Shown here: positions 1 to 47,970 of the stretch, in pieces
How positions within the stretch are numbered: position 1 is the stretch's first letter
How the letters are laid out: each line of letters begins with the position of its first letter
IMG/VR virus record: IMGVR_UViG_3300046542_000171
Coordinates: 1 to 47,970 of that record
Strand: one strand, 5' to 3'
Length of the DNA stretch: 47,970 nt
Origin: a virus
Notes under the pieces: generated by a model
What the model was told of the DNA's origin: nothing
What the model saw: only the letters and a program-made list of their open reading frames with translations
Database searches by the model: none
Made by a program: the position numbers and the translations under genes

Positions 1-202
1 CATCGTCACGCACGAAGTGAGGCCGACGCCGCGCAATGAGCTACCCTGACAAGCCCGTTATAACCTATTCGTACGCCGGGTTTCAGGTCGGCCAGGGCAA
101 CAACTCGTTCCCCGGAACGCAGATGGACAGCGACATCGCGTCGCTCGAGAATGCGGCCTCGACGATGGTCGATTTCGTCAAGCTTTTTGCCAACCCCGAC
201 GG
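1..202. repeat. Left copy of the 202-bp terminal overlap
   Basis: The first 202 bases recur at 47769-47970 in the same orientation. The only difference I find is position 75 (G) against 47843 (A). This indicates a circular or terminally redundant molecule opened inside the first tail-fibre gene. A pure k-mer assembly overlap would be identical, so the mismatch points to variation in the population, or to two physical copies. Confidence 0.9.
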
Positions 203-1067
203 AACGTTGAAGTCCACGGCGTTTTCGCAAGCCTTCGATCTCAACGAAGCTACCGCTATTGCAGTAGAGGCCGCCGATACGGCGACTACGGCATTGGCGC
301 TCATCCAGAGCTATACCCTTGGGGCACTGGCTCTCAAGGACAAGGTCGCGATTTCCGACCACGCGAATTTCTCCGGGGCCTCGAAATTGGTCGGTTCCGG
401 GGCGGCTGGCGCCAACCCGGCCGAATTGTCGCTCGGCGGCACGCTGACGATGTCGACAAACGTCCTGATGGGCGGGTTTTTCACCAGTTTCGCGGCTTTC
501 ACATCGGCCGGGGCGCAGCAGTGGGTTTGCCCGGCTAACGTCACGCGGGCGAAGGTGACGGTCATCGGCGGGGGCGGTGCTGGCGGCGGCTCCGGAGGCG
601 CGACAGGCGCCGGGGGCGGCGGGGGTGCCGGCGGAACGTCCATCAAGTGGTTCACGGACCTGGTGCCGGGCACGACCTACAATCTGACCGTTGGAGCCGC
701 GGGCGGCAATTCGTCCTTCACGGGGCCGAGTGCTACGCCGACTGGAAATGGCGGCACGGCAGGATCTGGCAACGCCGCAGTGGCCGGCGGTGGGGCTGGT
801 GGCACGGCCTCTGGCGGCGATCTCAATCTGAGCGGGTCTTACGGGGCTGACGGGATCGTAATCGCCGCTACGGGCGGTTTTGGCGGCAATGGCGGCTCTG
901 GTCCATTGGGCGGCGGCGGACGCGGCACGACCGTCGTCGGCAGTGGCCAGAACAATGGTCTTGGCGGGGCCGCTCCGGGCTCTGGAGGCGGCGGGGGTGT
1001 CGCGAATAGCGGATCGACCGGAAGCGGCGGGGCCGGTTCGGCTGGCGCAGTCATAATCGAGTATTGA
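36..1067 (+). CDS. Glycine-rich tail fibre / adhesin
   Basis: A 343-aa protein, probably a distal receptor-binding fibre. Residues 1-60 form an anchor-like segment (Tyr-rich start, then FPGTQMDSDIASLE) that matches the start of the next gene, so this end probably attaches to the tail. Residues about 165-343 are extremely Gly-rich (GGGGAGGG-type runs) with scattered aromatic and Thr residues. This is typical of phage glycine-rich domains and polyglycine adhesins. The C-terminus VIIEY closes a beta-strand. A weak GAGG Shine-Dalgarno lies 12 bases before the ATG. The next gene starts 7 bases after the stop. The end of the window holds a second copy of the first 167 bases with Ala14 changed to Thr. 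Fibre class is confident; the receptor is unknown. Confidence 0.8.
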   Translation: MSYPDKPVITYSYAGFQVGQGNNSFPGTQMDSDIASLENAASTMVDFVKLFANPDGTLKSTAFSQAFDLNEATAIAVEAADTATTALALIQSYTLGALALKDKVAISDHANFSGASKLVGSGAAGANPAELSLGGTLTMSTNVLMGGFFTSFAAFTSAGAQQWVCPANVTRAKVTVIGGGGAGGGSGGATGAGGGGGAGGTSIKWFTDLVPGTTYNLTVGAAGGNSSFTGPSATPTGNGGTAGSGNAAVAGGGAGGTASGGDLNLSGSYGADGIVIAATGGFGGNGGSGPLGGGGRGTTVVGSGQNNGLGGAAPGSGGGGGVANSGSTGSGGAGSAGAVIIEY

Positions 1068-1074
1068 GGGCCGA

Positions 1075-2598
1075 ATGAGCGATCCGACAATCTACGTTCC
1101 GAGCTATTCGTTCTCCGGTTGGCAGGCGACCAATCCGTCGAAGCCTTTGCCGGCCCCGCAAGTCGACAACGAGCTCGCAAATATCTCGACGTGCTTCAGC
1201 CAGACGATCACCGCGCTCGAGGATATCCGCCGGTCTGACGGCCAGCTGCAGAACGGCATCGTCACGGTCGACAGTCTGGCGCCCGGCCTGACCGCTGGAT
1301 TTACGCTCAGGGGCGCGTGGACGCTCGGCGTTCATTACATCGCGGGCGACGGCGTATCTTATGCTGGAAAGATCTATCGGGCGCTTGTCGCCAATGACGC
1401 TACGAACCTGAACAGGCCGGATGTCAGCCCGACCACATGGGCGTTCCTGTATTCGACGACGGATCTGGCGGGCGCGATGTCGATCGCGACGTATGATCCG
1501 ACAGGCGTCGGTGCGGACGTGTTTGCCCGCGCCAATCACACCGGCGCGCAGGCCATTTCGACCGTATCCGGCCTTCAGTCTGCTCTGGACACGCTTACGA
1601 ACGGCAAGCTGGCACTCGCTGGCGGCACTATGTCCGGCGACCTGGATCTCGGCACCAACGACATTCGCGGTGTCATGTCGCTGAACGACGGCCGCATAAA
1701 CAGGAAGAATTTCCTGATCAATGGTGACGGTCGCGTCAACCTCGACAATGCGTCAACAGCTGTAGATGACGCTTATGCACACGATCAGCACTACGCCCTG
1801 ACACAGACCGCGGCGATAGGGATCTCGACGCTGACTGCTCCGCTGGATGGCTTTGCGAGCATGATGCGCTTGACGCAATCGCAGGCAACAGCGCAGCGAA
1901 TGGGCTACGCTCAGATCATCGAAGCGACGGACACCTACGATCTTCGGGGGCAGGTGGTCACTCTCGGCGGCAAGCTGCGGTATTCGAACGCTGCGGCAGT
2001 CAGATACGCCATCCTTGAATGGACAGGAACGGCCGACGCTCCCATTTCGGACGTGGTCAATAACTGGACGTCAGGGACGTTCACGGCCGGCAATTTCTTC
2101 ATCAACACGACGACAATCGTCCGCCAGGTCGGCGTAATCACGCCTACCGCGGCGACCGTTACGGATTTCACGCTGGCGGCGACGATCGGTTCTACTGCAA
2201 CGAACGTCATCGTCCTGATGTGGACGGAAGGCGCGGCGGCGCAGAATAGCACGCTCGATCTTGCATGGTATCTGGCACAAGGCGATCTGACGAAGGAGTT
2301 GAACCCTTTTCCATTCATAGACAACGCAACGGAGGAATTGCGCTGCCAGCGGTTTGCACTTGATGGAAATATCTCGATCGAGACGGCGGGCTACACTACC
2401 GGCCCGTTGCGATTGACAGCAGCCTTTCCGACGAAGATGCGCGCCATCCCGACGATCACACCTGTGTTCGCCTACACGAACGCGAGTTCCGGTTCGATCG
2501 ATAACGTCAACGCTCTAGGCCTGCGTGCCAATGCCGTTGTTGGGTCGAACGCTAACGGCGGAATGACAGTTTCATTCAAGGCGAGGGCCAGACTGTGA
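1075..2598 (+). CDS. Tail fibre with carbohydrate-binding segment
   Basis: A 507-aa tail fibre. The N-terminal 60 residues repeat the anchor of the preceding gene (YSFSGWQ, then PLPAPQVDNELANI). Residues about 80-125 (WTLGVHYIAGDGVSYAGKIY followed by a PTTWAFL strand) resemble a CBM5/12-type chitin-binding module as found in phage fibres. Around residue 210 the LINGDGRVN segment matches the start of the beta-rich C-terminal domain common in fibres. The C-terminal 290 residues are Thr/Ala-rich and predicted beta. The gene follows 7 bases after the first fibre and its stop overlaps the next start. I infer host-surface glycan binding; no enzyme motif is visible. Confidence 0.8.
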   Translation: MSDPTIYVPSYSFSGWQATNPSKPLPAPQVDNELANISTCFSQTITALEDIRRSDGQLQNGIVTVDSLAPGLTAGFTLRGAWTLGVHYIAGDGVSYAGKIYRALVANDATNLNRPDVSPTTWAFLYSTTDLAGAMSIATYDPTGVGADVFARANHTGAQAISTVSGLQSALDTLTNGKLALAGGTMSGDLDLGTNDIRGVMSLNDGRINRKNFLINGDGRVNLDNASTAVDDAYAHDQHYALTQTAAIGISTLTAPLDGFASMMRLTQSQATAQRMGYAQIIEATDTYDLRGQVVTLGGKLRYSNAAAVRYAILEWTGTADAPISDVVNNWTSGTFTAGNFFINTTTIVRQVGVITPTAATVTDFTLAATIGSTATNVIVLMWTEGAAAQNSTLDLAWYLAQGDLTKELNPFPFIDNATEELRCQRFALDGNISIETAGYTTGPLRLTAAFPTKMRAIPTITPVFAYTNASSGSIDNVNALGLRANAVVGSNANGGMTVSFKARARL

Positions 2599-2996
2599 GC
2601 GCATATTTTACCGATGCAGAAAAGACCATGCTCGTCTTGGACGGCGCGTACATTCCTCTGACGGTCCCCGGCGATATAAACTCCATAGGTGACGGGCCGA
2701 CGCTGAAGCTCGTTAGAGATTTGGTTCGGAACGGCCTGGATATCTCGGTCGCAGAGCTCATGCCAGCGCCTGTTGCCAACGTTTCGGCACGTCAGTTCAA
2801 ACTCCAGCTGTTGGCGGCTGGCTTGCTAGACCAGGTTGACGCATGGGTAGCGTCTCAGCCTCGCGCTGTGCAGATCGCGTTTGAATACTCCGGCACCTTC
2901 GTCCGGAACGAACCGATGATGGCGCAGGGGTTCGCCGATATGGGCTTCACTGAAGGTCAGATAGACGCCTTTTTCGAAGCGGCTTCGAAGCTATAG
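2595..2996 (+). CDS. Small fibre-associated protein, unknown
   Basis: A 133-aa protein that starts at a GTG overlapping the stop of the fibre gene (GTGA), so it is translationally coupled. It is acidic and helical in its second half (residues about 60-133: FKLQLLAAGLLDQVDAWV and a C-terminal FTEGQIDAFFEAA helix). It has no signal peptide or membrane segment. Small proteins between fibre and tailspike genes often act as fibre chaperones or trimerisation helpers. That role is inferred only from position, and I do not recognise the family. Confidence 0.65.
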   Translation: MSAYFTDAEKTMLVLDGAYIPLTVPGDINSIGDGPTLKLVRDLVRNGLDISVAELMPAPVANVSARQFKLQLLAAGLLDQVDAWVASQPRAVQIAFEYSGTFVRNEPMMAQGFADMGFTEGQIDAFFEAASKL

Positions 2997-2999
2997 GCA

Positions 3000-4433
3000 A
3001 TGACTACCGTTAACATATCAATCAATGGCGAAGATTGCAGCGTAGGCAACACCGAACAGCCATCGAAAACGTACTACGTTGAAACGAGAGAAGGGCTTAA
3101 AGCCCTTTCTTACTCTGTATCAACTCCAGTTTATCTTTCCGAAAGTGGGCGTGAAGGTACGTTCCTGCTGCGCAGCGGTTCGCCACCGGTGACGGATACG
3201 CAGGAGGGCGTATACGTCGTGAGCAACACGGCTGGCTTCTATTGGGAGCGCGTCGTCGGCGATTTCCTGAGCGTCTTATGGTTTGGCGCCGTGGGCGACG
3301 ACACGACGCAGTGCGCGCTGGCATTCAATGGCGCTGTCGCCGTCGCCAAGTTCTCGGGCAAGCGGGTATTCGCTCCGGCGGGCACCTACAAATTCAACGC
3401 TGCCGTTACGATCGATGCGGGCGTAACGATCGAGGGCGAAGGCTGGCAACCCTACAAGACGTACGCGACCGGCACGACGCCTTCAGTTCGCGGTGGCGGT
3501 ACGTGGTTCCACATTATGCACACGTCAGCGCCGCTCTTCGATGTTGTTCGGCCAACCAGCGGGCGTTGTTCAGGCGTATTCCTTCGTAACTTCGGCATGC
3601 TCCAGGACCATCCTGCGATCGGGGCAGGTTGGGCGCCAACGGTTTACCCGTTCTGCATCCGCGGCACCTCTGTTGATGACCTGATCTGCGAGAACCTATA
3701 TTTTCACGGGTGCTATTCGGGCATTCAGTTGACCGGATCTCTGGCTCTTCCCGCTGGTCGCCTGCGTTGCTGGCAGATCCTAGGCCAGTGCTTCAACATG
3801 GGTATCGATGTCGACTTCTCTGCCGATGTCACGGTGCTCAACAATATCCATCTATGGCTCTTCTGGTCGGACAACAATGACGTCCGCAAATGGATGCGAA
3901 CGAACGGAACGGCCATTCGCTCTGCCAGGAACGACAACCCAAAGTTTTCGAACATCTTCAGTTTCGGGCACCGCACCGGCCTGCTAATGACAGGCACTGC
4001 TGGCGTCGGTGTGACATCTCGTCTGCTCGCCAACAATATCGGGTTTGATGACTGCCCGCGCGGCTTTCATTTCACGTCTCTTGGTGGCGGCGGATCGGCA
4101 TCCTTCTCCGACTGCTATAATGCCGCGAACCCGGCGGTTTATGGTGGCGGGGAGCCCAATGCTGACCTTATGGTCATTGAGGGGGTCAATTATAACCTCC
4201 GGTTCAACGCGCTTAGGCTGTCGAACTCTCAAGCGAATGCGGTGTTCGTCAACGCCGCAGGCTGCGATGTCCGCTTCGTCAACACTTGGTTCGATACGTG
4301 GAACATCTCCGCGGTTGGGTTCGCAGGGATCAACGTGGCCGCCGGCTCCAATGCGCGCCTATATAACAATCTCAATACAGGCGCGAACGGCGGGCCAGGA
4401 TCAGGCGGCGCGGGTAGCGTTACTTACGTGTAA
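3000..4433 (+). CDS. Tailspike with right-handed beta-helix
   Basis: A 477-aa tailspike. An N-terminal head-binding part (residues 1-90) leads into LWFGAVGDDTTQCALAFNGA at about 93-112. That is the classic entry of pectate-lyase-3 type beta-helices, which bind a polysaccharide and usually cleave it. Repeating short strands with Asn/Gly turns follow to about residue 450, ending in a Gly-rich tip. The start lies 4 bases after the preceding stop. It is the third receptor-binding gene in a row, so the virion may carry fibres for initial binding and a spike for capsule or O-antigen. The depolymerase activity is family knowledge; catalytic acids cannot be assigned by eye. Confidence 0.82.
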   Translation: MTTVNISINGEDCSVGNTEQPSKTYYVETREGLKALSYSVSTPVYLSESGREGTFLLRSGSPPVTDTQEGVYVVSNTAGFYWERVVGDFLSVLWFGAVGDDTTQCALAFNGAVAVAKFSGKRVFAPAGTYKFNAAVTIDAGVTIEGEGWQPYKTYATGTTPSVRGGGTWFHIMHTSAPLFDVVRPTSGRCSGVFLRNFGMLQDHPAIGAGWAPTVYPFCIRGTSVDDLICENLYFHGCYSGIQLTGSLALPAGRLRCWQILGQCFNMGIDVDFSADVTVLNNIHLWLFWSDNNDVRKWMRTNGTAIRSARNDNPKFSNIFSFGHRTGLLMTGTAGVGVTSRLLANNIGFDDCPRGFHFTSLGGGGSASFSDCYNAANPAVYGGGEPNADLMVIEGVNYNLRFNALRLSNSQANAVFVNAAGCDVRFVNTWFDTWNISAVGFAGINVAAGSNARLYNNLNTGANGGPGSGGAGSVTYV

Positions 4434-4436
4434 CGG

Positions 4437-4613
4437 CTAATACACGCGCCCCGCTTTGTAATCGGCTCTACCCATAGCCGCTTCATCGCCCCTAAAAGCG
4501 GAATGCAACTCTGCCCACCGCCATAAGGTCGATAGAAAAGCCGCGCACGCGAAGGGGGCCAGGCAAACGACTACGCCAATAATAAAAACACACCTGATTG
4601 CTATGGCCAGCAT
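4437..4613 (-). CDS. 58-aa membrane protein, moron-like
   Basis: A short minus-strand gene between tailspike and endolysin. The start has a good Shine-Dalgarno (GAGGA at 4622-4626, spacer about 8). Residues 2-26 are one long hydrophobic stretch (MLAIAIRCVF, then IIGVVVCLAPFACAAF) that could be a membrane anchor or a signal peptide. A basic, polar tail of about 30 residues follows. A possible promoter (TTGAAT, 18, TATTGT) lies at 4644-4673. It faces the late genes, has its own signals and sits in DNA that is AT-richer than its surroundings, as expected of a prophage-expressed cargo gene, for example superinfection exclusion. That function is inference. Confidence 0.55.
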   Translation of the reverse strand: MLAIAIRCVFIIGVVVCLAPFACAAFLSTLWRWAELHSAFRGDEAAMGRADYKAGRVY

Positions 4614-4643
4614 TTAAATCTTCCTCTGATCGGGTAGAATTAA

Positions 4644-4673
4644 ACAATAGCCACAACCGCGAAAGCAATTCAA
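4644..4673 (-). promoter_or_regulatory. Candidate promoter of the 58-aa membrane gene
   Basis: On the minus strand, TTGAAT at 4673-4668 and TATTGT at 4649-4644 are separated by 18 bases. The predicted start falls about 20 bases before the Shine-Dalgarno of the 58-aa gene. The -10 matches consensus at 4 of 6 bases. Confidence 0.35.
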
Positions 4674-4720
4674 TGGCAGCTGCGGCATTTAGCGGCCTAT
4701 AGACTAAATCGCGTCCGGCG

Positions 4721-4742
4721 TGTAGGTTTGCGCGAACGACAA
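4721..4742. repeat. 22-bp element, copy near the endolysin start
   Basis: It begins TGTAGGTT and ends CGCGAACGACAA. It matches 31949-31970 at 20 of 22 positions and 26244-26265 more loosely. It lies 20 bases before the GTG start of the endolysin. A regulatory role is inferred from its recurrence at three gene boundaries. Confidence 0.5.
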
Positions 4743-4761
4743 TCGCGGACAAGGCCCTACA

Positions 4762-5541
4762 GTGACGGATTTCAGGGGATTTAAAGGGAAGGCCAAGCGG
4801 ATCGCGGATATCGACATCCCGCGTATCGGCAGCCGGATCGGCGTCGGCGAGGACGAACTGCACGCGTTCATGGACGTCGAAGCGGCCGGGTCCGGCTTCG
4901 ACAGCCAAAACAGGCCGAAGATCCTTTTCGAACCGCATGTCTTTTATCGCAATCTCTCCGGGCTCAGGCGAGATGCTGCCGTCAAGGCCGGGCTGGCTTA
5001 TCCGAAGTGGGGCGAGAAGCCCTATCCGAAGGACAGCTACCCGCGACTTATCCAGGCACTGGAAATAGACGAGACGGCCGCATTGAAATCAGCCTCATGG
5101 GGGCTGACGCAGATCCTTGGCGAGAACCATCGCGCTGCTGGCTACGTGACGCCGCAGGACATGGTGTCGGCCTTCATGGACGACGAAGCGGCGCATCTCG
5201 ACGCGACCGTTTCGCTGCTCGTGTCGATGGGCATCGATGACGATCTGAAAGCCCATCGTTGGGCCGTCGTCGCGAAAAGCTGGAATGGCCCCGGCTACGC
5301 CAAGAACGCCTACGACACGAAGCTGGCCGCCGCATACACCAAGTGGGCCAGGATCGCGGACACACCCTGGCCGCCGATCAGCTCGACGCCCATTCCGGCG
5401 AACCCGCAGAACACTATCGCGCCCGTCGAGCCCGCTCCGACACCTCCGCTAGACCACGTTCCTGTCGCGCCGGCATCTGGCGGCTTCATCGCCGCGCTCC
5501 TTTCCCTGTTCGCGTCGATCCTCAAGAGGAAACAGGCATGA
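4762..5541 (+). CDS. Endolysin, N-acetylmuramidase with C-terminal membrane helix
   Basis: A 259-aa peptidoglycan hydrolase. Residues about 30-195 match the N-acetylmuramidase (PF11860) fold. Glu40 in FMDVEAAGSGFD is the likely catalytic acid, and KILFEPHVFY and SASWGLTQILGENH are family motifs. It cleaves the glycan backbone of murein. A Pro-rich linker (about 200-240) is followed by a hydrophobic C-terminus (GGFIAALLSLFASILKRKQA), a single helix with a basic tail. The enzyme may therefore be tethered to the inner membrane, which is unusual for soluble endolysins. The start is GTG with AAGG upstream. The stop overlaps the next gene by ATGA. Confidence 0.88.
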   Translation: MTDFRGFKGKAKRIADIDIPRIGSRIGVGEDELHAFMDVEAAGSGFDSQNRPKILFEPHVFYRNLSGLRRDAAVKAGLAYPKWGEKPYPKDSYPRLIQALEIDETAALKSASWGLTQILGENHRAAGYVTPQDMVSAFMDDEAAHLDATVSLLVSMGIDDDLKAHRWAVVAKSWNGPGYAKNAYDTKLAAAYTKWARIADTPWPPISSTPIPANPQNTIAPVEPAPTPPLDHVPVAPASGGFIAALLSLFASILKRKQA

Positions 5542-5729
5542 CCGCCGTAATCGCTCGCATTCTTCTTCGGTATGTCGCAGGCGCGCTGATCGCGGCGGGC
5601 TACCTCGACACGACCATGGGCAGCTCCATTGCCAACGACCCTGACCTGCTGATCCTCGTCGGCACGGTTATCGGCGCGGTCACGGAGGGCGCTTACTATC
5701 TCGCTCACAAGCTCGGCTGGTCACGATGA
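5538..5729 (+). CDS. Small holin-like membrane protein
   Basis: A 63-aa protein coupled to the endolysin by ATGA. It has two hydrophobic segments (residues about 4-22 and 36-54) separated by a short acidic turn, and a basic C-terminus (HKLGWSR). Size, two helices and position next to the lysis enzyme fit a class II holin or antiholin. The stop overlaps the next start. The holin role is inferred from context, since holin sequences are poorly conserved. Confidence 0.65.
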   Translation: MTAVIARILLRYVAGALIAAGYLDTTMGSSIANDPDLLILVGTVIGAVTEGAYYLAHKLGWSR

Positions 5730-6100
5730 TCTGGTCGCTCGTCCTTGGCTTCTTCCGCGGCCCGCTGGACCGCATTCTGTCGACGATCGACCGCAAGGTC
5801 GATAACGACACCGAGCGCGAGCGGATCAAGACTGAGGCCGTGCAAAGCTACGTCAGTGCACAAGCGCAGGTTCTAACCGGGCGCGGCTGGTGGTTCCCGA
5901 TCCTTTTCCTGGTCCCCGCGGGCTTCTGGTTTGGCGCTGTGTGCGTCTACAGCGTGCTTTGGTGCCGGGGATGCGCCTACCCGCAGGAATGGACGATCGC
6001 GGCGCTGCCGGCACCTCTGAGCGACTGGATGGGGGCTATCGTCGGCTCCCTCTTCATCGGCAAGGCGGGCGAGCAGATCCTGTCGAAATGGAAGAAGTGA
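5726..6100 (+). CDS. Holin-like protein of the 3-TM (GTA-type) kind
   Basis: A 124-aa protein. The N-terminal 60 residues form an amphipathic region and a charged helix (NDTERERIKTEAVQSYVSAQ). Hydrophobic spans follow at about 54-78 and 99-112, with a basic C-terminus (ILSKWKK). This layout resembles the holin family named for gene-transfer-agent release (PF11351). It overlaps the preceding membrane gene by 4 bases, so the three lysis genes form one coupled unit. Which of the two membrane proteins is holin and which antiholin cannot be told from sequence. Confidence 0.6.
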   Translation: MIWSLVLGFFRGPLDRILSTIDRKVDNDTERERIKTEAVQSYVSAQAQVLTGRGWWFPILFLVPAGFWFGAVCVYSVLWCRGCAYPQEWTIAALPAPLSDWMGAIVGSLFIGKAGEQILSKWKK

Positions 6101-6122
6101 GGTACGGCCCGATGTAGGGCTG

Positions 6123-6151
6123 TTGGTAATATTAGTAACGTGTAATATATT
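6123..6151 (+). promoter_or_regulatory. Candidate internal sigma70 promoter
   Basis: TTGGTA at 6123-6128 and TATATT at 6146-6151 are separated by exactly 17 bases, inside an AT-rich 70-bp gap. It would drive 6171 onward, including the large terminase. Confidence 0.5.
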
Positions 6152-6170
6152 GGGGCTGGTGAAACCTTAG

Positions 6171-6485
6171 ATGGACGAAAACGTTAAGTGGGCAATAGGG
6201 TTTCTATTTAGCCTGATAGTTGCCGCGGCGACATATACGAGGCACGTATCGAATATGATCAAGGCCGGAGACGATGAACTGCACCATCGCATCAACACGA
6301 CGCGCGACGAATACGTCAAGCGTGTGGACCTTGACGCCCATATTTCCCGTGTCGAAAACCGCATGCGCGACCTGCGCGAAGAACTCCGCGCCGACATCCG
6401 CGAGATAAAAGACGAGCAGAAGGGCACGAATGCCCGCCTGGACGCGGTCCTGACGGAGCTCACGAAACGCGACAGGACGCACTGA
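6171..6485 (+). CDS. Membrane-anchored coiled-coil protein, possible spanin
   Basis: A 104-aa protein. A hydrophobic N-terminal helix (residues 5-25, VKWAIGFLFSLIVAAA) is followed by a charged coiled coil (about 35-100, with ISRVENRMRDLREELRADI). This is the topology of an inner-membrane spanin subunit (Rz-like). It lies right after holin and endolysin genes and is followed by another small membrane protein. No lipobox partner is visible within or beside it, so the spanin call is tentative. It could instead be a tail- or membrane-associated accessory protein. Confidence 0.5.
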   Translation: MDENVKWAIGFLFSLIVAAATYTRHVSNMIKAGDDELHHRINTTRDEYVKRVDLDAHISRVENRMRDLREELRADIREIKDEQKGTNARLDAVLTELTKRDRTH

Positions 6486-6677
6486 ATGAAGGTGGCCATC
6501 TACGTCGCTTTCGCGTTCATTGCCGGAATGCTGCTTGCGAACACGTTGCTGCTCCCGGCGATTAGCGACGATCCCCTCTACGTTCCCGGCATTGGCGCGA
6601 TCACATGTGGCGTCGAGAAGCCTATCCGTGTGCAAGCGTATTGCCGCACTTCGCTGCTGCAGCCGGCGAAGGACTGA
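6486..6677 (+). CDS. Small secreted or membrane protein, unknown
   Basis: A 63-aa protein that starts on the base after the preceding stop. Residues 2-25 are hydrophobic and signal-like (KVAIYVAFAFIAGMLLANTL). The remaining 38 residues contain two Cys (about 41 and 53) that could form a periplasmic disulfide. There is no clear lipobox Cys after the hydrophobic segment, so an outer-membrane spanin is not supported. Its position suggests a lysis or envelope role. Confidence 0.5.
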   Translation: MKVAIYVAFAFIAGMLLANTLLLPAISDDPLYVPGIGAITCGVEKPIRVQAYCRTSLLQPAKD

Positions 6678-6678
6678 G

Positions 6679-8349
6679 ATGGCGAAACGAGGCGTAAATC
6701 CACTCACGGGGAAGCGATACGAGTGGGAAGAAGAGCAGCGCCAGCTGAAGGCGCAAAACCCCGATACCGCTGAAATCCAGAAACAGATCGGGCTTCTGAA
6801 GCGCCAGAAAATGGCGATCGAGGCACGTAGCAACCTTCTTACGTTCTCGCAGTTTACGATGCCGGACCCCGAAGATCCGAACGACATCGAAAAATCGCGC
6901 TATGCAGCGGCCAACTTCCACCGCAAAGTCGCTGCCGTCCTGGACAAGTTTCTTCGCGGCGAGCTTCGTTTCTCCGATGGTCGACTATGCCATCAGTTGA
7001 TTTTCTGCATGCCGCCGAGACACGGGAAAACCGAATTGGCGACGAAGCGCCTTGTCGCGCAATTCGCTGGCAATAACCCGGACAAGGATATCATCGTTGC
7101 CGCAGCCGGTGACGACCTAGCAACAGACTTCGGCGGCGACGTCCGCGCTATCATGCACTCGCCAGCGTTCAAACAGGTCTTCCCGCAGTTCAAACTGCGC
7201 CGCGGCGGCAACGCGAAGGACAACATTCAGACGGAGCGGGGCGGACGTATCATTTTTGCGGGTCGCGGGGGCCAGATCAACGGTCGTGGCGCGCATCTAC
7301 TCGCCTGCGATGACCTGATCAAGGATGCGAACGAAGCCCGCTCGCAGACCATGCGCGATCAGATTTGGGATTGGCTCGTCAAGGTCGCGTTCTACAGGCG
7401 GATGGGCCTGCGGCTAACCTTGTTGACGATGACGCGCTGGCACTCCGACGACCCGATCGGCCGTCTTACGGACCCGGAAAACCCGCACTACAACGCGGAA
7501 GAAGCCGCCGATTGGATGATTATCCGCTTGCCAGCGCTTGCCGAAGAAGACGACCCATTGGGGCGTGTCGAAGGCGAGGCGTTGTGGCCCGAGCGTTATG
7601 ACCAAGCGTATCACCACTCCAACCAACGCCGCGACCCGCTCGGCTTCGCGGCCCTCGCGCAGCAACGGCCGACCGTGGCCGACGGCGTGCTGTTTAAGCG
7701 GGAGACAATTCGGTACTATGAACCGAAAGACCTGCCGGATGATTTGCGCATCTATTGCGCGTCTGACCACGCCGTAGCGACCGGGCAACGGAACGACTAC
7801 ACGGTGATGATCAAGGTAGGCGTTGACCGCAATAACGATATCTACGTGCTGGATTGTTTCCGGGCCAAAGTGACGTCCGACAAGGCCGTCGAAGCAATGC
7901 TGGCAATGGCGGGTGGCAAACAACGGCCGTTGCTATGGTGGGCCGAAAGAGGCCACATTTCTAAATCGATCGGCCCATTTTTGCGAAAGCGGATGCTTGA
8001 GACAGGAACCTATATCAATATTCGTGAAGTAACGCCGGCAAACGACAAGGAGCAACGAGCGCAGTCGATTGCTGCTCGTGTCGCTATGGGCAAGGTTCTG
8101 TTTCCGAAGTTCGCCGTTTGGACGGAAAAGGTCATCAACGAAATGTTGGCTTTTCCGAACGGCAATCATGACGACGCAGTCGACACCCTTGCCTATATTG
8201 GGCTTGGCCTGCAAAGCCAGTTCGCACCGGCTGCGAATTCTGATAAGAAGATAGCGACCAAGCCAGCGTTCGGCACGCTCGCTTGGGTCAAACTGGCCGA
8301 CAAATGGGCGGCGGAACAGAAGGCACTCAAGTCGGCCGGAGGATTTTAA
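6679..8349 (+). CDS. terL: Terminase large subunit
   Basis: A 556-aa packaging motor and nuclease. The ATPase domain has a Walker A-like PPRHGKT (residues 112-118) and Walker B HLLACDD (206-212). The C-terminal RNase H-fold nuclease has Asp in CASDHAVATG (about 363) and the NHDDAVDTLAY motif near residue 500. It threads DNA through the portal and cuts concatemers. The start is chosen at the ATG with AAGGA 6 bases upstream. The stop overlaps the portal start (TAATG). The small subunit is not adjacent but at 45986-46447, with fibres and lysis genes between them on the circle. Confidence 0.95.
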   Translation: MAKRGVNPLTGKRYEWEEEQRQLKAQNPDTAEIQKQIGLLKRQKMAIEARSNLLTFSQFTMPDPEDPNDIEKSRYAAANFHRKVAAVLDKFLRGELRFSDGRLCHQLIFCMPPRHGKTELATKRLVAQFAGNNPDKDIIVAAAGDDLATDFGGDVRAIMHSPAFKQVFPQFKLRRGGNAKDNIQTERGGRIIFAGRGGQINGRGAHLLACDDLIKDANEARSQTMRDQIWDWLVKVAFYRRMGLRLTLLTMTRWHSDDPIGRLTDPENPHYNAEEAADWMIIRLPALAEEDDPLGRVEGEALWPERYDQAYHHSNQRRDPLGFAALAQQRPTVADGVLFKRETIRYYEPKDLPDDLRIYCASDHAVATGQRNDYTVMIKVGVDRNNDIYVLDCFRAKVTSDKAVEAMLAMAGGKQRPLLWWAERGHISKSIGPFLRKRMLETGTYINIREVTPANDKEQRAQSIAARVAMGKVLFPKFAVWTEKVINEMLAFPNGNHDDAVDTLAYIGLGLQSQFAPAANSDKKIATKPAFGTLAWVKLADKWAAEQKALKSAGGF

Positions 8350-10532
8350 TGTATGATTTGACGGACGACACTGCCGGAATGCCGGACATGACGCCCAACT
8401 CGCCCGCGGCGCCGGAGGCCACGGACGAGACGACGAAAGCCTCCGACAAGGCCAAGGTCGCCGAGATTATTCGGACGATCAAGCAGGACAAGGCTCACCA
8501 CGACAAGGCGTTCAAGCGCATGCGCCGCGACATGCAGGTCGCGACGTGGGGCTGCGAAGAGACGTGGAACGAGGACAACTACAGGGCCAACATCACGGGC
8601 CGCCACGTCAAGATGAAGACCGCGGCGCTCTACGCCAAAAATCCGAAGGCGACCGCCAGGCGCCGCGAGAAGATGGATTTCGTCGTTTGGGATGAAAACC
8701 CGGCGACGCTGCAGCTCGCGATGCAGACATCGCAGCTCGCGCAGATGGCCGTCATGCAGGCGCAGCAAATGCCGCCGACAGCCGACCCTGTCACAGGCAT
8801 GGCCGTCCCCGCGGAGCCGCAATTGCCAGCTGGCGCCGAGCAGGCGCAAGCCTTGTTGGAGGATTTCCAGCAGGGCATGCAGCGGCGCATGTTCGCCACC
8901 AAATACGGCAAGACGCTCGAAACGCTCTTCGCCTATGCGCTTAGCGAACAGAAGCCGCTCGATTTCAAGCGCGGCATGAAGACCGTCGTTCGCCGTGCCT
9001 GCACAACTGGCGTCGGCTATGCCGAGCTTGGCTTTCAGCGTGAATACGGCCCTCGCCCCGGTCTGACGGAGCAGTTGGCCGACGCCCGCCAGCGTCTCGA
9101 CCACATGCGCAATCTCGTCGAAGAGCTCGGCGAAGGCGAGTTCGGCGAAGACGACGCGGAAATGTCGGAGCTGACGGCCTCGATCGAGCAGCTTCAGCAG
9201 GAGCCGGAAATCGTCCTGCGCGAAGGGCTGATCATCGACTTCCCGCTGTCGACGAAGGTCATCCCCGATCGCTATTGCAAGCAGCTCGACGGGTTCGTCG
9301 GCGCGCGCCACATTTCGCTTGAGTATTCCTATACCGTCGACGAGGTGAAGGAGCTTTTCCAGGTCGACCTTGGCGACCAGTATACCAGCTACACCACGAA
9401 CAACGGTTCAACGCGCGAGATCAGTTCGAACGACGTGTGGGATGACGACTACGAATGGTCGCCGCCCGCGCAGAAGAAAAACGGCCTTGTCTGCGTCTGG
9501 AAGCACTACGACAAGCCGTCCGGGCTCGTTTACTACGTGGCCGATGGCTATCACGGCTTCCTGCGCCCTCCGGCCGCTCCCGACGTCTTCGTCGAGGACT
9601 TCTGGCCCGTCTATGCGCTGACGTTCAACGCCGTCGAGAACGAAAAAGAGCTGTTCCCGCCATCCGATGTCTCGCTCCTGATCGACATGCAGCGCGAGTA
9701 TAACCGTTCTCGTCAGGGCATGCGCGAGCATCGCCAGGCGGCACGCCCGCGTTGGGTCTACGCGAACGGCTCGTTCGGCGATGAAGAAGACACGATGATG
9801 CTGCGCGACATGAAGCCTTTCGAGGCCGCCGGCTTGAACATGGACCCGACGTCCAAGATCGGCGACATCCTCCAGGTCGTTCCGGTTCCGGGCGTCGATC
9901 CGAACCTTTACGAGACGGGCCAGCTATTCACTGACATGCAGCTCGTCGGCGGCAGCCAGGAAGCCAATTACGGCGGCGTCGCCAAGGCGACGGCCACGGA
10001 AAGCGCCATTGCCGCCAACGCAACGAACGCGTCAGACGGCAGTTCGATCGACGATCTCGACGCGTTCCTGTCGCTGATCGCCAAGGCGTCCGGCCAGATC
10101 CTCCAGCGCGAAATGTCCGAAGAGAAGGTCAAGGAAATATGCGGGCCCGGCGCCGTATGGCCGGATCTCACACTTGCGGAGATCGCCAACGAAATAACGC
10201 TCGAGGTAGAGGCCGGCTCGACAGGCAAGCCTAACCAAGCGGTCGAAATCAACAACTGGAAACAGATGCTGCCGATGCTGATCCAGATGGGCAGCATCGA
10301 CCCGACATGGCTGGCGCGTGAGACGCTTCGCCGCCTCGACGATCGTATGGACCTGACCGACGCCATTGTGGCCGGCATTCCGTCGATCGCCGCCATGAAC
10401 CAGCAGAAACAGATAGCCGGAGCGGCGGACGGCAACGATCCGAATGCTCAAGGGGCGCAGGGCGCAAACAACGCGCCGAAACCGGAGCAGGAGGGCGGCA
10501 GCGGCCCGGCCTTTGGCAGCAATCAGGTGTAG
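8349..10532 (+). CDS. Portal protein
   Basis: A 727-aa dodecameric portal of the podovirus type, the DNA channel at the capsid vertex. The N-terminal 60 residues are disordered and acidic. Residues about 60-110 (KAFKRMRRDMQVATWGCEET, then VKMKTAALYAKNP) match portal N-termini. A Gln/Ala-rich helix lies at about 120-180, and the wing and stem follow (VPVPGVDPNLYETGQLF, about 515-530). The C-terminus is low-complexity Asn/Gly/Gln. The stop codon sits inside a 19-bp tandem operator-like repeat, and a promoter follows it. Translation is coupled to the terminase. Confidence 0.9.
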   Translation: MYDLTDDTAGMPDMTPNSPAAPEATDETTKASDKAKVAEIIRTIKQDKAHHDKAFKRMRRDMQVATWGCEETWNEDNYRANITGRHVKMKTAALYAKNPKATARRREKMDFVVWDENPATLQLAMQTSQLAQMAVMQAQQMPPTADPVTGMAVPAEPQLPAGAEQAQALLEDFQQGMQRRMFATKYGKTLETLFAYALSEQKPLDFKRGMKTVVRRACTTGVGYAELGFQREYGPRPGLTEQLADARQRLDHMRNLVEELGEGEFGEDDAEMSELTASIEQLQQEPEIVLREGLIIDFPLSTKVIPDRYCKQLDGFVGARHISLEYSYTVDEVKELFQVDLGDQYTSYTTNNGSTREISSNDVWDDDYEWSPPAQKKNGLVCVWKHYDKPSGLVYYVADGYHGFLRPPAAPDVFVEDFWPVYALTFNAVENEKELFPPSDVSLLIDMQREYNRSRQGMREHRQAARPRWVYANGSFGDEEDTMMLRDMKPFEAAGLNMDPTSKIGDILQVVPVPGVDPNLYETGQLFTDMQLVGGSQEANYGGVAKATATESAIAANATNASDGSSIDDLDAFLSLIAKASGQILQREMSEEKVKEICGPGAVWPDLTLAEIANEITLEVEAGSTGKPNQAVEINNWKQMLPMLIQMGSIDPTWLARETLRRLDDRMDLTDAIVAGIPSIAAMNQQKQIAGAADGNDPNAQGAQGANNAPKPEQEGGSGPAFGSNQV

Positions 10533-10546
10533 GTCAGTTGTAGGTC
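10528..10546. promoter_or_regulatory. Tandem operator-like repeat A
   Basis: TGTAGGTCAGTTGTAGGTC: two 8-mers TGTAGGTC one helical turn (11 bp) apart. The same architecture occurs at 31938-31956, 38367-38385 and 45874-45892. It overlaps the portal stop codon and ends 6 bases before a candidate promoter. Confidence 0.6.
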
Positions 10547-10551
10547 ATGAC

Positions 10552-10580
10552 TTGCGACGTCGGCAGACATAGAGTATTTA
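10552..10580 (+). promoter_or_regulatory. Candidate promoter of the scaffold-coat genes
   Basis: TTGCGA at 10552-10557 and TATTTA at 10575-10580 are 17 bases apart, in the only sizeable gap between portal and scaffold. The adjacent operator repeat A could regulate it. Confidence 0.5.
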
Positions 10581-10604
10581 TCAACAATCTAAACAGGAGC
10601 TTTC

Positions 10605-11585
10605 ATGCCCTCACTGGACGATAACATAGAGGATCTGGACTCGTCCGCAGATCCCGCACTGGACGTTTCCGCAACTGCTTCCAAAACGGAAGCCGTTGCC
10701 GACCAAGCGGTTTCGTCTCCCGCGACAGGCGAAGAAGATGTCGACCTGCTTTCCGTCGTTCGCGACGTAGTCAAGGAAAGCCGCGCATCGGATCCGGCCT
10801 CGCCAGCCGAAGGTGAAGAAGAGAACGGTCAGACGGCCGGTGCTAAGAAAGAGGACGACGAGAATTTCTCGGACGTGCCTTTCCACAAGCATCCTCGCTT
10901 CCAGCAGTTGCTACGTAAGTCGAAGACGTTCGAACAGGACGCCATTCGATATCAAAACGTTCAAGGGTTCCTCGACAGCGAAGGTCTATCCGCTGAAGAG
11001 GCGGCCGACGGTCTGGTCATCATGGGTTTGATGAAGACCAATCCGGCCGAAGCATGGGCACGGCTCCAGCCGACCCTGCAGAAACTTGCGGTAGCTGCCG
11101 GCGTGATCCTCTCGGATGATCTTCAGGGCCGCGTGCAAAAGGGCGAACTGTCGTCTGAAGCCGCGCTTGAAATCAGCCGGGCGCGAGCACAAGCGTCATC
11201 CGTCCAGGCGTCGCAGTCCTTTCAGGAACAGCGCCGTCGCCAGCAGGAACAGACGTCCTTCGCACAGTCGCTAACCAATGCGGCTGCGACGTGGGAACAG
11301 GGCCGGATGGCGAAAGACCCGAACTTCGGAGCCAAGCAAGAGCCGCTTATGAAGGAGATCGCGTACCTCCAGTTGAAGGAAGGCAAGCCGAATTCGCCCG
11401 ATGGCGTCTTGGCCCAACTTGATAAGGCGTACAAGGCCGTGAACGCAGCGTTCCGTCCTCCGGCGCCAGCACCTTCGCCGAGGCCCGCAGCTCGTCCTGT
11501 CACAGGCGGTCAAGTCGCAGGCAACCAGCGCCCCGCTGTCATGTCCACGCTCGATATCGTGCGTGCGAACCGGCGGACTAGCTGA
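10605..11585 (+). CDS. Head scaffolding protein
   Basis: A 326-aa protein. The N-terminal 100 residues are acidic and disordered (Asp/Glu/Ser/Ala-rich). A helical region follows (about 105-290, with SFQEQRRRQQEQTSFAQSL). The C-terminus is Pro-rich and basic (APSPRPAARP, then IVRANRRTS), as expected of a scaffold whose basic tail contacts coat protein. It lies immediately before the major capsid gene. GGAG lies 6 bases before the ATG. The call rests on composition, length and position. Confidence 0.85.
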   Translation: MPSLDDNIEDLDSSADPALDVSATASKTEAVADQAVSSPATGEEDVDLLSVVRDVVKESRASDPASPAEGEEENGQTAGAKKEDDENFSDVPFHKHPRFQQLLRKSKTFEQDAIRYQNVQGFLDSEGLSAEEAADGLVIMGLMKTNPAEAWARLQPTLQKLAVAAGVILSDDLQGRVQKGELSSEAALEISRARAQASSVQASQSFQEQRRRQQEQTSFAQSLTNAAATWEQGRMAKDPNFGAKQEPLMKEIAYLQLKEGKPNSPDGVLAQLDKAYKAVNAAFRPPAPAPSPRPAARPVTGGQVAGNQRPAVMSTLDIVRANRRTS

Positions 11586-11607
11586 ACGAAATTGAAGGTC
11601 TAAAGGT

Positions 11608-12693
11608 ATGCCTTTTACAGCAGACGAAATCGCAAACATCAACAACGCCGCTCTCGAGGCGTACATCGACAAGGGCACTGTCTGGAAGCAGAACGTCGCT
11701 AACAAGCCGATGCTCGAGGCATTCAACGCGTCCGCAGGCCGGTTCTCCGGCGGCAAGGACAACGTCTCCTTCGCGGTCAAGGCCGGTCAGGGCGGCGGCT
11801 CGCTCCAGGGTTATTCCGGTGACGACCAGGTCGCCTACTACAACCCGACGGGCATCAAGCGTGCGCGCTTCCCGTGGAAAGAACACCACATCGGTATGGT
11901 TGTCACCCATACCGAGCTGAAGGTCGACGGTATCGAAGTCATCGAAAGCGGCGCTGACCAGCGCACGTCGGCGATGGATGGCCGCGAAGAGCACGCACTT
12001 GCGAACCTGCTCGACGAGAAGAACGACACGCTCGGCGAGGACTACGCTTTCTCGCTCGACCGTCTGATCCATGGCGACGGCTCCAGCGACGCCAAGGCGC
12101 TCGCCGGTATCCAGTCGATCATCCTCGACAGCCCGGCAGTCGGCACGACCGGCACCATCGGCCGCGTTGCCAACACCTGGTGGCGTAACCGCGCCGCAAC
12201 CGCAGCTTACGCAGCGGCCGGTGGTCAGGGTGCGATCACGGTCAACACCGCCAATGGCGGCGCGCTGATCGAATTCCTCGAGAAGGAATGGCTGCTTCTG
12301 TCGAAGTACCGTAACGGTTCGACGAAGGTGAAAATCTTCGCCGGTTCCGACTGGCGTGCGGGCTACATGAAGGAGCTCCGCGCCAACGGCAACTACACCC
12401 TGAACGGTTGGCAGGGCCAGAACAACGCCGACGGCGGCATGGACGATCCGAAGTTCAAAGGAACTCCGATCGTTTGGGATCCGACGCTCGACGATCTCGG
12501 CCTCTCCAAGCGCGCATACTTCATCGATATGGGGAAGACGGGCTGCCGTGTTCTCTACATGGATGGCGAGCGCATGAAGAAGCACAACCCGGCACGGCCT
12601 TATGACCGCTATGTCATGTACAACGGCATCACTTCCACCGCTGTCATGATCGCCAAGCAGCTCAACACGTCTGCGGTGTATGACATCGCGTAA
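11608..12693 (+). CDS. Major capsid protein
   Basis: A 361-aa coat protein. Recognisable features are the N-terminal helix (FTADEIANINNAALEAYI), the WKEHHIGMVVTHTELKVDGI strand-and-turn, a Gly/Ala-rich loop near 190-215, and the C-terminal PARPYDRYVMYNGITST. This is the coat family found in temperate podovirus-like phages, with a presumed HK97 fold. AAAGG lies just before the ATG. It sits between scaffold and decoration genes and is probably among the most highly expressed genes. Confidence 0.9.
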   Translation: MPFTADEIANINNAALEAYIDKGTVWKQNVANKPMLEAFNASAGRFSGGKDNVSFAVKAGQGGGSLQGYSGDDQVAYYNPTGIKRARFPWKEHHIGMVVTHTELKVDGIEVIESGADQRTSAMDGREEHALANLLDEKNDTLGEDYAFSLDRLIHGDGSSDAKALAGIQSIILDSPAVGTTGTIGRVANTWWRNRAATAAYAAAGGQGAITVNTANGGALIEFLEKEWLLLSKYRNGSTKVKIFAGSDWRAGYMKELRANGNYTLNGWQGQNNADGGMDDPKFKGTPIVWDPTLDDLGLSKRAYFIDMGKTGCRVLYMDGERMKKHNPARPYDRYVMYNGITSTAVMIAKQLNTSAVYDIA

Positions 12694-12760
12694 GACGTAG
12701 GCCGACAGGCAGGGGCGGAAACGTCCCTGTCACCCGGAACCCTTCTTTGGAGAAATTGAA

Positions 12761-13447
12761 ATGGCAACTTTCGTAAATCGGTTCGCGACCATCTCGACGG
12801 TACTTGCCGCCGCAGTCGCCAATACCGGCACGTTCACCGTGGCGTATCCTACCGGAACCACGCAGGCCACGTTCACGCAGGGCCTTGCCGGTTCTAACAG
12901 CTACATGCAAGTCAATGGCAATGACCGCTACCCGGCCGCTGCCTCTGGCGCTGGAACGTTCGCGATCTCCTACGGTGCGTCCAACATCACTATCACGAAC
13001 AACCTTGGCTTCACACTCGCTGCCGGCACAAGCATTCAGTTCCAGTTCGAACTGGTCGACGGCAACGACGTGGAGATCCTGGCGTTCCCGATCAACCTTG
13101 CGTCCATCACGGGTGCCGGTGACGTCGTTACCGACTTCCGTCCTGGCTACGCAGGCACGATCGAGGACATCTCCTTCGCGGTCAACGCACCAGTCACTAC
13201 TGCCGCGAAGCTTGCGACCCTCAACGTCGAAATCGGCACCACCGATCTGACGGGCGGCACTGTCGCCCTGACGTCGGCGCTCGCAACACCGATGGGCAAG
13301 ATCATTCCTTGCGCAGCGATCACGGGGGGCAACGTCTTCACCGCCGACAGCGTCATCTCGGTCGAAGCCTCTGCCGTTACGGCGTTCGCGGAAGGCAGCG
13401 GCACGCTGTACGTCCGCACGCGTCGTGCGGTCGCCAACGCCTACTAA
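12761..13447 (+). CDS. Head decoration-type structural protein
   Basis: A 228-aa Ala/Thr/Gly-rich beta protein with no signal or catalytic motif (TGTFTVAYPTGTTQATFTQG at about 22-41, then repeated short strands). It follows the coat gene by 67 bp, with GGAG 8 bases upstream, and a strong terminator closes the gene. Size, composition and position suggest a capsid decoration or head-fibre protein present in many copies. I do not recognise a named family. Confidence 0.7.
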   Translation: MATFVNRFATISTVLAAAVANTGTFTVAYPTGTTQATFTQGLAGSNSYMQVNGNDRYPAAASGAGTFAISYGASNITITNNLGFTLAAGTSIQFQFELVDGNDVEILAFPINLASITGAGDVVTDFRPGYAGTIEDISFAVNAPVTTAAKLATLNVEIGTTDLTGGTVALTSALATPMGKIIPCAAITGGNVFTADSVISVEASAVTAFAEGSGTLYVRTRRAVANAY

Positions 13448-13461
13448 GTCTTGAAACCTTG

Positions 13462-13491
13462 AAGCGGCGGGCCTTGCGCCTGCCGCTTTTT
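13462..13491 (+). terminator. Intrinsic terminator after capsid genes
   Basis: Stem AAGCGGC/GCCGCTT (13462-13468 with 13482-13488), extended inward by GGC/GCC pairs, and followed by five T. It would lower expression of downstream head-tail genes relative to coat and decoration protein. Confidence 0.75.
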
Positions 13492-13511
13492 CAACAACTG
13501 AAGGACCAGCA

Positions 13512-14108
13512 ATGCAGATTGCAACAATCACTCTTCTGCTCGGCGGCGATGCCGGAAATACCGTGCAGAAATTCGACGTTACGCCTTCCGAAATCGCGGT
13601 TCTCCGCGTCATCCATGGCGACGACGCCGTGAATGAAATCTACCCGACCGGCGAGATCACCCGCACCAATCGCGCCGAGCGTCAGCGCCTCATGGAGCGC
13701 TACGGTCGCAACCAGCCGAACGGCCAGTTCTCCGCTCCGGCGATCGACATGCTGTTCCCCGGCGTGGCCGCGCGCATGTTCGATACGCTCGACGAACTCG
13801 AGCTCGACGAAAGCTTCTTCAAGGCCGACACGCGTGTTGCCAGCAAGCCGGCGAAGGCCGCTCCGACGCCGGAGCCTGTCGAGCAGGAAGAAGCACCAGC
13901 CCCGAAGTCCTATTCGGCCATGAAGAAGCAGGAGCTTCTTGAACTGGCCGCAGCGCGCGGCGTCGAAGTCTCCGAAAGCGACAAGAAGGACGAGATCGTC
14001 GCCGCCCTCCAACAGGCCGACGAAACGCCTGATGAAACCGCGCCGACCGAAGAAGCCGACGAGGAAGACGACGGCATCGGCGAGATGGACGACAATCTGT
14101 TCAAGTAA
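13512..14108 (+). CDS. Virion-region protein with SAP/HeH-like C-terminal domain
   Basis: A 198-aa protein. Residues 1-100 are compact (MQIATITLLLGG, then VTPSEIAVLRVIHG) and typical of small head proteins next to the coat. After a Pro/Glu linker (about 115-135), residues 138-172 (YSAMKKQELLELAAARGVEV) form a helix-extension-helix or SAP-like unit that usually binds DNA or caps termini. A strongly acidic tail ends in MDDNLFK. It is the only structural-region protein carrying the hydrophobic-Phe-X C-terminus that recurs in the early genes. Confidence 0.7.
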   Translation: MQIATITLLLGGDAGNTVQKFDVTPSEIAVLRVIHGDDAVNEIYPTGEITRTNRAERQRLMERYGRNQPNGQFSAPAIDMLFPGVAARMFDTLDELELDESFFKADTRVASKPAKAAPTPEPVEQEEAPAPKSYSAMKKQELLELAAARGVEVSESDKKDEIVAALQQADETPDETAPTEEADEEDDGIGEMDDNLFK

Positions 14109-14118
14109 GGAATAAGGC

Positions 14119-14832
14119 ATGGCCCGCGGGACCACTCTTGTAAAACTGCTGGACCTGTATCGGGGCGAATGCCGCCTGTCGTTCAATCCTGCGCACAACG
14201 CGCAGGATCGCGACCGCCAGGTAAACCACATTCAGCGCACGCAGGAATGGCTGTGGGAAGACTTCGACTGGCCACTGCTGCGCGTCGAACGGACATTCGA
14301 GCTGCAAGCCGGCCAGCGATATTACGATTTCCCCGCAGACGTACACATCGATCGCATCTCCAAGATGGAGGTGTTCTACGACGCCGCCTATTGCGGACTG
14401 AAGCCCGGCATCGATGCCGAACACTACACCGCCTACAACAGCGATCTCGACGAGCGGCAATGGCCGCCGCAGCGCTGGCGGATCGCCGAAGACGAGCAGG
14501 TCGAAATTTGGCCAATCCCGGACGGCAACGCTGTGCCGTCCACGCTGGAAGGCACGGTCAAGGTAACGGGCATCAAGAACCTCAGCCCGCTCGTCGCCGA
14601 CGGCGACAGGGCCGATCTCGACGACCGCATGATCATCCTGTTCTGCGCCGCCGAATACATGGCCGCCTCTGGAGCCAAGGACGCCAACCTGAAGCTGGAT
14701 CAGGCAAACAAGCGCTACGCCAAGCTGCGCGGTGCGCAAATGCCGCGGCGCCGCTTCAGCATGTTTGGCGTCGGTCAGCCGCAGGACCGTCCAAAGCGCA
14801 TCCCGTTCGCCGTCTATAACAAGACAACCTAA
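14119..14832 (+). CDS. Head-tail adaptor, SU10 type
   Basis: A 237-aa protein. The N-terminal helix (TTLVKLLDLYRGECRLSFNP) and QVNHIQRTQEWLWEDFDWPL at about 35-54 match adaptor proteins that sit under the portal in SU10- and P22-like tails. A beta domain follows (YYDFPADVHIDRISKMEVFY). AAGGAATAAGGC precedes the ATG. Its last 4 bases overlap the stop of the convergent HNH gene, so it is the last gene before the insertion that separates it from the tail gene. Confidence 0.75.
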   Translation: MARGTTLVKLLDLYRGECRLSFNPAHNAQDRDRQVNHIQRTQEWLWEDFDWPLLRVERTFELQAGQRYYDFPADVHIDRISKMEVFYDAAYCGLKPGIDAEHYTAYNSDLDERQWPPQRWRIAEDEQVEIWPIPDGNAVPSTLEGTVKVTGIKNLSPLVADGDRADLDDRMIILFCAAEYMAASGAKDANLKLDQANKRYAKLRGAQMPRRRFSMFGVGQPQDRPKRIPFAVYNKTT

Positions 14833-15275
14833 CGCGCAGTTATATGCTTGTGGCGGGCGCCGCGCTTTATCATGCTGACCATACTTCGGCTTATGCCATA
14901 GGCATCAGCTATGGATTGATGCGAACCGCTTGCCATCAGAATGGCGGTTACTTCTGCATCAGTGAGAACGGCATTGCCGTGGCGGGTTGTTCGCTGGCGT
15001 CGTTTTCTTTGATTTGCGTTTTGGACAGCGCGCGTTGTCCAACGGCAGTTACCTTTGCTGTAGCCACCATCATTGTCGATGCGGTCAAGAGTAAGTCTTG
15101 GTGGACACTCACCCATGTCAGCAAGGAACTCGCGAAAGTCAGTCCATCGCGGGTCTACGCGTATTCCCCGCCCCGCGTACTCGAGGTGGTACTTGCACCT
15201 GTGCAGCATCTGCTCCCAGGATTTGTAGGTTCGACTAGTGAAACCGCCAGCCGCGTGACCGTGTTTGTAATTCAT
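14829..15275 (-). CDS. Free-standing HNH-like homing endonuclease
   Basis: A 148-aa protein encoded against the late operon. The pattern YAGRGIRVDPRWTDFREFL, then LTLDRIDNDGGYSKGNCRW, belongs to a common phage HNH-family endonuclease that nicks or cuts DNA to spread its own gene. The C-terminal 45 residues contain a helix-turn-helix (SHQSIADAYGISRSMVSMIK), probably for target recognition. It fills the gap between adaptor and tail gene, and AGGA precedes its ATG. The orientation means late transcripts are antisense to it. Confidence 0.75.
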   Translation of the reverse strand: MNYKHGHAAGGFTSRTYKSWEQMLHRCKYHLEYAGRGIRVDPRWTDFREFLADMGECPPRLTLDRIDNDGGYSKGNCRWTTRAVQNANQRKRRQRTTRHGNAVLTDAEVTAILMASGSHQSIADAYGISRSMVSMIKRGARHKHITAR

Positions 15276-15360
15276 TTCTGCATCCTGTATGTTATGGCGT
15301 CAGACATCAACATACATCCCACGGGAACAGCTTTCAAGGGGAGTTAGAGCAATCGGATCT

Positions 15361-17115
15361 GTGTGGATTAAAGAATTCACGGGTGGTCTTGATACCAGGC
15401 GCATGCCGGAAACGACCGCTGGCGGCGTTCTGGTCAAGGCCGTCAATGGGCACGTTTCGCGCGGCGGCGAATTCGAAAAGCGTGCGGCGTTCGTGCCGGA
15501 ATACACGCTTCCTGCCGGAACGGTCGGAATGGCGGCGGGTGCAACCAGCATCTACGTGTTCGGCCACACTACGGCGCCCGGCGGCCTCCCGTCAGGTGTC
15601 ACCTATCAGCGGCTCCAGCATTCCGACGGCGTCACAGCGCTGTCGAAGATCCTGTCTTACGATCTGTACGCGTCGAAGCTCTATGTCGTCGGGCTTTTCG
15701 CCGACGGCGCGATCTTCCATTTTTATGACGGCGTGCGCGTCACCAACTGGTATGACGGCCGCGCTCGCGCGTCCTTTCAGGTCACAGGCGGCGTCGGCAC
15801 CTCGACACTGACGGCGCTGACTGTCAACGGCGTGTCAATCATCGGCGGTACGATCACCTGGACGACGTCGAACGAGAACACCGCGGCGCTGATCGCGGCG
15901 TCGATCAACTCGACCACGTCGTCGCCGGATTACACTGCAACGGCCGTCGGCGCGCAGGTCAATATCCTCGCCGCGACTGCTGGCGCTGCGTCGAACGGCT
16001 TCGCTGTCGGCTACACGGTTGCGAGCGGCATGACGATCACGCCTGCGTCAGGCTTCCTGCTCGCGAATGGCTCCGATACGCCATCTGGCACTTATCAGCC
16101 AGGATCGTTCGTCAAGACGGTCAGCAAGAAGATGTATTCGACGTCCGGCTCGGTTTTGCACTTCTCCGGCATTGCCGCTCCGACGAAGTGGACGACGGAC
16201 AATGTCGGCGCTGGCTTCATCGACATGGCGTCGGAAACGTCCGGAGCGGAGCAGCTTCAGGCCGTCGGCAAGTACCAGAGCAACATCGCCGTCTTCGCCG
16301 AGCGCACGATCATCATCGAATATATCGACCCGGATCCGACGCTGAACCGTCAGATCCAGGTGTTGAACAACACCGGCACTCTGTCGCCAAAGAGCGTCAC
16401 GCAGTTCGGCGACAGCGACCTCTTTTATCTCGACGAAAGCGGCCTCCGCTCGCTGAAGGCGCGCGACAGCTCCAACGCCGCGGCGACGACCGATATCGGC
16501 GTGCCGATCGATACGCTGGTCATCGACAAGCTGAGCGAGATCACGCTGGACGAACGGGCCAACGTCATTGGCCTGATCGAGCCCCGTGACGGGCGTTTCT
16601 GGCTGGCGATCAAGGACACGATTTTCGTCTTTTCGTTCTTCAACGGCGCCAAGGTCAGCGCCTGGTCGACTTATATTCCGAGCGTCGTCGTCGGTGGCGA
16701 CGAGGTAGTTTTCCCGATTGACGACATGGTTGTTTTCCGTCGTCGCGTCTACATCAGGTCAGGAAACACGATTTATGTCTATGGCGGCCTTTCTTCTACT
16801 GTTGAGTATGACGCGACAGTGGCCGACGCCTGGCTCCCATATCTGGACGCTAACGCTCCAACCCGAAAGAAGAACTTCACCGGCATCGACGCAGCACTTG
16901 AAGGGTCGTGGAACGTCTACGTCGCAATGGACCCGACGAATGAAGACGCGGAAGACAAGGTCGCTACCGTCTACGAAACGACATTTCGCGATGGCCGGCT
17001 GCCGGGAATAGGCGACGCCACGCACATCAGCTTGCGCTTCCGCTCGACGGGCGACGGCCCCGCCAAGGTCAGTTCGGCCGTGATCCACTACGAGGGCAAG
17101 CTGGATGAAGATTGA
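15361..17115 (+). CDS. Tail tube / nozzle-type protein
   Basis: A 584-aa beta-rich protein. The N-terminus WIKEFTGGLDTRRMPETTAG is characteristic of podovirus tail proteins. Blade-like repeats follow (ASKLYVVGLFADGAIFHFYD, QIQVLNNTGTLSPKSVTQFG, DGRFWLAIKDTIFVFSFFNG), suggesting a beta-propeller as in P22 gp10- or SU10-like tail hubs and nozzles. The start is taken as the GTG at 15361 because the conserved sequence begins there. No good Shine-Dalgarno is in place (GGGGAG is about 20 bases upstream), perhaps because the HNH insertion displaced it. Confidence 0.8.
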   Translation: MWIKEFTGGLDTRRMPETTAGGVLVKAVNGHVSRGGEFEKRAAFVPEYTLPAGTVGMAAGATSIYVFGHTTAPGGLPSGVTYQRLQHSDGVTALSKILSYDLYASKLYVVGLFADGAIFHFYDGVRVTNWYDGRARASFQVTGGVGTSTLTALTVNGVSIIGGTITWTTSNENTAALIAASINSTTSSPDYTATAVGAQVNILAATAGAASNGFAVGYTVASGMTITPASGFLLANGSDTPSGTYQPGSFVKTVSKKMYSTSGSVLHFSGIAAPTKWTTDNVGAGFIDMASETSGAEQLQAVGKYQSNIAVFAERTIIIEYIDPDPTLNRQIQVLNNTGTLSPKSVTQFGDSDLFYLDESGLRSLKARDSSNAAATTDIGVPIDTLVIDKLSEITLDERANVIGLIEPRDGRFWLAIKDTIFVFSFFNGAKVSAWSTYIPSVVVGGDEVVFPIDDMVVFRRRVYIRSGNTIYVYGGLSSTVEYDATVADAWLPYLDANAPTRKKNFTGIDAALEGSWNVYVAMDPTNEDAEDKVATVYETTFRDGRLPGIGDATHISLRFRSTGDGPAKVSSAVIHYEGKLDED

Positions 17116-17599
17116 TCCGGCTTCCATTGATGACGTCCGTTTCGCCGCGCTGAACATGCGCGATCGGGACTATGAGGAGTTTTCCGCCGTCTCGCCGGCC
17201 AGTGATCGCGACGAACTGGCCGAGCTCCTGGCAACTCGTTACGGCGATCGATCGGACGTCATGTGCGGCAGCGAGGACGGCGGGCCGCCCATCTGCATAG
17301 GCGGCACGATCGAAGCTCGCCCAAACGTAATAACATTACTTTTCTTCGCCACGAACGATTTCCCGAAGATCGCGCTGCCGATCACCCGCTTTATCCGCAA
17401 GAACCTATTCCCGAAACTGATCGCCGCCGGGGCCCATCGGATCGAAGCCGTCAGCATGGCGGGCTACGACCAGACGCACGCATGGCTGCGGACGATCGGT
17501 CTCGAGCAGGAAACGGGCCTGATGCACGGATACGGCAAAGGCGGCGAGGCGTTCGTCCAATTCTCATGGAGCGCGAATGTTCGTCCGTTTGGCGCTTAG
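17105..17599 (+). CDS. gp13-like internal virion protein, GNAT fold (DUF2833)
   Basis: A 164-aa protein overlapping the tail gene by 11 bases. DYEEFSAVSP near residue 20, then FFATNDFPKIALPITRFIRK and AGAHRIEAVSMAGYDQTHAW, match DUF2833. That family includes T7 gp13, an acetyltransferase-like protein needed for assembly of the internal core. Enzymatic activity is not established. It overlaps the next gene, a true GNAT, by 23 bases. Confidence 0.72.
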   Translation: MKIDPASIDDVRFAALNMRDRDYEEFSAVSPASDRDELAELLATRYGDRSDVMCGSEDGGPPICIGGTIEARPNVITLLFFATNDFPKIALPITRFIRKNLFPKLIAAGAHRIEAVSMAGYDQTHAWLRTIGLEQETGLMHGYGKGGEAFVQFSWSANVRPFGA

Positions 17600-18023
17600 C
17601 GAAGACACCGACGCGATCGTCGAAATGGCGCGCATGAATTGCGAAATATCGACGCCGCATCTGACGTTCTCGCCAGAGAAAGTGCGCGAGACAGTACATA
17701 ATTACCTCGACTACGCGAGCCCGACGATGTTTGTCGTCGAGCATAAGCGCGAGGTTGTCGGGCTACTGGTTGCAACGATCAACGAGTACAGGCACGCCAC
17801 TGGACTTTATACAACTCAAGAAGTATTGTTTGTGGCACCCGCGTACCACGGCAGTCGCGCCGCCGTACTCCTCACGAAGGAACTCATCCGCTGGAGCGAA
17901 ATGCTCGGCGCGATCGAGATCACCGGAGGAAACGACAACTCCTATAAGTCGGAGAGAACCGCCAAATTCCTAAGTCATTTTGGATTTGAGCAGGTCGGCT
18001 TTTTCATGCGGCGGATGATGTAA
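17577..18023 (+). CDS. GNAT-family N-acetyltransferase
   Basis: A 148-aa protein with the GNAT order: N-terminal strand (FVRLALSEDTDAIVEMAR), a central sheet (PTMFVVEHKREVVGLLVATI), and motif A (VLFVAPAYHGSRAAVLLTKE, about 88-107) whose loop would hold the acetyl-CoA pyrophosphate. The C-terminus (FLSHFGFEQVGFFMRRMM) is typical. The substrate is unknown. Its place between gp13-like and internal virion genes suggests action on a virion or host-envelope component, which is inference. GGAG lies 5 bases before the ATG. Confidence 0.75.
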   Translation: MFVRLALSEDTDAIVEMARMNCEISTPHLTFSPEKVRETVHNYLDYASPTMFVVEHKREVVGLLVATINEYRHATGLYTTQEVLFVAPAYHGSRAAVLLTKELIRWSEMLGAIEITGGNDNSYKSERTAKFLSHFGFEQVGFFMRRMM

Positions 18024-18644
18024 ATGGGTAAAAAGGGCGGTAGCAACGAGGCGGCGCAGGCTCGTAACGACGAGCAGCAACGCCAGGCCAAGATCCGTGA
18101 AGGCACCACGAAGGTCAATTCGATCTTCGACGGCCAGTTCAACGACGATTACTACAACAAGCAGCGCGACAGCTACATCAACTACGCGAACCCGCAGCTG
18201 GAAGACCAGTACGGCGACGCGCAGAAGGAATTGACGTTCGCGCTGACCCGTTCCGGCCTTCTCGACAGTTCGGCGCGCGCCGACAAGGAAGCCGAGCTGC
18301 AGCAGCAATACGACCTCAACAAGCAGAAGGTGGCCGACGACGCGCTGGCCTACAGCACGAAGGCAAAGACCTCCGTCGAGGACGCCCGCGGCAATCTGAT
18401 CTCCATGCTGAACGCGACCGGCGACGCGGAGGGGGCCGCCAATTCGGCCATCTCCCGCGCTTCAGCTCTCTCCGAACCGGCGGCTTACAGCCCGCTCACG
18501 CAGTTGTTCTCCGACTTCACGACTGCGCTTGGCACGCAGGCTGCGTTGGAGAAGGCGAACTACTATGGCGGCGCAGGGACGGTAGGGCAGAAATACTCAA
18601 CGGGCCTGTTCGCGCCGAGCAGCAACGCCGTAGTGGTCAAATAA
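18024..18644 (+). CDS. Internal virion protein, gp14-like position
   Basis: A 206-aa protein that starts on the base after the GNAT stop. Its N-terminus is Lys/Gly-rich, followed by a long Gln/Asp/Ala-rich helical region (KVNSIFDGQFNDDYYNKQRD, about 31-50). LTRSGLLDSSARADKEAELQ at about 74-93 recurs in podovirus internal proteins. It has no signal or membrane span. It is presumably ejected with DNA to build the trans-envelope conduit. Confidence 0.65.
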   Translation: MGKKGGSNEAAQARNDEQQRQAKIREGTTKVNSIFDGQFNDDYYNKQRDSYINYANPQLEDQYGDAQKELTFALTRSGLLDSSARADKEAELQQQYDLNKQKVADDALAYSTKAKTSVEDARGNLISMLNATGDAEGAANSAISRASALSEPAAYSPLTQLFSDFTTALGTQAALEKANYYGGAGTVGQKYSTGLFAPSSNAVVVK

Positions 18645-18656
18645 GGAGTTACGACG

Positions 18657-19385
18657 ATCTGTGACCCATTAACCATTGCTGGCGTTGCATTATCCGGCGT
18701 ATCGGCCGCGGTGAATGCCTCCGCTCAATCCAAGATCCAGCACGCCCGCGACGACGCGATGGCGGCTGAACGCATTCGTCAAAAAGGCTATGACCAGGAA
18801 GCGGCGGCGCTCAACGACACGTCGCAGGACCGCTACAAGAATTTCGAAGGCCAGCAGGCCGACAAGTCGGCGCAGCTTGGCGACTATTTCACCGGTCAGG
18901 AAGTCGCGCAGCCAAGCGCCGAAGCGGCCATTCCGACGACCGCGTCGAATATCACAGTCCAGGAAGTGAACAAGCAGAAGGGCCAGGCGAAGGACTTCAC
19001 CGATCGTACCGGCAACGCGCTCGGCGAACTGCGGTCGTTCGGCGGTCTGCTCGGCGACGTCAGCCGCTTGCAGGCCCGTGACGCCGGCACAATCGGTCAG
19101 ATCGGCGGCTTCAAGAAAGGCTCGTCCAACGTCCTTCCGTATGAACTCGAGGACGCCAACAGCAAGGGCAACGGCCTGAAGCTATTCGGCGACATCCTTG
19201 GCGGGGTTGGTGGCATCGCGACGAGCGCTGGATTGTCGGGCGGCTCGCTGTTCGGACTTGGTAAAGCCGCGAACACGGCCGTGTCGCCCGGCTTCGGCAC
19301 AGGCGGGATAGCGGCGGCTCGCGCGGCTGATCGCGCCAGCATGCCCGGCTATGCGGGCGTTTCTTCTCTCTTCGGAGCACGCTGA
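18657..19385 (+). CDS. Internal virion protein with probable AUC start
   Basis: About 242 aa. The first standard start codon in frame is a GTG at 18711 with no Shine-Dalgarno. The frame, however, remains coding-like upstream (CDPLTIAGVALSGVSAAVNA), the form of a podovirus internal-protein N-terminus, usually M-C-[DE]-P. AAGGAG at 18643-18648 lies 8 bases before the codon ATC at 18657, exactly where an ATG is expected. So either AUC initiates, or one base is changed. The N-terminal hydrophobic helix fits membrane insertion on ejection. The rest is Gln/Asp-rich and then Gly-rich. The stop overlaps the next start (TGATG). Confidence 0.65.
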   Translation: MCDPLTIAGVALSGVSAAVNASAQSKIQHARDDAMAAERIRQKGYDQEAAALNDTSQDRYKNFEGQQADKSAQLGDYFTGQEVAQPSAEAAIPTTASNITVQEVNKQKGQAKDFTDRTGNALGELRSFGGLLGDVSRLQARDAGTIGQIGGFKKGSSNVLPYELEDANSKGNGLKLFGDILGGVGGIATSAGLSGGSLFGLGKAANTAVSPGFGTGGIAAARAADRASMPGYAGVSSLFGAR

Positions 19386-20911
19386 TGCCGATCCAGAATA
19401 ATCGCTATTACAACGACCCGAACATCGGCCAAGCGTTCAGCAATCTTGCCAGCATGTTCGGCCCTCCGAGCGGCAGCGATCTTGCGGGCTACGCTACGGC
19501 CAAGGCCAAGAAGGAAGAGGCCAGCCGCCTCGCGCAGATCTTCAGCTATGCGAACGACCCGACGTACAATCGTGAGATGGCCGACCGCCTGTTGACGCTT
19601 GGCGGTGTCGTTGCGCCGAGCCAGTCCTACTATTCGGTCGACCAGGGCAACGCGACGACGCGACGCGGACAGGATATCGGCGCGCAGACGTTGACGGCGA
19701 ATAATGCCGCGGACAACACCCGCCAGCTTGAACAAACGCGTCTTCAGCAGACAGGCGAGACGACCCGCTCCATGCTGGCGCCGGTTGGGCAGGGCGCAAC
19801 GCGCTTCGTGCCCGGATCGATCGCCGATCTCTACGGCGTGCCGGAAACACAGACGGGCGTCGTCAATGTCGGTCAAGGCGAGACGGCCACGCTTCCGGGC
19901 GGGCAAGTCATCACCGGTCAGGCCAAACCGTTGTCGGAAGAACAGGTCAAGGGCGCAATCCTTCAGGGGCTGCCGTCTACCGACCAGCGTAATGTTGTAA
20001 CGGCCCAAGTACCCGTTGAGCAGATTATTGGCGCGAACGGCAAGCCGGTTATCGCCACGCGTCAGGATGCAGTCGGCCAGGAGCCCTTCAATCCGAGCGC
20101 GGATAAGTCGCTGGTCGAAGGAACGGCCAACGTGGGCGGCAAAGCCGTTCAGGTCTACCGCAAGCCGAATGAGAGCACCTACTTCACGGCAGACGGTCAT
20201 CCCGTTCCGCCAGACGTTCAGGTCTTCGACAAGGCCCGTCCGGTCGGCACGAGTGAGCAGGTCGGCATGAAGGCGACGGAGTTCACGACGAAGAACGGCA
20301 TGTTCTACAACCGCGCTGCGTCGGCCGCGTCGAACATCGACAATGCCGTGGCAGCTGGCTTTACCCCCGGCGCGAAGGATTTCGAGCTCATGCTTGGCGG
20401 TGCGGGCGAAATGCTGCCGCTCTCGCTTTCGAATAACATGGTGTCGCCCGAAGGCCGCCAGTTCTACAACTCGGCCATGAACTTCATGCTGTCCGTTCTC
20501 CGTCCCGATACCGGCGCGGCGTTCGGTAAGGAAGAGTTCGCGAACTACGCCAAAGTCTTCATTCCTCTGCCGGGCGACGACCCGGAGACGATCGCCAACA
20601 AGAAGATTGCTCGCGATACGGCACTGGCCGCCTTGCAGGGTTCGTCGGCCGGATCCGCCGAACAGATCACCCGCATCATGCAGGCGAATGGCGTTCCGGT
20701 CCCGCCGGAGATGCTGGCTCACATGCAGTCCGCGCAGCAGAACCCGGTAAAGGCCGACGTCGCTCCGCCAGCAGGCGCACCGGCTCCCGCCCCGGCGGGC
20801 GCACCGGCTCCGGCAGCAGCGACCGGCGGCTACGCGGAGGGCACGATCATCACTAACGGCCAGGAAAAAATGATCCGGCAGAACGGGAAGTGGGTTCCTT
20901 ATGGCGGATGA
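19385..20911 (+). CDS. Internal virion / ejection protein
   Basis: A 508-aa protein coupled by TGATG to the previous gene. It starts with an Asn/Tyr-rich segment (NNRYYNDPNIGQAF), then Gln/Thr-rich helical and beta stretches. A conserved-looking C-terminal third follows (FMLSVLRPDTGAAFGKEEFA), resembling the core of phage ejection proteins. A Pro/Ala linker (PAGAPAPAPAGAPAPA, about 460-475) precedes a short final beta motif (YAEGTIITNGQEKMIRQNGK). The gene order gp13-like, small internal, medium and large parallels internal-core cassettes. The family is not otherwise recognised. Confidence 0.65.
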   Translation: MPIQNNRYYNDPNIGQAFSNLASMFGPPSGSDLAGYATAKAKKEEASRLAQIFSYANDPTYNREMADRLLTLGGVVAPSQSYYSVDQGNATTRRGQDIGAQTLTANNAADNTRQLEQTRLQQTGETTRSMLAPVGQGATRFVPGSIADLYGVPETQTGVVNVGQGETATLPGGQVITGQAKPLSEEQVKGAILQGLPSTDQRNVVTAQVPVEQIIGANGKPVIATRQDAVGQEPFNPSADKSLVEGTANVGGKAVQVYRKPNESTYFTADGHPVPPDVQVFDKARPVGTSEQVGMKATEFTTKNGMFYNRAASAASNIDNAVAAGFTPGAKDFELMLGGAGEMLPLSLSNNMVSPEGRQFYNSAMNFMLSVLRPDTGAAFGKEEFANYAKVFIPLPGDDPETIANKKIARDTALAALQGSSAGSAEQITRIMQANGVPVPPEMLAHMQSAQQNPVKADVAPPAGAPAPAPAGAPAPAAATGGYAEGTIITNGQEKMIRQNGKWVPYGG

Positions 20912-23075
20912 TCTTCCTCCTGGCTTCGCGGTAGTCAGCCCTGGCGCGGCGGATGATCTTCCGCCGGGTTTCGCCGTGGTCAAGCCGGCCGTGCCGGAGC
21001 AATCAAGCACGTTAGGCGACATGGCGAAGAGCCTTGGCAGCGGCGTTGTGCGCGGCTCCGTCGAGCTCGGCATGCTGCCTGTCACAATGAAGCGCCTTGG
21101 CGATCAGGGCACCGAATACCTGTTCAACAAGGGCGACGCGCTGGTGCGCTCGATCTTCGGCCTCGATCCGATGGATGAAGCGACCCGCGCCCGCATCGCC
21201 GAAGCACGCGCTGGCAGCCCGGCGGAAAAGATCGATAGCGCCATTTATTCCGGGCAGGACGCCGCGCGCGGCGTAATGAACGATTATCTGCACAAGCCGG
21301 AGACAACGGCTGGCAAGTATGCCGAGACGGTCGGCGAGTTCATGGCGCCTGGTGGCCTTCCTTCGAAGGCGGCGCGCACCGCGCCGACGCTCGCCCGCAA
21401 AGGGCTGGAATACGCGCTTGATCTTGGCCGCAACGCCGTCGTGCCCGCCGTCACATCGGAGACAGCCGGGCAGCTGACGGAAGGTACGTCCTATGAGCCG
21501 GTCGCCCGACTGATCGGCGCGATAATGGGAAACACCGCGACCGGGCTGGCCAGTGCTGCCAACGCGCCGGAAAGCGCGCTTCGTCGTGCTGTCGGCCCCG
21601 CTGATCAGATCGATTGGTCGCGTGCGCTCAATCTGCAGAACAATTCGACCGGTATCCGTCTGACGGGGCCGGAAGCCATCACGCAGGCACAGAACGGCGC
21701 TTCCGCGTTGCCGAACGTGCTGCGCCTGGTCGAAGGCAACGTAGAAGGCCGGGCCGCAACCGCGCCGTTCTTCGCCGCTCGCCCGGCGCAGGTCGATACG
21801 GCTGTCGGCAACCTGCTCGACGCCGTCGGGCCGCAAAGCCCTAATCCTTCCGTGCTCGGCCCTCGCGCCTCCGAAGCGGCCACGAACGCCATCCGTGACG
21901 TCGAGCAGACAAGAACGGCCGCTGTTCAACCGACCTATCGCGCAGCCAATACCGACCTGGTGCCGGAAGCGGGTATCAACGGTCTGATCGGGCAGATTGA
22001 CGCGCTGACAGCAGCGGACCAGACTGGCGTCCTCGCGGGCCCGCTGAACGATCTCCGCAACCGTCTGATTGCTACGCCCGCGCAGCCGGGTTCTCCGGCG
22101 ACGCGCACGCCCGTGCTCGGCCCGAACGGTCAGGTCGTTCGCTATACGCAGACGCCCGCCGTCGCGCCTACGCCGGCCATTCCGATCACCGATGTCGAGA
22201 ACCTGGACCGGACCCGAAAGTATTTCCGCGACCGCATGGACCTGCCGCAGATCGGCCAGGACGCGATCACGAAGGAGCAGAACGCGACGGTCACTGGCAT
22301 CCTGCAGCAGCTTGACCAGCTGATGGAGAACAACAGCGCCAATTTCGCCGCCGGCAAGCAGCAATACGCCGACTTGTCGCGGAACGTGGTCCAGCCGATT
22401 GCTGAAGGCCCACTTGGCAAAGTCGCAGCGGCCAACGAAACGGCGACCGCGGGCAACGCCATTCTGCCGCAGAACCCGCTGACGGGTTCGCAGGGCGAAA
22501 CGGCCGACGCCGTCCAGCGGCTTGTCCAGCAGGATCCGGAAACGCTTGTCGGTCTGGTTCGTCAGAACATGGCCGACCGCTATGGCAAGGCGGCCACGGA
22601 GACGCAGGAAGCGAACCGCGAATTCGCAGGCGCCAAGTTCCATCGCGACATGGCCGGCAACCAGCAGAAGCGCGACACGCTCGAGGCGGTGCTTGCCAAT
22701 CTGCCGACGCGGGACGCGGCGAACGCCGCGCCCGAACTGCTGGATGTTCTCCAGGCAACGGGCCGGCGCAAGCCGATCGGCAGCGCGACGGACTTCAATG
22801 CGTCGCTGCGCGGCGATCTCGGCGTAGCGTCGCCAGCAGGCCGCGCGATCAGCTTTATCAAGTCGCTCGGCACGAGCTTCGCGGCGAACGCTGGCGACGC
22901 TGCCAACCGTCTGGCCTTCCGCCGCAGCATCAGTTCGCTAGCGGACATGTTCACCGATCCGAATTCCGTGGAGCTCATCCGCGATGCGCTTAACCGCAAC
23001 GTTGGATCGGGCCTTGGCGAAGCAGCGGCCCGAAGCATCGCGCAGACGCCAGCAGCTACACGGGAGCGGAAGTGA
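20901..23075 (+). CDS. Large internal virion protein
   Basis: A 724-aa protein overlapping the previous gene by 11 bases. Its N-terminus holds a tandem repeat ADDLPPGFAVV (residues 2-12 and 17-27), a short motif often seen at the start of phage internal or transglycosylase-bearing proteins. Helical Ala/Gln-rich sequence follows to the end. No transglycosylase Glu motif is evident, so murein cleavage during entry more likely falls to the following M15 peptidase. It is presumed part of the ejected core. Confidence 0.65.
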   Translation: MADDLPPGFAVVSPGAADDLPPGFAVVKPAVPEQSSTLGDMAKSLGSGVVRGSVELGMLPVTMKRLGDQGTEYLFNKGDALVRSIFGLDPMDEATRARIAEARAGSPAEKIDSAIYSGQDAARGVMNDYLHKPETTAGKYAETVGEFMAPGGLPSKAARTAPTLARKGLEYALDLGRNAVVPAVTSETAGQLTEGTSYEPVARLIGAIMGNTATGLASAANAPESALRRAVGPADQIDWSRALNLQNNSTGIRLTGPEAITQAQNGASALPNVLRLVEGNVEGRAATAPFFAARPAQVDTAVGNLLDAVGPQSPNPSVLGPRASEAATNAIRDVEQTRTAAVQPTYRAANTDLVPEAGINGLIGQIDALTAADQTGVLAGPLNDLRNRLIATPAQPGSPATRTPVLGPNGQVVRYTQTPAVAPTPAIPITDVENLDRTRKYFRDRMDLPQIGQDAITKEQNATVTGILQQLDQLMENNSANFAAGKQQYADLSRNVVQPIAEGPLGKVAAANETATAGNAILPQNPLTGSQGETADAVQRLVQQDPETLVGLVRQNMADRYGKAATETQEANREFAGAKFHRDMAGNQQKRDTLEAVLANLPTRDAANAAPELLDVLQATGRRKPIGSATDFNASLRGDLGVASPAGRAISFIKSLGTSFAANAGDAANRLAFRRSISSLADMFTDPNSVELIRDALNRNVGSGLGEAAARSIAQTPAATRERK

Positions 23076-23797
23076 TGGCCGGTTTTGATTGGTCGCCGTA
23101 TGCCACGTCAGGAGCGCTTCGCGGCGATAGCTTCTCCGGCATGCAGCCGCAGTTCTCTTCCGCGCTGGCGAACCTGTTCGCCAGCGCGCCAGATGACATT
23201 CGCAGCCAGCTTCAGGTTAAGTCGGGCTATCGCTCGCCGGAGCGGCAGGCCGAGCTTTATCAGCAGGCGCTTCGGAAATACGGATCTCCGGAAGCGGCGC
23301 GCAAATGGGTCGCGCCTCCTGGCAACTCGCAGCACAACCACGGCAACGCCGCGGATCTCGGCTACCTGTCGCCGGACGCGCTGAATTGGGCGCGCGCCAA
23401 TGCCGGCAAGTTCGGCCTTTCTTTCCCGTTGTCGAACGAGAACTGGCATATCGAACTGGCCGGAGCTCGAGGCGGGCATGCGCCCGCTGCTGGCAGCGCA
23501 CCGACGATGGCGAGCGTGCAGGCCAAGACGTTCGATCCTGTCGGAGACGTAATGGCGGCTGGCCAGGGCGGAACGCCCGGCGGTGTCGCTTCGATGTTCG
23601 CTGGTCCTGTAACGCCCGGCGGCATATCGGCGCCCTACGCGCCAATGGGCGCGCAACCCGTGCTCGGCAATCTGGCGCTCATGTTCGCGCAGCAACAGGC
23701 CGAACGCCAGCGGCAGCGGGAAGACGAACAGCAGGCCGAGCAAACGCGAAAGGCCGCGCTATTCAGTGGTGACAGCCTCGCGGGCCTTTACGGCTGA
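23075..23797 (+). CDS. M15-type D,D-peptidase, virion-associated
   Basis: A 240-aa protein. The catalytic domain spans residues about 40-130: VKSGYRSPERQAELYQQALR, the zinc ligands in HNHGNAADLGY (His and Asp) and the final NENWHIELAG (His). These are features of VanY/D-Ala-D-Ala carboxypeptidase-like endopeptidases that cut peptide cross-links. A Gly/Pro linker and a Gln/Glu coiled coil (AQQQAERQRQREDEQQ) end in GDSLAGLYG. It is last in the late operon, so I infer a structural lysin used at entry. The start at 23075 fits TGATG coupling and GGAG spacing better than the GTG three bases earlier. Confidence 0.8.
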   Translation: MAGFDWSPYATSGALRGDSFSGMQPQFSSALANLFASAPDDIRSQLQVKSGYRSPERQAELYQQALRKYGSPEAARKWVAPPGNSQHNHGNAADLGYLSPDALNWARANAGKFGLSFPLSNENWHIELAGARGGHAPAAGSAPTMASVQAKTFDPVGDVMAAGQGGTPGGVASMFAGPVTPGGISAPYAPMGAQPVLGNLALMFAQQQAERQRQREDEQQAEQTRKAALFSGDSLAGLYG

Positions 23798-23884
23798 TCA
23801 GTACCCGCTGAACAGGTTGAGTACGAAGCCAAGGACGCAAAAAGCGATCCAGAAAAGCGCGATCCCGCCGGCAATTTCAAGCAT
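23798..23884 (-). CDS. 28-aa single-span membrane peptide beside attP
   Basis: A minus-strand gene whose stop abuts the stop of the M15 gene. The Shine-Dalgarno is near perfect (AGGAGG, spacer about 7). The product begins MLEIAGGIALFWIAFCVLGF and ends FSGY, one membrane helix and almost nothing else. It lies on the opposite side of the attP core from the integrase, so in a lysogen it would sit at the far prophage end, transcribed inward. Possible roles are exclusion or regulation; none can be assigned. Confidence 0.55.
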   Translation of the reverse strand: MLEIAGGIALFWIAFCVLGFVLNLFSGY

Positions 23885-23965
23885 GCCCAATCCTCCTAAA
23901 CGCCTCTTGGCGACAGCATCATTGCTGCATCGGTTGAGAAAACGCAATAGCGCTCGCTATGCGTG

Positions 23966-23987
23966 GGTGCGCAAAAAGGTGCGCAAA
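23966..23987. repeat. attP left arm: two GGTGCGCAAA repeats
   Basis: Direct repeats of GGTGCGCAAA at 23966-23975 and 23978-23987, 12 bp apart. A third copy lies at 24213-24222 on the other side of the tRNA-like core. This arrangement is typical of integrase arm-type sites. A near-perfect hairpin, ATAGCG/CGCTAT, precedes them at 23947-23960. Confidence 0.55.
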
Positions 23988-24058
23988 TCACTGTATGATG
24001 GGCAGTTGGACGGTTGTCCGGCCATCTGCTAAGCGTTTGTTTTGCTTGGGAAAAAGGG

Positions 24059-24104
24059 TGGTGCCGCTTACGTGACTCGAACACGTGACCCCATCATTAC
24101 GAAG
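24059..24104 (-). other. attP: attP core: 3' half of tRNA-Thr(CGT)
   Basis: Read on the minus strand, this is the 3' half of a tRNA: anticodon loop TTCGTAA (anticodon CGT, Thr), 3' anticodon stem TGATG, variable loop GGGTC, a perfect 5-bp T stem (ACGTG/CACGT) around TTCGAGT, the 3' acceptor strand AAGCGGC, and ACCA. The 5' half is absent: the bases upstream do not pair with the anticodon stem. Temperate phages carry such fragments so that integration restores the host tRNA. The predicted attachment site is therefore the host tRNA-Thr(CGT) gene. Confidence 0.85.
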
Positions 24105-24120
24105 ACTGTTGTCTGGCAAT

Positions 24121-24254
24121 TGTAGGTCGTTGTATTTAGCGACTTTTCCTTATTTCACAAGGGTCTTACGAAGGTACGTGTAGGTTGATGTAGGTCAGTG
24201 TATGGCATTTTCGGTGCGCAAACTGAGCATTTTTGCCCATCGTTTTGCGCAAAA
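24121..24254. repeat. attP right arm: TGTAGGT and GCGCAAA repeats
   Basis: Between core and integrase operon lie TGTAGGTC at 24121, three 10-bp-phased copies (TGTAGGTTGA, TGTAGGTCAG, TGTATGGC) at 24179-24206, GGTGCGCAAA at 24213-24222, and the palindrome TTTTGCGCAAAA at 24243-24254. Phased direct repeats next to the core are expected for integrase or excisionase binding. Which protein binds which repeat is unknown. Confidence 0.55.
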
Positions 24255-24255
24255 A

Positions 24256-24480
24256 TTACGCTCGTTTTGAGCCGCCATACGCGGCGCCGAGACGGCCATA
24301 CAAACATATTGTCCAGTCCTCTCCGTACCGCTTGGCGCACTCCCTAACCAAGCTTTCTTCCTGGTATTCGCCCGTGTCGGGATCGACCCCATTGCCGTAG
24401 AGAGTTAAGTCGTCAAGCGGCAATTCGATCGCACCCGTTACGTCGTTTCGGGCGACAATGATGTAGTGCGAACTGCTCAT
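24256..24480 (-). CDS. 74-aa protein coupled to integrase, unknown
   Basis: It starts inside the integrase stop (ATGA overlap), so it is cotranslated. The N-terminus is beta-like (SSSHYIIVARNDVTGAIELP), the middle acidic (DPDTGEYQEESLVRECAKRY), and the C-terminus basic and short (YGGSKRA). It is the last gene before attP. Its coupling to the integrase suggests a role in recombination or its control, but I recognise no family. Confidence 0.6.
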   Translation of the reverse strand: MSSSHYIIVARNDVTGAIELPLDDLTLYGNGVDPDTGEYQEESLVRECAKRYGEDWTICLYGRLGAAYGGSKRA

Positions 24481-25595
24481 TCTGCTGCCTCCAAAACGCC
24501 TGCGGAGATCGAGTTCACTGCCGCGCGCAGGCGATCCGGGCAGTGTTTGGCGTAGACTTTCTCGACCATCGCGAGCGAGTTGCCGAGAACCCCGGCGATG
24601 TCGTAAAGGGGCACGCCGCGGCGGGCCATGTGAGTGGCCGCCGTGTGGCGCAGAGTGTGGGGCGAGACGCCCGTGCTCTTTGGCTTCTCGCCGGCCTTCC
24701 GATCGACGACACGCGCCGGGATGATCCCGGAGCGCTCGACGGCAATCTGAATGGACGCCCATATCTCTCCGGCGTTCTCCATCACCAGATCGTTGACGCG
24801 CTCCTTATGAGCGCGCTGCAGGATCGGCATGAGTGCGTCGGAGATAGCGACGGATACCCGCCGCTTCTTCGTCTTCTTCCGGCCAGGCACGTTGTAGTGG
24901 ATGACGCCGATCTCGAAATCGACGCGATCCCACGTGAGCTCCATGATGGCCTGCTTCCGGGCCGCCGTCTCGAGCGCCAGCCACAGGAAGCGCTCCAGCC
25001 GCGATAGCGTCTTGCCCTGGCGCAGCTTCGCCGCCGACGTCGTCAGCATCTGGATCTCGGCAGTCGTCAGCCAGCGGTCGCGCGCTTCGGCATCCGGCGG
25101 CAGGTCGAAGGCCGGGATGTCGGCCTTCTCCATGATGCGGGGTTTGTGTTTCGGCTGAGCGCAGAAACCGAAGCAGGCTCGTAGCGCGGCCAATTCCTTG
25201 CGCACCGTCACCGGCTTGGATTTCTTTCCCAGGATGCCGGCAACACGCTTGCTCGCGTACTCGTCGATAACGTCCTGCGTAATTTCCGGCAGCGTCAGAT
25301 CCTTGAAATGCGGCTCCATGTTGTTCCACGAGAAACGCAGATTATCAGGAACCACGCACTCCTTCTCGACGTGCTTCGTCCAGTAGACTTCCCATAGCTG
25401 GCCGACGGTCAGCGCGGCCTTGCCTTCAGCAGACAGATCGTTGCGGTGGCCTCCTATCAGGATCCACTGCGCGAACCTCTGTTCCGCGTCAGCATGGTTT
25501 TTAGTGCCCATGCTCTTGCGGCGGCTTCGCTTTCCTTCTGACCAGAAGGCGTAGTAGTGGCCGTTGTCGGCCTTTCCGAGGACTGGCGTTGGCAT
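24477..25595 (-). CDS. int: Tyrosine-recombinase integrase
   Basis: A 372-aa integrase that recombines attP with the host tRNA gene. An arm-binding N-terminus (residues 1-60) is followed by a SAM-like core-binding domain (about 62-150) and the catalytic domain (about 170-360). The catalytic set is Arg213 (ETAARKQAIMEL), a Lys around 240-246 (GRKKTKKRR), His313 and Arg316 (SPHTLRHTAATH), and Tyr348 (VEKVYAKHC). The usual second His/Trp (LGH) appears as Asn339 (VLGNS). The 5' end lies 139 bases inside the preceding HTH gene. The attP core is about 370 bp downstream. Confidence 0.93.
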   Translation of the reverse strand: MPTPVLGKADNGHYYAFWSEGKRSRRKSMGTKNHADAEQRFAQWILIGGHRNDLSAEGKAALTVGQLWEVYWTKHVEKECVVPDNLRFSWNNMEPHFKDLTLPEITQDVIDEYASKRVAGILGKKSKPVTVRKELAALRACFGFCAQPKHKPRIMEKADIPAFDLPPDAEARDRWLTTAEIQMLTTSAAKLRQGKTLSRLERFLWLALETAARKQAIMELTWDRVDFEIGVIHYNVPGRKKTKKRRVSVAISDALMPILQRAHKERVNDLVMENAGEIWASIQIAVERSGIIPARVVDRKAGEKPKSTGVSPHTLRHTAATHMARRGVPLYDIAGVLGNSLAMVEKVYAKHCPDRLRAAVNSISAGVLEAAE

Positions 25596-25747
25596 TTCTT
25601 TCTCTCCACATAAATCGCTAAATCAACTTCATCAATCAGTACAGGGCGGCCGCTTATGAATGTCAGTTGGCCGCTCAAGCGAAGGCGCTTGACCTTTTCT
25701 CGACTACAGCGGAGCCGGTCAGCTACCTCTTGTTCCGTCAACAGCAT
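25457..25747 (-). CDS. Excisionase-like HTH protein
   Basis: A 96-aa protein. Residues 1-50 form a MerR/excisionase-type winged helix (LTEQEVADRLRCSREKVKRL, then GRPVLIDEVDLAIYVERKK). It therefore probably bends attP DNA to favour excision, or directs integrase. The C-terminal 46 residues are Ser/Thr/Arg-rich and low complexity because they are encoded over the start of the integrase gene in another frame. GGAG lies about 7 bases before the ATG. It overlaps the upstream repressor gene by 29 bases. Confidence 0.7.
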   Translation of the reverse strand: MLLTEQEVADRLRCSREKVKRLRLSGQLTFISGRPVLIDEVDLAIYVERKKCQRQSSERPTTATTTPSGQKESEAAARAWALKTMLTRNRGSRSGS

Positions 25748-26162
25748 TATCAGTCTCCAGCATCTCCATGATTGACAGCGCGGTCTTCGTCGAGACGAGC
25801 CGGTTGACGCGCAGCCACGCTACATTCGGAGCGTTCGGGCTGACCTTGAGCTCCATCGCGGGGGTGTCCTCGTCGATCGCACCCTCGATATGATTCGGCA
25901 GCAATTCGTCTGCCGGGACGCTGAGCGCAGCCGCCAGCGCGGACAAACTGGCCGGCGTCGGCAGCGAACGGCCGCGGACGTAGACGGAGATGCTGTCACG
26001 TGGCAGGCCGGACTGGCGGGCGAGCTCGCTTTGGGTCCAGCCTTTTGAAAGCATTAAATTATAAAGCCGTTTACCGAACTGCTGTTTGGTGAGGTGCTTC
26101 GGGACCAATCTGGTCTCAGTTGGAGTGTCGCCTGAAATATGTGTTCTAACGCGGTTAGTCAT
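25719..26162 (-). CDS. XRE-family repressor
   Basis: A 147-aa protein with an HTH_3 domain at about residues 26-85 (FGKRLYNLMLSKGWTQSELA, then SGLPRDSISVYVRGRSLPTP). A C-terminal helical part (VSPNAPNVAWLRVNRLVSTK) has no Ser-Lys protease site, so RecA-triggered self-cleavage is unlikely. It is the first gene of the leftward lysogeny operon (repressor, HTH, integrase, 74-aa protein) and faces divergent early genes, the classical position of a CI-like repressor. AGGGG precedes the ATG. A palindrome in its leader may mediate autoregulation. Confidence 0.82.
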   Translation of the reverse strand: MTNRVRTHISGDTPTETRLVPKHLTKQQFGKRLYNLMLSKGWTQSELARQSGLPRDSISVYVRGRSLPTPASLSALAAALSVPADELLPNHIEGAIDEDTPAMELKVSPNAPNVAWLRVNRLVSTKTALSIMEMLETDNAVDGTRGS

Positions 26163-26177
26163 TGTTTTCCCCTGTTA

Positions 26178-26191
26178 ACACCACATGGTGT
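26178..26191. promoter_or_regulatory. Operator-like palindrome in the repressor leader
   Basis: ACACCA-CA-TGGTGT, a perfect 6-bp inverted repeat with a 2-base centre, 16 bases before the repressor ATG and just downstream of the leftward -10. It is a good candidate for autoregulation by the XRE protein. Confidence 0.5.
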
Positions 26192-26198
26192 ATGCCAC

Positions 26199-26227
26199 TT
26201 GTATCTTGGTTTTTAAGAGGAAGTCAA
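26199..26227 (-). promoter_or_regulatory. Leftward lysogeny promoter (PRM-like)
   Basis: On the minus strand, TTGACT (26227-26222), a 17-base spacer, then ATACAA (26204-26199). It would transcribe repressor, HTH protein and integrase as one message. Confidence 0.65.
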
Positions 26228-26243
26228 GACATTTTGTCCGGAG

Positions 26244-26265
26244 TGTAGGTTGACATGATCGACAA
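26244..26265. repeat. 22-bp element, copy at the early promoter
   Basis: It starts TGTAGGTT and ends GACAA, resembling 4721-4742 and 31949-31970 (shared TGTAGGTTnnCnnGAnCGACAA). Here it overlaps the -35 box of the rightward promoter. Confidence 0.4.
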
Positions 26266-26278
26266 GGGCACATACAAA
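26250..26278 (+). promoter_or_regulatory. Rightward early promoter (PR-like)
   Basis: Consensus TTGACA at 26250-26255, a 17-base spacer, TACAAA at 26273-26278. It lies 34 bases before the first early gene and back to back with the leftward promoter, as in lambdoid switches. Confidence 0.75.
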
Positions 26279-26311
26279 TGGCGTAGGTAATCGTTATTCG
26301 GGTATAAGAAG

Positions 26312-26554
26312 TTGTTCGACGCGGTAAAGTTTTTACAGGACAACTTCGGTACTCCTGATGCTGTTGTGGGGATGGCAGCTCAGCACAGACTAGACATTCC
26401 TGTCAGAGATACGGTCAGAAAGTGGTTTGCCCGCGGTGCTATTTCGGGTGAGTGGCTACCTGTGCTTTTGACGATGCTGGAGTTGGAGAATGGAAAAGCA
26501 ATCAGCCTAAAGGGCTATGTATTGGACGGGGGTTATAATGACATCTTCGCATAG
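26312..26554 (+). CDS. Cro-position early protein
   Basis: An 80-aa protein starting at TTG, the only in-frame start before the conserved sequence, with a weak AAGAAG ribosome site. Residues 12-50 (GTPDAVVGMAAQHRLDIPVR, then DTVRKWFARGAISGEWLPVL) read as a helix-turn-helix, so it probably binds DNA as the lytic regulator opposite the repressor. It is the first gene from the rightward promoter. It ends GGYNDIFA, one of thirteen proteins here with a hydrophobic-Phe-X terminus. It overlaps the next gene by 17 bases. Confidence 0.65.
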   Translation: MFDAVKFLQDNFGTPDAVVGMAAQHRLDIPVRDTVRKWFARGAISGEWLPVLLTMLELENGKAISLKGYVLDGGYNDIFA

Positions 26555-26882
26555 TGACGCCGCGCGGCAGATGGAACGTGAATTGAAAATGTGGTGGACG
26601 CTGCTTACAGAAGCCCGGACACTCTACAGACAAGATCCTTTCGACCCCCGGTTACTCGAATACATCGACGAACTGGAAGTCCTGCAAGACATGACCGAGT
26701 GGCCGAAGCTCAAGACGCTTTGCGCGCACACCCTGGCCGCCGGCGCCGAGAAGCTGGCACGCGCCGCCGAGTTGCGTGACCGTCTTATCGCTGCCGGTCT
26801 GGCCGAAATGGACGCGGCTGCCGGTATGGCCCAAATGGGCGCGACTGCCGAAACCGGCACAGCAGCGATCATGACCGGCTGA
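26538..26882 (+). CDS. Early helical protein, unknown
   Basis: A 114-aa protein; GGACGGGGG lies upstream of the ATG chosen. Charged helices cover residues 1-60 (ARQMERELKMWWTLLTEART, then LEYIDELEVLQDMTEWPKLK). An Ala-rich helix (LARAAELRDRLIAAGLAEMD) and a Met/Ala/Gly tail follow. No family is recognised. Its stop and the resolvase ATG overlap by one base (TGATG), so it is expressed with the replication genes. Confidence 0.6.
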   Translation: MTSSHSDAARQMERELKMWWTLLTEARTLYRQDPFDPRLLEYIDELEVLQDMTEWPKLKTLCAHTLAAGAEKLARAAELRDRLIAAGLAEMDAAAGMAQMGATAETGTAAIMTG

Positions 26883-27304
26883 TGATAGAGATCGTGCTGT
26901 TGGGCGCTCCTCGTGGCAAGGAGCGCCCACGAGGAACAAAAGACGGCCACTTCTACACCCCTGAGAAAACCCGCAATTATGAAGGTGCACTGAAGTACGC
27001 CGCTGCGGAAGTGATGGGCTCCAGAGCACCGCTCGACGGCCCGCTGCATGTGGATTTGAGGATTGTCGTGCCGATCGCGCCGTCCTGGCCGAAGAAGCGA
27101 CAAGAGGCTGCCAGAGCGGGCCGGGAATGGCCGACGAAAAAGCCCGACCTCGATAATGTGATGAAAATGCTGGACGCTCTCAATCTCGTTGTATGGATTG
27201 ACGACAGCCAGATCGTGACAACCAACATCGACAAGCGATACGGCGAGAAACCCGGCCTGTGGGTTACAGTTCGCCCGATCGAAGGGGAAGGAATTTTCGG
27301 ATGA
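26882..27304 (+). CDS. rusA: RusA-type Holliday junction resolvase
   Basis: A 140-aa endonuclease that cleaves four-way junctions. Family signatures are GAPRGKERPRGTKDG at the N-terminus and the catalytic region KKPDLDNVMKMLDALN and WIDDSQIV, which provides Asp residues near 89, 91 and 105-106 for metal binding. Length is typical. TGATG and ATGA overlaps connect it to both neighbours. The C-terminus EGEGIFG carries the shared Phe-containing tail. It resolves recombination intermediates before packaging. Confidence 0.92.
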   Translation: MIEIVLLGAPRGKERPRGTKDGHFYTPEKTRNYEGALKYAAAEVMGSRAPLDGPLHVDLRIVVPIAPSWPKKRQEAARAGREWPTKKPDLDNVMKMLDALNLVVWIDDSQIVTTNIDKRYGEKPGLWVTVRPIEGEGIFG

Positions 27305-27879
27305 CACTGCGGATCGAAGAAGGGAAGTTCTACAGACGCCGCGACGGGTTTAAAGCGGGGCCGGTGCGAAAATACGGTGCCGGGTTTTCTGCCGCCTCTA
27401 CGTCCGAACAGGGCGAGGTTCGGCTATACGCGGTTGATGGTAAGCACGGGCTAGAGAACTACATAAGAAATCGTCCGGAGTTCGATCTTATCGCCGAATG
27501 GGACGCGCTGGACGCCTACGAAGAGTATGCGACGGCGCGCGAGAAAGCCAAACGTGACCGGGTTGAAACGCCCGACGTCAAAAAAGAGTTGGCCGACGAA
27601 GCAGTCAGCATCGTCAACGGCGCTCGTCGCAGCATCTACGCCGGGCCAGAGATGGCGTTCGAACGCATTGCCCGGTTCTGGCAAGCGTACTTCCTGAACA
27701 CCGGGCGCGACGTCCATATCACAGCGGCCGACGTTTCACCGATGATGCGATTGATGAAAGAAGCTCGTCTTTGCGAGACGCCAGACCATCGCGACAGCTT
27801 CGTGGATCTCATAGGCTATACACTGACCGGAGCCGAGGTTAGCGGCCTCCAGCCGGTTGACGCTGCGTCTGTTAAGTAG
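27301..27879 (+). CDS. DUF6378-containing early protein
   Basis: A 192-aa protein overlapping the resolvase stop by ATGA. The N-terminal 85 residues hold a small beta domain (IEEGKFYRRRDGFKAGPVRK) as seen in phage proteins that begin with a short SH3-like part. The C-terminal domain (about 110-180: YAGPEMAFERIARFWQAYFL, then MKEARLCETPDHRDSFVDLI) matches DUF6378, a phage family of unknown function. No catalytic role can be assigned. Confidence 0.7.
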   Translation: MTLRIEEGKFYRRRDGFKAGPVRKYGAGFSAASTSEQGEVRLYAVDGKHGLENYIRNRPEFDLIAEWDALDAYEEYATAREKAKRDRVETPDVKKELADEAVSIVNGARRSIYAGPEMAFERIARFWQAYFLNTGRDVHITAADVSPMMRLMKEARLCETPDHRDSFVDLIGYTLTGAEVSGLQPVDAASVK

Positions 27880-27888
27880 GATATTACG

Positions 27889-27898
27889 ACCTACAACG
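27889..27898. promoter_or_regulatory. Single TGTAGGTCGT site (reverse orientation)
   Basis: The bases around 27889-27898 read TGTAGGTCGT on the minus strand, identical to the attP copy at 24121. It lies in the 47-bp gap before the helicase gene. Confidence 0.35.
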
Positions 27899-27959
27899 GC
27901 CGACGCTGTTCCGATCTTCTGCTTTCATGTCTTGCCTGGCTATCCTGAAGGAACTACCG

Positions 27960-29315
27960 TTGCCCACACCTTTCCCAACCCAAATTATCGGCGCGCAATT
28001 CCTGGCAGAGCGGCAATCCGCTCTCCTTGCGGATGAACCGCGTTGCGGCAAGACCGGCGCGGCCATCATGGCGGCCGACTACAATCTCGAGGAAAAGGTT
28101 CTGATCGTGACGACGGCCTCTGGCCGTCCGGTCTGGCGCCGCGCCCTTAGCGCCTGGTCGCCATATGGCCGCCAAGCGCAGGTCATCGCCAAGGGCACCG
28201 ACAAGATCAGCAACAAGGCGGCCTCTGTCATCGTCGGATGGGGCGGTATCACGGACCCGAAAATCCGGTCGCAGCTCATCGGGCGGAAGTGGGATCGTCT
28301 CATTCTCGACGAGGGCCACTATGCCAAGAGTGTAGAGACGAAGCGCACGCAAGCGGCCTATGGCGACTTCACGCTCGGCGGCTCGCTCATCAACGACAGC
28401 ACGGCGCTGACAAGAGCGGCCGACTACAAGGTCTGGTGCCTGACTGGCACGCCGCTCCCGAACAGCCCGGCCGATATCTACCCGATGTTGCGGGCGCTAG
28501 CGCCACATAAGCTGCATGCGTCTAACGACGCCCCTGACGTCACGAAATACCAGGATTTCCTGCACCGCTACTGCGTCGTGCGGATGAAGAAGATTTCGAA
28601 CTTCCGGAAGATCCCCGTCGTTGTCGGCGGTCGGAACCTGGAAGAGCTGCGCGCCCGGATCGGTGACTTCATGTTGCGGCGGACCCAACAGGACGTCGGC
28701 ATCCGGGCGCCGATCTACGAAACGCTGCCGCTCGCCGTCTCGCCCGCCATGCGCCGGGAAGTCGAAGACAAGCTGGACGCCAAGACAGTCTTGGCCGCCG
28801 CAGAGGCCGGAGACACCAAGACGCTCGAAATGGAGCTCGGCCCGCTACGTCGTTTGACGGGCGAGATCAAGGCCCACGCGGTCGTCGCTGCCGTCAAGGA
28901 AGAGTTTGAATGCGGGCTCGACAAGATCGTGCTGGCGTACTGGCACCGCGACGTCGGCCAGGTCCTGAAAGACGGGCTTTCGACGTATGGCGTTGTCTTG
29001 CTTGACGGCAGCAGTAGGCCGACAGCGCGAGGCGAAGCGGAGCAGCGCTTTCTGCACGATCCGTCAATCCGGGTCTTTCTCGGTCAAATCCAAGCGGCAG
29101 GCGAGGCAATCGACCTGTCGTCCGCGGCGAACCTGTTGTTCGTCGAGACATCGTTCACTCCCGCTCAAATGGCGCAAATGTCCAAGCGGGTAACGAACCT
29201 CATGGCAACCCGACAAAGCTTCGTCCGGGTCGCCACACTTGAGGGAAGCATAGACGAAGCACTGCAAGAGATCCTGATGCGGAAATGGTCCGCCATCCGG
29301 GAAGTACTTGCCTAA
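27960..29315 (+). CDS. SNF2-like DNA helicase / ATPase
   Basis: A 451-aa superfamily 2 protein. Motif I is DEPRCGKT (residues 25-32); the N-terminal QIIGAQFLAERQSALLADEP is the SNF2 entry. Motif II is DEGH (near 117), motif III LTGTPLPNSP. The C-terminal RecA domain ends with motif VI-like AQMAQMSKRVTNLMATRQ. These translocases remodel DNA and act in phage replication or recombination. I choose the TTG at 27960 because GAAGGA lies 7 bases upstream and the conserved sequence begins there; the ATG at 27927 has no ribosome site. Confidence 0.85.
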   Translation: MPTPFPTQIIGAQFLAERQSALLADEPRCGKTGAAIMAADYNLEEKVLIVTTASGRPVWRRALSAWSPYGRQAQVIAKGTDKISNKAASVIVGWGGITDPKIRSQLIGRKWDRLILDEGHYAKSVETKRTQAAYGDFTLGGSLINDSTALTRAADYKVWCLTGTPLPNSPADIYPMLRALAPHKLHASNDAPDVTKYQDFLHRYCVVRMKKISNFRKIPVVVGGRNLEELRARIGDFMLRRTQQDVGIRAPIYETLPLAVSPAMRREVEDKLDAKTVLAAAEAGDTKTLEMELGPLRRLTGEIKAHAVVAAVKEEFECGLDKIVLAYWHRDVGQVLKDGLSTYGVVLLDGSSRPTARGEAEQRFLHDPSIRVFLGQIQAAGEAIDLSSAANLLFVETSFTPAQMAQMSKRVTNLMATRQSFVRVATLEGSIDEALQEILMRKWSAIREVLA

Positions 29316-29329
29316 CCAAGGAACCAACA

Positions 29330-30034
29330 ATGACACTGGAAATTAAAGTCTCGGCTCACGTCGAGTTCGGCCCGCTAAAGGAGCAGGTCGAAGAAGCAAT
29401 GGCCGCGCTCGGCTTCACGCGCACGGTGGCGGTGCTTGGCGGGGGCACGCTTTCGACGGCGGAAACTGTGGCCGCCGTTCGGGCGACACCGCCCGACATC
29501 TACAAGGAGGCCGCCGAAACTATCCTGACGAACACGCCGCGCGCAGGCGAGAGCGAAGCGCAGACGGCCGCGCGCCGCGAACGCGGCAAGCCTGCGTCGG
29601 GCCGTGCCCGCCGCACCAAGGAAGAGATCGCCGAGGACGAAGCAGCCGACAAGGCTGACGCCACCAACAGCGGCACAGGGCTCGGCATTAGCTCCGGCGA
29701 AGAACGTGTCGGCCCTGAAGATGACGCGGAGACGCAAGCGCAAGACGAGGCCGACGAACAGGCCGAAGTCGACGCCAACCGTGACGCCGAAGCGCCGCTG
29801 ACGATCGAAGACCTGAAGATGGCAATGTCGGAATACGTGACCAAGTTCGACATGGGCGCGGCGCAGGAAGACGGCGTCAACATCTTCGGCGACGCGCTCG
29901 GCAAGCCGCCCGGCGGCGAGCAATTCTGGAAGATGTCCATCGCCGCGGCTGCCGGCCAGGACACGCTCAAGAAGGCGATCGCCGCATGGAAGGCCGCTGC
30001 TACGGCTGACAAGCGGTACGCCAAGGTCGGCTGA
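29330..30034 (+). CDS. Early protein with acidic linker, unknown
   Basis: A 234-aa protein with AAGGAA before its ATG. Residues 1-70 look folded (SAHVEFGPLKEQVEEAMAAL). About 75-160 are a highly charged Ala/Glu/Asp linker. About 160-234 are helical (TIEDLKMAMSEYVTKFDMGA, then AAGQDTLKKAIAAWKAAATA). It lies between helicase and DUF2800 nuclease, coupled to the latter by TGATG. A role as replication or recombination accessory factor is inferred from position only. Confidence 0.6.
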   Translation: MTLEIKVSAHVEFGPLKEQVEEAMAALGFTRTVAVLGGGTLSTAETVAAVRATPPDIYKEAAETILTNTPRAGESEAQTAARRERGKPASGRARRTKEEIAEDEAADKADATNSGTGLGISSGEERVGPEDDAETQAQDEADEQAEVDANRDAEAPLTIEDLKMAMSEYVTKFDMGAAQEDGVNIFGDALGKPPGGEQFWKMSIAAAAGQDTLKKAIAAWKAAATADKRYAKVG

Positions 30035-31302
30035 TGGTTGACCACGGCTCACGCGATCACGCTACCTGGAGCGCTTCGGCAACGGAGCGCAACTGGAATT
30101 GCTCCGGCGCGCTGGCGATGACGAAAGACTTGCCGGAGACGACCAGCGAAGCCGCCGATTGGGGCACGTGTTGTCACCAAATATCCGAGAAATGCCTTCG
30201 CCAAGGAGTTCAGGCGATCGACTTTCTTGGCACGATAGAGAAGGGTAAGAAGTACGAGTTCGAAGTAGACGAGGAAATGGTCGAAACGGCGCAGATGTAC
30301 GTCGACCATGTCCGTAAGCGGGTGATCGAAGCGGCGCCGAAAAACGTCAATCCGGCCTCCCTCTTGCAGATCGAACAGCGCTTCTCCTTGGCCTCTCTGA
30401 AGCCACCTTTCGAGGCGGGCGGAACCGGCGACGCAGTGATCTATTTTCCATTGGAAAAGCTGATCGAAGTCGTCGACCTGAAGGGTGGCCGCGGCGTCGT
30501 CGTCGAAGCCAAGGGTAACAAGCAGGGCCGAACCTACGGGCTCGGTGCCATGCTGGCGAACCCGCAGCTCGTCGTCGAGCAGATACGAGTGACGATCGTG
30601 CAGCCGCGCGCCGGCCACCAGGACGGTCGGATCAGGCCCGAAACCTTCCACGTTGCGGACCTTATAGAGTGGACTACCGATCTGCTCGAAAAAATGCACC
30701 GGTCGAAAAAGGCAATGATCGACCGGCCCACAATGAACAGCACGGTTTGGGAACGCGAGTACCTGAACGCAGGCGATCATTGCGGGAAGACCTTCTGCAA
30801 GGCGGCGGGTTTCTGCCCGGCACTGGAACGGAAGGCTCTCGACACGGCTGGTGTCTGGTTTGACGACCTCGATCAGCCGCGTCTCTCCAACACGCCCGAC
30901 ATGCTCTCTCCGGAGCGTGCCGCGCAACTGCTCGACGCCGCCGACATGATCGGCGAGTACATCAACGCCGTGCGGGCCTATTGGCACTCACAGGCCGAGA
31001 TGGGCGTCGAGATCCCGAACTATGTGCTGGTCGACAAGATCGGCCGGCGCAAGTGGAAGGCCGACGACAAGGAAATCGTTGCGGCGCTGGAAGGTAAGGG
31101 AATACCACATCAACACCTGTGGCAAGACCCGAAGCTGAAGAGCCCCGCCATGATGGAAAAGACGCTCGGCGCGAAGCGTAAAGCCGAGCTCGCGGACCTG
31201 ATCGAAACGCCCGTCACAGGGACGAATTTGGCCCGCGCCGACAAGACAACGCGGAAGGCGGCCACGCCTTCTGTCAACAAGCATTTTTCTATCCTCGACT
31301 AA
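30034..31302 (+). CDS. DUF2800 protein, Cas4/RecB-like nuclease
   Basis: A 422-aa protein. The N-terminus (SASATERNWNCSGALAMTKD, then EAADWGTCCHQISEKCL) and the middle (GTGDAVIYFPLEKLIEVVDL, then KGGRGVVVEAKGNKQG) follow DUF2800, a PD-(D/E)XK relative of Cas4 and AddB: metal ligands Asp in GTGDAVI and VVDLKGG, and His in CCHQ. A Cys near 45 and a cluster at about 250-265 (HCGKTFCKAAGFCPALE) could hold an iron-sulfur cluster. It is paired with a DUF2815 ssDNA-binding gene downstream, as in many phages. I infer end-processing exonuclease function in recombination. Confidence 0.8.
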   Translation: MVDHGSRDHATWSASATERNWNCSGALAMTKDLPETTSEAADWGTCCHQISEKCLRQGVQAIDFLGTIEKGKKYEFEVDEEMVETAQMYVDHVRKRVIEAAPKNVNPASLLQIEQRFSLASLKPPFEAGGTGDAVIYFPLEKLIEVVDLKGGRGVVVEAKGNKQGRTYGLGAMLANPQLVVEQIRVTIVQPRAGHQDGRIRPETFHVADLIEWTTDLLEKMHRSKKAMIDRPTMNSTVWEREYLNAGDHCGKTFCKAAGFCPALERKALDTAGVWFDDLDQPRLSNTPDMLSPERAAQLLDAADMIGEYINAVRAYWHSQAEMGVEIPNYVLVDKIGRRKWKADDKEIVAALEGKGIPHQHLWQDPKLKSPAMMEKTLGAKRKAELADLIETPVTGTNLARADKTTRKAATPSVNKHFSILD

Positions 31303-31324
31303 CCTGATCTGAAAGGAAGCCAAA

Positions 31325-31942
31325 GTGGCAAGATCCGAAGACGTAAAAACCATCGAACTCCGTTGGGCATTCACCAACGGCCTTTTCGAACTCCAGACGA
31401 CGCAGGCCGGCAAGAAGCAGTGGAACGTCACTGGCCTCTATGCCAAGAGCGCCGATGTCTCCAAGCTGGAAGCTGCAGCCCTGGAAGCGGCCGTTGCCGA
31501 GTGGGGCGACAAGGCCAAGCAGATGATCAAAGACGGCCTGATCCACTCGCCGTTCCTGGACGGCGACGGGCCGCAGGGCAAGTCGAAGAAGACCGGCGAA
31601 CCGCATGCCGGCTTCCCCGGCCATAAGTTCATCCGCTTCATCTCCGGCGAAGAGTACCGCCCGAAGCTGTTCAATCGTCAGCTCCTGCCGATCACCAGCA
31701 AGAACGACTTCAAGTCCGGCGATTACGGCTTTGGTGTCGTGAACGCCTTCACGTGGGAGAACAAGGAGAAGGGCAAGGGCATCTCCTTCGGTATCTCCAT
31801 GATCCAGAAGTCGCGTGATGGCGAAAGCCTTGGCGGCTCCGGCGGCGCGGATCCGGAAAGCTACTTCGAAAAGCTCGAGGACGCAGGAGACGCGCCCGAT
31901 ACCACGAAAAGCGGCGCAGGCGCAGCGGGCCTTTTTTCGTAG
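31325..31942 (+). CDS. ssDNA-binding protein, DUF2815
   Basis: A 205-aa protein with a GTG start (AAAGGAAG upstream). IHSPFLDGDGPQGKSKKTGE, then FIRFISGEEYRPKLFNRQLL and FKSGDYGFGVVNAFTWENKE, match the DUF2815 OB-fold ssDNA-binding family, related in role to T7 gp2.5. The C-terminal 45 residues are acidic and Gly-rich and finish GAAGLFS. As in SSB proteins such a tail would recruit partner enzymes. The stop codon lies inside operator-like repeat C. Confidence 0.82.
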   Translation: MARSEDVKTIELRWAFTNGLFELQTTQAGKKQWNVTGLYAKSADVSKLEAAALEAAVAEWGDKAKQMIKDGLIHSPFLDGDGPQGKSKKTGEPHAGFPGHKFIRFISGEEYRPKLFNRQLLPITSKNDFKSGDYGFGVVNAFTWENKEKGKGISFGISMIQKSRDGESLGGSGGADPESYFEKLEDAGDAPDTTKSGAGAAGLFS

Positions 31943-31956
31943 GTCAGTTGTAGGTT
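31938..31956. promoter_or_regulatory. Tandem operator-like repeat C
   Basis: CGTAGGTCAGTTGTAGGTT, nearly identical to repeat A at 10528. It overlaps the stop codon of the ssDNA-binding gene and runs into the 22-bp element at 31949-31970. Confidence 0.55.
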
Positions 31957-31966
31957 AACGCGAACG

Positions 31967-31990
31967 ACAACGGCCAACATCGGCCGTTGT
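31967..31990. promoter_or_regulatory. Perfect 9-bp hairpin before the GapR gene
   Basis: ACAACGGCC and GGCCGTTGT flank a 6-base loop, with no T-run on either side. It could attenuate transcription, block an mRNA exonuclease or be an operator. It lies 28 bases before the next start codon. Confidence 0.45.
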
Positions 31991-32017
31991 TGAACCCCGA
32001 ACAAGAGGAAAACGACA

Positions 32018-32278
32018 ATGAGTGAACCGACAATCGGCCACAACTCCGTCGCTGGCGATCAGCTCAAATCCTTCGTCGAGCGTATCGAGCGGCTGCAGGA
32101 AGAGAAGCAGACGATCGCCGACGATATCAAGGATGTCTTCGGAGAAGCAAAGGGAATGGGCTTCGACCGCAAGGTCATGAACGAGATGCTGCGCCTTCGA
32201 AAGATGGACCAGATGCAGCGCCAAGAGTGGGAGGCCCTGCGCGACACCTACGGTCACGCGCTCGGTATCTTCGGATGA
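32018..32278 (+). CDS. GapR-like nucleoid protein (DUF2312)
   Basis: An 86-aa protein matching alphaproteobacterial GapR almost throughout: [40 protein letters not shown], then [17 protein letters not shown]. GapR forms a coiled-coil clamp on overtwisted, AT-rich DNA ahead of polymerases and assists topoisomerases. A phage copy could support its own replication or compete with the host protein. It adds the C-terminus ALGIFG. It couples to the exonuclease by ATGA; GAGG lies before the ATG. Confidence 0.88.
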
Positions 32279-32835
32279 AGAACACGATGCTCGACATAGA
32301 GACGTTCGGCACGTCTCCGGGCAGCGTCATCCGGTCAATCGGCGCCGCCACCTTCGAACTCACGGGCGAGATCGGCAAGACGTTCTACGTGAACGTCGAC
32401 AAGCAATCCTGCTTGTCCGCCGGCCTTGTCGTGGACCCGAAGACCGAGCAGTGGTGGGCCGAGCAATCGGCCTCCGCGCAGAAGGCTTTTCTCGTCGATC
32501 CAAAGCCGCTGAAAGAAGCGCTCCAGATGTTCCGGGCGTGGTTTCTGGAGCAGAACGCTCCGACCATCTGGAGCCAAGGCGCCAACTTCGATCCGCCCCT
32601 ACTCGAGGCCGCTTACAAAACGTGCGGCATCGAAGCGCCATGGCGGTTCTACAACGTCCGCGACACCCGCACGGTCTACGACGTCTTCGGCTTCGACACC
32701 CGCGATCTCATGCGGACACGTGTCCACCATAACGCGCTCGACGACACGATCCACCAAGTCGCGCTCGTTGCCGCGGCGATCGGCAAAGGCCGCGCGCCAG
32801 CACAGGCCAAGAAGCACGAAAGCATCTTCGAATGA
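32275..32835 (+). CDS. DEDD 3'-5' exonuclease, Rv2179c-like
   Basis: A 186-aa protein. Catalytic acids: Asp7 and Glu9 in [12 protein letters not shown], Asp near 103 in [14 protein letters not shown], and the final [15 protein letters not shown] (His and Asp, about 151-156), a DEDDh pattern. It matches the phage and mycobacterial exoribonuclease-like family (PF16473); substrate (RNA or DNA) is uncertain. ATGA overlaps join it to both neighbours. It ends KKHESIFE, another of the shared tails. Confidence 0.85.
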
Positions 32836-33059
32836 AGATCGACCAGCTACTCCGCGAGGCCGCCCAAAACGGCCTCGCAGGCTTCACGCTTTATCCAACC
32901 AATGGCGGACGCTGGCAGGCGTCCACGACAGCAGACAGGCTCGGCTGGAGCATCACCGTAGACGACGATCCGGCAACGGCAGTCGTCCGGGCTTTGAGCG
33001 CGTTCGCCATGTCTGAAATGACGACTGACAACGATGACGCGGGAGACATTTTCGGATGA
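32832..33059 (+). CDS. Small early protein, unknown
   Basis: A 75-aa protein. Residues 1-55 are compact (IDQLLREAAQNGLAGFTLYP, then GWSITVDDDPATAVVRALSA), followed by an acidic disordered tail ending DDAGDIFG. It overlaps exonuclease and methyltransferase genes by 4 bases each. No family is recognised. An acidic spacer plus Phe-terminal motif on so small a protein makes it a candidate adaptor between the replication factors. Confidence 0.6.
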   Translation: MKIDQLLREAAQNGLAGFTLYPTNGGRWQASTTADRLGWSITVDDDPATAVVRALSAFAMSEMTTDNDDAGDIFG

Positions 33060-34210
33060 CTGTTACGATATTACAAGGCGATTGCCGCGACGTTCTCAAA
33101 ACCCTACCGCCGGCCTCCGTCCACGCCATAGTTACGGACCCGCCTTACGGGCTTAATTTCATGGGTAAGAAATGGGATTATGACGTGCCGGGGGCCGATG
33201 TCTGGCGCGAATGCTTGCGTGTCTTGAAGCCTGGCGGCCACTTGCTGTCTTTCTTCGGAACGCGGACTTATCATCGCGGCGTCACGCCGATAGAAGACGC
33301 CGGTTTTGAAATCCGCGATCAGATCGGTTGGCTATACGGCTCCGGCTTCCCGAAAAGCAGCAACCAGGCTGACGAGTGGGAAGGTTGGGGCACAGCACTT
33401 AAGCCGGCATGGGAGCCAATCGTTGTCGCGCGCAAGCCGTTGGAAGGGACCGTTCCACAGAACCTAGCCGCTTATCAGGTTGGCGCCCTAAACATTGATG
33501 GGTGTCGCGTGCCAACCGATGAAATTCGCCCACGGGATAGCGTGCAAAAACCGCACGATGAGTTTGGCACCTTCATTGAGAACGGCGGTCGCGCTCGCTC
33601 GACAGGTAGCGGAGCCAACCACGAGATGGGGCGCTGGCCTGCCAACATCATCCACGACGGCAGCGCCGAAGTGCTCGACGCCTTCCCTAGTGCGCCGGGC
33701 CAGATCGCAAAGGCCAGCAGCAGCAGCAGTGACGCTCGCAAGACACAGAACGTCTACGGCGCCATGAAGCGCGGCAGCGATGGCGCCGAACCCCGCGATG
33801 TAGGCGGTTCGGCGGCGCGTTTCTTCTACTGCGCCAAAGCCTCCCGCGCGGACCGGGATGCCGGAATGTCGGCGTTCGAAACTAAAACTGTTGACGTGCT
33901 GGCGGGCCATCGCTCGCGACGCATGGAAGAAATTAAGCGCCCCGATGGCGCGCCCCCAGCGACGGGCAAGAACACCCACCCAACCGTCAAGCCCACCACC
34001 CTGATGCAGTGGCTGTGTCGTCTTGTCACCCCGCCCGGCGGCACGGTGTTGGACCCATTCATGGGCTCCGGCAGCACCGGCCGTGGCGCCGTTATGGAAG
34101 GTTTTGGCTTCGTAGGAATAGAGCTTGACCCGGAATATGCGGCCATCTCACGCGCCCGCATCGCCGCAGTGTCTGGAATGACGAACGACAACGAAGGAAT
34201 TTTCTCATGA
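33056..34210 (+). CDS. DNA methyltransferase, N6-A/N4-C type
   Basis: A 384-aa amino-methyltransferase. Catalytic motif IV DPPYGLNF is at residues 29-36 and the AdoMet motif DPFMGSGSTGRGAVMEGFGF at about 328-347, the beta-class order. A target-recognition insert of about 180 residues lies between them. THPTVKPTTLMQWL precedes the AdoMet loop, as in the family. No restriction partner is nearby, so it is an orphan, probably protecting phage DNA or mimicking host methylation. It ends DNEGIFS. Confidence 0.9.
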   Translation: MTVTILQGDCRDVLKTLPPASVHAIVTDPPYGLNFMGKKWDYDVPGADVWRECLRVLKPGGHLLSFFGTRTYHRGVTPIEDAGFEIRDQIGWLYGSGFPKSSNQADEWEGWGTALKPAWEPIVVARKPLEGTVPQNLAAYQVGALNIDGCRVPTDEIRPRDSVQKPHDEFGTFIENGGRARSTGSGANHEMGRWPANIIHDGSAEVLDAFPSAPGQIAKASSSSSDARKTQNVYGAMKRGSDGAEPRDVGGSAARFFYCAKASRADRDAGMSAFETKTVDVLAGHRSRRMEEIKRPDGAPPATGKNTHPTVKPTTLMQWLCRLVTPPGGTVLDPFMGSGSTGRGAVMEGFGFVGIELDPEYAAISRARIAAVSGMTNDNEGIFS

Positions 34211-34305
34211 GGCTAGGACTGACAAAGGGAATGCTTTTCGGCCTGCCGATCTCGCTGGCGATGTGGGCGGCGATCGGCTTTGTGGCGTGGAGGTTGTTTG
34301 CGTGA
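34207..34305 (+). CDS. 32-aa membrane peptide
   Basis: It starts within the methyltransferase stop (ATGA) and overlaps the next GTG start by 4 bases. One hydrophobic helix (MLFGLPISLAMWAAIGFVAW) has a basic N-terminus (MRLGLTKG). Both couplings and the absence of any gap suggest that it is translated. Function unknown. Confidence 0.5.
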   Translation: MRLGLTKGMLFGLPISLAMWAAIGFVAWRLFA

Positions 34306-34577
34306 GCCAGATAGAAGAATGGAGGCCAGTCGTCGGCTTTGAAAATAGTTACGAAGTATCGAGCTTTGGTCGCGTTCGGTCGTTGGACCGCTCCTGGCCG
34401 CAGCTATCGCGCCACGGGACGACTTACACGTACTCCATGAGAGGGCGCGTTTTGCGCCCCGGCCCCAACGGTATCGGCGTTGCTCTAGCCGAACAGTTTG
34501 GAGTGTCTGACAGTGTGATCTCTCACATTAAGAATGAACGCTTGCACATAGATGTGGACATCAACCATGCGTTGTAG
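34302..34577 (+). pseudogene. NUMOD4-HTH remnant of an HNH endonuclease
   Basis: A 91-aa frame from a GTG. Residues 2-52 are a clear NUMOD4 DNA-binding motif (EEWRPVVGFENSYEVSSFGR, then VRSLDR and GRVLRPG). Residues 56-80 (VALAEQFGVSDSVISHIKNE) are the terminal helix-turn-helix of the same class of homing endonucleases. The HNH catalytic module that normally separates them is missing, apparently by in-frame deletion. So it can bind DNA perhaps but not cut. Its 3' end overlaps the DNA polymerase start. Confidence 0.7.
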
Positions 34578-36771
34578 TGTAGATTTCGAGACTAGAAGTC
34601 CGGTCGATCTGAAAAAGTGCGGCGCGTTCGTCTATTTCGAGCACCAGGAAACAACGGTCCTCATGTGCGCCTACCGGATCGATGACGGCCCGTTGAAGAT
34701 CTGGACCTACGACCAGCCTAAGCCCGATGATCTCTGTGCGGCTATTAGCGCGGGCGCGAAGATTTTTGCATGGAACGCCCAATTCGAAGCGCTCGGTTTC
34801 GACCTGCTCGCAACCCGCCACGGCTGGCCCGCTGTGGCCGACGAGCAGTACGTCGACACGATGGCCGCTGCCGCTGCCATGTCGCTGCCGCGCGCCCTTG
34901 GCGACGCCGCGCAAGCGCTCGGCCTGGACGTCCAGAAAGACCGCGAAGGCATGCGGTTGATCCGCAAGTTCTCCCTGCCGCGCCGCGACGGCGCGTTCAA
35001 CGATCCGTCCGACCATCCCGAAGATTGGGAAAAGTTCAAGGCGTACTGTTTGCGCGACGTCGAAGTCGAAGAGGCGATCGGCAAGCGCATCGTTCCGCTC
35101 TCCGACACCGAGCAAGCCCTGTGGCGGCTCAATTTCCAGATCAACCGGCGCGGTATCCGCATCGATCGCACGTCGGCCCGTTCGGCGCTCGCCATTGCCG
35201 ACAAGGCCAAGAAGAAGCTGGACCGTGACATGCGGCTCGTGACGGGCGGCTACGTGCCGGCCTGCTCGCAACCGGGCAAGCTGGTCGAATGGGTGCAGAG
35301 CCAGGGCGTCGAGCTCTCGTCGGCCGCGAAGGCCGAAATCACCGATCTGCTAGCGTTTGACGATCTGCCGTCGAAGGTTCGCCAGGCCCTCGAGATCCGC
35401 CAGGAAGCCGCCAAGACGTCGGTGTCGAAGCTGCAGGCCATGATCACCATGTCGAACGCAGATGGGCGCGTGCGGGGCACGTCGAACTATCACGCCGCAG
35501 GCACCGGTCGGTTTCAATCATCGGGTGTAAATTTCAATAACATGCCTCGACCTAGACGCGAGTTCGAAGAGGAACATCCGCGGCTCGACGTTCTGTTCGG
35601 CGCCTTCCGCCGCGAGGATCCGGACTGGCTGAAGTTCCTCTATGGCGACAAACTCGGTCGACCGCTGCACCTGATATCGGACGCCATCCGTGGCTTCGTG
35701 TGGGCAGGGCCGGGGCGGGAATTCGTACAGGCCGACTATTCGGGCATCGAAGGTGCCGTTATCGCGTGGCTGTCCGGCGAGGACTGGAAGATCAAGGCGA
35801 TGTTCGACATTATCGCCGACCCGTCCATTCCGGACCTTTACCGGCAGACGGCGGCGTCGATCCTGAACCTGCCGCTGGAAGTCGTCACGAAAAAGCATTG
35901 GTCCCGCCAGTCGGTTGGTAAAGTTTCGGAGCTCGCCCTAGGTTTCGCCGGCGGGGTGTCGGCCTTCTATTCCATGTCCCGAAATTACGGCGTCAATCTC
36001 GACGAGCTCTATCAGCCTGTATGGGACGCCGCCAGCGAGGAACGCCGGGAGAAGGCCGCCAAGCGATACGAAAGCTGCCTGAAGCGCAAGGATAACACGA
36101 CGGTTGTCCTGTCGCGCGAGGCGTGGATCGCCTGCGAGATTATTAAGGTCGGCTGGCGCGCCGCCAATCCGGCCATTACGCAATCATGGTCTGATCTGGA
36201 AGACGCGATCCGTCAGGCCATTCAGCAGCCGGGAACGGTCACGCAGGCCGCTCGCGTTCAATACATCATGGCGCAGGGCTTCCTGTGGGCGCGGTTGCCG
36301 TCCGGGCGCTGCCTGGCTTACGGCTCGCCGCGGCTGAAAGATCAGGTATGGGCGAAGCGCAAGATTGATGGAGCATGGGCCGACGCGGAAGTCATGGACC
36401 GCGAAGAGGCCGAACGCCTCGAGCGCAAGGGCGAATGCCAGATCCAGGGCGCAACGAAGCAGAAGGTTACGGCACTCGGCGTCAATTCGGTCACGCGGAA
36501 GTGGGAGCGCTTCGCGCTCTATGGCGGGCTCGCGCAGGAAAACAACACGCAGGGCACCGCTCGCGATCTGCTCGTCAACGGCATGTGGAAGGCCGAGCAG
36601 AACGGCTATCCGGTTGTCGCGACCGTCTATGACGAAATCCTCGCGGAGGTTCCCTATGGCTTCGGAGACGTCCGCGAATTCGAACGGCTAATTTGCGAGC
36701 TGCCGGATTGGGCAAACGGGCTGCCGCTCACGGCTGGCGGATGGCGAGGAAAACGCTACCGCAAGGAATAG
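34567..36771 (+). CDS. Family A DNA polymerase
   Basis: A 734-aa replicative polymerase. The 3'-5' exonuclease domain has Asp6 and Glu8 in SVDFETRS and Asp in YCLRDVEVEEA (about 164). The polymerase domain has motif A FVQADYSGIEGAVIAWLSG (about 388), motif B around KKHWSRQSVGKVSELALGF (441-460) and motif C ATVYDEILAEV (about 687), where Tyr replaces the usual His. The ATG at 34567 puts DFETRS at the N-terminus as in relatives; an ATG at 34552 is possible. Neither has a strong ribosome site, perhaps because the upstream remnant intruded. Confidence 0.95.
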   Translation: MRCSVDFETRSPVDLKKCGAFVYFEHQETTVLMCAYRIDDGPLKIWTYDQPKPDDLCAAISAGAKIFAWNAQFEALGFDLLATRHGWPAVADEQYVDTMAAAAAMSLPRALGDAAQALGLDVQKDREGMRLIRKFSLPRRDGAFNDPSDHPEDWEKFKAYCLRDVEVEEAIGKRIVPLSDTEQALWRLNFQINRRGIRIDRTSARSALAIADKAKKKLDRDMRLVTGGYVPACSQPGKLVEWVQSQGVELSSAAKAEITDLLAFDDLPSKVRQALEIRQEAAKTSVSKLQAMITMSNADGRVRGTSNYHAAGTGRFQSSGVNFNNMPRPRREFEEEHPRLDVLFGAFRREDPDWLKFLYGDKLGRPLHLISDAIRGFVWAGPGREFVQADYSGIEGAVIAWLSGEDWKIKAMFDIIADPSIPDLYRQTAASILNLPLEVVTKKHWSRQSVGKVSELALGFAGGVSAFYSMSRNYGVNLDELYQPVWDAASEERREKAAKRYESCLKRKDNTTVVLSREAWIACEIIKVGWRAANPAITQSWSDLEDAIRQAIQQPGTVTQAARVQYIMAQGFLWARLPSGRCLAYGSPRLKDQVWAKRKIDGAWADAEVMDREEAERLERKGECQIQGATKQKVTALGVNSVTRKWERFALYGGLAQENNTQGTARDLLVNGMWKAEQNGYPVVATVYDEILAEVPYGFGDVREFERLICELPDWANGLPLTAGGWRGKRYRKE

Positions 36772-36834
36772 CTAGGGCTTTGGTTTTGGTTTGCTGGAGC
36801 CTTTGCGGCCCGTCTTCCCGACGCGGCCGCACAT
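36772..36834 (-). CDS. 20-aa basic peptide, tentative
   Basis: A minus-strand frame beginning in the stop of the next gene (TGATG) and ending on the base after the polymerase stop. The product is MCGRVGKTGRKG followed by SSKPKPKP: basic and disordered. The exact coupling is suggestive; length gives no statistical support. Confidence 0.3.
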   Translation of the reverse strand: MCGRVGKTGRKGSSKPKPKP

Positions 36835-37145
36835 CAGCTCTTGCTCGCTGGCGTGATGGAAAGAGTGCCCGTGGTGCCCGTCACGCCCGCGATCTTCTGC
36901 CCGAACGGGATGTCGACATATTCGACGGCGCCGGCAGGAAAGAACGCCGAACCGGCCGATGCAGACACAGCGGTTGGATTGGCACCGATGGCGAGCCAGC
37001 TGTCATTGGTGACGGCGATGCGGCAGGTCGTGTAGCCGTTCGGTTGCGACGGGTTCGCAGTTCCGATCGCGGCCGATTGCGCCGAGCTCGTCGTCAGTGC
37101 GACGATGATCGGCGCGCCTAGCGTCATTGAGGTTGGTTCGGCCAT
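36834..37145 (-). CDS. Virion-like small protein on its own cassette
   Basis: A 103-aa protein with GGAG 7 bases before the ATG. The sequence (APIIVALTTSSAQSAAIGTA, CRIAVTNDSWLAIGANPTAV, AGAVEYVDIPFGQKIAGVTG) resembles small phage structural beta proteins found near heads and tails. It is encoded against the replication genes with its own promoter (37171-37199) and an upstream terminator-like stem. It could be a displaced decoration protein or a lysogenic cargo gene; the first is favoured by sequence. Confidence 0.65.
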   Translation of the reverse strand: MAEPTSMTLGAPIIVALTTSSAQSAAIGTANPSQPNGYTTCRIAVTNDSWLAIGANPTAVSASAGSAFFPAGAVEYVDIPFGQKIAGVTGTTGTLSITPASKS

Positions 37146-37170
37146 GTCGGATCTCCAATGATGTTGGCCG

Positions 37171-37199
37171 AAAATACCCGACACGCCAGACAAAGTAAA
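37171..37199 (-). promoter_or_regulatory. Promoter of the virion-like cassette
   Basis: Minus strand TTTACT (37199-37194), a 17-base spacer, TATTTT (37176-37171). It lies 26 bases before the start codon. Confidence 0.5.
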
Positions 37200-37224
37200 C
37201 GGCCCGCGATAGAGCGGGCCGTTT
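37197..37224. terminator. Bidirectional terminator-like hairpin
   Basis: A perfect 11-bp stem AAACGGCCCGC/GCGGGCCGTTT with a 6-base loop. It lies between the Nmad5-like gene stop and the virion-like cassette promoter. T-runs are short, so termination strength is uncertain. Confidence 0.6.
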
Positions 37225-37253
37225 CAATAGCGCGTCCGTGAACACTCTGTCGC

Positions 37254-37676
37254 CTATGCAGCTTCAGCTGGAAGGCCAAGTAGTTCATTGAGCTTGGATA
37301 CCGGGACGGCGGGCAGTTGCGGCTTACGCTTCGCGACAACGCCCTTGGTGAACGGCTCTATTTCCGGCCATGCCTCAAGCAACTTGTCGATCGTCGTGTA
37401 CTGGCCGATTGCGGCGGCAGTGTCGGACCTCGCCTTATTGAAAGCGGCGATCAGGTCCGTTTTCTTGTTCTGCAACTCGTCGTATTTCAGCGACACGCTA
37501 TCGCGCGCCTCGAACGACGCGACGCAAGTCCCCTTCTTCCTGTCCGGGAACCGCTTCAAAACGGCGTCCATAGATGGCGCAAAAGCGTGCATGTCTTCCT
37601 CTGAGATATGCACGCCGCCGACAACAACATGGCCGTATCGATGGGTGAATTTGCCGTTGAATTTCAGGCGCAACAT
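37254..37676 (-). CDS. Nmad5-like nucleotide-modification-associated protein
   Basis: At least 140 aa from the ATG at 37676, which has GGAG 8 bases upstream. The C-terminal third (YTTIDKLLEAWPEIEPFTKG) matches the signature of Nmad5 proteins, predicted partners of DNA base-modification systems. The N-terminal part is beta-rich (NGKFTHRYGHVVVGGVHISE). The same frame stays open and coding-like about 33 codons upstream (RTAFRKTLAQIDALPDGWLP) into the repeats of the preceding gene but without a start codon there, so the N-terminus may be truncated or fused. The family call is moderate. Confidence 0.6.
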   Translation of the reverse strand: MLRLKFNGKFTHRYGHVVVGGVHISEEDMHAFAPSMDAVLKRFPDRKKGTCVASFEARDSVSLKYDELQNKKTDLIAAFNKARSDTAAAIGQYTTIDKLLEAWPEIEPFTKGVVAKRKPQLPAVPVSKLNELLGLPAEAA

Positions 37677-37692
37677 CTTGCCTGCTCCAAAC

Positions 37693-38307
37693 TCAACCTG
37701 AATATCGTCGGCTACTGGTAGCCATCCATCCGGAAGGGCGTCGATCTGGGCGAGGGTCTTGCGGAAAGCCGTCCGATGCGGTCGCGGCGCCTCTGGTGCC
37801 CGATGCGGTCGCGGCGCCTTGGTCGCCCGATGCGGTCGCGGCGCCTTGGTCGCCCGATGCGGTCGCGGCGCCTTGGTAGCCCGATGCGGTCGCGGCGCCT
37901 CTGGTGCCCGATGCTAGGGCTCCTTCATTATCGCCAGTCACGACCGGACCTTCGGACCACTTCGCGCGGTCGAAGACGTATTTGACCGCAGCCGCGATCA
38001 ATTCAGGGATCTTCAGTTCCGCCTTGATCGTGATTTCAGCCGACGCGATCTTGGTATCCGTTCCTTCCCGATGGGTCTTGCCGCCCATCTCGACGATGGC
38101 GTAACGGCTGGTGGCTGGCGGGTAGTAATTGAATACGTTCAGCGGGTGTTCGCAGGCATGAAAGCCCGATACGCACGTCTCTACTTCGCCATCGTGCTTG
38201 AACGTCTTCCCGATCTCAAACTGATAGCCGCGGCAAGTCATGTCCGCGTTGAAACCCTTATACGCTACGATGACTTCTGTATTTTCGGTCTTCTTGGTCT
38301 TGGCCAC
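37693..38307 (-). CDS. DUF7666-type protein with 9-residue repeats, frame-disrupted
   Basis: A 204-aa frame with GTG start (AAGAGG upstream). Residues about 12-110 (VIVAYKGFNADMTCRGYQFE, GFHACEHPLNVFNYYPP) match DUF7666. Five copies of a GAATASGDQ-like 9-residue repeat follow (about 134-178), which usually form a beta-solenoid before a conserved C-terminus. Here the last 27 residues (DPRPDRRPSGW-type) look like out-of-frame reading, and the +1 frame enters the Nmad5-like gene. Thus a frameshift, or a repeat-mediated deletion, probably ended this gene early. Confidence 0.65.
   Translation of the reverse strand: MAKTKKTENTEVIVAYKGFNADMTCRGYQFEIGKTFKHDGEVETCVSGFHACEHPLNVFNYYPPATSRYAIVEMGGKTHREGTDTKIASAEITIKAELKIPELIAAAVKYVFDRAKWSEGPVVTGDNEGALASGTRGAATASGYQGAATASGDQGAATASGDQGAATASGTRGAATASDGFPQDPRPDRRPSGWMATSSRRYSG
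37773..37907. repeat. Five tandem 27-bp repeats
   Basis: Units start CCGATGCGGTCGCGGCGCCT and differ only in the last few bases (TGGTCGC, TGGTAGC or CTGGTGC). They encode the 9-residue repeats of the DUF7666 gene on the minus strand. Copy number is likely variable. Confidence 0.9.
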
Positions 38308-38358
38308 TTTGGAAATCCTCTTGTCGAAAGTTTATGTAAAATTGTCACGATTGTTTGG

Positions 38359-38387
38359 TTGACAATGACATACAACTGACATACACA
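38359..38387 (+). promoter_or_regulatory. Promoter with embedded tandem operator (repeat E)
   Basis: TTGACA at 38359-38364, a 17-base spacer, TACACA at 38382-38387. The spacer holds GACATACA-ACT-GACATACA (38367-38385), the reverse complement of repeat A's pattern. An operator within the promoter implies repression. It drives the run of small genes from 38421. Confidence 0.65.
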
Positions 38388-38420
38388 AAAGACAACGTCA
38401 AGACCTAAAAGGAGCCACAC

Positions 38421-38642
38421 ATGGCCAAGCGGCCAACTAAAAAGATCATCGCATTCCGGCTGCCGGGCGATCTCATGAAGACCTTGGGTACGAAGGCGAC
38501 GCGGCAGCATGTATCGCGCAACAAGCTCGTCGAATTTATTCTGCGAGACTATTGCGGCCGTACTGACAAGGACCTGCGCGACCTCATCAAAAACCCGCAG
38601 GAGGAAGAGCGCGATGACCAAACCATCGATCTGTTCGCTTGA
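38421..38642 (+). CDS. Ribbon-helix-helix-like regulator
   Basis: A 73-aa protein; AAAAGGAG before the ATG. Residues 8-47 (KIIAFRLPGDLMKTLGTKAT, then VSRNKLVEFILRDYC) give the strand-helix-helix of CopG/Arc-type repressors. It is the first gene after a promoter carrying an operator, so it may regulate itself. An acidic tail ends QTIDLFA: this matches the shared C-terminal tail and also resembles a beta-clamp-binding Q-x-x-D-L-F peptide. Confidence 0.65.
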   Translation: MAKRPTKKIIAFRLPGDLMKTLGTKATRQHVSRNKLVEFILRDYCGRTDKDLRDLIKNPQEEERDDQTIDLFA

Positions 38643-38856
38643 TGATCTGCGCCGCGAGCATCCGACGCTAGGTGCCGCAATCTATGCCTACCAGCCCGGC
38701 GAGGACGTCACGCTGGAGGTTCATACGCCGGACGGCCAGATGTTTTCCTGGAGCGGTTCGACCGAAGCCGACGTCCTCTCGCAGGCATTCCCGCCGGACC
38801 TCGAAACCAACACACCGGCCATCGAGGAACCGACACCGACCAACATTTTCGACTAG
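38614..38856 (+). CDS. Small acidic early protein, unknown
   Basis: An 80-aa protein overlapping the preceding gene by 29 bases; GAGGAAGAG upstream of the ATG. Residues 5-60 look folded (LRREHPTLGAAIYAYQPGED, then VTLEVHTPDGQMFSWSGSTE). The rest is acidic and Pro-rich, ending TPTNIFD. No family is recognised. It shares the hydrophobic-Phe-X terminus with its upstream partner. Confidence 0.6.
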   Translation: MTKPSICSLDDLRREHPTLGAAIYAYQPGEDVTLEVHTPDGQMFSWSGSTEADVLSQAFPPDLETNTPAIEEPTPTNIFD

Positions 38857-38869
38857 CGAGGAATTCGAC

Positions 38870-39166
38870 ATGAAAGCCATTCTTGCATTGCTTCTCTCAG
38901 CGGCGCCGGCCCTTGCCGCGCCCGCCGACTACCTGAAGGCCGCAGCGGTCATGATCGTGGCCAACGCCGAATGCGACATGCGCTACCGCGACGTGGAGAT
39001 CAACACCAGCATTCTCCGGGGCGGGGCCCAATACGGGCTGGCGCCCGCGCAAGCGACACGCGTTGCCATCATCGCGGCTTTCGAGCTCCGGCAGCGGCTG
39101 CGGGCAGTCAACGGAATGCGGAGCTTCTGCCGGGAAGTCTATCTGGTTTCCGGCGAGCCTCTTTGA
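38870..39166 (+). CDS. Small exported protein, unknown
   Basis: A 98-aa protein with a clear Sec signal peptide (MKAILALLLSAAPALAAPAD, cleavage likely after ALA at 17). The mature part of about 80 residues has two Cys (near 37 and 83) that could pair in the periplasm, and helices (AQATRVAIIAAFELRQRLRA). AGGA precedes the ATG. A secreted phage product in an early operon might modify the envelope of the infected cell or lysogen; that is inference. Confidence 0.65.
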   Translation: MKAILALLLSAAPALAAPADYLKAAAVMIVANAECDMRYRDVEINTSILRGGAQYGLAPAQATRVAIIAAFELRQRLRAVNGMRSFCREVYLVSGEPL

Positions 39167-39201
39167 TTGAAATCACGACCGACAACAAAGGACATTCGAC
39201 A

Positions 39202-39366
39202 ATGTTTGAGCGCTTGAAACGTATATTCAGCCGGGAGCCACGAACGTGGTCGATCATCGGTGAGTGGGATCAGGTCAGGAGCCGAGACGGCAAGATCATC
39301 GCCCACTTCTACATTCTGCAAGATCAGTACGGAAACATAAAGCAGACGAAGGTGGGTATGAAATGA
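39202..39366 (+). CDS. 54-aa protein, unknown
   Basis: A short basic protein (FERLKRIFSREPRTWSIIGE, then KIIAHFYILQDQYGNIKQTK) with predicted beta strands. AAAGGA lies 9 bases upstream, and the stop overlaps the next start (ATGA). No family is recognised. Confidence 0.5.
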   Translation: MFERLKRIFSREPRTWSIIGEWDQVRSRDGKIIAHFYILQDQYGNIKQTKVGMK

Positions 39367-39617
39367 CCTACACCTGCGACCTCTATCACGACACTGACGG
39401 CCAGTGCTGCGACGAACATCAATCGTGCTGGCACAACGCGCCCGTCCGGGTGATCCCGCTCGAGCCCAAGCACATCGACGACGAGCTCGTCACGCAGATG
39501 TCCCTGCGTCTGTTGCTCGTGCTGGCGATCATGTCCGGCCTGATCGGGCTCGGCACCGCCGTGCGGCTGGACCACCACTACAAGGACCGCGGCGTAATCG
39601 AACAGGAACAGTACTGA
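39363..39617 (+). CDS. Membrane protein with Cys/His-rich N-terminus
   Basis: An 84-aa protein coupled by ATGA. The N-terminal 30 residues hold Cys and His (CDLYHDTDGQCCDEHQSCWH), a possible metal site. One hydrophobic span follows (about 46-67, LRLLLVLAIMSGLIGLGTAV) and a charged C-terminus (HHYKDRGVIEQEQY). Past the TGA stop the same frame continues open for 60 codons as a Gly/His/Asp-rich sequence. The role is unknown. Confidence 0.55.
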   Translation: MTYTCDLYHDTDGQCCDEHQSCWHNAPVRVIPLEPKHIDDELVTQMSLRLLLVLAIMSGLIGLGTAVRLDHHYKDRGVIEQEQY

Positions 39618-39618
39618 A

Positions 39619-39807
39619 ATGGACATAGCGGTGATCATGGAGGCCATGACGCACCCGGATCTGGAGATCATGGACACGGTCCTGGCGACGGCGATCATGG
39701 AAACCCTGACGATCAGGGCCATGGAAACGACCCTGGCCAGCGCGGCGGAAGCCATGGCGCCGGAAACAACGGGAATGGCGGCAAAGGAAAAGGCCACTAA
39801 CCCGTAA
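39619..39807 (+). CDS. Met-rich 62-aa frame, doubtful
   Basis: Starts 2 bases after the previous stop. The product is Ala/Thr/Met-rich (MDIAVIMEAMTHPDLEIM, then TVLATAIMETLTIRAME) with about ten Met residues. Codon third positions are GC-rich, as in neighbouring genes, which favours this frame. The competing frame of the previous gene reads as a Gly/His-rich tail. One of the two is probably real; sequence alone does not settle which. Confidence 0.35.
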   Translation: MDIAVIMEAMTHPDLEIMDTVLATAIMETLTIRAMETTLASAAEAMAPETTGMAAKEKATNP

Positions 39808-39872
39808 GTCAACCGGGCTAGCTGCGTGTATCGCCGCGCTGGCCCTAACTCTGAAATAGGAGGGAAGAGCGA

Positions 39873-40319
39873 ATGAACGACAAAGATAAAGCCGTAGACA
39901 CGTCAGGAGACGATGAGGCTCCGGTGGCGTGGCAGCACAGGACCATGGACGCTCGCTTTGAGAACTGGTCCGAATGGCGCGAAGGGAAAGCCAACCTCTC
40001 GGCGTCAAGCCCGATCTTATTCGAGGAGCGCGCCCTATACGCCCGACCACAGTCAGCGGCCGTGAGGGATTACGTGGTCCCGATCCACAAGGACGGAAAC
40101 TATGTCTTCATCGACGGTCCCGGCGATGTCGAGCTAGATCACGGCGGAAAGATGCGATCAGTCGTAGAAGCGGCCACGCGATACGTTGCCTCTGTGAACG
40201 GCGGTCCTGCTGCCTTCTATGCCTCCGACGAGGAGTGGAGGGCATACGATATCGAGAAGGAACAGGCGTTTGACGCTCTCAGCGCCGCCCTTCACTCAAC
40301 GCAGGAGGCGTCCGAATGA
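39873..40319 (+). CDS. Early protein, unknown
   Basis: A 148-aa acidic protein with an ideal AGGAGG ribosome site. After a charged start (NDKDKAVDTSGDDEAPVAWQ), residues about 20-60 resemble short phage regulatory proteins (SEWREGKANLSASSPILFEE, then RALYARPQ). A beta-helical part follows (DYVVPIHKDGNYVFIDGPGD). It couples by ATGA to a tiny membrane peptide. No family is assigned. Confidence 0.6.
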   Translation: MNDKDKAVDTSGDDEAPVAWQHRTMDARFENWSEWREGKANLSASSPILFEERALYARPQSAAVRDYVVPIHKDGNYVFIDGPGDVELDHGGKMRSVVEAATRYVASVNGGPAAFYASDEEWRAYDIEKEQAFDALSAALHSTQEASE

Positions 40320-40402
40320 CCCACGATTGCATTATCGCCGGCCTCGTTGTTCTGGCTCTCGCGGCCTGGACGGCGACGCTGTTCTACGTGGGGCCGTTCT
40401 GA
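40316..40402 (+). CDS. 28-aa single-span membrane peptide
   Basis: Starts in the previous stop (ATGA) and ends in the next start (TGATG). MTHDCIIAGLVVLALAAWTA leads into TLFYVGPF: one membrane helix. Overlaps at both ends argue for real translation. Function unknown. Confidence 0.55.
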   Translation: MTHDCIIAGLVVLALAAWTATLFYVGPF

Positions 40403-40695
40403 TGAAGAAGAAAACTGTCGTCACGAACAAGCTGGCGAACGCGATCCGCGAGGCCAGGCTATCGGGGATGACGTACCGGGCGATCATGCTGGAGTTCGAC
40501 GTCAGCGAAAGCACGGCCCGTTTCTACAGCAGCGACGCCAACGCCGATAAGATGCGCAAGTACGAGCAGGACCGTTACCGCCGCATGATGGCCGATCCGG
40601 AGCGCTATGCGGCCACGATAGAAAAGCGCCGGGAACGCATCCGGGCCTATCACGAACGGATGCGCCAAGAGGCACGAAACGCGAAAGCCGTGTAG
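40402..40695 (+). CDS. HTH protein with basic helical tail
   Basis: A 97-aa protein. Residues 10-37 (LANAIREARLSGMTYRAIML, then EFDVSESTARFY) read as a recombinase-like helix-turn-helix. The C-terminal 55 residues are a long basic helix (RYRRMMADPERYAATIEKRR). It is likely a DNA-binding regulator, and its position makes it one candidate for an early or middle activator. TGATG couples it to the membrane peptide. Confidence 0.55.
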   Translation: MKKKTVVTNKLANAIREARLSGMTYRAIMLEFDVSESTARFYSSDANADKMRKYEQDRYRRMMADPERYAATIEKRRERIRAYHERMRQEARNAKAV

Positions 40696-40703
40696 GATTT
40701 GGC

Positions 40704-40733
40704 TTCCAATTCTGCCTGACAATGGCATACAGT
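40704..40733 (+). promoter_or_regulatory. Weak promoter / GGCATACA site
   Basis: TTCCAA, 18 bases, TACAGT. The -35 is poor, but TGACAATGGCATACA (40717-40731) matches 14 of 15 bases at 38360-38374, so a shared regulator may act here. Confidence 0.4.
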
Positions 40734-40756
40734 AAGAATTTCCCATGAAAACAGAA

Positions 40757-40780
40757 ACGGCGGATCTTTCGACCCGCCGT
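40757..40780. terminator. Hairpin, possible minus-strand terminator
   Basis: ACGGCGG/CCGCCGT 7-bp stem with a 10-base loop. Followed on the minus strand by TTCTGTTTTC; no T-run on the plus strand. Confidence 0.35.
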
Positions 40781-40823
40781 CCCTGACCAACAATCAATAC
40801 CCATTCGACAAGAGGTACGGGTT

Positions 40824-41135
40824 ATGAATACTAAATCTGGCTCTCCCAATCAAGGGGATACTGGATATTGCGGCTTTGTTGTCGGCCAGCATGTGGTTTG
40901 CGTCGACACTATTCCGGAAAACAATACTAAAGTCATCCAGATACTCGGACGCGGCGGCACTGCGCATCTGCCAGAGCTGAACCGCGTCTATACGGTGCGG
41001 GCTATCTACACCAACCCTGTTACCGGCCGCGTCAGTATGCGGCTTAAAGAGTTGGTCAACATGCCGCTTCCGAGCATCGCTGGCATGTGGGAGCCCGGTT
41101 TCCCGGTGACAATGTTCCGGCCTCTGCAAAGCTGA
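40824..41135 (+). CDS. Small beta protein, unknown
   Basis: A 103-aa protein (AGAGGT upstream). The sequence GFVVGQHVVCVDTIPENNTK, then RGGTAHLPELNRVYTVRAIY, resembles an SH3-like fold seen in many uncharacterised phage proteins. It stands alone between two structured intergenic regions. No function can be assigned. Confidence 0.6.
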   Translation: MNTKSGSPNQGDTGYCGFVVGQHVVCVDTIPENNTKVIQILGRGGTAHLPELNRVYTVRAIYTNPVTGRVSMRLKELVNMPLPSIAGMWEPGFPVTMFRPLQS

Positions 41136-41161
41136 AGGTCGAAGACTTCATGCAGTCGAAA

Positions 41162-41178
41162 ACTCCTGTCGAAGGAGT
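41162..41178 (+). promoter_or_regulatory. SD-sequestering hairpin
   Basis: ACTCCT/AGGAGT, six perfect pairs around a 5-base loop. It buries the AAGGAG ribosome site of the next gene (start 41185). A smaller stem (AGGTC/GACTT) precedes it. This could be an RNA thermometer or another translational switch. Confidence 0.5.
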
Positions 41179-41184
41179 GCCGGC

Positions 41185-41574
41185 ATGACCGGCGCCGTTT
41201 ACTACAGGTTCGAGGACAAACTCGTCGGGTCCGGCGGCTTTGACATATACGGCGATTACGTCCCCGGCCCCTCTTACGTCAAAGTGGAGATTGTCACCTT
41301 CGAAGTCGATCGGCTGACGCCCAAAGGCGCTTGGGTATGGTTGCCAACCCGTGGGAGCTACATGCCGATGACAAGGCGCTTCGTCTGCAACGGCTGGTAC
41401 AACAAATACGCCAACCCGACGATCGAGGGCGCTCGCGCGGATTTCATCGCCCGCAAGAAACGCCTCATTGCGATCCAGACACGCCGCGTCCGCGACGCGC
41501 AGGAGGCGATTGATCTGGCAGAAGCAAACCGCGAACGCTCGCTGTACAGGGCGTCGATAAAGGCGCCGGCATGA
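41185..41574 (+). CDS. Conserved-type phage protein, unknown
   Basis: A 129-aa protein. Beta strands (AVYYRFEDKLVGSGGFDIYG, then VKVEIVTFEVDRLTPKGAWV) are followed by a basic helix (IEGARADFIARKKRLIAIQT). This pattern, a beta domain followed by a FIARK helix, is common in phages of GC-rich hosts but is uncharacterised. Translation is probably controlled by the hairpin that masks its ribosome site. Confidence 0.6.
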   Translation: MTGAVYYRFEDKLVGSGGFDIYGDYVPGPSYVKVEIVTFEVDRLTPKGAWVWLPTRGSYMPMTRRFVCNGWYNKYANPTIEGARADFIARKKRLIAIQTRRVRDAQEAIDLAEANRERSLYRASIKAPA

Positions 41575-41595
41575 TGTCTTTGTCTGGTGTGTCGG

Positions 41596-41624
41596 TTGAC
41601 AGCGCCAGACAACAGACGTAACTT
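41596..41624 (+). promoter_or_regulatory. Promoter of the primase operon
   Basis: TTGACA at 41596-41601, 17 bases, TAACTT at 41619-41624. It lies about 40 bases before the 41666 gene and would drive the PD-(D/E)XK and primase genes. Confidence 0.6.
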
Positions 41625-41665
41625 GTGTCCTATACGTAACCAATACAAATAAAGGACAGCCGTAT

Positions 41666-41866
41666 ATGGCGAAATCTCAACGTGAGAGGACGCGGGATTA
41701 TCTCGCGCGCACGCGCCGCAAGGCGCAAGCATTCGATAAACTGATGATAGAACTGAATATCCTCAGTGACCTCATGAACAAAGAGCGTGAACAACCACGT
41801 GGCTACAGCGCGTTCGACGCCGCGATTGAACGGGCCGCGAAAGCCATAGAGGAGCCGCAGGAATGA
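41666..41866 (+). CDS. Small helical protein, unknown
   Basis: A 66-aa charged helical protein (SQRERTRDYLARTRRKAQAF, then FDAAIERAAKAIEEPQE); AAAGGA upstream. It overlaps the next gene by 4 bases and begins the operon that contains the primase. No family is recognised. Confidence 0.5.
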   Translation: MAKSQRERTRDYLARTRRKAQAFDKLMIELNILSDLMNKEREQPRGYSAFDAAIERAAKAIEEPQE

Positions 41867-42303
41867 AGGCGATCGACACAGTTTATCGCGGGCATAAGTT
41901 TCGCTCGCGCTTGGAAGCGCGTTGGGCTGTTTTCTTCGACACCGCGAAGCTGACGTGGACATATGAGGAAGAGGGCTATCAACTCCCTTCTGGTTGGTAT
42001 CTGCCGGACTTTCGGATACTTGAGTTTGACATGTTCATCGAAATAAAACCGGTGGATTTCAACGCGAAAGATAAAACCTCGCGCGAATACATTTTGTGCC
42101 AGGAACTAGCTATCGCAACGGGCAAGGCTGTATGCCTTAACGCGGGCGAGCCTTTTGGCGTGAAGGGTTTCTCTATCACGCCCACGGCCAGCAGCGCGCG
42201 CGCTATCGATTTGCTGAAGGCTCATTTTGAAAATACAAGCTATAGCGCCGCGGCTACCGCTGCCCGGCAAGCGCGCTTTGAACACGGGCATTCAGGTGCG
42301 TGA
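41863..42303 (+). CDS. PD-(D/E)XK nuclease-like protein
   Basis: A 146-aa protein. YRGHKFRSRLEARWAVFFDT (residues 8-27, with Glu), YLPDFRILEFDMFIEIKPVD (about 46-65, with Asp and E-I-K) form the core of a restriction-endonuclease-like site seen in many phage proteins, related to TnsA/VRR-type nucleases. It may process DNA ends or flaps at the origin or during recombination. ATGA and TGATG overlaps join it to the small helical gene and the primase. Confidence 0.75.
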   Translation: MKAIDTVYRGHKFRSRLEARWAVFFDTAKLTWTYEEEGYQLPSGWYLPDFRILEFDMFIEIKPVDFNAKDKTSREYILCQELAIATGKAVCLNAGEPFGVKGFSITPTASSARAIDLLKAHFENTSYSAAATAARQARFEHGHSGA

Positions 42304-44429
42304 TGAACATGGAAAATCAAAATGCTTTCCAGAGGTTCCACGCGCTCGGCTACAAACGCTTTACGCCCGTCGTTCCGCCTGATGCGAAGATTTACGAAAA
42401 GTCGGCCCTTAACCGCCAGCTTGGCAAGGACAAGGACCCGCGCGGCAAATCGGCCGGGGTGAAGAATGGCAACGGCGAGTGGTACGGTTTCGATTTCGTC
42501 CACTACGAGAACGACGAGCTTGACTTGGATCGCTGGCACCGCCTGGGAGCGGGTGTCGGCCTGAAGACGGGTGACGGCCTTGTCATGATTGATGCGGACA
42601 CGACGAACCTGGAGTGGGCCGCAATCATCGTCGAGGAAGTCAAGAAGCTGATCCCGCTTTCATCGGTACGCGTCGGCCAGCATCCGAAGGCCGGCTACAT
42701 CGTCCGCACTGACAAGGACTTCAAATATACCTGCCTGCCCTTCGGCGACAGAAACGATAAGGGCGCCCAGACAGAGCGCGTCGAGATCCTGGCCGAGGGC
42801 AAGTTCTTCGTGGCGCACGGCGTCCACCCGAAGACCAGAAAACCCTACTACTGGCCGAACGGCATTCCTGCCTATGACGATCTACCGTTCGTCTCGAGCG
42901 CCGATCTGCTGGCCCTCATGGAGCGTCTGCGCGCGAGGTTGCCGGCAGCAGCACCAATCACCCGCGAGGGCGGCGGAACGGCCGCTGCCAGCCAAGCCAG
43001 CCTGAAGGGCGATCTCGAAAAGGTCCGCAAGGCGGTACGGGCAACGCCGAATACCCTGTCTAATTTCCCTACCCGCGAGGACTATCGCAACTACGGTTAC
43101 GCGATCAAGGCTGCGCTGCAAGACCACGCGCAAGAGGCGCTCGAGCTATTCGAGGAATGGTGCGAGCAATGGGTAGGACCCGGCGGCGAAATAAACGAGC
43201 CTGACACGATCGCGTCGGATTGGCGCCGCATGAAGCCTCCATATCGCCGCGGCGCGGCATGGCTGTACGAGCTCGCAGAGAAATACTCCGGCGGGGCTTA
43301 TGGCTTGGTCGATGTTTGGTTCGATGTCCTGCCCGAAGACACCACAAGCCTGTTTGATACCGGAGGCCGCGAGGACGCGAAACAGCAGGCCGCCAAGTTC
43401 AAGCTGCTAGACTTCGACGAGGCGGCCGATACGGCAATTACCGACATGGCCCCGCCGCTTATCAAGGGGTTATTGGATAAAGGAACCATGAGCGTTGTTT
43501 ACGGTGACAGCAACGTCGGTAAAACGTTCGTCGCAATGGATATAGCCTATCACATCGCAACGGGGGGCAGATATGCCGGCATGAAGACGGCGCACGCCCT
43601 GGTCGTCTATGTGGCTATGGAGGGCGGGCGCGGCGCACGGCGGCGCCTGGCAGCATTGCGGGACAAGTTCAAGCCTGAACATCGGCCCTTGTTCAAGCTG
43701 TTGTCGCAGCCCGTCAACATGCGCAATCCTGAAGTCGATATGGGCGCTTTCAAGGCGTGCTTGACGGCGATCGGGGCGCCTGTCGGGCTGGTGGTCATCG
43801 ATACCCTGTCGCGCGCCATGGCCGGCGGAGATGAAAATGGTTCTGTCGATATGGGCGCATTCATCAAGAATGTGGACGCCGTGCGCGCTGTCACTCAAGC
43901 GCACATCATGGTCGTGCACCACACGGGCAAGGACAAGGCCAAGGGCGCGCGCGGGCACTCGTCATTGCGTGCGGCGACCGATACCGAGCTAGAGGTGGCT
44001 GAGGGCGTCATCTCGGCCACCAAGCAACGCGATCTCGATAAGGCGTGGTCGTCACCCTTCAGGCTGGAGGTCCGGACGCTTGGCGTGGATGCTGACGGCG
44101 ATCCTGTGACGTCGTGCACAGTGCGGCTTGACAGCGTTACGGCTGTTAGTCGGAGGGAGCCGACGGAAGGCGAGGCGGCGGTTCTGGATGCTATCGCGGT
44201 ACTCTGCGAAACGTCGTCGCGGCCGGATAAGGGCGTAAGGACGAAGGACCTGGAAGCATGGTGCAAGGACAACTTGTCCTCGATGTCGCGCGATACACTG
44301 AACCAACATCTGCGCGGTTTGAGAGGAAAACGGCTAGTCTCACAAGAGACGCGCGGGTATTGGCGTCCGACCGCCGTTTCAAATGGTGAGGATTTGTTAG
44401 GAGATTGTGAGGAAAACGTATTCTCATAG
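42303..44429 (+). CDS. Primase-polymerase / RepA-like helicase
   Basis: A 708-aa replication initiator-type protein. The N-terminal Prim-Pol domain (about 10-210) has catalytic Asp97 and Asp99 (VMIDADTT) and conserved His near 172-175 (FVAHGVHPKT). A PriCT-type linker follows (DYRNYGYAIKAALQDHAQEA). The AAA/RecA-like helicase has Walker A GDSNVGKT (401-408), Walker B LVVIDTLSRA (about 500) and VVHHTGKDKAKG. A C-terminal winged helix may bind DNA. The last codons carry the first origin iteron, and the protein ends EENVFS. The start chosen is the TGATG overlap. Confidence 0.9.
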   Translation: MNMENQNAFQRFHALGYKRFTPVVPPDAKIYEKSALNRQLGKDKDPRGKSAGVKNGNGEWYGFDFVHYENDELDLDRWHRLGAGVGLKTGDGLVMIDADTTNLEWAAIIVEEVKKLIPLSSVRVGQHPKAGYIVRTDKDFKYTCLPFGDRNDKGAQTERVEILAEGKFFVAHGVHPKTRKPYYWPNGIPAYDDLPFVSSADLLALMERLRARLPAAAPITREGGGTAAASQASLKGDLEKVRKAVRATPNTLSNFPTREDYRNYGYAIKAALQDHAQEALELFEEWCEQWVGPGGEINEPDTIASDWRRMKPPYRRGAAWLYELAEKYSGGAYGLVDVWFDVLPEDTTSLFDTGGREDAKQQAAKFKLLDFDEAADTAITDMAPPLIKGLLDKGTMSVVYGDSNVGKTFVAMDIAYHIATGGRYAGMKTAHALVVYVAMEGGRGARRRLAALRDKFKPEHRPLFKLLSQPVNMRNPEVDMGAFKACLTAIGAPVGLVVIDTLSRAMAGGDENGSVDMGAFIKNVDAVRAVTQAHIMVVHHTGKDKAKGARGHSSLRAATDTELEVAEGVISATKQRDLDKAWSSPFRLEVRTLGVDADGDPVTSCTVRLDSVTAVSRREPTEGEAAVLDAIAVLCETSSRPDKGVRTKDLEAWCKDNLSSMSRDTLNQHLRGLRGKRLVSQETRGYWRPTAVSNGEDLLGDCEENVFS

Positions 44430-44553
44430 AAATCAATGACTTAGAGCATTGTGAGGAATTGTGAGGAATTGTGAGGATCGAGCAAGTCATTTTGTGAGGA
44501 TTGTGAGGACACCCCTTTAGGGTCCTCACAACTCACAAGACCGCGATTGTGAG
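44405..44553. other. ori: Iteron array, putative replication origin
   Basis: Six perfect TTGTGAGGA 9-mers start at 44405, 44449, 44459, 44469, 44492 and 44501. An inverted copy lies at 44523-44531 and partial copies at 44532 and 44547. The last direct and the inverted copy form a 10-bp inverted repeat (TTGTGAGGAC/GTCCTCACAA). Three copies are 10 bp apart, one helical turn. Directly after the primase-helicase gene, this is the best candidate origin. Confidence 0.65.
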
Positions 44554-44585
44554 TTTTGTATATTGGCATACAAAAACGGAAGACA

Positions 44586-44612
44586 AAGAAAAGGCGCCAC
44601 AAACGGGCGCCT
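44586..44612 (-). terminator. Terminator of the minus-strand operon
   Basis: Perfect AGGCGCC/GGCGCCT stem (44592-44612), followed on the minus strand by TTTTCTTT. It ends the operon that starts near 45870 and protects the iterons from transcription. Confidence 0.8.
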
Positions 44613-44640
44613 GTTTCAGAGCAAGAAGGAAGAGGCCGAC

Positions 44641-44712
44641 TTAGCGGCGGGGCGGTGCGGCCGCCCATATGAGGGCGACGGCAGCCAGAATAGCGAAGAC
44701 TAAAGCGATCAT
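44641..44712 (-). CDS. 23-aa membrane peptide
   Basis: Starts in the stop of the 155-aa gene (ATGA) and ends 29 bases before the terminator. MIALVFAILAAVALIWAAAP, then PRR: a single membrane helix with a basic end. Last gene of the operon. Too short for statistics; coupling and composition support it. Confidence 0.45.
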   Translation of the reverse strand: MIALVFAILAAVALIWAAAPPRR

Positions 44713-45176
44713 TTGTTGATATCAGCGACGATCGCTTCGATGACGCTATCGGACGCGATACCCTGGTCGGTTGTCGTGCGCGCCCATACGGTCAGCCCTG
44801 CAAAGTCCTTGTCGACCTTCTCGCCCTTTTCGGCGAGCTTGTCGGCCAGCCAGTCGGAAACGATCCAGTGTTCGAACACTTCGCGCTGATAGGGCTCGAT
44901 GTTGTATTCCTCGCAAAGATCCTGCCAAGCGCATGCGGCGGATAGATCATAGGCGCCAACCTCTTTATGGACCGCGATGCCGCCCATAGCCTTCCAGCCT
45001 TCTTGTATGGCCGCCTCTTCCCAATCATCGATAGGGCAGGCGAGTTCGAAAGCCGCTTCGGCGATGTCGCCAAGCTCTTCGTTCGTGCCGCCAAAGCCTT
45101 TGGCGAGTTCTGAGACGAGAGTGGAAACGCAGTAGTGGACTTCGCGGGAGACGAGATTTTCGGCTGTGATGGTCAT
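44709..45176 (-). CDS. Conserved plasmid/phage protein, unknown
   Basis: A 155-aa protein; AAGGAACA precedes the ATG. SREVHYCVSTLVSELAKGFG at the N-terminus and EHWIVSDWLADKLAEKGEKV, DFAGLTVWARTTTDQG near the C-terminus are hallmarks of an uncharacterised family on alphaproteobacterial plasmids and phages. Its accessory-element distribution suggests a role against host interference or in maintenance, unproven. It is the third gene of the operon. Confidence 0.7.
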   Translation of the reverse strand: MTITAENLVSREVHYCVSTLVSELAKGFGGTNEELGDIAEAAFELACPIDDWEEAAIQEGWKAMGGIAVHKEVGAYDLSAACAWQDLCEEYNIEPYQREVFEHWIVSDWLADKLAEKGEKVDKDFAGLTVWARTTTDQGIASDSVIEAIVADINK

Positions 45177-45228
45177 GGTGTTTGTTCCTTGTCGGTTTGT
45201 GATGATTGTCGGTCGTGAAATCAGACAG

Positions 45229-45534
45229 TTAAGGCAAACGCGCGTGGCGGCGCTCGTACGCTTCGACGAAGTCGCCAAGAGTTGTGAGGCGATAGTTTCC
45301 TGTATCGTAGACGTAGAGGATTGTTGACGCGTAGGTGTCTCCACTGTTGCTATAGCTTGCGACAATGGCGCCGTGCTTGTCGTAGACGCATTCGACACCG
45401 TGGTTGTCTAGATGCCGGTCAATTGCGGTCATGCCTTTGCCCTGGTGAATGCACTTGCGGACTTTTACGAGAGACGAGCGCTCTACCGTAGGAAAGGCGT
45501 GCTCGAGAGACTTGAGAGATGGTGCGCGGCGCAT
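45229..45534 (-). CDS. Small protein, unknown
   Basis: A 101-aa protein; AAGGAG lies 8 bases before the ATG. A basic helical start (SLKSLEHAFPTVERSSLVKV) is followed by a beta part (GVECVYDKHGAIVASYSNSG, then STILYVYDTGNYRLTTLGDF). It appears in the same operon context as the 155-aa accessory protein. No function can be assigned. Confidence 0.6.
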   Translation of the reverse strand: MRRAPSLKSLEHAFPTVERSSLVKVRKCIHQGKGMTAIDRHLDNHGVECVYDKHGAIVASYSNSGDTYASTILYVYDTGNYRLTTLGDFVEAYERRHARLP

Positions 45535-45604
45535 GTGCGTAACTCCTTGTCGAGTTGATTGCTGGCAGTTGGATAAGGGCGACATGAGCGCCCTTGCCGA
45601 AATG

Positions 45605-45826
45605 TCAGAGGGCCGGATTTTCTTTGACGGCGTAGGATGTCAGGCGGTCAGCAAAGATGACCCAAGAACGGCCGTCAGGGCCGACAGCGTCAAAGCATGC
45701 GCCCATAGGCGAAGCGCTTACACGGCCTTGGCGCATAGTTCCCTCGAGTGTTCCCCACTCCGGGCCGTGGCCACACGCCTTGAGCCATTCGGGCTTTACT
45801 TTCAGAATGTAGATTGTTTCGGCCAT
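45605..45826 (-). CDS. Small protein, unknown
   Basis: A 73-aa beta-rich protein (MAETIYILKVKPEWLKACGH, then SWVIFADRLTSYAVKENPAL), first gene of the minus-strand operon, with AAGGAA upstream. It starts about 45 bases downstream of the operator-bearing promoter. No family is recognised. Confidence 0.6.
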   Translation of the reverse strand: MAETIYILKVKPEWLKACGHGPEWGTLEGTMRQGRVSASPMGACFDAVGPDGRSWVIFADRLTSYAVKENPAL

Positions 45827-45871
45827 TTCGGCGTTCCTTGTTTCGGTGCGTTGTTATGCGGTTGGAGCCCT

Positions 45872-45901
45872 GTTGTATGTCGGTTGTATGTCACTTGTCA
45901 A
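45872..45901 (-). promoter_or_regulatory. Operon promoter with tandem operator (repeat F)
   Basis: Minus-strand TTGACA (45901-45896), then ATACAA or TACAAC after 17 or 18 bases. TGTATGTC-GGT-TGTATGTC at 45874-45892 fills the spacer, the same design as 38359-38387. It is divergent from the small terminase gene. Confidence 0.65.
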
Positions 45902-45917
45902 GAGGGTCTAATCGACA

Positions 45918-45934
45918 AATGTTTCGGGAACATA
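45918..45934. promoter_or_regulatory. Operator-like inverted repeat before terS
   Basis: AATGTT-TCGGG-AACATA, arms ATGTT/AACAT, in the divergent region about 50 bases before the TTG start. A candidate binding site for a regulator of the small terminase gene. Confidence 0.4.
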
Positions 45935-45985
45935 TTTTTCGTGGTAAAGATTTGAGCCCGATCGGCAATCAGGAGATTATGGAAC

Positions 45986-46447
45986 TTGCCCAAAAAAGGC
46001 GGTACTCTGACACCACAAGAGCGTGTCTTGGCTAAGAACTATGCGGTGACCGGAAATAGGGCCTATTCGGGCCAGATGGCGGGCTTTAGCGATACTTCCG
46101 GCGCAGCGTCGAAAGCGCTCGCCAGGCCGCAGGTGCAGGCCGAGATACGCAAGCAACAGCTCGAATTACTGTTTAGCCAGGTGCTGCCGCTGGCCGTAAA
46201 GGTCCACATGGAGATCATCGGCGACCCGAAAGCCCCTGCAGGGGCGCGCGTCCAGGCCGTAAAGCTGGCCTACGATCGCACGCTAGGCCAGCAGGAAGGC
46301 GCGGAAGGCAAAGAGCCGCACGAGATGACAAGCGAAGAGATCGCCAAGGCGATCGCGCAGCTCGAGCAAGTCGCGTTTGAACGGGCCAAACCGGTCGAAA
46401 ACACGCAAAGTGCGCAAGAGGCGCGCAACGACGACGTATTTTCGTAA
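45986..46447 (+). CDS. terS: Terminase small subunit
   Basis: A 153-aa protein starting at TTG with AGGAG 10 bases upstream. The N-terminal domain (TLTPQERVLAKNYAVTGNRA, then YSGQMAGFSDTSGAASKALA) is the helix-turn-helix that recognises the pac or cos site. The middle is helical (LPLAVKVHMEIIGDPKAPAG) for ring assembly, and the acidic C-terminus, which contacts the large subunit, ends NDDVFS. It is separated from the large subunit by the late promoter, fibres and lysis genes. Confidence 0.82.
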   Translation: MPKKGGTLTPQERVLAKNYAVTGNRAYSGQMAGFSDTSGAASKALARPQVQAEIRKQQLELLFSQVLPLAVKVHMEIIGDPKAPAGARVQAVKLAYDRTLGQQEGAEGKEPHEMTSEEIAKAIAQLEQVAFERAKPVENTQSAQEARNDDVFS

Positions 46448-46665
46448 TGAAATCAACGCGGTTTACTGTATGAGTGATACTGTTGGCGCGCTCGACGAGC
46501 GTCGAGGCGGGTATCGGGGTGACCCGGATTGCGGACCCGGCCCCCGGCACCGGTTCGCGCGCAATCGCGGAAACGGCATCAGCACCGCATAGAAAAATTC
46601 GCCCCAAAAATCGAAGCGGAACGCCTGTCCGGGGCTGTCAGCCTTGTATTCCGACAGTGTTCGTG

Positions 46666-46709
46666 ACAAAAACAAAACGCCCGTCTCGGCCTCTACTCCG
46701 AAACGGGCG
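46666..46709 (-). terminator. Minus-strand intrinsic terminator
   Basis: CGCCCGT/ACGGGCG stem (46678-46684 with 46703-46709), extended by TCGG/CCGA. On the minus strand it is followed by TTTTGTTTTTG. No minus-strand gene lies just upstream, so it may block antisense transcripts. The rest of the gap 46448-46737 holds only a doubtful 40-codon frame at 46470. Confidence 0.6.
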
Positions 46710-46737
46710 CTAACCCCAACCGCAATGTGAGTGCGAT

Positions 46738-47307
46738 ATGGACGACCACTATCTACCACCTGTCGAGTTTCTTCGCGAGTGCTTTTCCTACGACCCGGCG
46801 ACCGGCGATATACGCTGGAAAGCGCGCCCGCCGCATCACTTCTCGCGAGACGCTGATTTTCGGACCTGGAACGCGCAAAACGCCGGGAACTTGGCCTTTC
46901 AGGGTCGCGAAGACGACGGGTACGGTCGCAGTGAGTTCCGCTACGAGGGTAAACGCTACAGGACGCGGTCAAGCCGCGTCGCTTTCAAGCTCATGACTGG
47001 CGAAGAACCGGAGCAGGTCGATCATTGGAACGGTGACGAAACCGACGACAGATGGGAAAACCTGCGCGCGGCCACCAATACCGACAACGCTCGTAACAAG
47101 ATCGGCAAAGCTGGCAAGGTTCTGCCAAAAGGCGTGTTCCTTGAAGGCCGAAAGTTCGTCGCGTCCTTGAACGTCGGCAGTAGGCGGCATCGGATCGGCA
47201 CCTACGACACGCCGGTAGAGGCCCACGCGGCTTATTGCGCGGAGGCGAAGGAGAGGCACGGAGAGTTCTTCAATCCGGGGCCGCACCGGCCCTCTGTTTT
47301 CGATTGA
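46738..47307 (+). CDS. HNH endonuclease with AP2 domain
   Basis: A 189-aa homing-type endonuclease. The N-terminus FLRECFSYDPATGDIRWKAR is typical. The HNH core is QVDHWNGDETDDRWENLRAA (about 97-116). The AP2 DNA-binding domain (GVFLEGRKFVASLNVGSRRH, then IGTYDTPVEAHAAYCAEAKE) occupies about 132-178. It lies beside the terminase gene, where HNH proteins sometimes stimulate packaging cleavage; it may instead be selfish. It ends RPSVFD, one of the shared tails. Confidence 0.85.
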   Translation: MDDHYLPPVEFLRECFSYDPATGDIRWKARPPHHFSRDADFRTWNAQNAGNLAFQGREDDGYGRSEFRYEGKRYRTRSSRVAFKLMTGEEPEQVDHWNGDETDDRWENLRAATNTDNARNKIGKAGKVLPKGVFLEGRKFVASLNVGSRRHRIGTYDTPVEAHAAYCAEAKERHGEFFNPGPHRPSVFD

Positions 47308-47374
47308 ATTGTCCGCTTTCACGGCGTACAGTGCCCAACAATCCAACAGCGCCAACCCGAAAAGGGCGCAACCC

Positions 47375-47578
47375 ATGACGACGCAGGACCCCGCCCTCGC
47401 AAACGACCTTTTCGCCTCCCTGGACGATTGCTGCTACGTCCGCCAAAGCATCGTGAACGGCCGAAATGGGTGGATCCTGCTCGATTGTGACGGCGAGGTT
47501 GAAGTCTTCAGCGAGGACCGCAGCCAAGTGTTTTTCTACGCCAGCAAGCACGCCCTGAAGGTCATTCGGCCGCACTGA
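47375..47578 (+). CDS. Small protein before the late promoter, unknown
   Basis: A 67-aa protein; AAAAGGG lies upstream of the ATG. ALANDLFASLDDCCYVRQSI, then NGWILLDCDGEVEVFSEDRS: acidic, probably beta. It sits immediately before the late promoter, the position of the antiterminator Q in lambdoids, but the sequence gives no support for that function. Confidence 0.5.
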   Translation: MTTQDPALANDLFASLDDCCYVRQSIVNGRNGWILLDCDGEVEVFSEDRSQVFFYASKHALKVIRPH

Positions 47579-47598
47579 TCAGCCCCACGGAACACCGC

Positions 47599-47627
47599 TT
47601 GACAGCCGACAGACATAGACATACAGT
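47599..47627 (+). promoter_or_regulatory. Late promoter candidate (pR'-like)
   Basis: Consensus TTGACA at 47599-47604, 17 bases, TACAGT at 47622-47627. It is the last promoter before the late operon and is followed by a terminator about 70 bases beyond the predicted start. Confidence 0.65.
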
Positions 47628-47633
47628 CCAGTC

Positions 47634-47737
47634 CTAGCAGAACGGCCTTTTTCTCCCTGCTTTTCAGTCGTCCTGCCCTCATGCGATGACCCTCCCAAGT
47701 GCAAGCTCGCCAATCCTCCTTGGCGGGCTTGTTTTTT
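47634..47737 (+). ncRNA. Candidate short leader RNA (6S-late-like)
   Basis: A transcript from the 47599 promoter would end at the 47703-47737 terminator, giving about 100 nt with no obvious ORF. Such an RNA either terminates or is extended into the late genes. Position-based prediction only. Confidence 0.4.
47703..47737 (+). terminator. Strong intrinsic terminator before late genes
   Basis: 11-bp stem AAGCTCGCCAA/TTGGCGGGCTT (one G-T pair), 6-base loop, then GTTTTTT. The late operon begins about 65 bases downstream, so passage through it must be regulated or leaky. Confidence 0.85.
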
Positions 47738-47768
47738 GCTTGTCTGTTCTGTAGGTTGCAGCATCAGA

Positions 47769-47970
47769 CATCGTCACGCACGAAGTGAGGCCGACGCCGC
47801 GCAATGAGCTACCCTGACAAGCCCGTTATAACCTATTCGTACACCGGGTTTCAGGTCGGCCAGGGCAACAACTCGTTCCCCGGAACGCAGATGGACAGCG
47901 ACATCGCGTCGCTCGAGAATGCGGCCTCGACGATGGTCGATTTCGTCAAGCTTTTTGCCAACCCCGACGG
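47769..47970. repeat. Right copy of the terminal overlap
   Basis: Same 202 bases as the window start except A at 47843 instead of G at 75. It supplies the upstream context of the first fibre gene, including the terminator and TGTAGGTT at 47750-47757. Confidence 0.9.
47804..47970 (+). CDS. Tail fibre, 5' part of second copy (partial)
   Basis: The first 55 codons of the gene at 36-1067, running off the window. Codon 14 is ACC (Thr) rather than GCC (Ala). The change lies in the tail-anchor segment. Confidence 0.85.
   Translation, partial: MSYPDKPVITYSYTGFQVGQGNNSFPGTQMDSDIASLENAASTMVDFVKLFANPD

Follow-up and report, generated by a model that had tools for sequence, protein, structure and literature searches.

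What makes a Holliday-junction resolvase, a primase-helicase, a small terminase subunit and several small proteins of one virus end in almost the same way? The first-pass annotation of this window (the whole stretch of viral DNA analysed here, 47,970 nucleotides) named thirteen C-terminal ends of the form [ILV]-Phe-X-stop, and a check of the sequence found 13 of 13 in place. Our own gene finder predicted 65 genes, of which 14 have such an end, the fourteenth being WRLFA in a 32-aa ORF (34207-34305). Gene families were defined by this gene finder and by profile matches; starts may be wrong, whereas stops are unaffected. Of the 62 window proteins with 40 aa or more, a cut that removes two short matching predictions, 12 match, where the internal frequency of [ILV]F predicts 0.34 (binomial P 1.5e-15). 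Within-protein shuffling of the same proteins (5000 rounds) gave a mean of 0.40 and a maximum of 4 matches, and the earlier estimate of fewer than one such end by chance agrees with the ~0.4 expected here. Late structural proteins are nearly free of the tail, as had been claimed: 1 of 25 genes is tailed in the late half (1-23800) and 13 of 39 in the early half (24200-47970).

The shared hydrophobic-Phe-X end is real, with Phe at position -2 and not at the very end; Phe at -1 occurs in 14 of 816 proteins from 13 relatives. The original [ILV] class was seen, but had to be widened to [ILVA] because Ala at -3 exists as a variant that spans a whole phage. The consensus is [GDSN]-[IVLA]-F-[GDAES]-stop, preceded by a flexible, slightly acidic linker, and among 435 tails the -3 residue is Val in 41%, Ile in 28%, Leu in 23%, Ala in 7% and Met in 2%.

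All genes given below with coordinates lie on the plus strand, and most of the fractions of tailed family members were counted in 59 relatives selected for having tails. The tailed proteins include a RusA Holliday-junction resolvase (26882..27304, EGIFG; PF05866, E 5e-33; family tailed in 35/37), a GapR-like DNA-binding protein (32018..32278, LGIFG; PF10073, E 2e-30; 47/58), an Rv2179c-like 3'-5' exonuclease (32275..32835, ESIFE; PF16473, E 2e-43; 12/12), a primase-helicase (42300..44429, ENVFS; PF13481 and PriCT_2; 28/29) and a DNA N6/N4 methyltransferase (33056..34210, EGIFS; PF01555, E 5e-29; 11/13). In Rhizobium phage RHph_N65, the methyltransferase slot holds a tailed PAPS-reductase-like protein instead. 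The ssDNA-binding protein (SSB; 31325..31942, AGLFS; 50/55) is of the gp2.5/Enc34 type, matching PF10991 (E 1.5e-20, 74 bits against a cut-off of 26) and phrog_112, with the solved relatives 4jg2, 4klk and 5odj; the -3 residue of SSB tails is Leu in 47/50 and Met in 3/50. The ribbon-helix-helix/HicB-like protein (38421..38642, IDLFA; 24/37) matches the Arc-like phrog_582 and, below the cut-off, PF05534 (E 6e-4), and the small terminase subunit (45986..46447, DDVFS; 25/26) matches phrog_51 (E 5e-4) and, again below the cut-off, PF03592 (E 5e-4). An HNH endonuclease (46738..47307, PSVFD; PF13392, E 1.5e-11) has a family member in RHph_N65 that is without a tail, and a late-region protein (13512..14108, DNLFK; 15/26) has weak matches to endonuclease VII and Arc PHROGs. 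Three small proteins, each without a Pfam or PHROG match, end in NDIFA (26312..26554; 5/22), GDIFG (75 aa, 32832..33059; 44/47) and TNIFD (80 aa, 38614..38856; 37/40). With tail-poor relatives added, the tail is present in 35/42 SSB, 32/39 GapR, 27/31 RusA and 27/30 primase proteins.

The untailed neighbours are an SNF2-type helicase (27960..29315; PF00176), tailed in 0/54 within the clade and in some distant relatives, a family-A DNA polymerase (34552..36771; PF00476, phrog_17), which ends in KRYRKE, and F3 (29330..30034), a protein with a disordered N-terminal half and a helical C-terminal domain, tailed in 0/55 and our candidate tail reader. The second candidate is a DUF2800 nuclease (30034..31302; PF10926, E 5e-68; phrog_69 exonuclease), which is usually untailed (2/54 tailed).

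The ends recur in relatives. In the 13 relatives, 120 of 816 proteins are tailed (background 0.62%) compared with 14/1678 and 11/1676 in control loci, although 120/816 is a biased rate because these relatives were mostly known as tail-bearing when chosen. Homologues in RHph_N65 keep the feature as well (14 of 69 annotated CDS tailed), as does EBPR siphovirus 2 (11 of 80 genes), and the set of carriers hardly varies across the 59 relatives. Both checks that the first-pass annotation had named as able to refute the finding, on frequency and on homologues, thus came out in its favour. Three phages have few such ends despite encoding SSB and polymerase (3/93, 2/94 and 1/81 in G038, G040 and G044). 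Since orthologues retain the end while the linker diverges, and since the Ile, Val and Phe codons and the stop codon vary synonymously among tails, selection acts on the protein. That the ends stem from the DNA itself, through overlapping genes (ATGA), composition or some regulatory site, is hardly credible: several ends do overlap the next start, which constrains their last codon, but the tails use each of the three stop codons as well as synonymous codons, genes occur on both strands, neighbouring offsets have no excess of comparable size, and the tails are lacking in control loci that have the same module.

In most phages a single -3 residue (Ile, Val, Ala or Leu) dominates across unrelated tails, which we refer to as the dialect of the phage; these dialects are a new finding beyond the first-pass annotation. 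Concordance at -3 was 162.1 against a null of 84.6 (sd 5.4, maximum 104.0; 2000 permutations, 243 tails, 59 phages). It was 146.5 against 83.5 (sd 3.7, maximum 98.0; 5000 within-family permutations) for 202 tails from 31 phages, a set which excludes SSB tails, tails of late-called families and families with fewer than five tails. Background use of Ile, Val and Ala correlates weakly with dialect (r up to 0.42), and GC or codon bias is unsupported as its cause. Dialect tracks the genome backbone including structural genes (nearest-neighbour values of 0.28 for TerL and 0.24 for gene 10605 against a null of 0.55, phages with few tails being left out). Agreement within a phage together with difference between phages implies a single shared receptor that would vary from phage to phage, and the earlier proposal of a common docking site is thereby strongly supported. 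The tails of the family very probably constitute a shared docking code, and all of them probably plug into one virus protein, which may gather its clients on the viral DNA. Our literature searches gave no account of such a tail code.

Our best explanation, for which the chances fall slightly short of even, is that the tails are C-terminal addresses read by a pocket that would most likely lie on F3. Each client (SSB, the GapR-like protein, RusA, exonuclease, methyltransferase, primase-helicase, small terminase, HNH nuclease and several small proteins) would carry its own address, and the same hydrophobic pocket would dock every client of a phage, one at a time. Docking in one pocket would keep enzymes of replication, recombination, modification and packaging at the phage DNA, and all tails of a phage would shift jointly at -3 because the pocket differs between phages. 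The pocket would most plausibly be formed around segment 181-191 of F3 and the following helices, with DUF2800 perhaps contributing a part.

F3 of the window has no Pfam, PHROG or NCBIfam match, and distant members match PHROGs of unknown function. Its gene neighbours are the DUF2800 nuclease, SSB and polymerase; of 203 loci that have SSB, DUF2800 and 2.5 kb of upstream sequence, iterated profiles detected it in 180, and in 141 of these it lies immediately upstream of DUF2800. In distant phages such profiles could include drift, against which the fixed gene position speaks. Phe at residue 186, within segment D181-G191, marks the Ile dialect, with a mean Ile fraction of 0.67 versus 0.15 in the 29 first phages (P 0.00015) and 0.83 versus 0.10 in 26 other phages (P 0.0001; fourth among 1401 columns). 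In the first scan it was the top F3 column, yet columns of TerL and DUF2800 scored higher. The association gave p 2.2e-7 in a kinship mixed model, whose set drops eight fragments or near-copies (G008, G010, G011, G017, G005, G015, G020 and EBPR5) as well as every phage that has fewer than three tails outside SSB. Tree-based tests on six families, with structural genes left out, placed it first of 1413 columns (p 1.1e-6; next column 7.1e-4), and it persisted after thinning to 35 phages, below 65% mean identity (0.74 versus 0.13). A score as good arose once in 300 permutations and once in 300 Brownian simulations, a family-wise error of ~0.007 for the Ile phenotype, to be multiplied by three to five because several phenotypes were tried (five in the mixed model, four in the tree-based tests and three in the permutations and Brownian simulations). 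The rule has exceptions: L513 (Met, all Ile), G041 (Leu, 0.88) and G037 (Ile, 0.56) are Ile-rich without Phe, and G007, G035 and L492 have Phe yet Ile fractions of 0.29-0.40. Parsimony requires 5 changes for F186, 9 for the Ile dialect and 10 for the two taken jointly, so only about four changes coincide.

The rarer Ala dialect is tracked by DUF2800 columns D270 (4e-11) and Q320 (1e-9), with polymerase R544 third (1.6e-6), and the Leu dialect by DUF2800 D216; because DUF2800 tracks the Ala dialect, F3 as the receptor is a lead and not shown. F3 is also poorly conserved, and in one tailed phage (L176) the positional F3 reaches only E 1.1. W220 and A224 covary with F186 (ranks 75 and 25 of 1401 in the new set), which could be plain core packing. 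An internal tail mimic in F3 was considered and is less likely, because at that site Val-dialect phages carry LI, VI or LL in place of VF. Fold matches are weak (Brd3 ET, Z 4.1, tied with a DARPin fusion; Gal11 KIX, 3.9; acyl-CoA-binding proteins, 3.4 and 2.0), no match below E 0.001 was found in the viral fold library, and AlphaFold models of SSB and F3 are unable to show tail docking. The first-pass annotation had proposed the host clamp, the phage polymerase or another factor as the hub, and for the last of these the evidence points to F3 (29330-30034), perhaps with DUF2800. A phage-encoded receptor is rather likely, and that this receptor is F3 comes close to an even chance. Somewhat more tentatively, the F3 family may be a phage tail reader that organises replication, recombination, modification and packaging via a dialect-bearing C-terminal address code.

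A receptor from the host, above all the beta sliding clamp, with dialects that follow the host, is unlikely. The [DSN]-[LMI]-F end resembles the end of a clamp motif, two tails read QLDIFG and QLNIFG, no sliding-clamp profile was seen among the subset of window proteins scanned with Pfam, and dialect goes with the genome backbone, including structural genes, which usually follow the host. The fit is poor because there is no conserved Gln, which is at background (3.8%) in the required register (16/435 at -6 and 24/435 at -7). In the account of PMC11139829 this Gln matters for affinity and the canonical fourth position is Leu or Met, with which the Val and Ala dialects are at odds; the tails have neither Gln at position 1 nor a general L/M followed by F/L at the end, and the clamp is disfavoured as the hub. 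No usable clamp motifs were found in DnaN and Y-family polymerases of three hosts, and 397 genomes of one host's order gave 7 SSB matches, one of them close. A Rhodopseudomonas protein, the weaker of two Y-family polymerase profile matches, ends in GLFA.

Equally improbable is the phage family-A DNA polymerase as the receptor, by analogy with the acidic tail of T7 gp2.5, which has been implicated in contacts with T7 polymerase and primase-helicase (PMC5686142). The DUF2800-gp2.5-polA module is already known (PMC8093625), the polymerase itself is tailed in 0/53, and Roseobacter phage CRP-821, whose annotation lists no polymerase, has an SSB ending in DDALPF and no shared tails. As a variable reader it is disfavoured: on its tree the dialects are unclustered (observed/shuffled changes V 13/13.4, I 7/6.6 and A 3/2.9; 39 rows), phages with the closest polymerases do not agree in dialect (P 0.27), polymerases 83% identical serve Ala and Val phages (G018 and G039), and 0 of 479 columns fall below 1e-3 for the Ile dialect. 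The polymerase was rejected as first choice for setting the dialect; only a few of its columns go with dialect at all, R544 for Ala being one that does. Still more doubtful is SSB as the receptor, its DNA-binding groove taking its own tail and those of others. Crystals of the Enc34, DUF2815 and T7 SSBs are described with C-termini in neighbours' grooves (PMC5686142), and SSB is near-universal here with the most constant tail (Leu 47/50); against this, 0 of 160 SSB columns fall below 1e-3 for the Ile dialect, and SSB retains Leu when the remaining tails of its phage vary.

If the address reading with F3 is true, the system would be the viral equivalent of a clamp-based tool belt, serving about ten clients through a code that is orthogonal in each lineage. 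It would name the wiring of the widespread DUF2800/gp2.5-type SSB/polymerase module, also in Firmicutes phages, and assign a role to proteins that are currently catalogued as unknown, and a four-residue tail would predict orphan phage proteins at the replication site with homology unnecessary. The natural dialects would offer matched tail and reader pairs for coevolution tests and orthogonal recruitment tags, and a confirmed reader would make the gathering of DNA enzymes in phages without their own sliding clamp testable with peptides.

The bacterial SSB C-terminus is DDDIPF. Like it, the tails are short acidic-hydrophobic C-terminal peptides with a Phe that would organise DNA metabolism, but the bacterial peptide has one bearer and many readers, whereas here there are many bearers, and Phe stands at -2 in place of a terminal Pro-Phe. 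The two peptides coexist, since two relatives (L263 and L273) carry GGLFG and then DDEIPF or EDDISF. The beta-clamp motif also has an aliphatic residue followed by Phe and is sometimes C-terminal (PMC11139829); in contrast, our tails have no Gln, allow Val or Ala at -3 and are strictly C-terminal. T4 and T7 use the same principle with two or three clients. As in T7, where the gp2.5 tail is described as a contact (PMC5686142), the SSB here is of gp2.5/Enc34 type; Phe is terminal in T7 gp2.5, while one residue follows it here and many other proteins are tailed. In T4, similar and interchangeable hydrophobic/acidic C-termini of gp43, gp55 and gp33 bind the gp45 clamp (PMC2988020), again one similar peptide on unrelated phage proteins. 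That account names three such C-termini, compared with about 9 to 15 per phage here. Unlike those of T4, the present tails have Phe at -2 and dialects, the window proteins that were scanned show no clamp gene, and the clients include nucleases, a resolvase, a methyltransferase and the small terminase.

All 13 C-terminal ends listed by the first-pass annotation were read back by translation of the 47970-base viral window, and its estimate that fewer than one would arise by chance also held: among the 62 window proteins of at least 40 amino acids, the only ones counted here, 12 [ILV]F-X ends were found versus approximately 0.34-0.40 expected. Ends of the form [ILVM]F-X-stop close 13 of the 39 predicted genes in the early half of the window versus one of 25 in the late half. 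The large terminase (6679-8349) has another conserved aromatic end, GGF, which is shared by most relatives. A gene with the nucleotide-modification domain Nmad5 (37254-37676, minus strand) is located between the polymerase and ribbon-helix-helix genes.

The tail, with Phe at -2 and an aliphatic residue at -3, is real and strongly selected. The first-pass annotation had made its case depend on homologues keeping the end and on its frequency in related phages. Of the 69 annotated genes in the relative Rhizobium phage RHph_N65, 14 carry tails, and most homologues of the tailed window genes are among them; a tailed PAPS-reductase-like protein, unrelated to the methyltransferase, occupies the methyltransferase slot. 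EBPR siphovirus 2, whose polymerase shows 55% identity, has tails in 11 of 80 genes, nearly all of them VF. This polymerase (L004:26691-29828) contains an intein-like insertion of approximately 270 residues within a conserved motif, and the polymerase frame of phage G016 is likewise long (1126 amino acids). Across 13 relatives, which were mostly chosen once tails had already been observed in some of them, the [ILV]F pair stands at -3/-2 in 120 of 816 proteins, and at other offsets from -1 to -15 in 0 to 19. Control loci around distant polymerases gave 14 such ends in 1678 proteins and 11 in 1676. Alignments of RusA, the exonuclease and the single-stranded DNA-binding protein (SSB) show the end kept and the linkers diverged, with two extra residues behind LFG in the SSB of EBPR siphovirus 2. 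The tail codons and stop codons vary freely among relatives; the tail is a protein-level motif.

Carriers were counted in 59 phages, each with at least three tails outside SSB. Tails are present in the SSB (50 of 55), GapR-like protein (47/58), 75-aa protein (44/47), 80-aa protein (37/40), RusA (35/37), primase (28/29), small terminase (25/26) and ribbon-helix-helix protein (24/37), and, in a separate family count, in all 12 exonucleases. They are rare in the DUF2800 nuclease (2/54) and the integrase (1/47), and none was found in these phages in the SNF2 helicase (0/54), repressor (0/45), polymerase (0/53) or F3 (0/55), a protein encoded at 29330-30034 of the window. Of 435 tails, approximately 91% have G, D, S or N at -4 and approximately 93% have G, D, A, E or S at -1; the 17-residue stretch before them is comparatively acidic, with a mean net charge of -1.40 versus 0.17 in untailed proteins.

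Which residue stands at -3 depends on the phage. RHph_N65 uses eight Ile and two Leu, G039 12 Val, G016 seven Ala and two Val, and G043 four Leu; some phages are mixed, such as the window with seven Ile, three Val and two Leu, and G031 with four Ile, five Val and one Leu. The SSB stands apart from these dialects: all 50 of its tails have Leu or Met at this position. Gly as the last residue is a second dialect feature (8/9 ends in G003, 6/6 in L411). Concordance within phages exceeded every permutation in both data sets, with residues permuted within families and phage kinship left in, and dialects are scattered on the polymerase tree. Despite the retained kinship, a common receptor would itself predict that many unrelated tails shift within one lineage.

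Near the window SSB gene (31325-31942) lie the genes of the SNF2 helicase (27960-29315), F3, DUF2800 (30034-31302) and the polymerase (34552-36771). In more distant phages, the gp2.5-type SSBs mostly have acidic-hydrophobic ends of other kinds, and in some phages the SSB tail is common to a few other proteins. In BPP-1, DLV, GLV or DLI is found on six proteins, namely DUF2800, SSB, a methyltransferase and three others; in L129, DUF2800, SSB, GapR-like and 75-aa-like proteins carry LV; in L020, DUF2800 and SSB both carry SLI; and SNF2 is tailed in L111, L272 and L114. No tail sharing was seen in many other loci. Since DUF2800 and SNF2 are themselves tailed in distant phages, both are favoured as clients, that is, as tailed proteins, which leaves the polymerase and F3 as untailed core members. 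The SSBs of L263 and L273 end in GGLFG followed by DDEIPF or EDDISF, as if a host-type SSB tail were appended behind the phage tail. In Rhodopseudomonas, the weaker (L382) of two matches to a Y-family polymerase profile (L380, L382) ends in HGLFA, resembling phage SSB tails.

Searches of Pfam, PHROGs and NCBIfam yielded no match to F3. Iterating a profile of the C-terminal domain collected 215 proteins from 212 loci, and a homologue is present in 180 of the 203 loci having SSB, DUF2800 and enough upstream sequence; distant members match PHROGs of unknown function. The AlphaFold model of F3 is disordered in one half, with a helical domain (pLDDT >90) from approximately residue 140 to 230, whose nearest folds are weak (Z ~4): the ET domain (solved with a peptide), the KIX domain, a DARPin fusion and acyl-CoA-binding proteins. 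An association scan across 31 phages put Phe186, linked to the Ile dialect, first among the F3 columns. The link held in 26 phages outside the first scan, a set partly related to it, as well as in a kinship model and against permutation and simulation, and Phe186 ranked first of 1413 columns in a tree-based model. For the Ala dialect, represented by few phages, DUF2800 columns lead, followed by one polymerase column. From both associations we read F3, perhaps together with DUF2800, as forming the putative reader; this is the best lead rather than a proof, and it places F3 first among the candidate receptors. F3 homologues mostly end in G[AV]xx in loci with an SSB tail of the P[ILV]TG type (17 loci with both, 5 SSB only, 4 F3 only, 185 neither).

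The DUF2800-gp2.5-polA module is already known (PMC8093625). Other papers cover SSB tails of the T7/Enc34 type (PMC5686142), T4 clamp tails (PMC2988020) and the beta-clamp motif (PMC11139829), and the terminal Phe of the T7 tail is known from a title cited in PMC3997047 and PMC9917605. Literature searches confined to open-access papers found no description of tails shared in such a manner or of F3 function, and the tail system as such is apparently undescribed. By analogy with T4 and T7, the shared C-terminal peptide would recruit client proteins.

Follow-up and report, generated by a model that had tools for sequence, protein, structure and literature searches.

The window, by which we mean the whole stretch of DNA analysed, is the 47,970-base record of a rhizobial-type temperate phage (IMGVR_UViG_3300046542_000171), with a terminal repeat of 202 bases in which 47769-47970 duplicates 1-202 apart from a single mismatch (A at 47843, G at 75). 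The record therefore represents a circle of 47,768 bases, and the end repeat confirms the original prediction in placing the circle junction between a terminator and the late genes. The mismatch suggests strain variation in the assembled population. On the + strand, approaching the junction, lie a TerS-like gene (45986..46447), identified through relatives and a weak Terminase_2 match that falls below the cut-off (PF03592, E 5e-4); an HNH endonuclease gene (46738..47307; phrog_99, E 3e-42); a 67-aa open reading frame with no family assignment (47375..47578); a promoter, P1, of the form TTGACA-17-TACAGT with 10 of 12 consensus matches (47599..47627); and an intrinsic terminator, T (47701..47737), detected by scan and by similarity to a relative, with a stem at 47701-47732 (13 pairs in the terminator scan, G-U counted) and a U-run at 47732-47737. 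Past T, a tail-fibre-like gene begins at 47804 and continues to the end of the record (47804..47970; 47804 equals 36, and the complete copy occupies 36-1067). It is the first of a run of late genes on the + strand that extends to about 24032, and no internal + strand terminator of strength comparable to T was found in that region. The expectation of some 24 kb of late genes on one strand thus holds as a statement about gene order, but the run need not be a single transcript, because the gene at 10605 is preceded by a promoter-like element of its own, ATGACT-17-TAGAGT (10549-10577), kept at the matching place in three relatives (N65, L005 and L024).

Taken as a pattern, P1 is within chance: positions 38000-47970 contain four promoter-like sites where shuffled sequence gives 3.7 +/- 2.0 (for terminator-like sites the figures are 20 and 10.9 +/- 3.2), so the case for P1 must rest on conservation. 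The terminator and promoter sequences, used as exact patterns, matched nothing in viral and genome collections. Relatives were gathered from IMG/VR and GTDB genomes through TerS and TerL alignments. The nearest named one is the temperate Rhizobium phage RHph_N65 (N65; L007 in our set), for which an integrase and a cro-like repressor are annotated. Its genome carries TTGACA-17-TACAGT at 38023-38051 and, at 38125-38154, a terminator 91% identical to T, the stretch between the two having diverged. The HNH genes of the window and of N65 (38205-38750 in the latter), 40% identical, flank the cassette on opposite sides, as expected of mobile free-standing endonucleases.

In 20 distinct phage records the interval from the TerS-like gene to the late genes holds a promoter-leader-terminator cassette, with 21 cassettes in all: the window, N65, L004, L005, L021, L022, L024 (with two), L028, L052, L053, L056, L058, L060, L063, L065, L073, L083, L099, L100 and L106. 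In L083, L099, L100 and L106 the cassette was placed by its position upstream of TerL, the TerS gene itself not being located. The L021 cassette also occurs in the genome of Nitratireductor soli (L042), and scans of L016, L018, L029 and L041 found no cassette. The TerS-like gene is the sole cassette neighbour common to all loci, as follows from most loci having been collected through TerS. The N65 match and the recurrence of the cassette in the same interval across 20 records remove the doubt about P1, and the near-consensus promoter followed by an intrinsic terminator at 47599-47737, as first described, is confirmed as real. It is very improbable that T just closes the TerS transcription unit, with P1 a minor or decayed promoter and the CU-richness between them functionless. 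In favour of this reading, T follows the TerS unit and P1 alone is within chance by pattern count, but P1, T and the motifs described next recur together in diverged phages.

If transcription starts about 7 nt past the -10 of P1, P1 and T would delimit an RNA of about 104 nt (47634..47737, + strand), a candidate anti-Shine-Dalgarno (anti-SD) small RNA. Three anti-SD-like motifs lie within it on the same strand: CUCCC (47653..47657, predicted unpaired at 0.64), CCCUCCC (47690..47696, 0.99) and, in the terminator loop, CCUCC (47715..47719, 1.0). Leaders of the relatives share almost no common sequence, yet CCUCC or CUCCC appears in most, with CUCCUCCUCCC in L052 the longest form. The motif first came to attention in an initial nine leaders, where TCCTCC and CTCCC, pooled, occur 17 times against 5.4 in shuffles (maximum 14). 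A further 12 leaders, collected without regard to the motif, served as the test: ten contain CCTCC, and together they hold 16 motifs where 2000 dinucleotide shuffles average 5.2 and never exceed 14. The reverse complement, GGAGG, occurs once in the new set, and two motifs were counted in 23 control terminators taken from these phages. CCTCC is absent from the leaders of L004, L022, L028, L053, L100 and the first of the two L024 cassettes (L024a). Most motifs are predicted to be unpaired in the ensemble, at 0.8-1.0 where the leaders average 0.37-0.57. The energy of pairing with a generic SD was dropped as a test, most leaders doing no better than their shuffled versions, and the anti-SD claim therefore draws on how often the motif occurs, how unpaired it is and how the controls compare. 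By a count made by hand, strong SDs precede 14 of 45 early genes in N65 and three of 24 late genes, a difference that is suggestive and for which no significance is claimed.

Small RNAs of this kind are known from alphaproteobacterial hosts. The ar14/NfeR1 RNAs consist of three hairpins in which CCUCCUCCC is conserved while the stems have diverged, and they pair at translation starts (PMC10746234). With these and the other CCUCCUCCC ('cuckoo', CcsR) sRNAs, the phage leaders have in common a length of about 100-120 nt, diverged stems and unpaired anti-SD motifs, one of which lies in the loop of the terminator (PMC10746234). In permissive Rfam searches, in which every match stayed below curated cut-offs, ar14 (RF02344) was the best match in L005 (E 4.3e-4, 29.5 bits), N65 (1.7e-3, 26.7 bits) and L052 (2.8e-3, 25.8 bits), each match covering the model from end to end and coinciding exactly with the predicted transcript; the curated cut-off is 58.8 bits, which no relative reaches. 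L024 gave weak matches to sX13, mmgR, ar14 and CcsR1, and L023 gave mmgR and SorX at about 2e-3. For a control terminator, no match had an E below 1. The window itself has no ar14 match and no Rfam family at gathering level, the permissive search returning only suhB/mmgR at E 2.6. Where ar14 has an unpaired CCUCCUCCC in each of three hairpins, the window carries the shorter CUCCC, CCCUCCC and CCUCC, and it differs from the host RNAs as well in having fewer motifs and in being phage-borne, at the entrance to a late operon. The phage leaders thus appear to resemble ar14/NfeR1 in kind, a resemblance for which we claim no family membership. Nothing published on RHph_N65 or about anti-SD sRNAs of phages turned up in the literature that was searched.

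Between T and the first late gene lies a second element, P2 (TTGTTT-17-TAGGTT, 47729..47757, + strand), a candidate late promoter whose -35 overlaps the U-run of T. It is weak, matching the sigma-70 consensus at 6 of 12 positions, and it recurs in the same register in relatives. The pattern TTG-N3-N17/18-TA-N3-T, in fixed register with the U-run, was formulated on a first set of gaps between terminator and start codon, where it occurs in 8 of 10 (1-6% in shuffles of each). The new set, a fairer test, has it in 7 of 12 gaps (shuffle mean 0.38, maximum 3). The -10 reads TATTGT, TATAGT, TATCGT or TAGGTT and mostly lies 29-40 nt from the start codon, 52 in the window. The first late gene of L016 and that of L023 also have a P2-like element in front of them, and no cassette lies immediately upstream of it; in L023 a P-T-like unit stands about 500 bp further upstream, on the far side of another gene. 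Because the P2-like element is conserved, even where no cassette lies directly upstream, a late start at P2 is judged the more likely. The window's P2 -10, TAGGTT, coincides with TGTAGGTT, a motif that recurs elsewhere without a -35. Since the -10 in the window's group is weak and sits within TGTAGGTT, this part of P2 may be an operator instead of a promoter. Two general roles for TGTAGGTT, as a -10 and as leftward promoters, were rejected on the same ground: most of its other copies, inspected by eye, have no -35 17-18 nt upstream. The words TGTAGGTT and TGTCTG also make up a near-perfect palindrome, ATATGTAGGTTATGTCTGTC...GACAGACATAACCTACATAT, at 10801-10847 of L048, from Methylopila capsulata.

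L024 carries its two promoter-terminator cassettes at 7189-7296 and 7634-7758, and about 25 nt is all that separates the end of the first from a gene, too little to hold a P2. Such proximity, and the weak U-tracts at the terminators of L004, L005 and L028, would suit a leader that acts in cis, the CU-rich RNA folding or binding a factor (30S subunit, Rho or Hfq) so that read-through of T tracks the state of the cell, with neither a phage antiterminator nor action in trans. We consider such attenuation improbable: an alternative antiterminator fold was neither found nor conserved, and what is conserved is a short motif, not a fold.

P1 and P2 are both overlapped by copies of a motif, TGTAKGT, that is distributed over the whole phage. 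A TGTATGT site on the - strand (47619..47625) covers the P1 spacer and -10, and a TGTAGGT site on the + strand (47750..47756) covers the P2 -10; we describe the first as operator-like and the second as operator- or stoperator-like. The window contains 22 TGTAKGT sites where 2.5 are expected, among them those at 4721, 10528, 10539, 24121-24195, 26244, 26270, 31949, 38368, 38379, 45874, 45885, 47619 and 47750. N65 contains 17 where 2.45 are expected, and 15 of these 17 are noncoding although noncoding sequence makes up 7.6% of the genome (p 2e-15). The sites are asymmetric, concentrated in intergenic and promoter regions and often arranged as direct repeats of 10-11 bp; they occur in the gap between the repressor and cro genes, at early promoters, at P1, past T, ahead of the gene at 10605 and in the gap that precedes the integrase. 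Intergenic sites are mostly oriented with transcription and promoter sites mostly against it, with one exception (15754 in N65). Mycobacteriophage L5 and other cluster A phages have more than twenty asymmetric stoperators, in promoters and short intergenic spaces (PMC9283540). The sites here are like those of L5 in being many, asymmetric and placed in promoters and intergenic gaps, and they differ in site sequence, host and repressor family. We read TGTAKGT as a phage-wide, stoperator-like site, and the HTH_3 repressor (25722-26162) is the leading candidate for the protein that binds it.

The original prediction read the locus by the logic of lambda pR'-6S RNA-tR', and this interpretation is partly supported. 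The order on which it was founded, a strong promoter, a short RNA, an early intrinsic terminator and then late genes, is the arrangement that marks a lambda Q module, and it is widely conserved, at the late-operon entrance in 20 records. On such a reading P1 would be the late promoter, its transcripts would stop early at T until a phage antiterminator so far unrecognised permitted read-through, and the short RNA would be a by-product or also an sRNA like StxS. No more than tens of bases separate T from the first late gene, and the window has no other near-consensus promoter ahead of that gene. A second -10-like TACAG, seen by eye 4-8 nt past the -10 in some relatives only (L004, L005 and L024), recalls the sigma-dependent pause at pR'. 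StxS of the Stx phages, an sRNA from the same place, is a precedent for a terminated pR' transcript that can act in trans (PMC7873438). Other observations speak against such a switch. As the original prediction states, no Q homologue is recognisable: profiles for the Q antiterminator families PF03589 and PF06530 matched nothing in seven phage records, while control genomes did match, and a Q homologue was set aside as the regulator. The two antiterminators proposed by position were also rejected, since neither is conserved in N65, which has a Phage_gp49_66 gene in place of the 67-aa protein and no counterpart of the HTH protein at 40402. The locus differs from the lambda module further in having a promoter-like element past the terminator, one that is found also without P1 and T directly upstream; in the operator-like site that overlaps P1, whereas pR' is constitutive; and, compared with lambda 6S RNA and StxS, in anti-SD motifs kept across diverged leaders. 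On balance, control of the late genes by antitermination at T, with or without an sRNA role for the short RNA, seems less likely than not, although if it does operate, the 20 aligned loci mark where to seek a new antiterminator.

The reading we prefer, and hold at about an even chance, is that the window encodes an anti-SD small-RNA gene beside a separate late promoter. P1 and T would be the two ends of this gene, and an RNA of about 100 nt begun at P1 would stop at T. Its two or three unpaired CCUCC or CUCCC motifs would pair with the SDs of host mRNAs, early phage mRNAs or both and lower their translation, an action like that of the host sRNAs ar14/NfeR1 and CcsR. T would also keep transcription from P1 and from the upstream TerS unit out of the late operon, and late transcription would begin at P2, a weak promoter that has its -35 over the U-run and probably depends on an activator. 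In a lysogen, binding at the TGTAKGT sites would shut P1 and the P2 region, the regulator probably being the HTH_3 repressor. To our knowledge, late control in alphaproteobacterial phages without a Q gene has been little studied. We propose tentatively that a family of temperate alphaproteobacterial phages carries, at the late-operon entrance, a counterpart of the host anti-SD sRNAs, made on induction so as to move translation off host and early-phage mRNAs, beside a late promoter overlapping its terminator. Should the RNA be produced and work in trans, such phages would carry their own form of a host class of regulatory RNA, placed at the commitment to late expression.

Two further features of the window were observed. 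A GapR-like DNA-binding protein is phage-encoded at 32042-32275 (PF10073, E 1.6e-30). A terminator-like hairpin of 15 pairs on the minus strand (40752-40785) lies within the + strand middle region and is conserved at 31607-31640 in N65.
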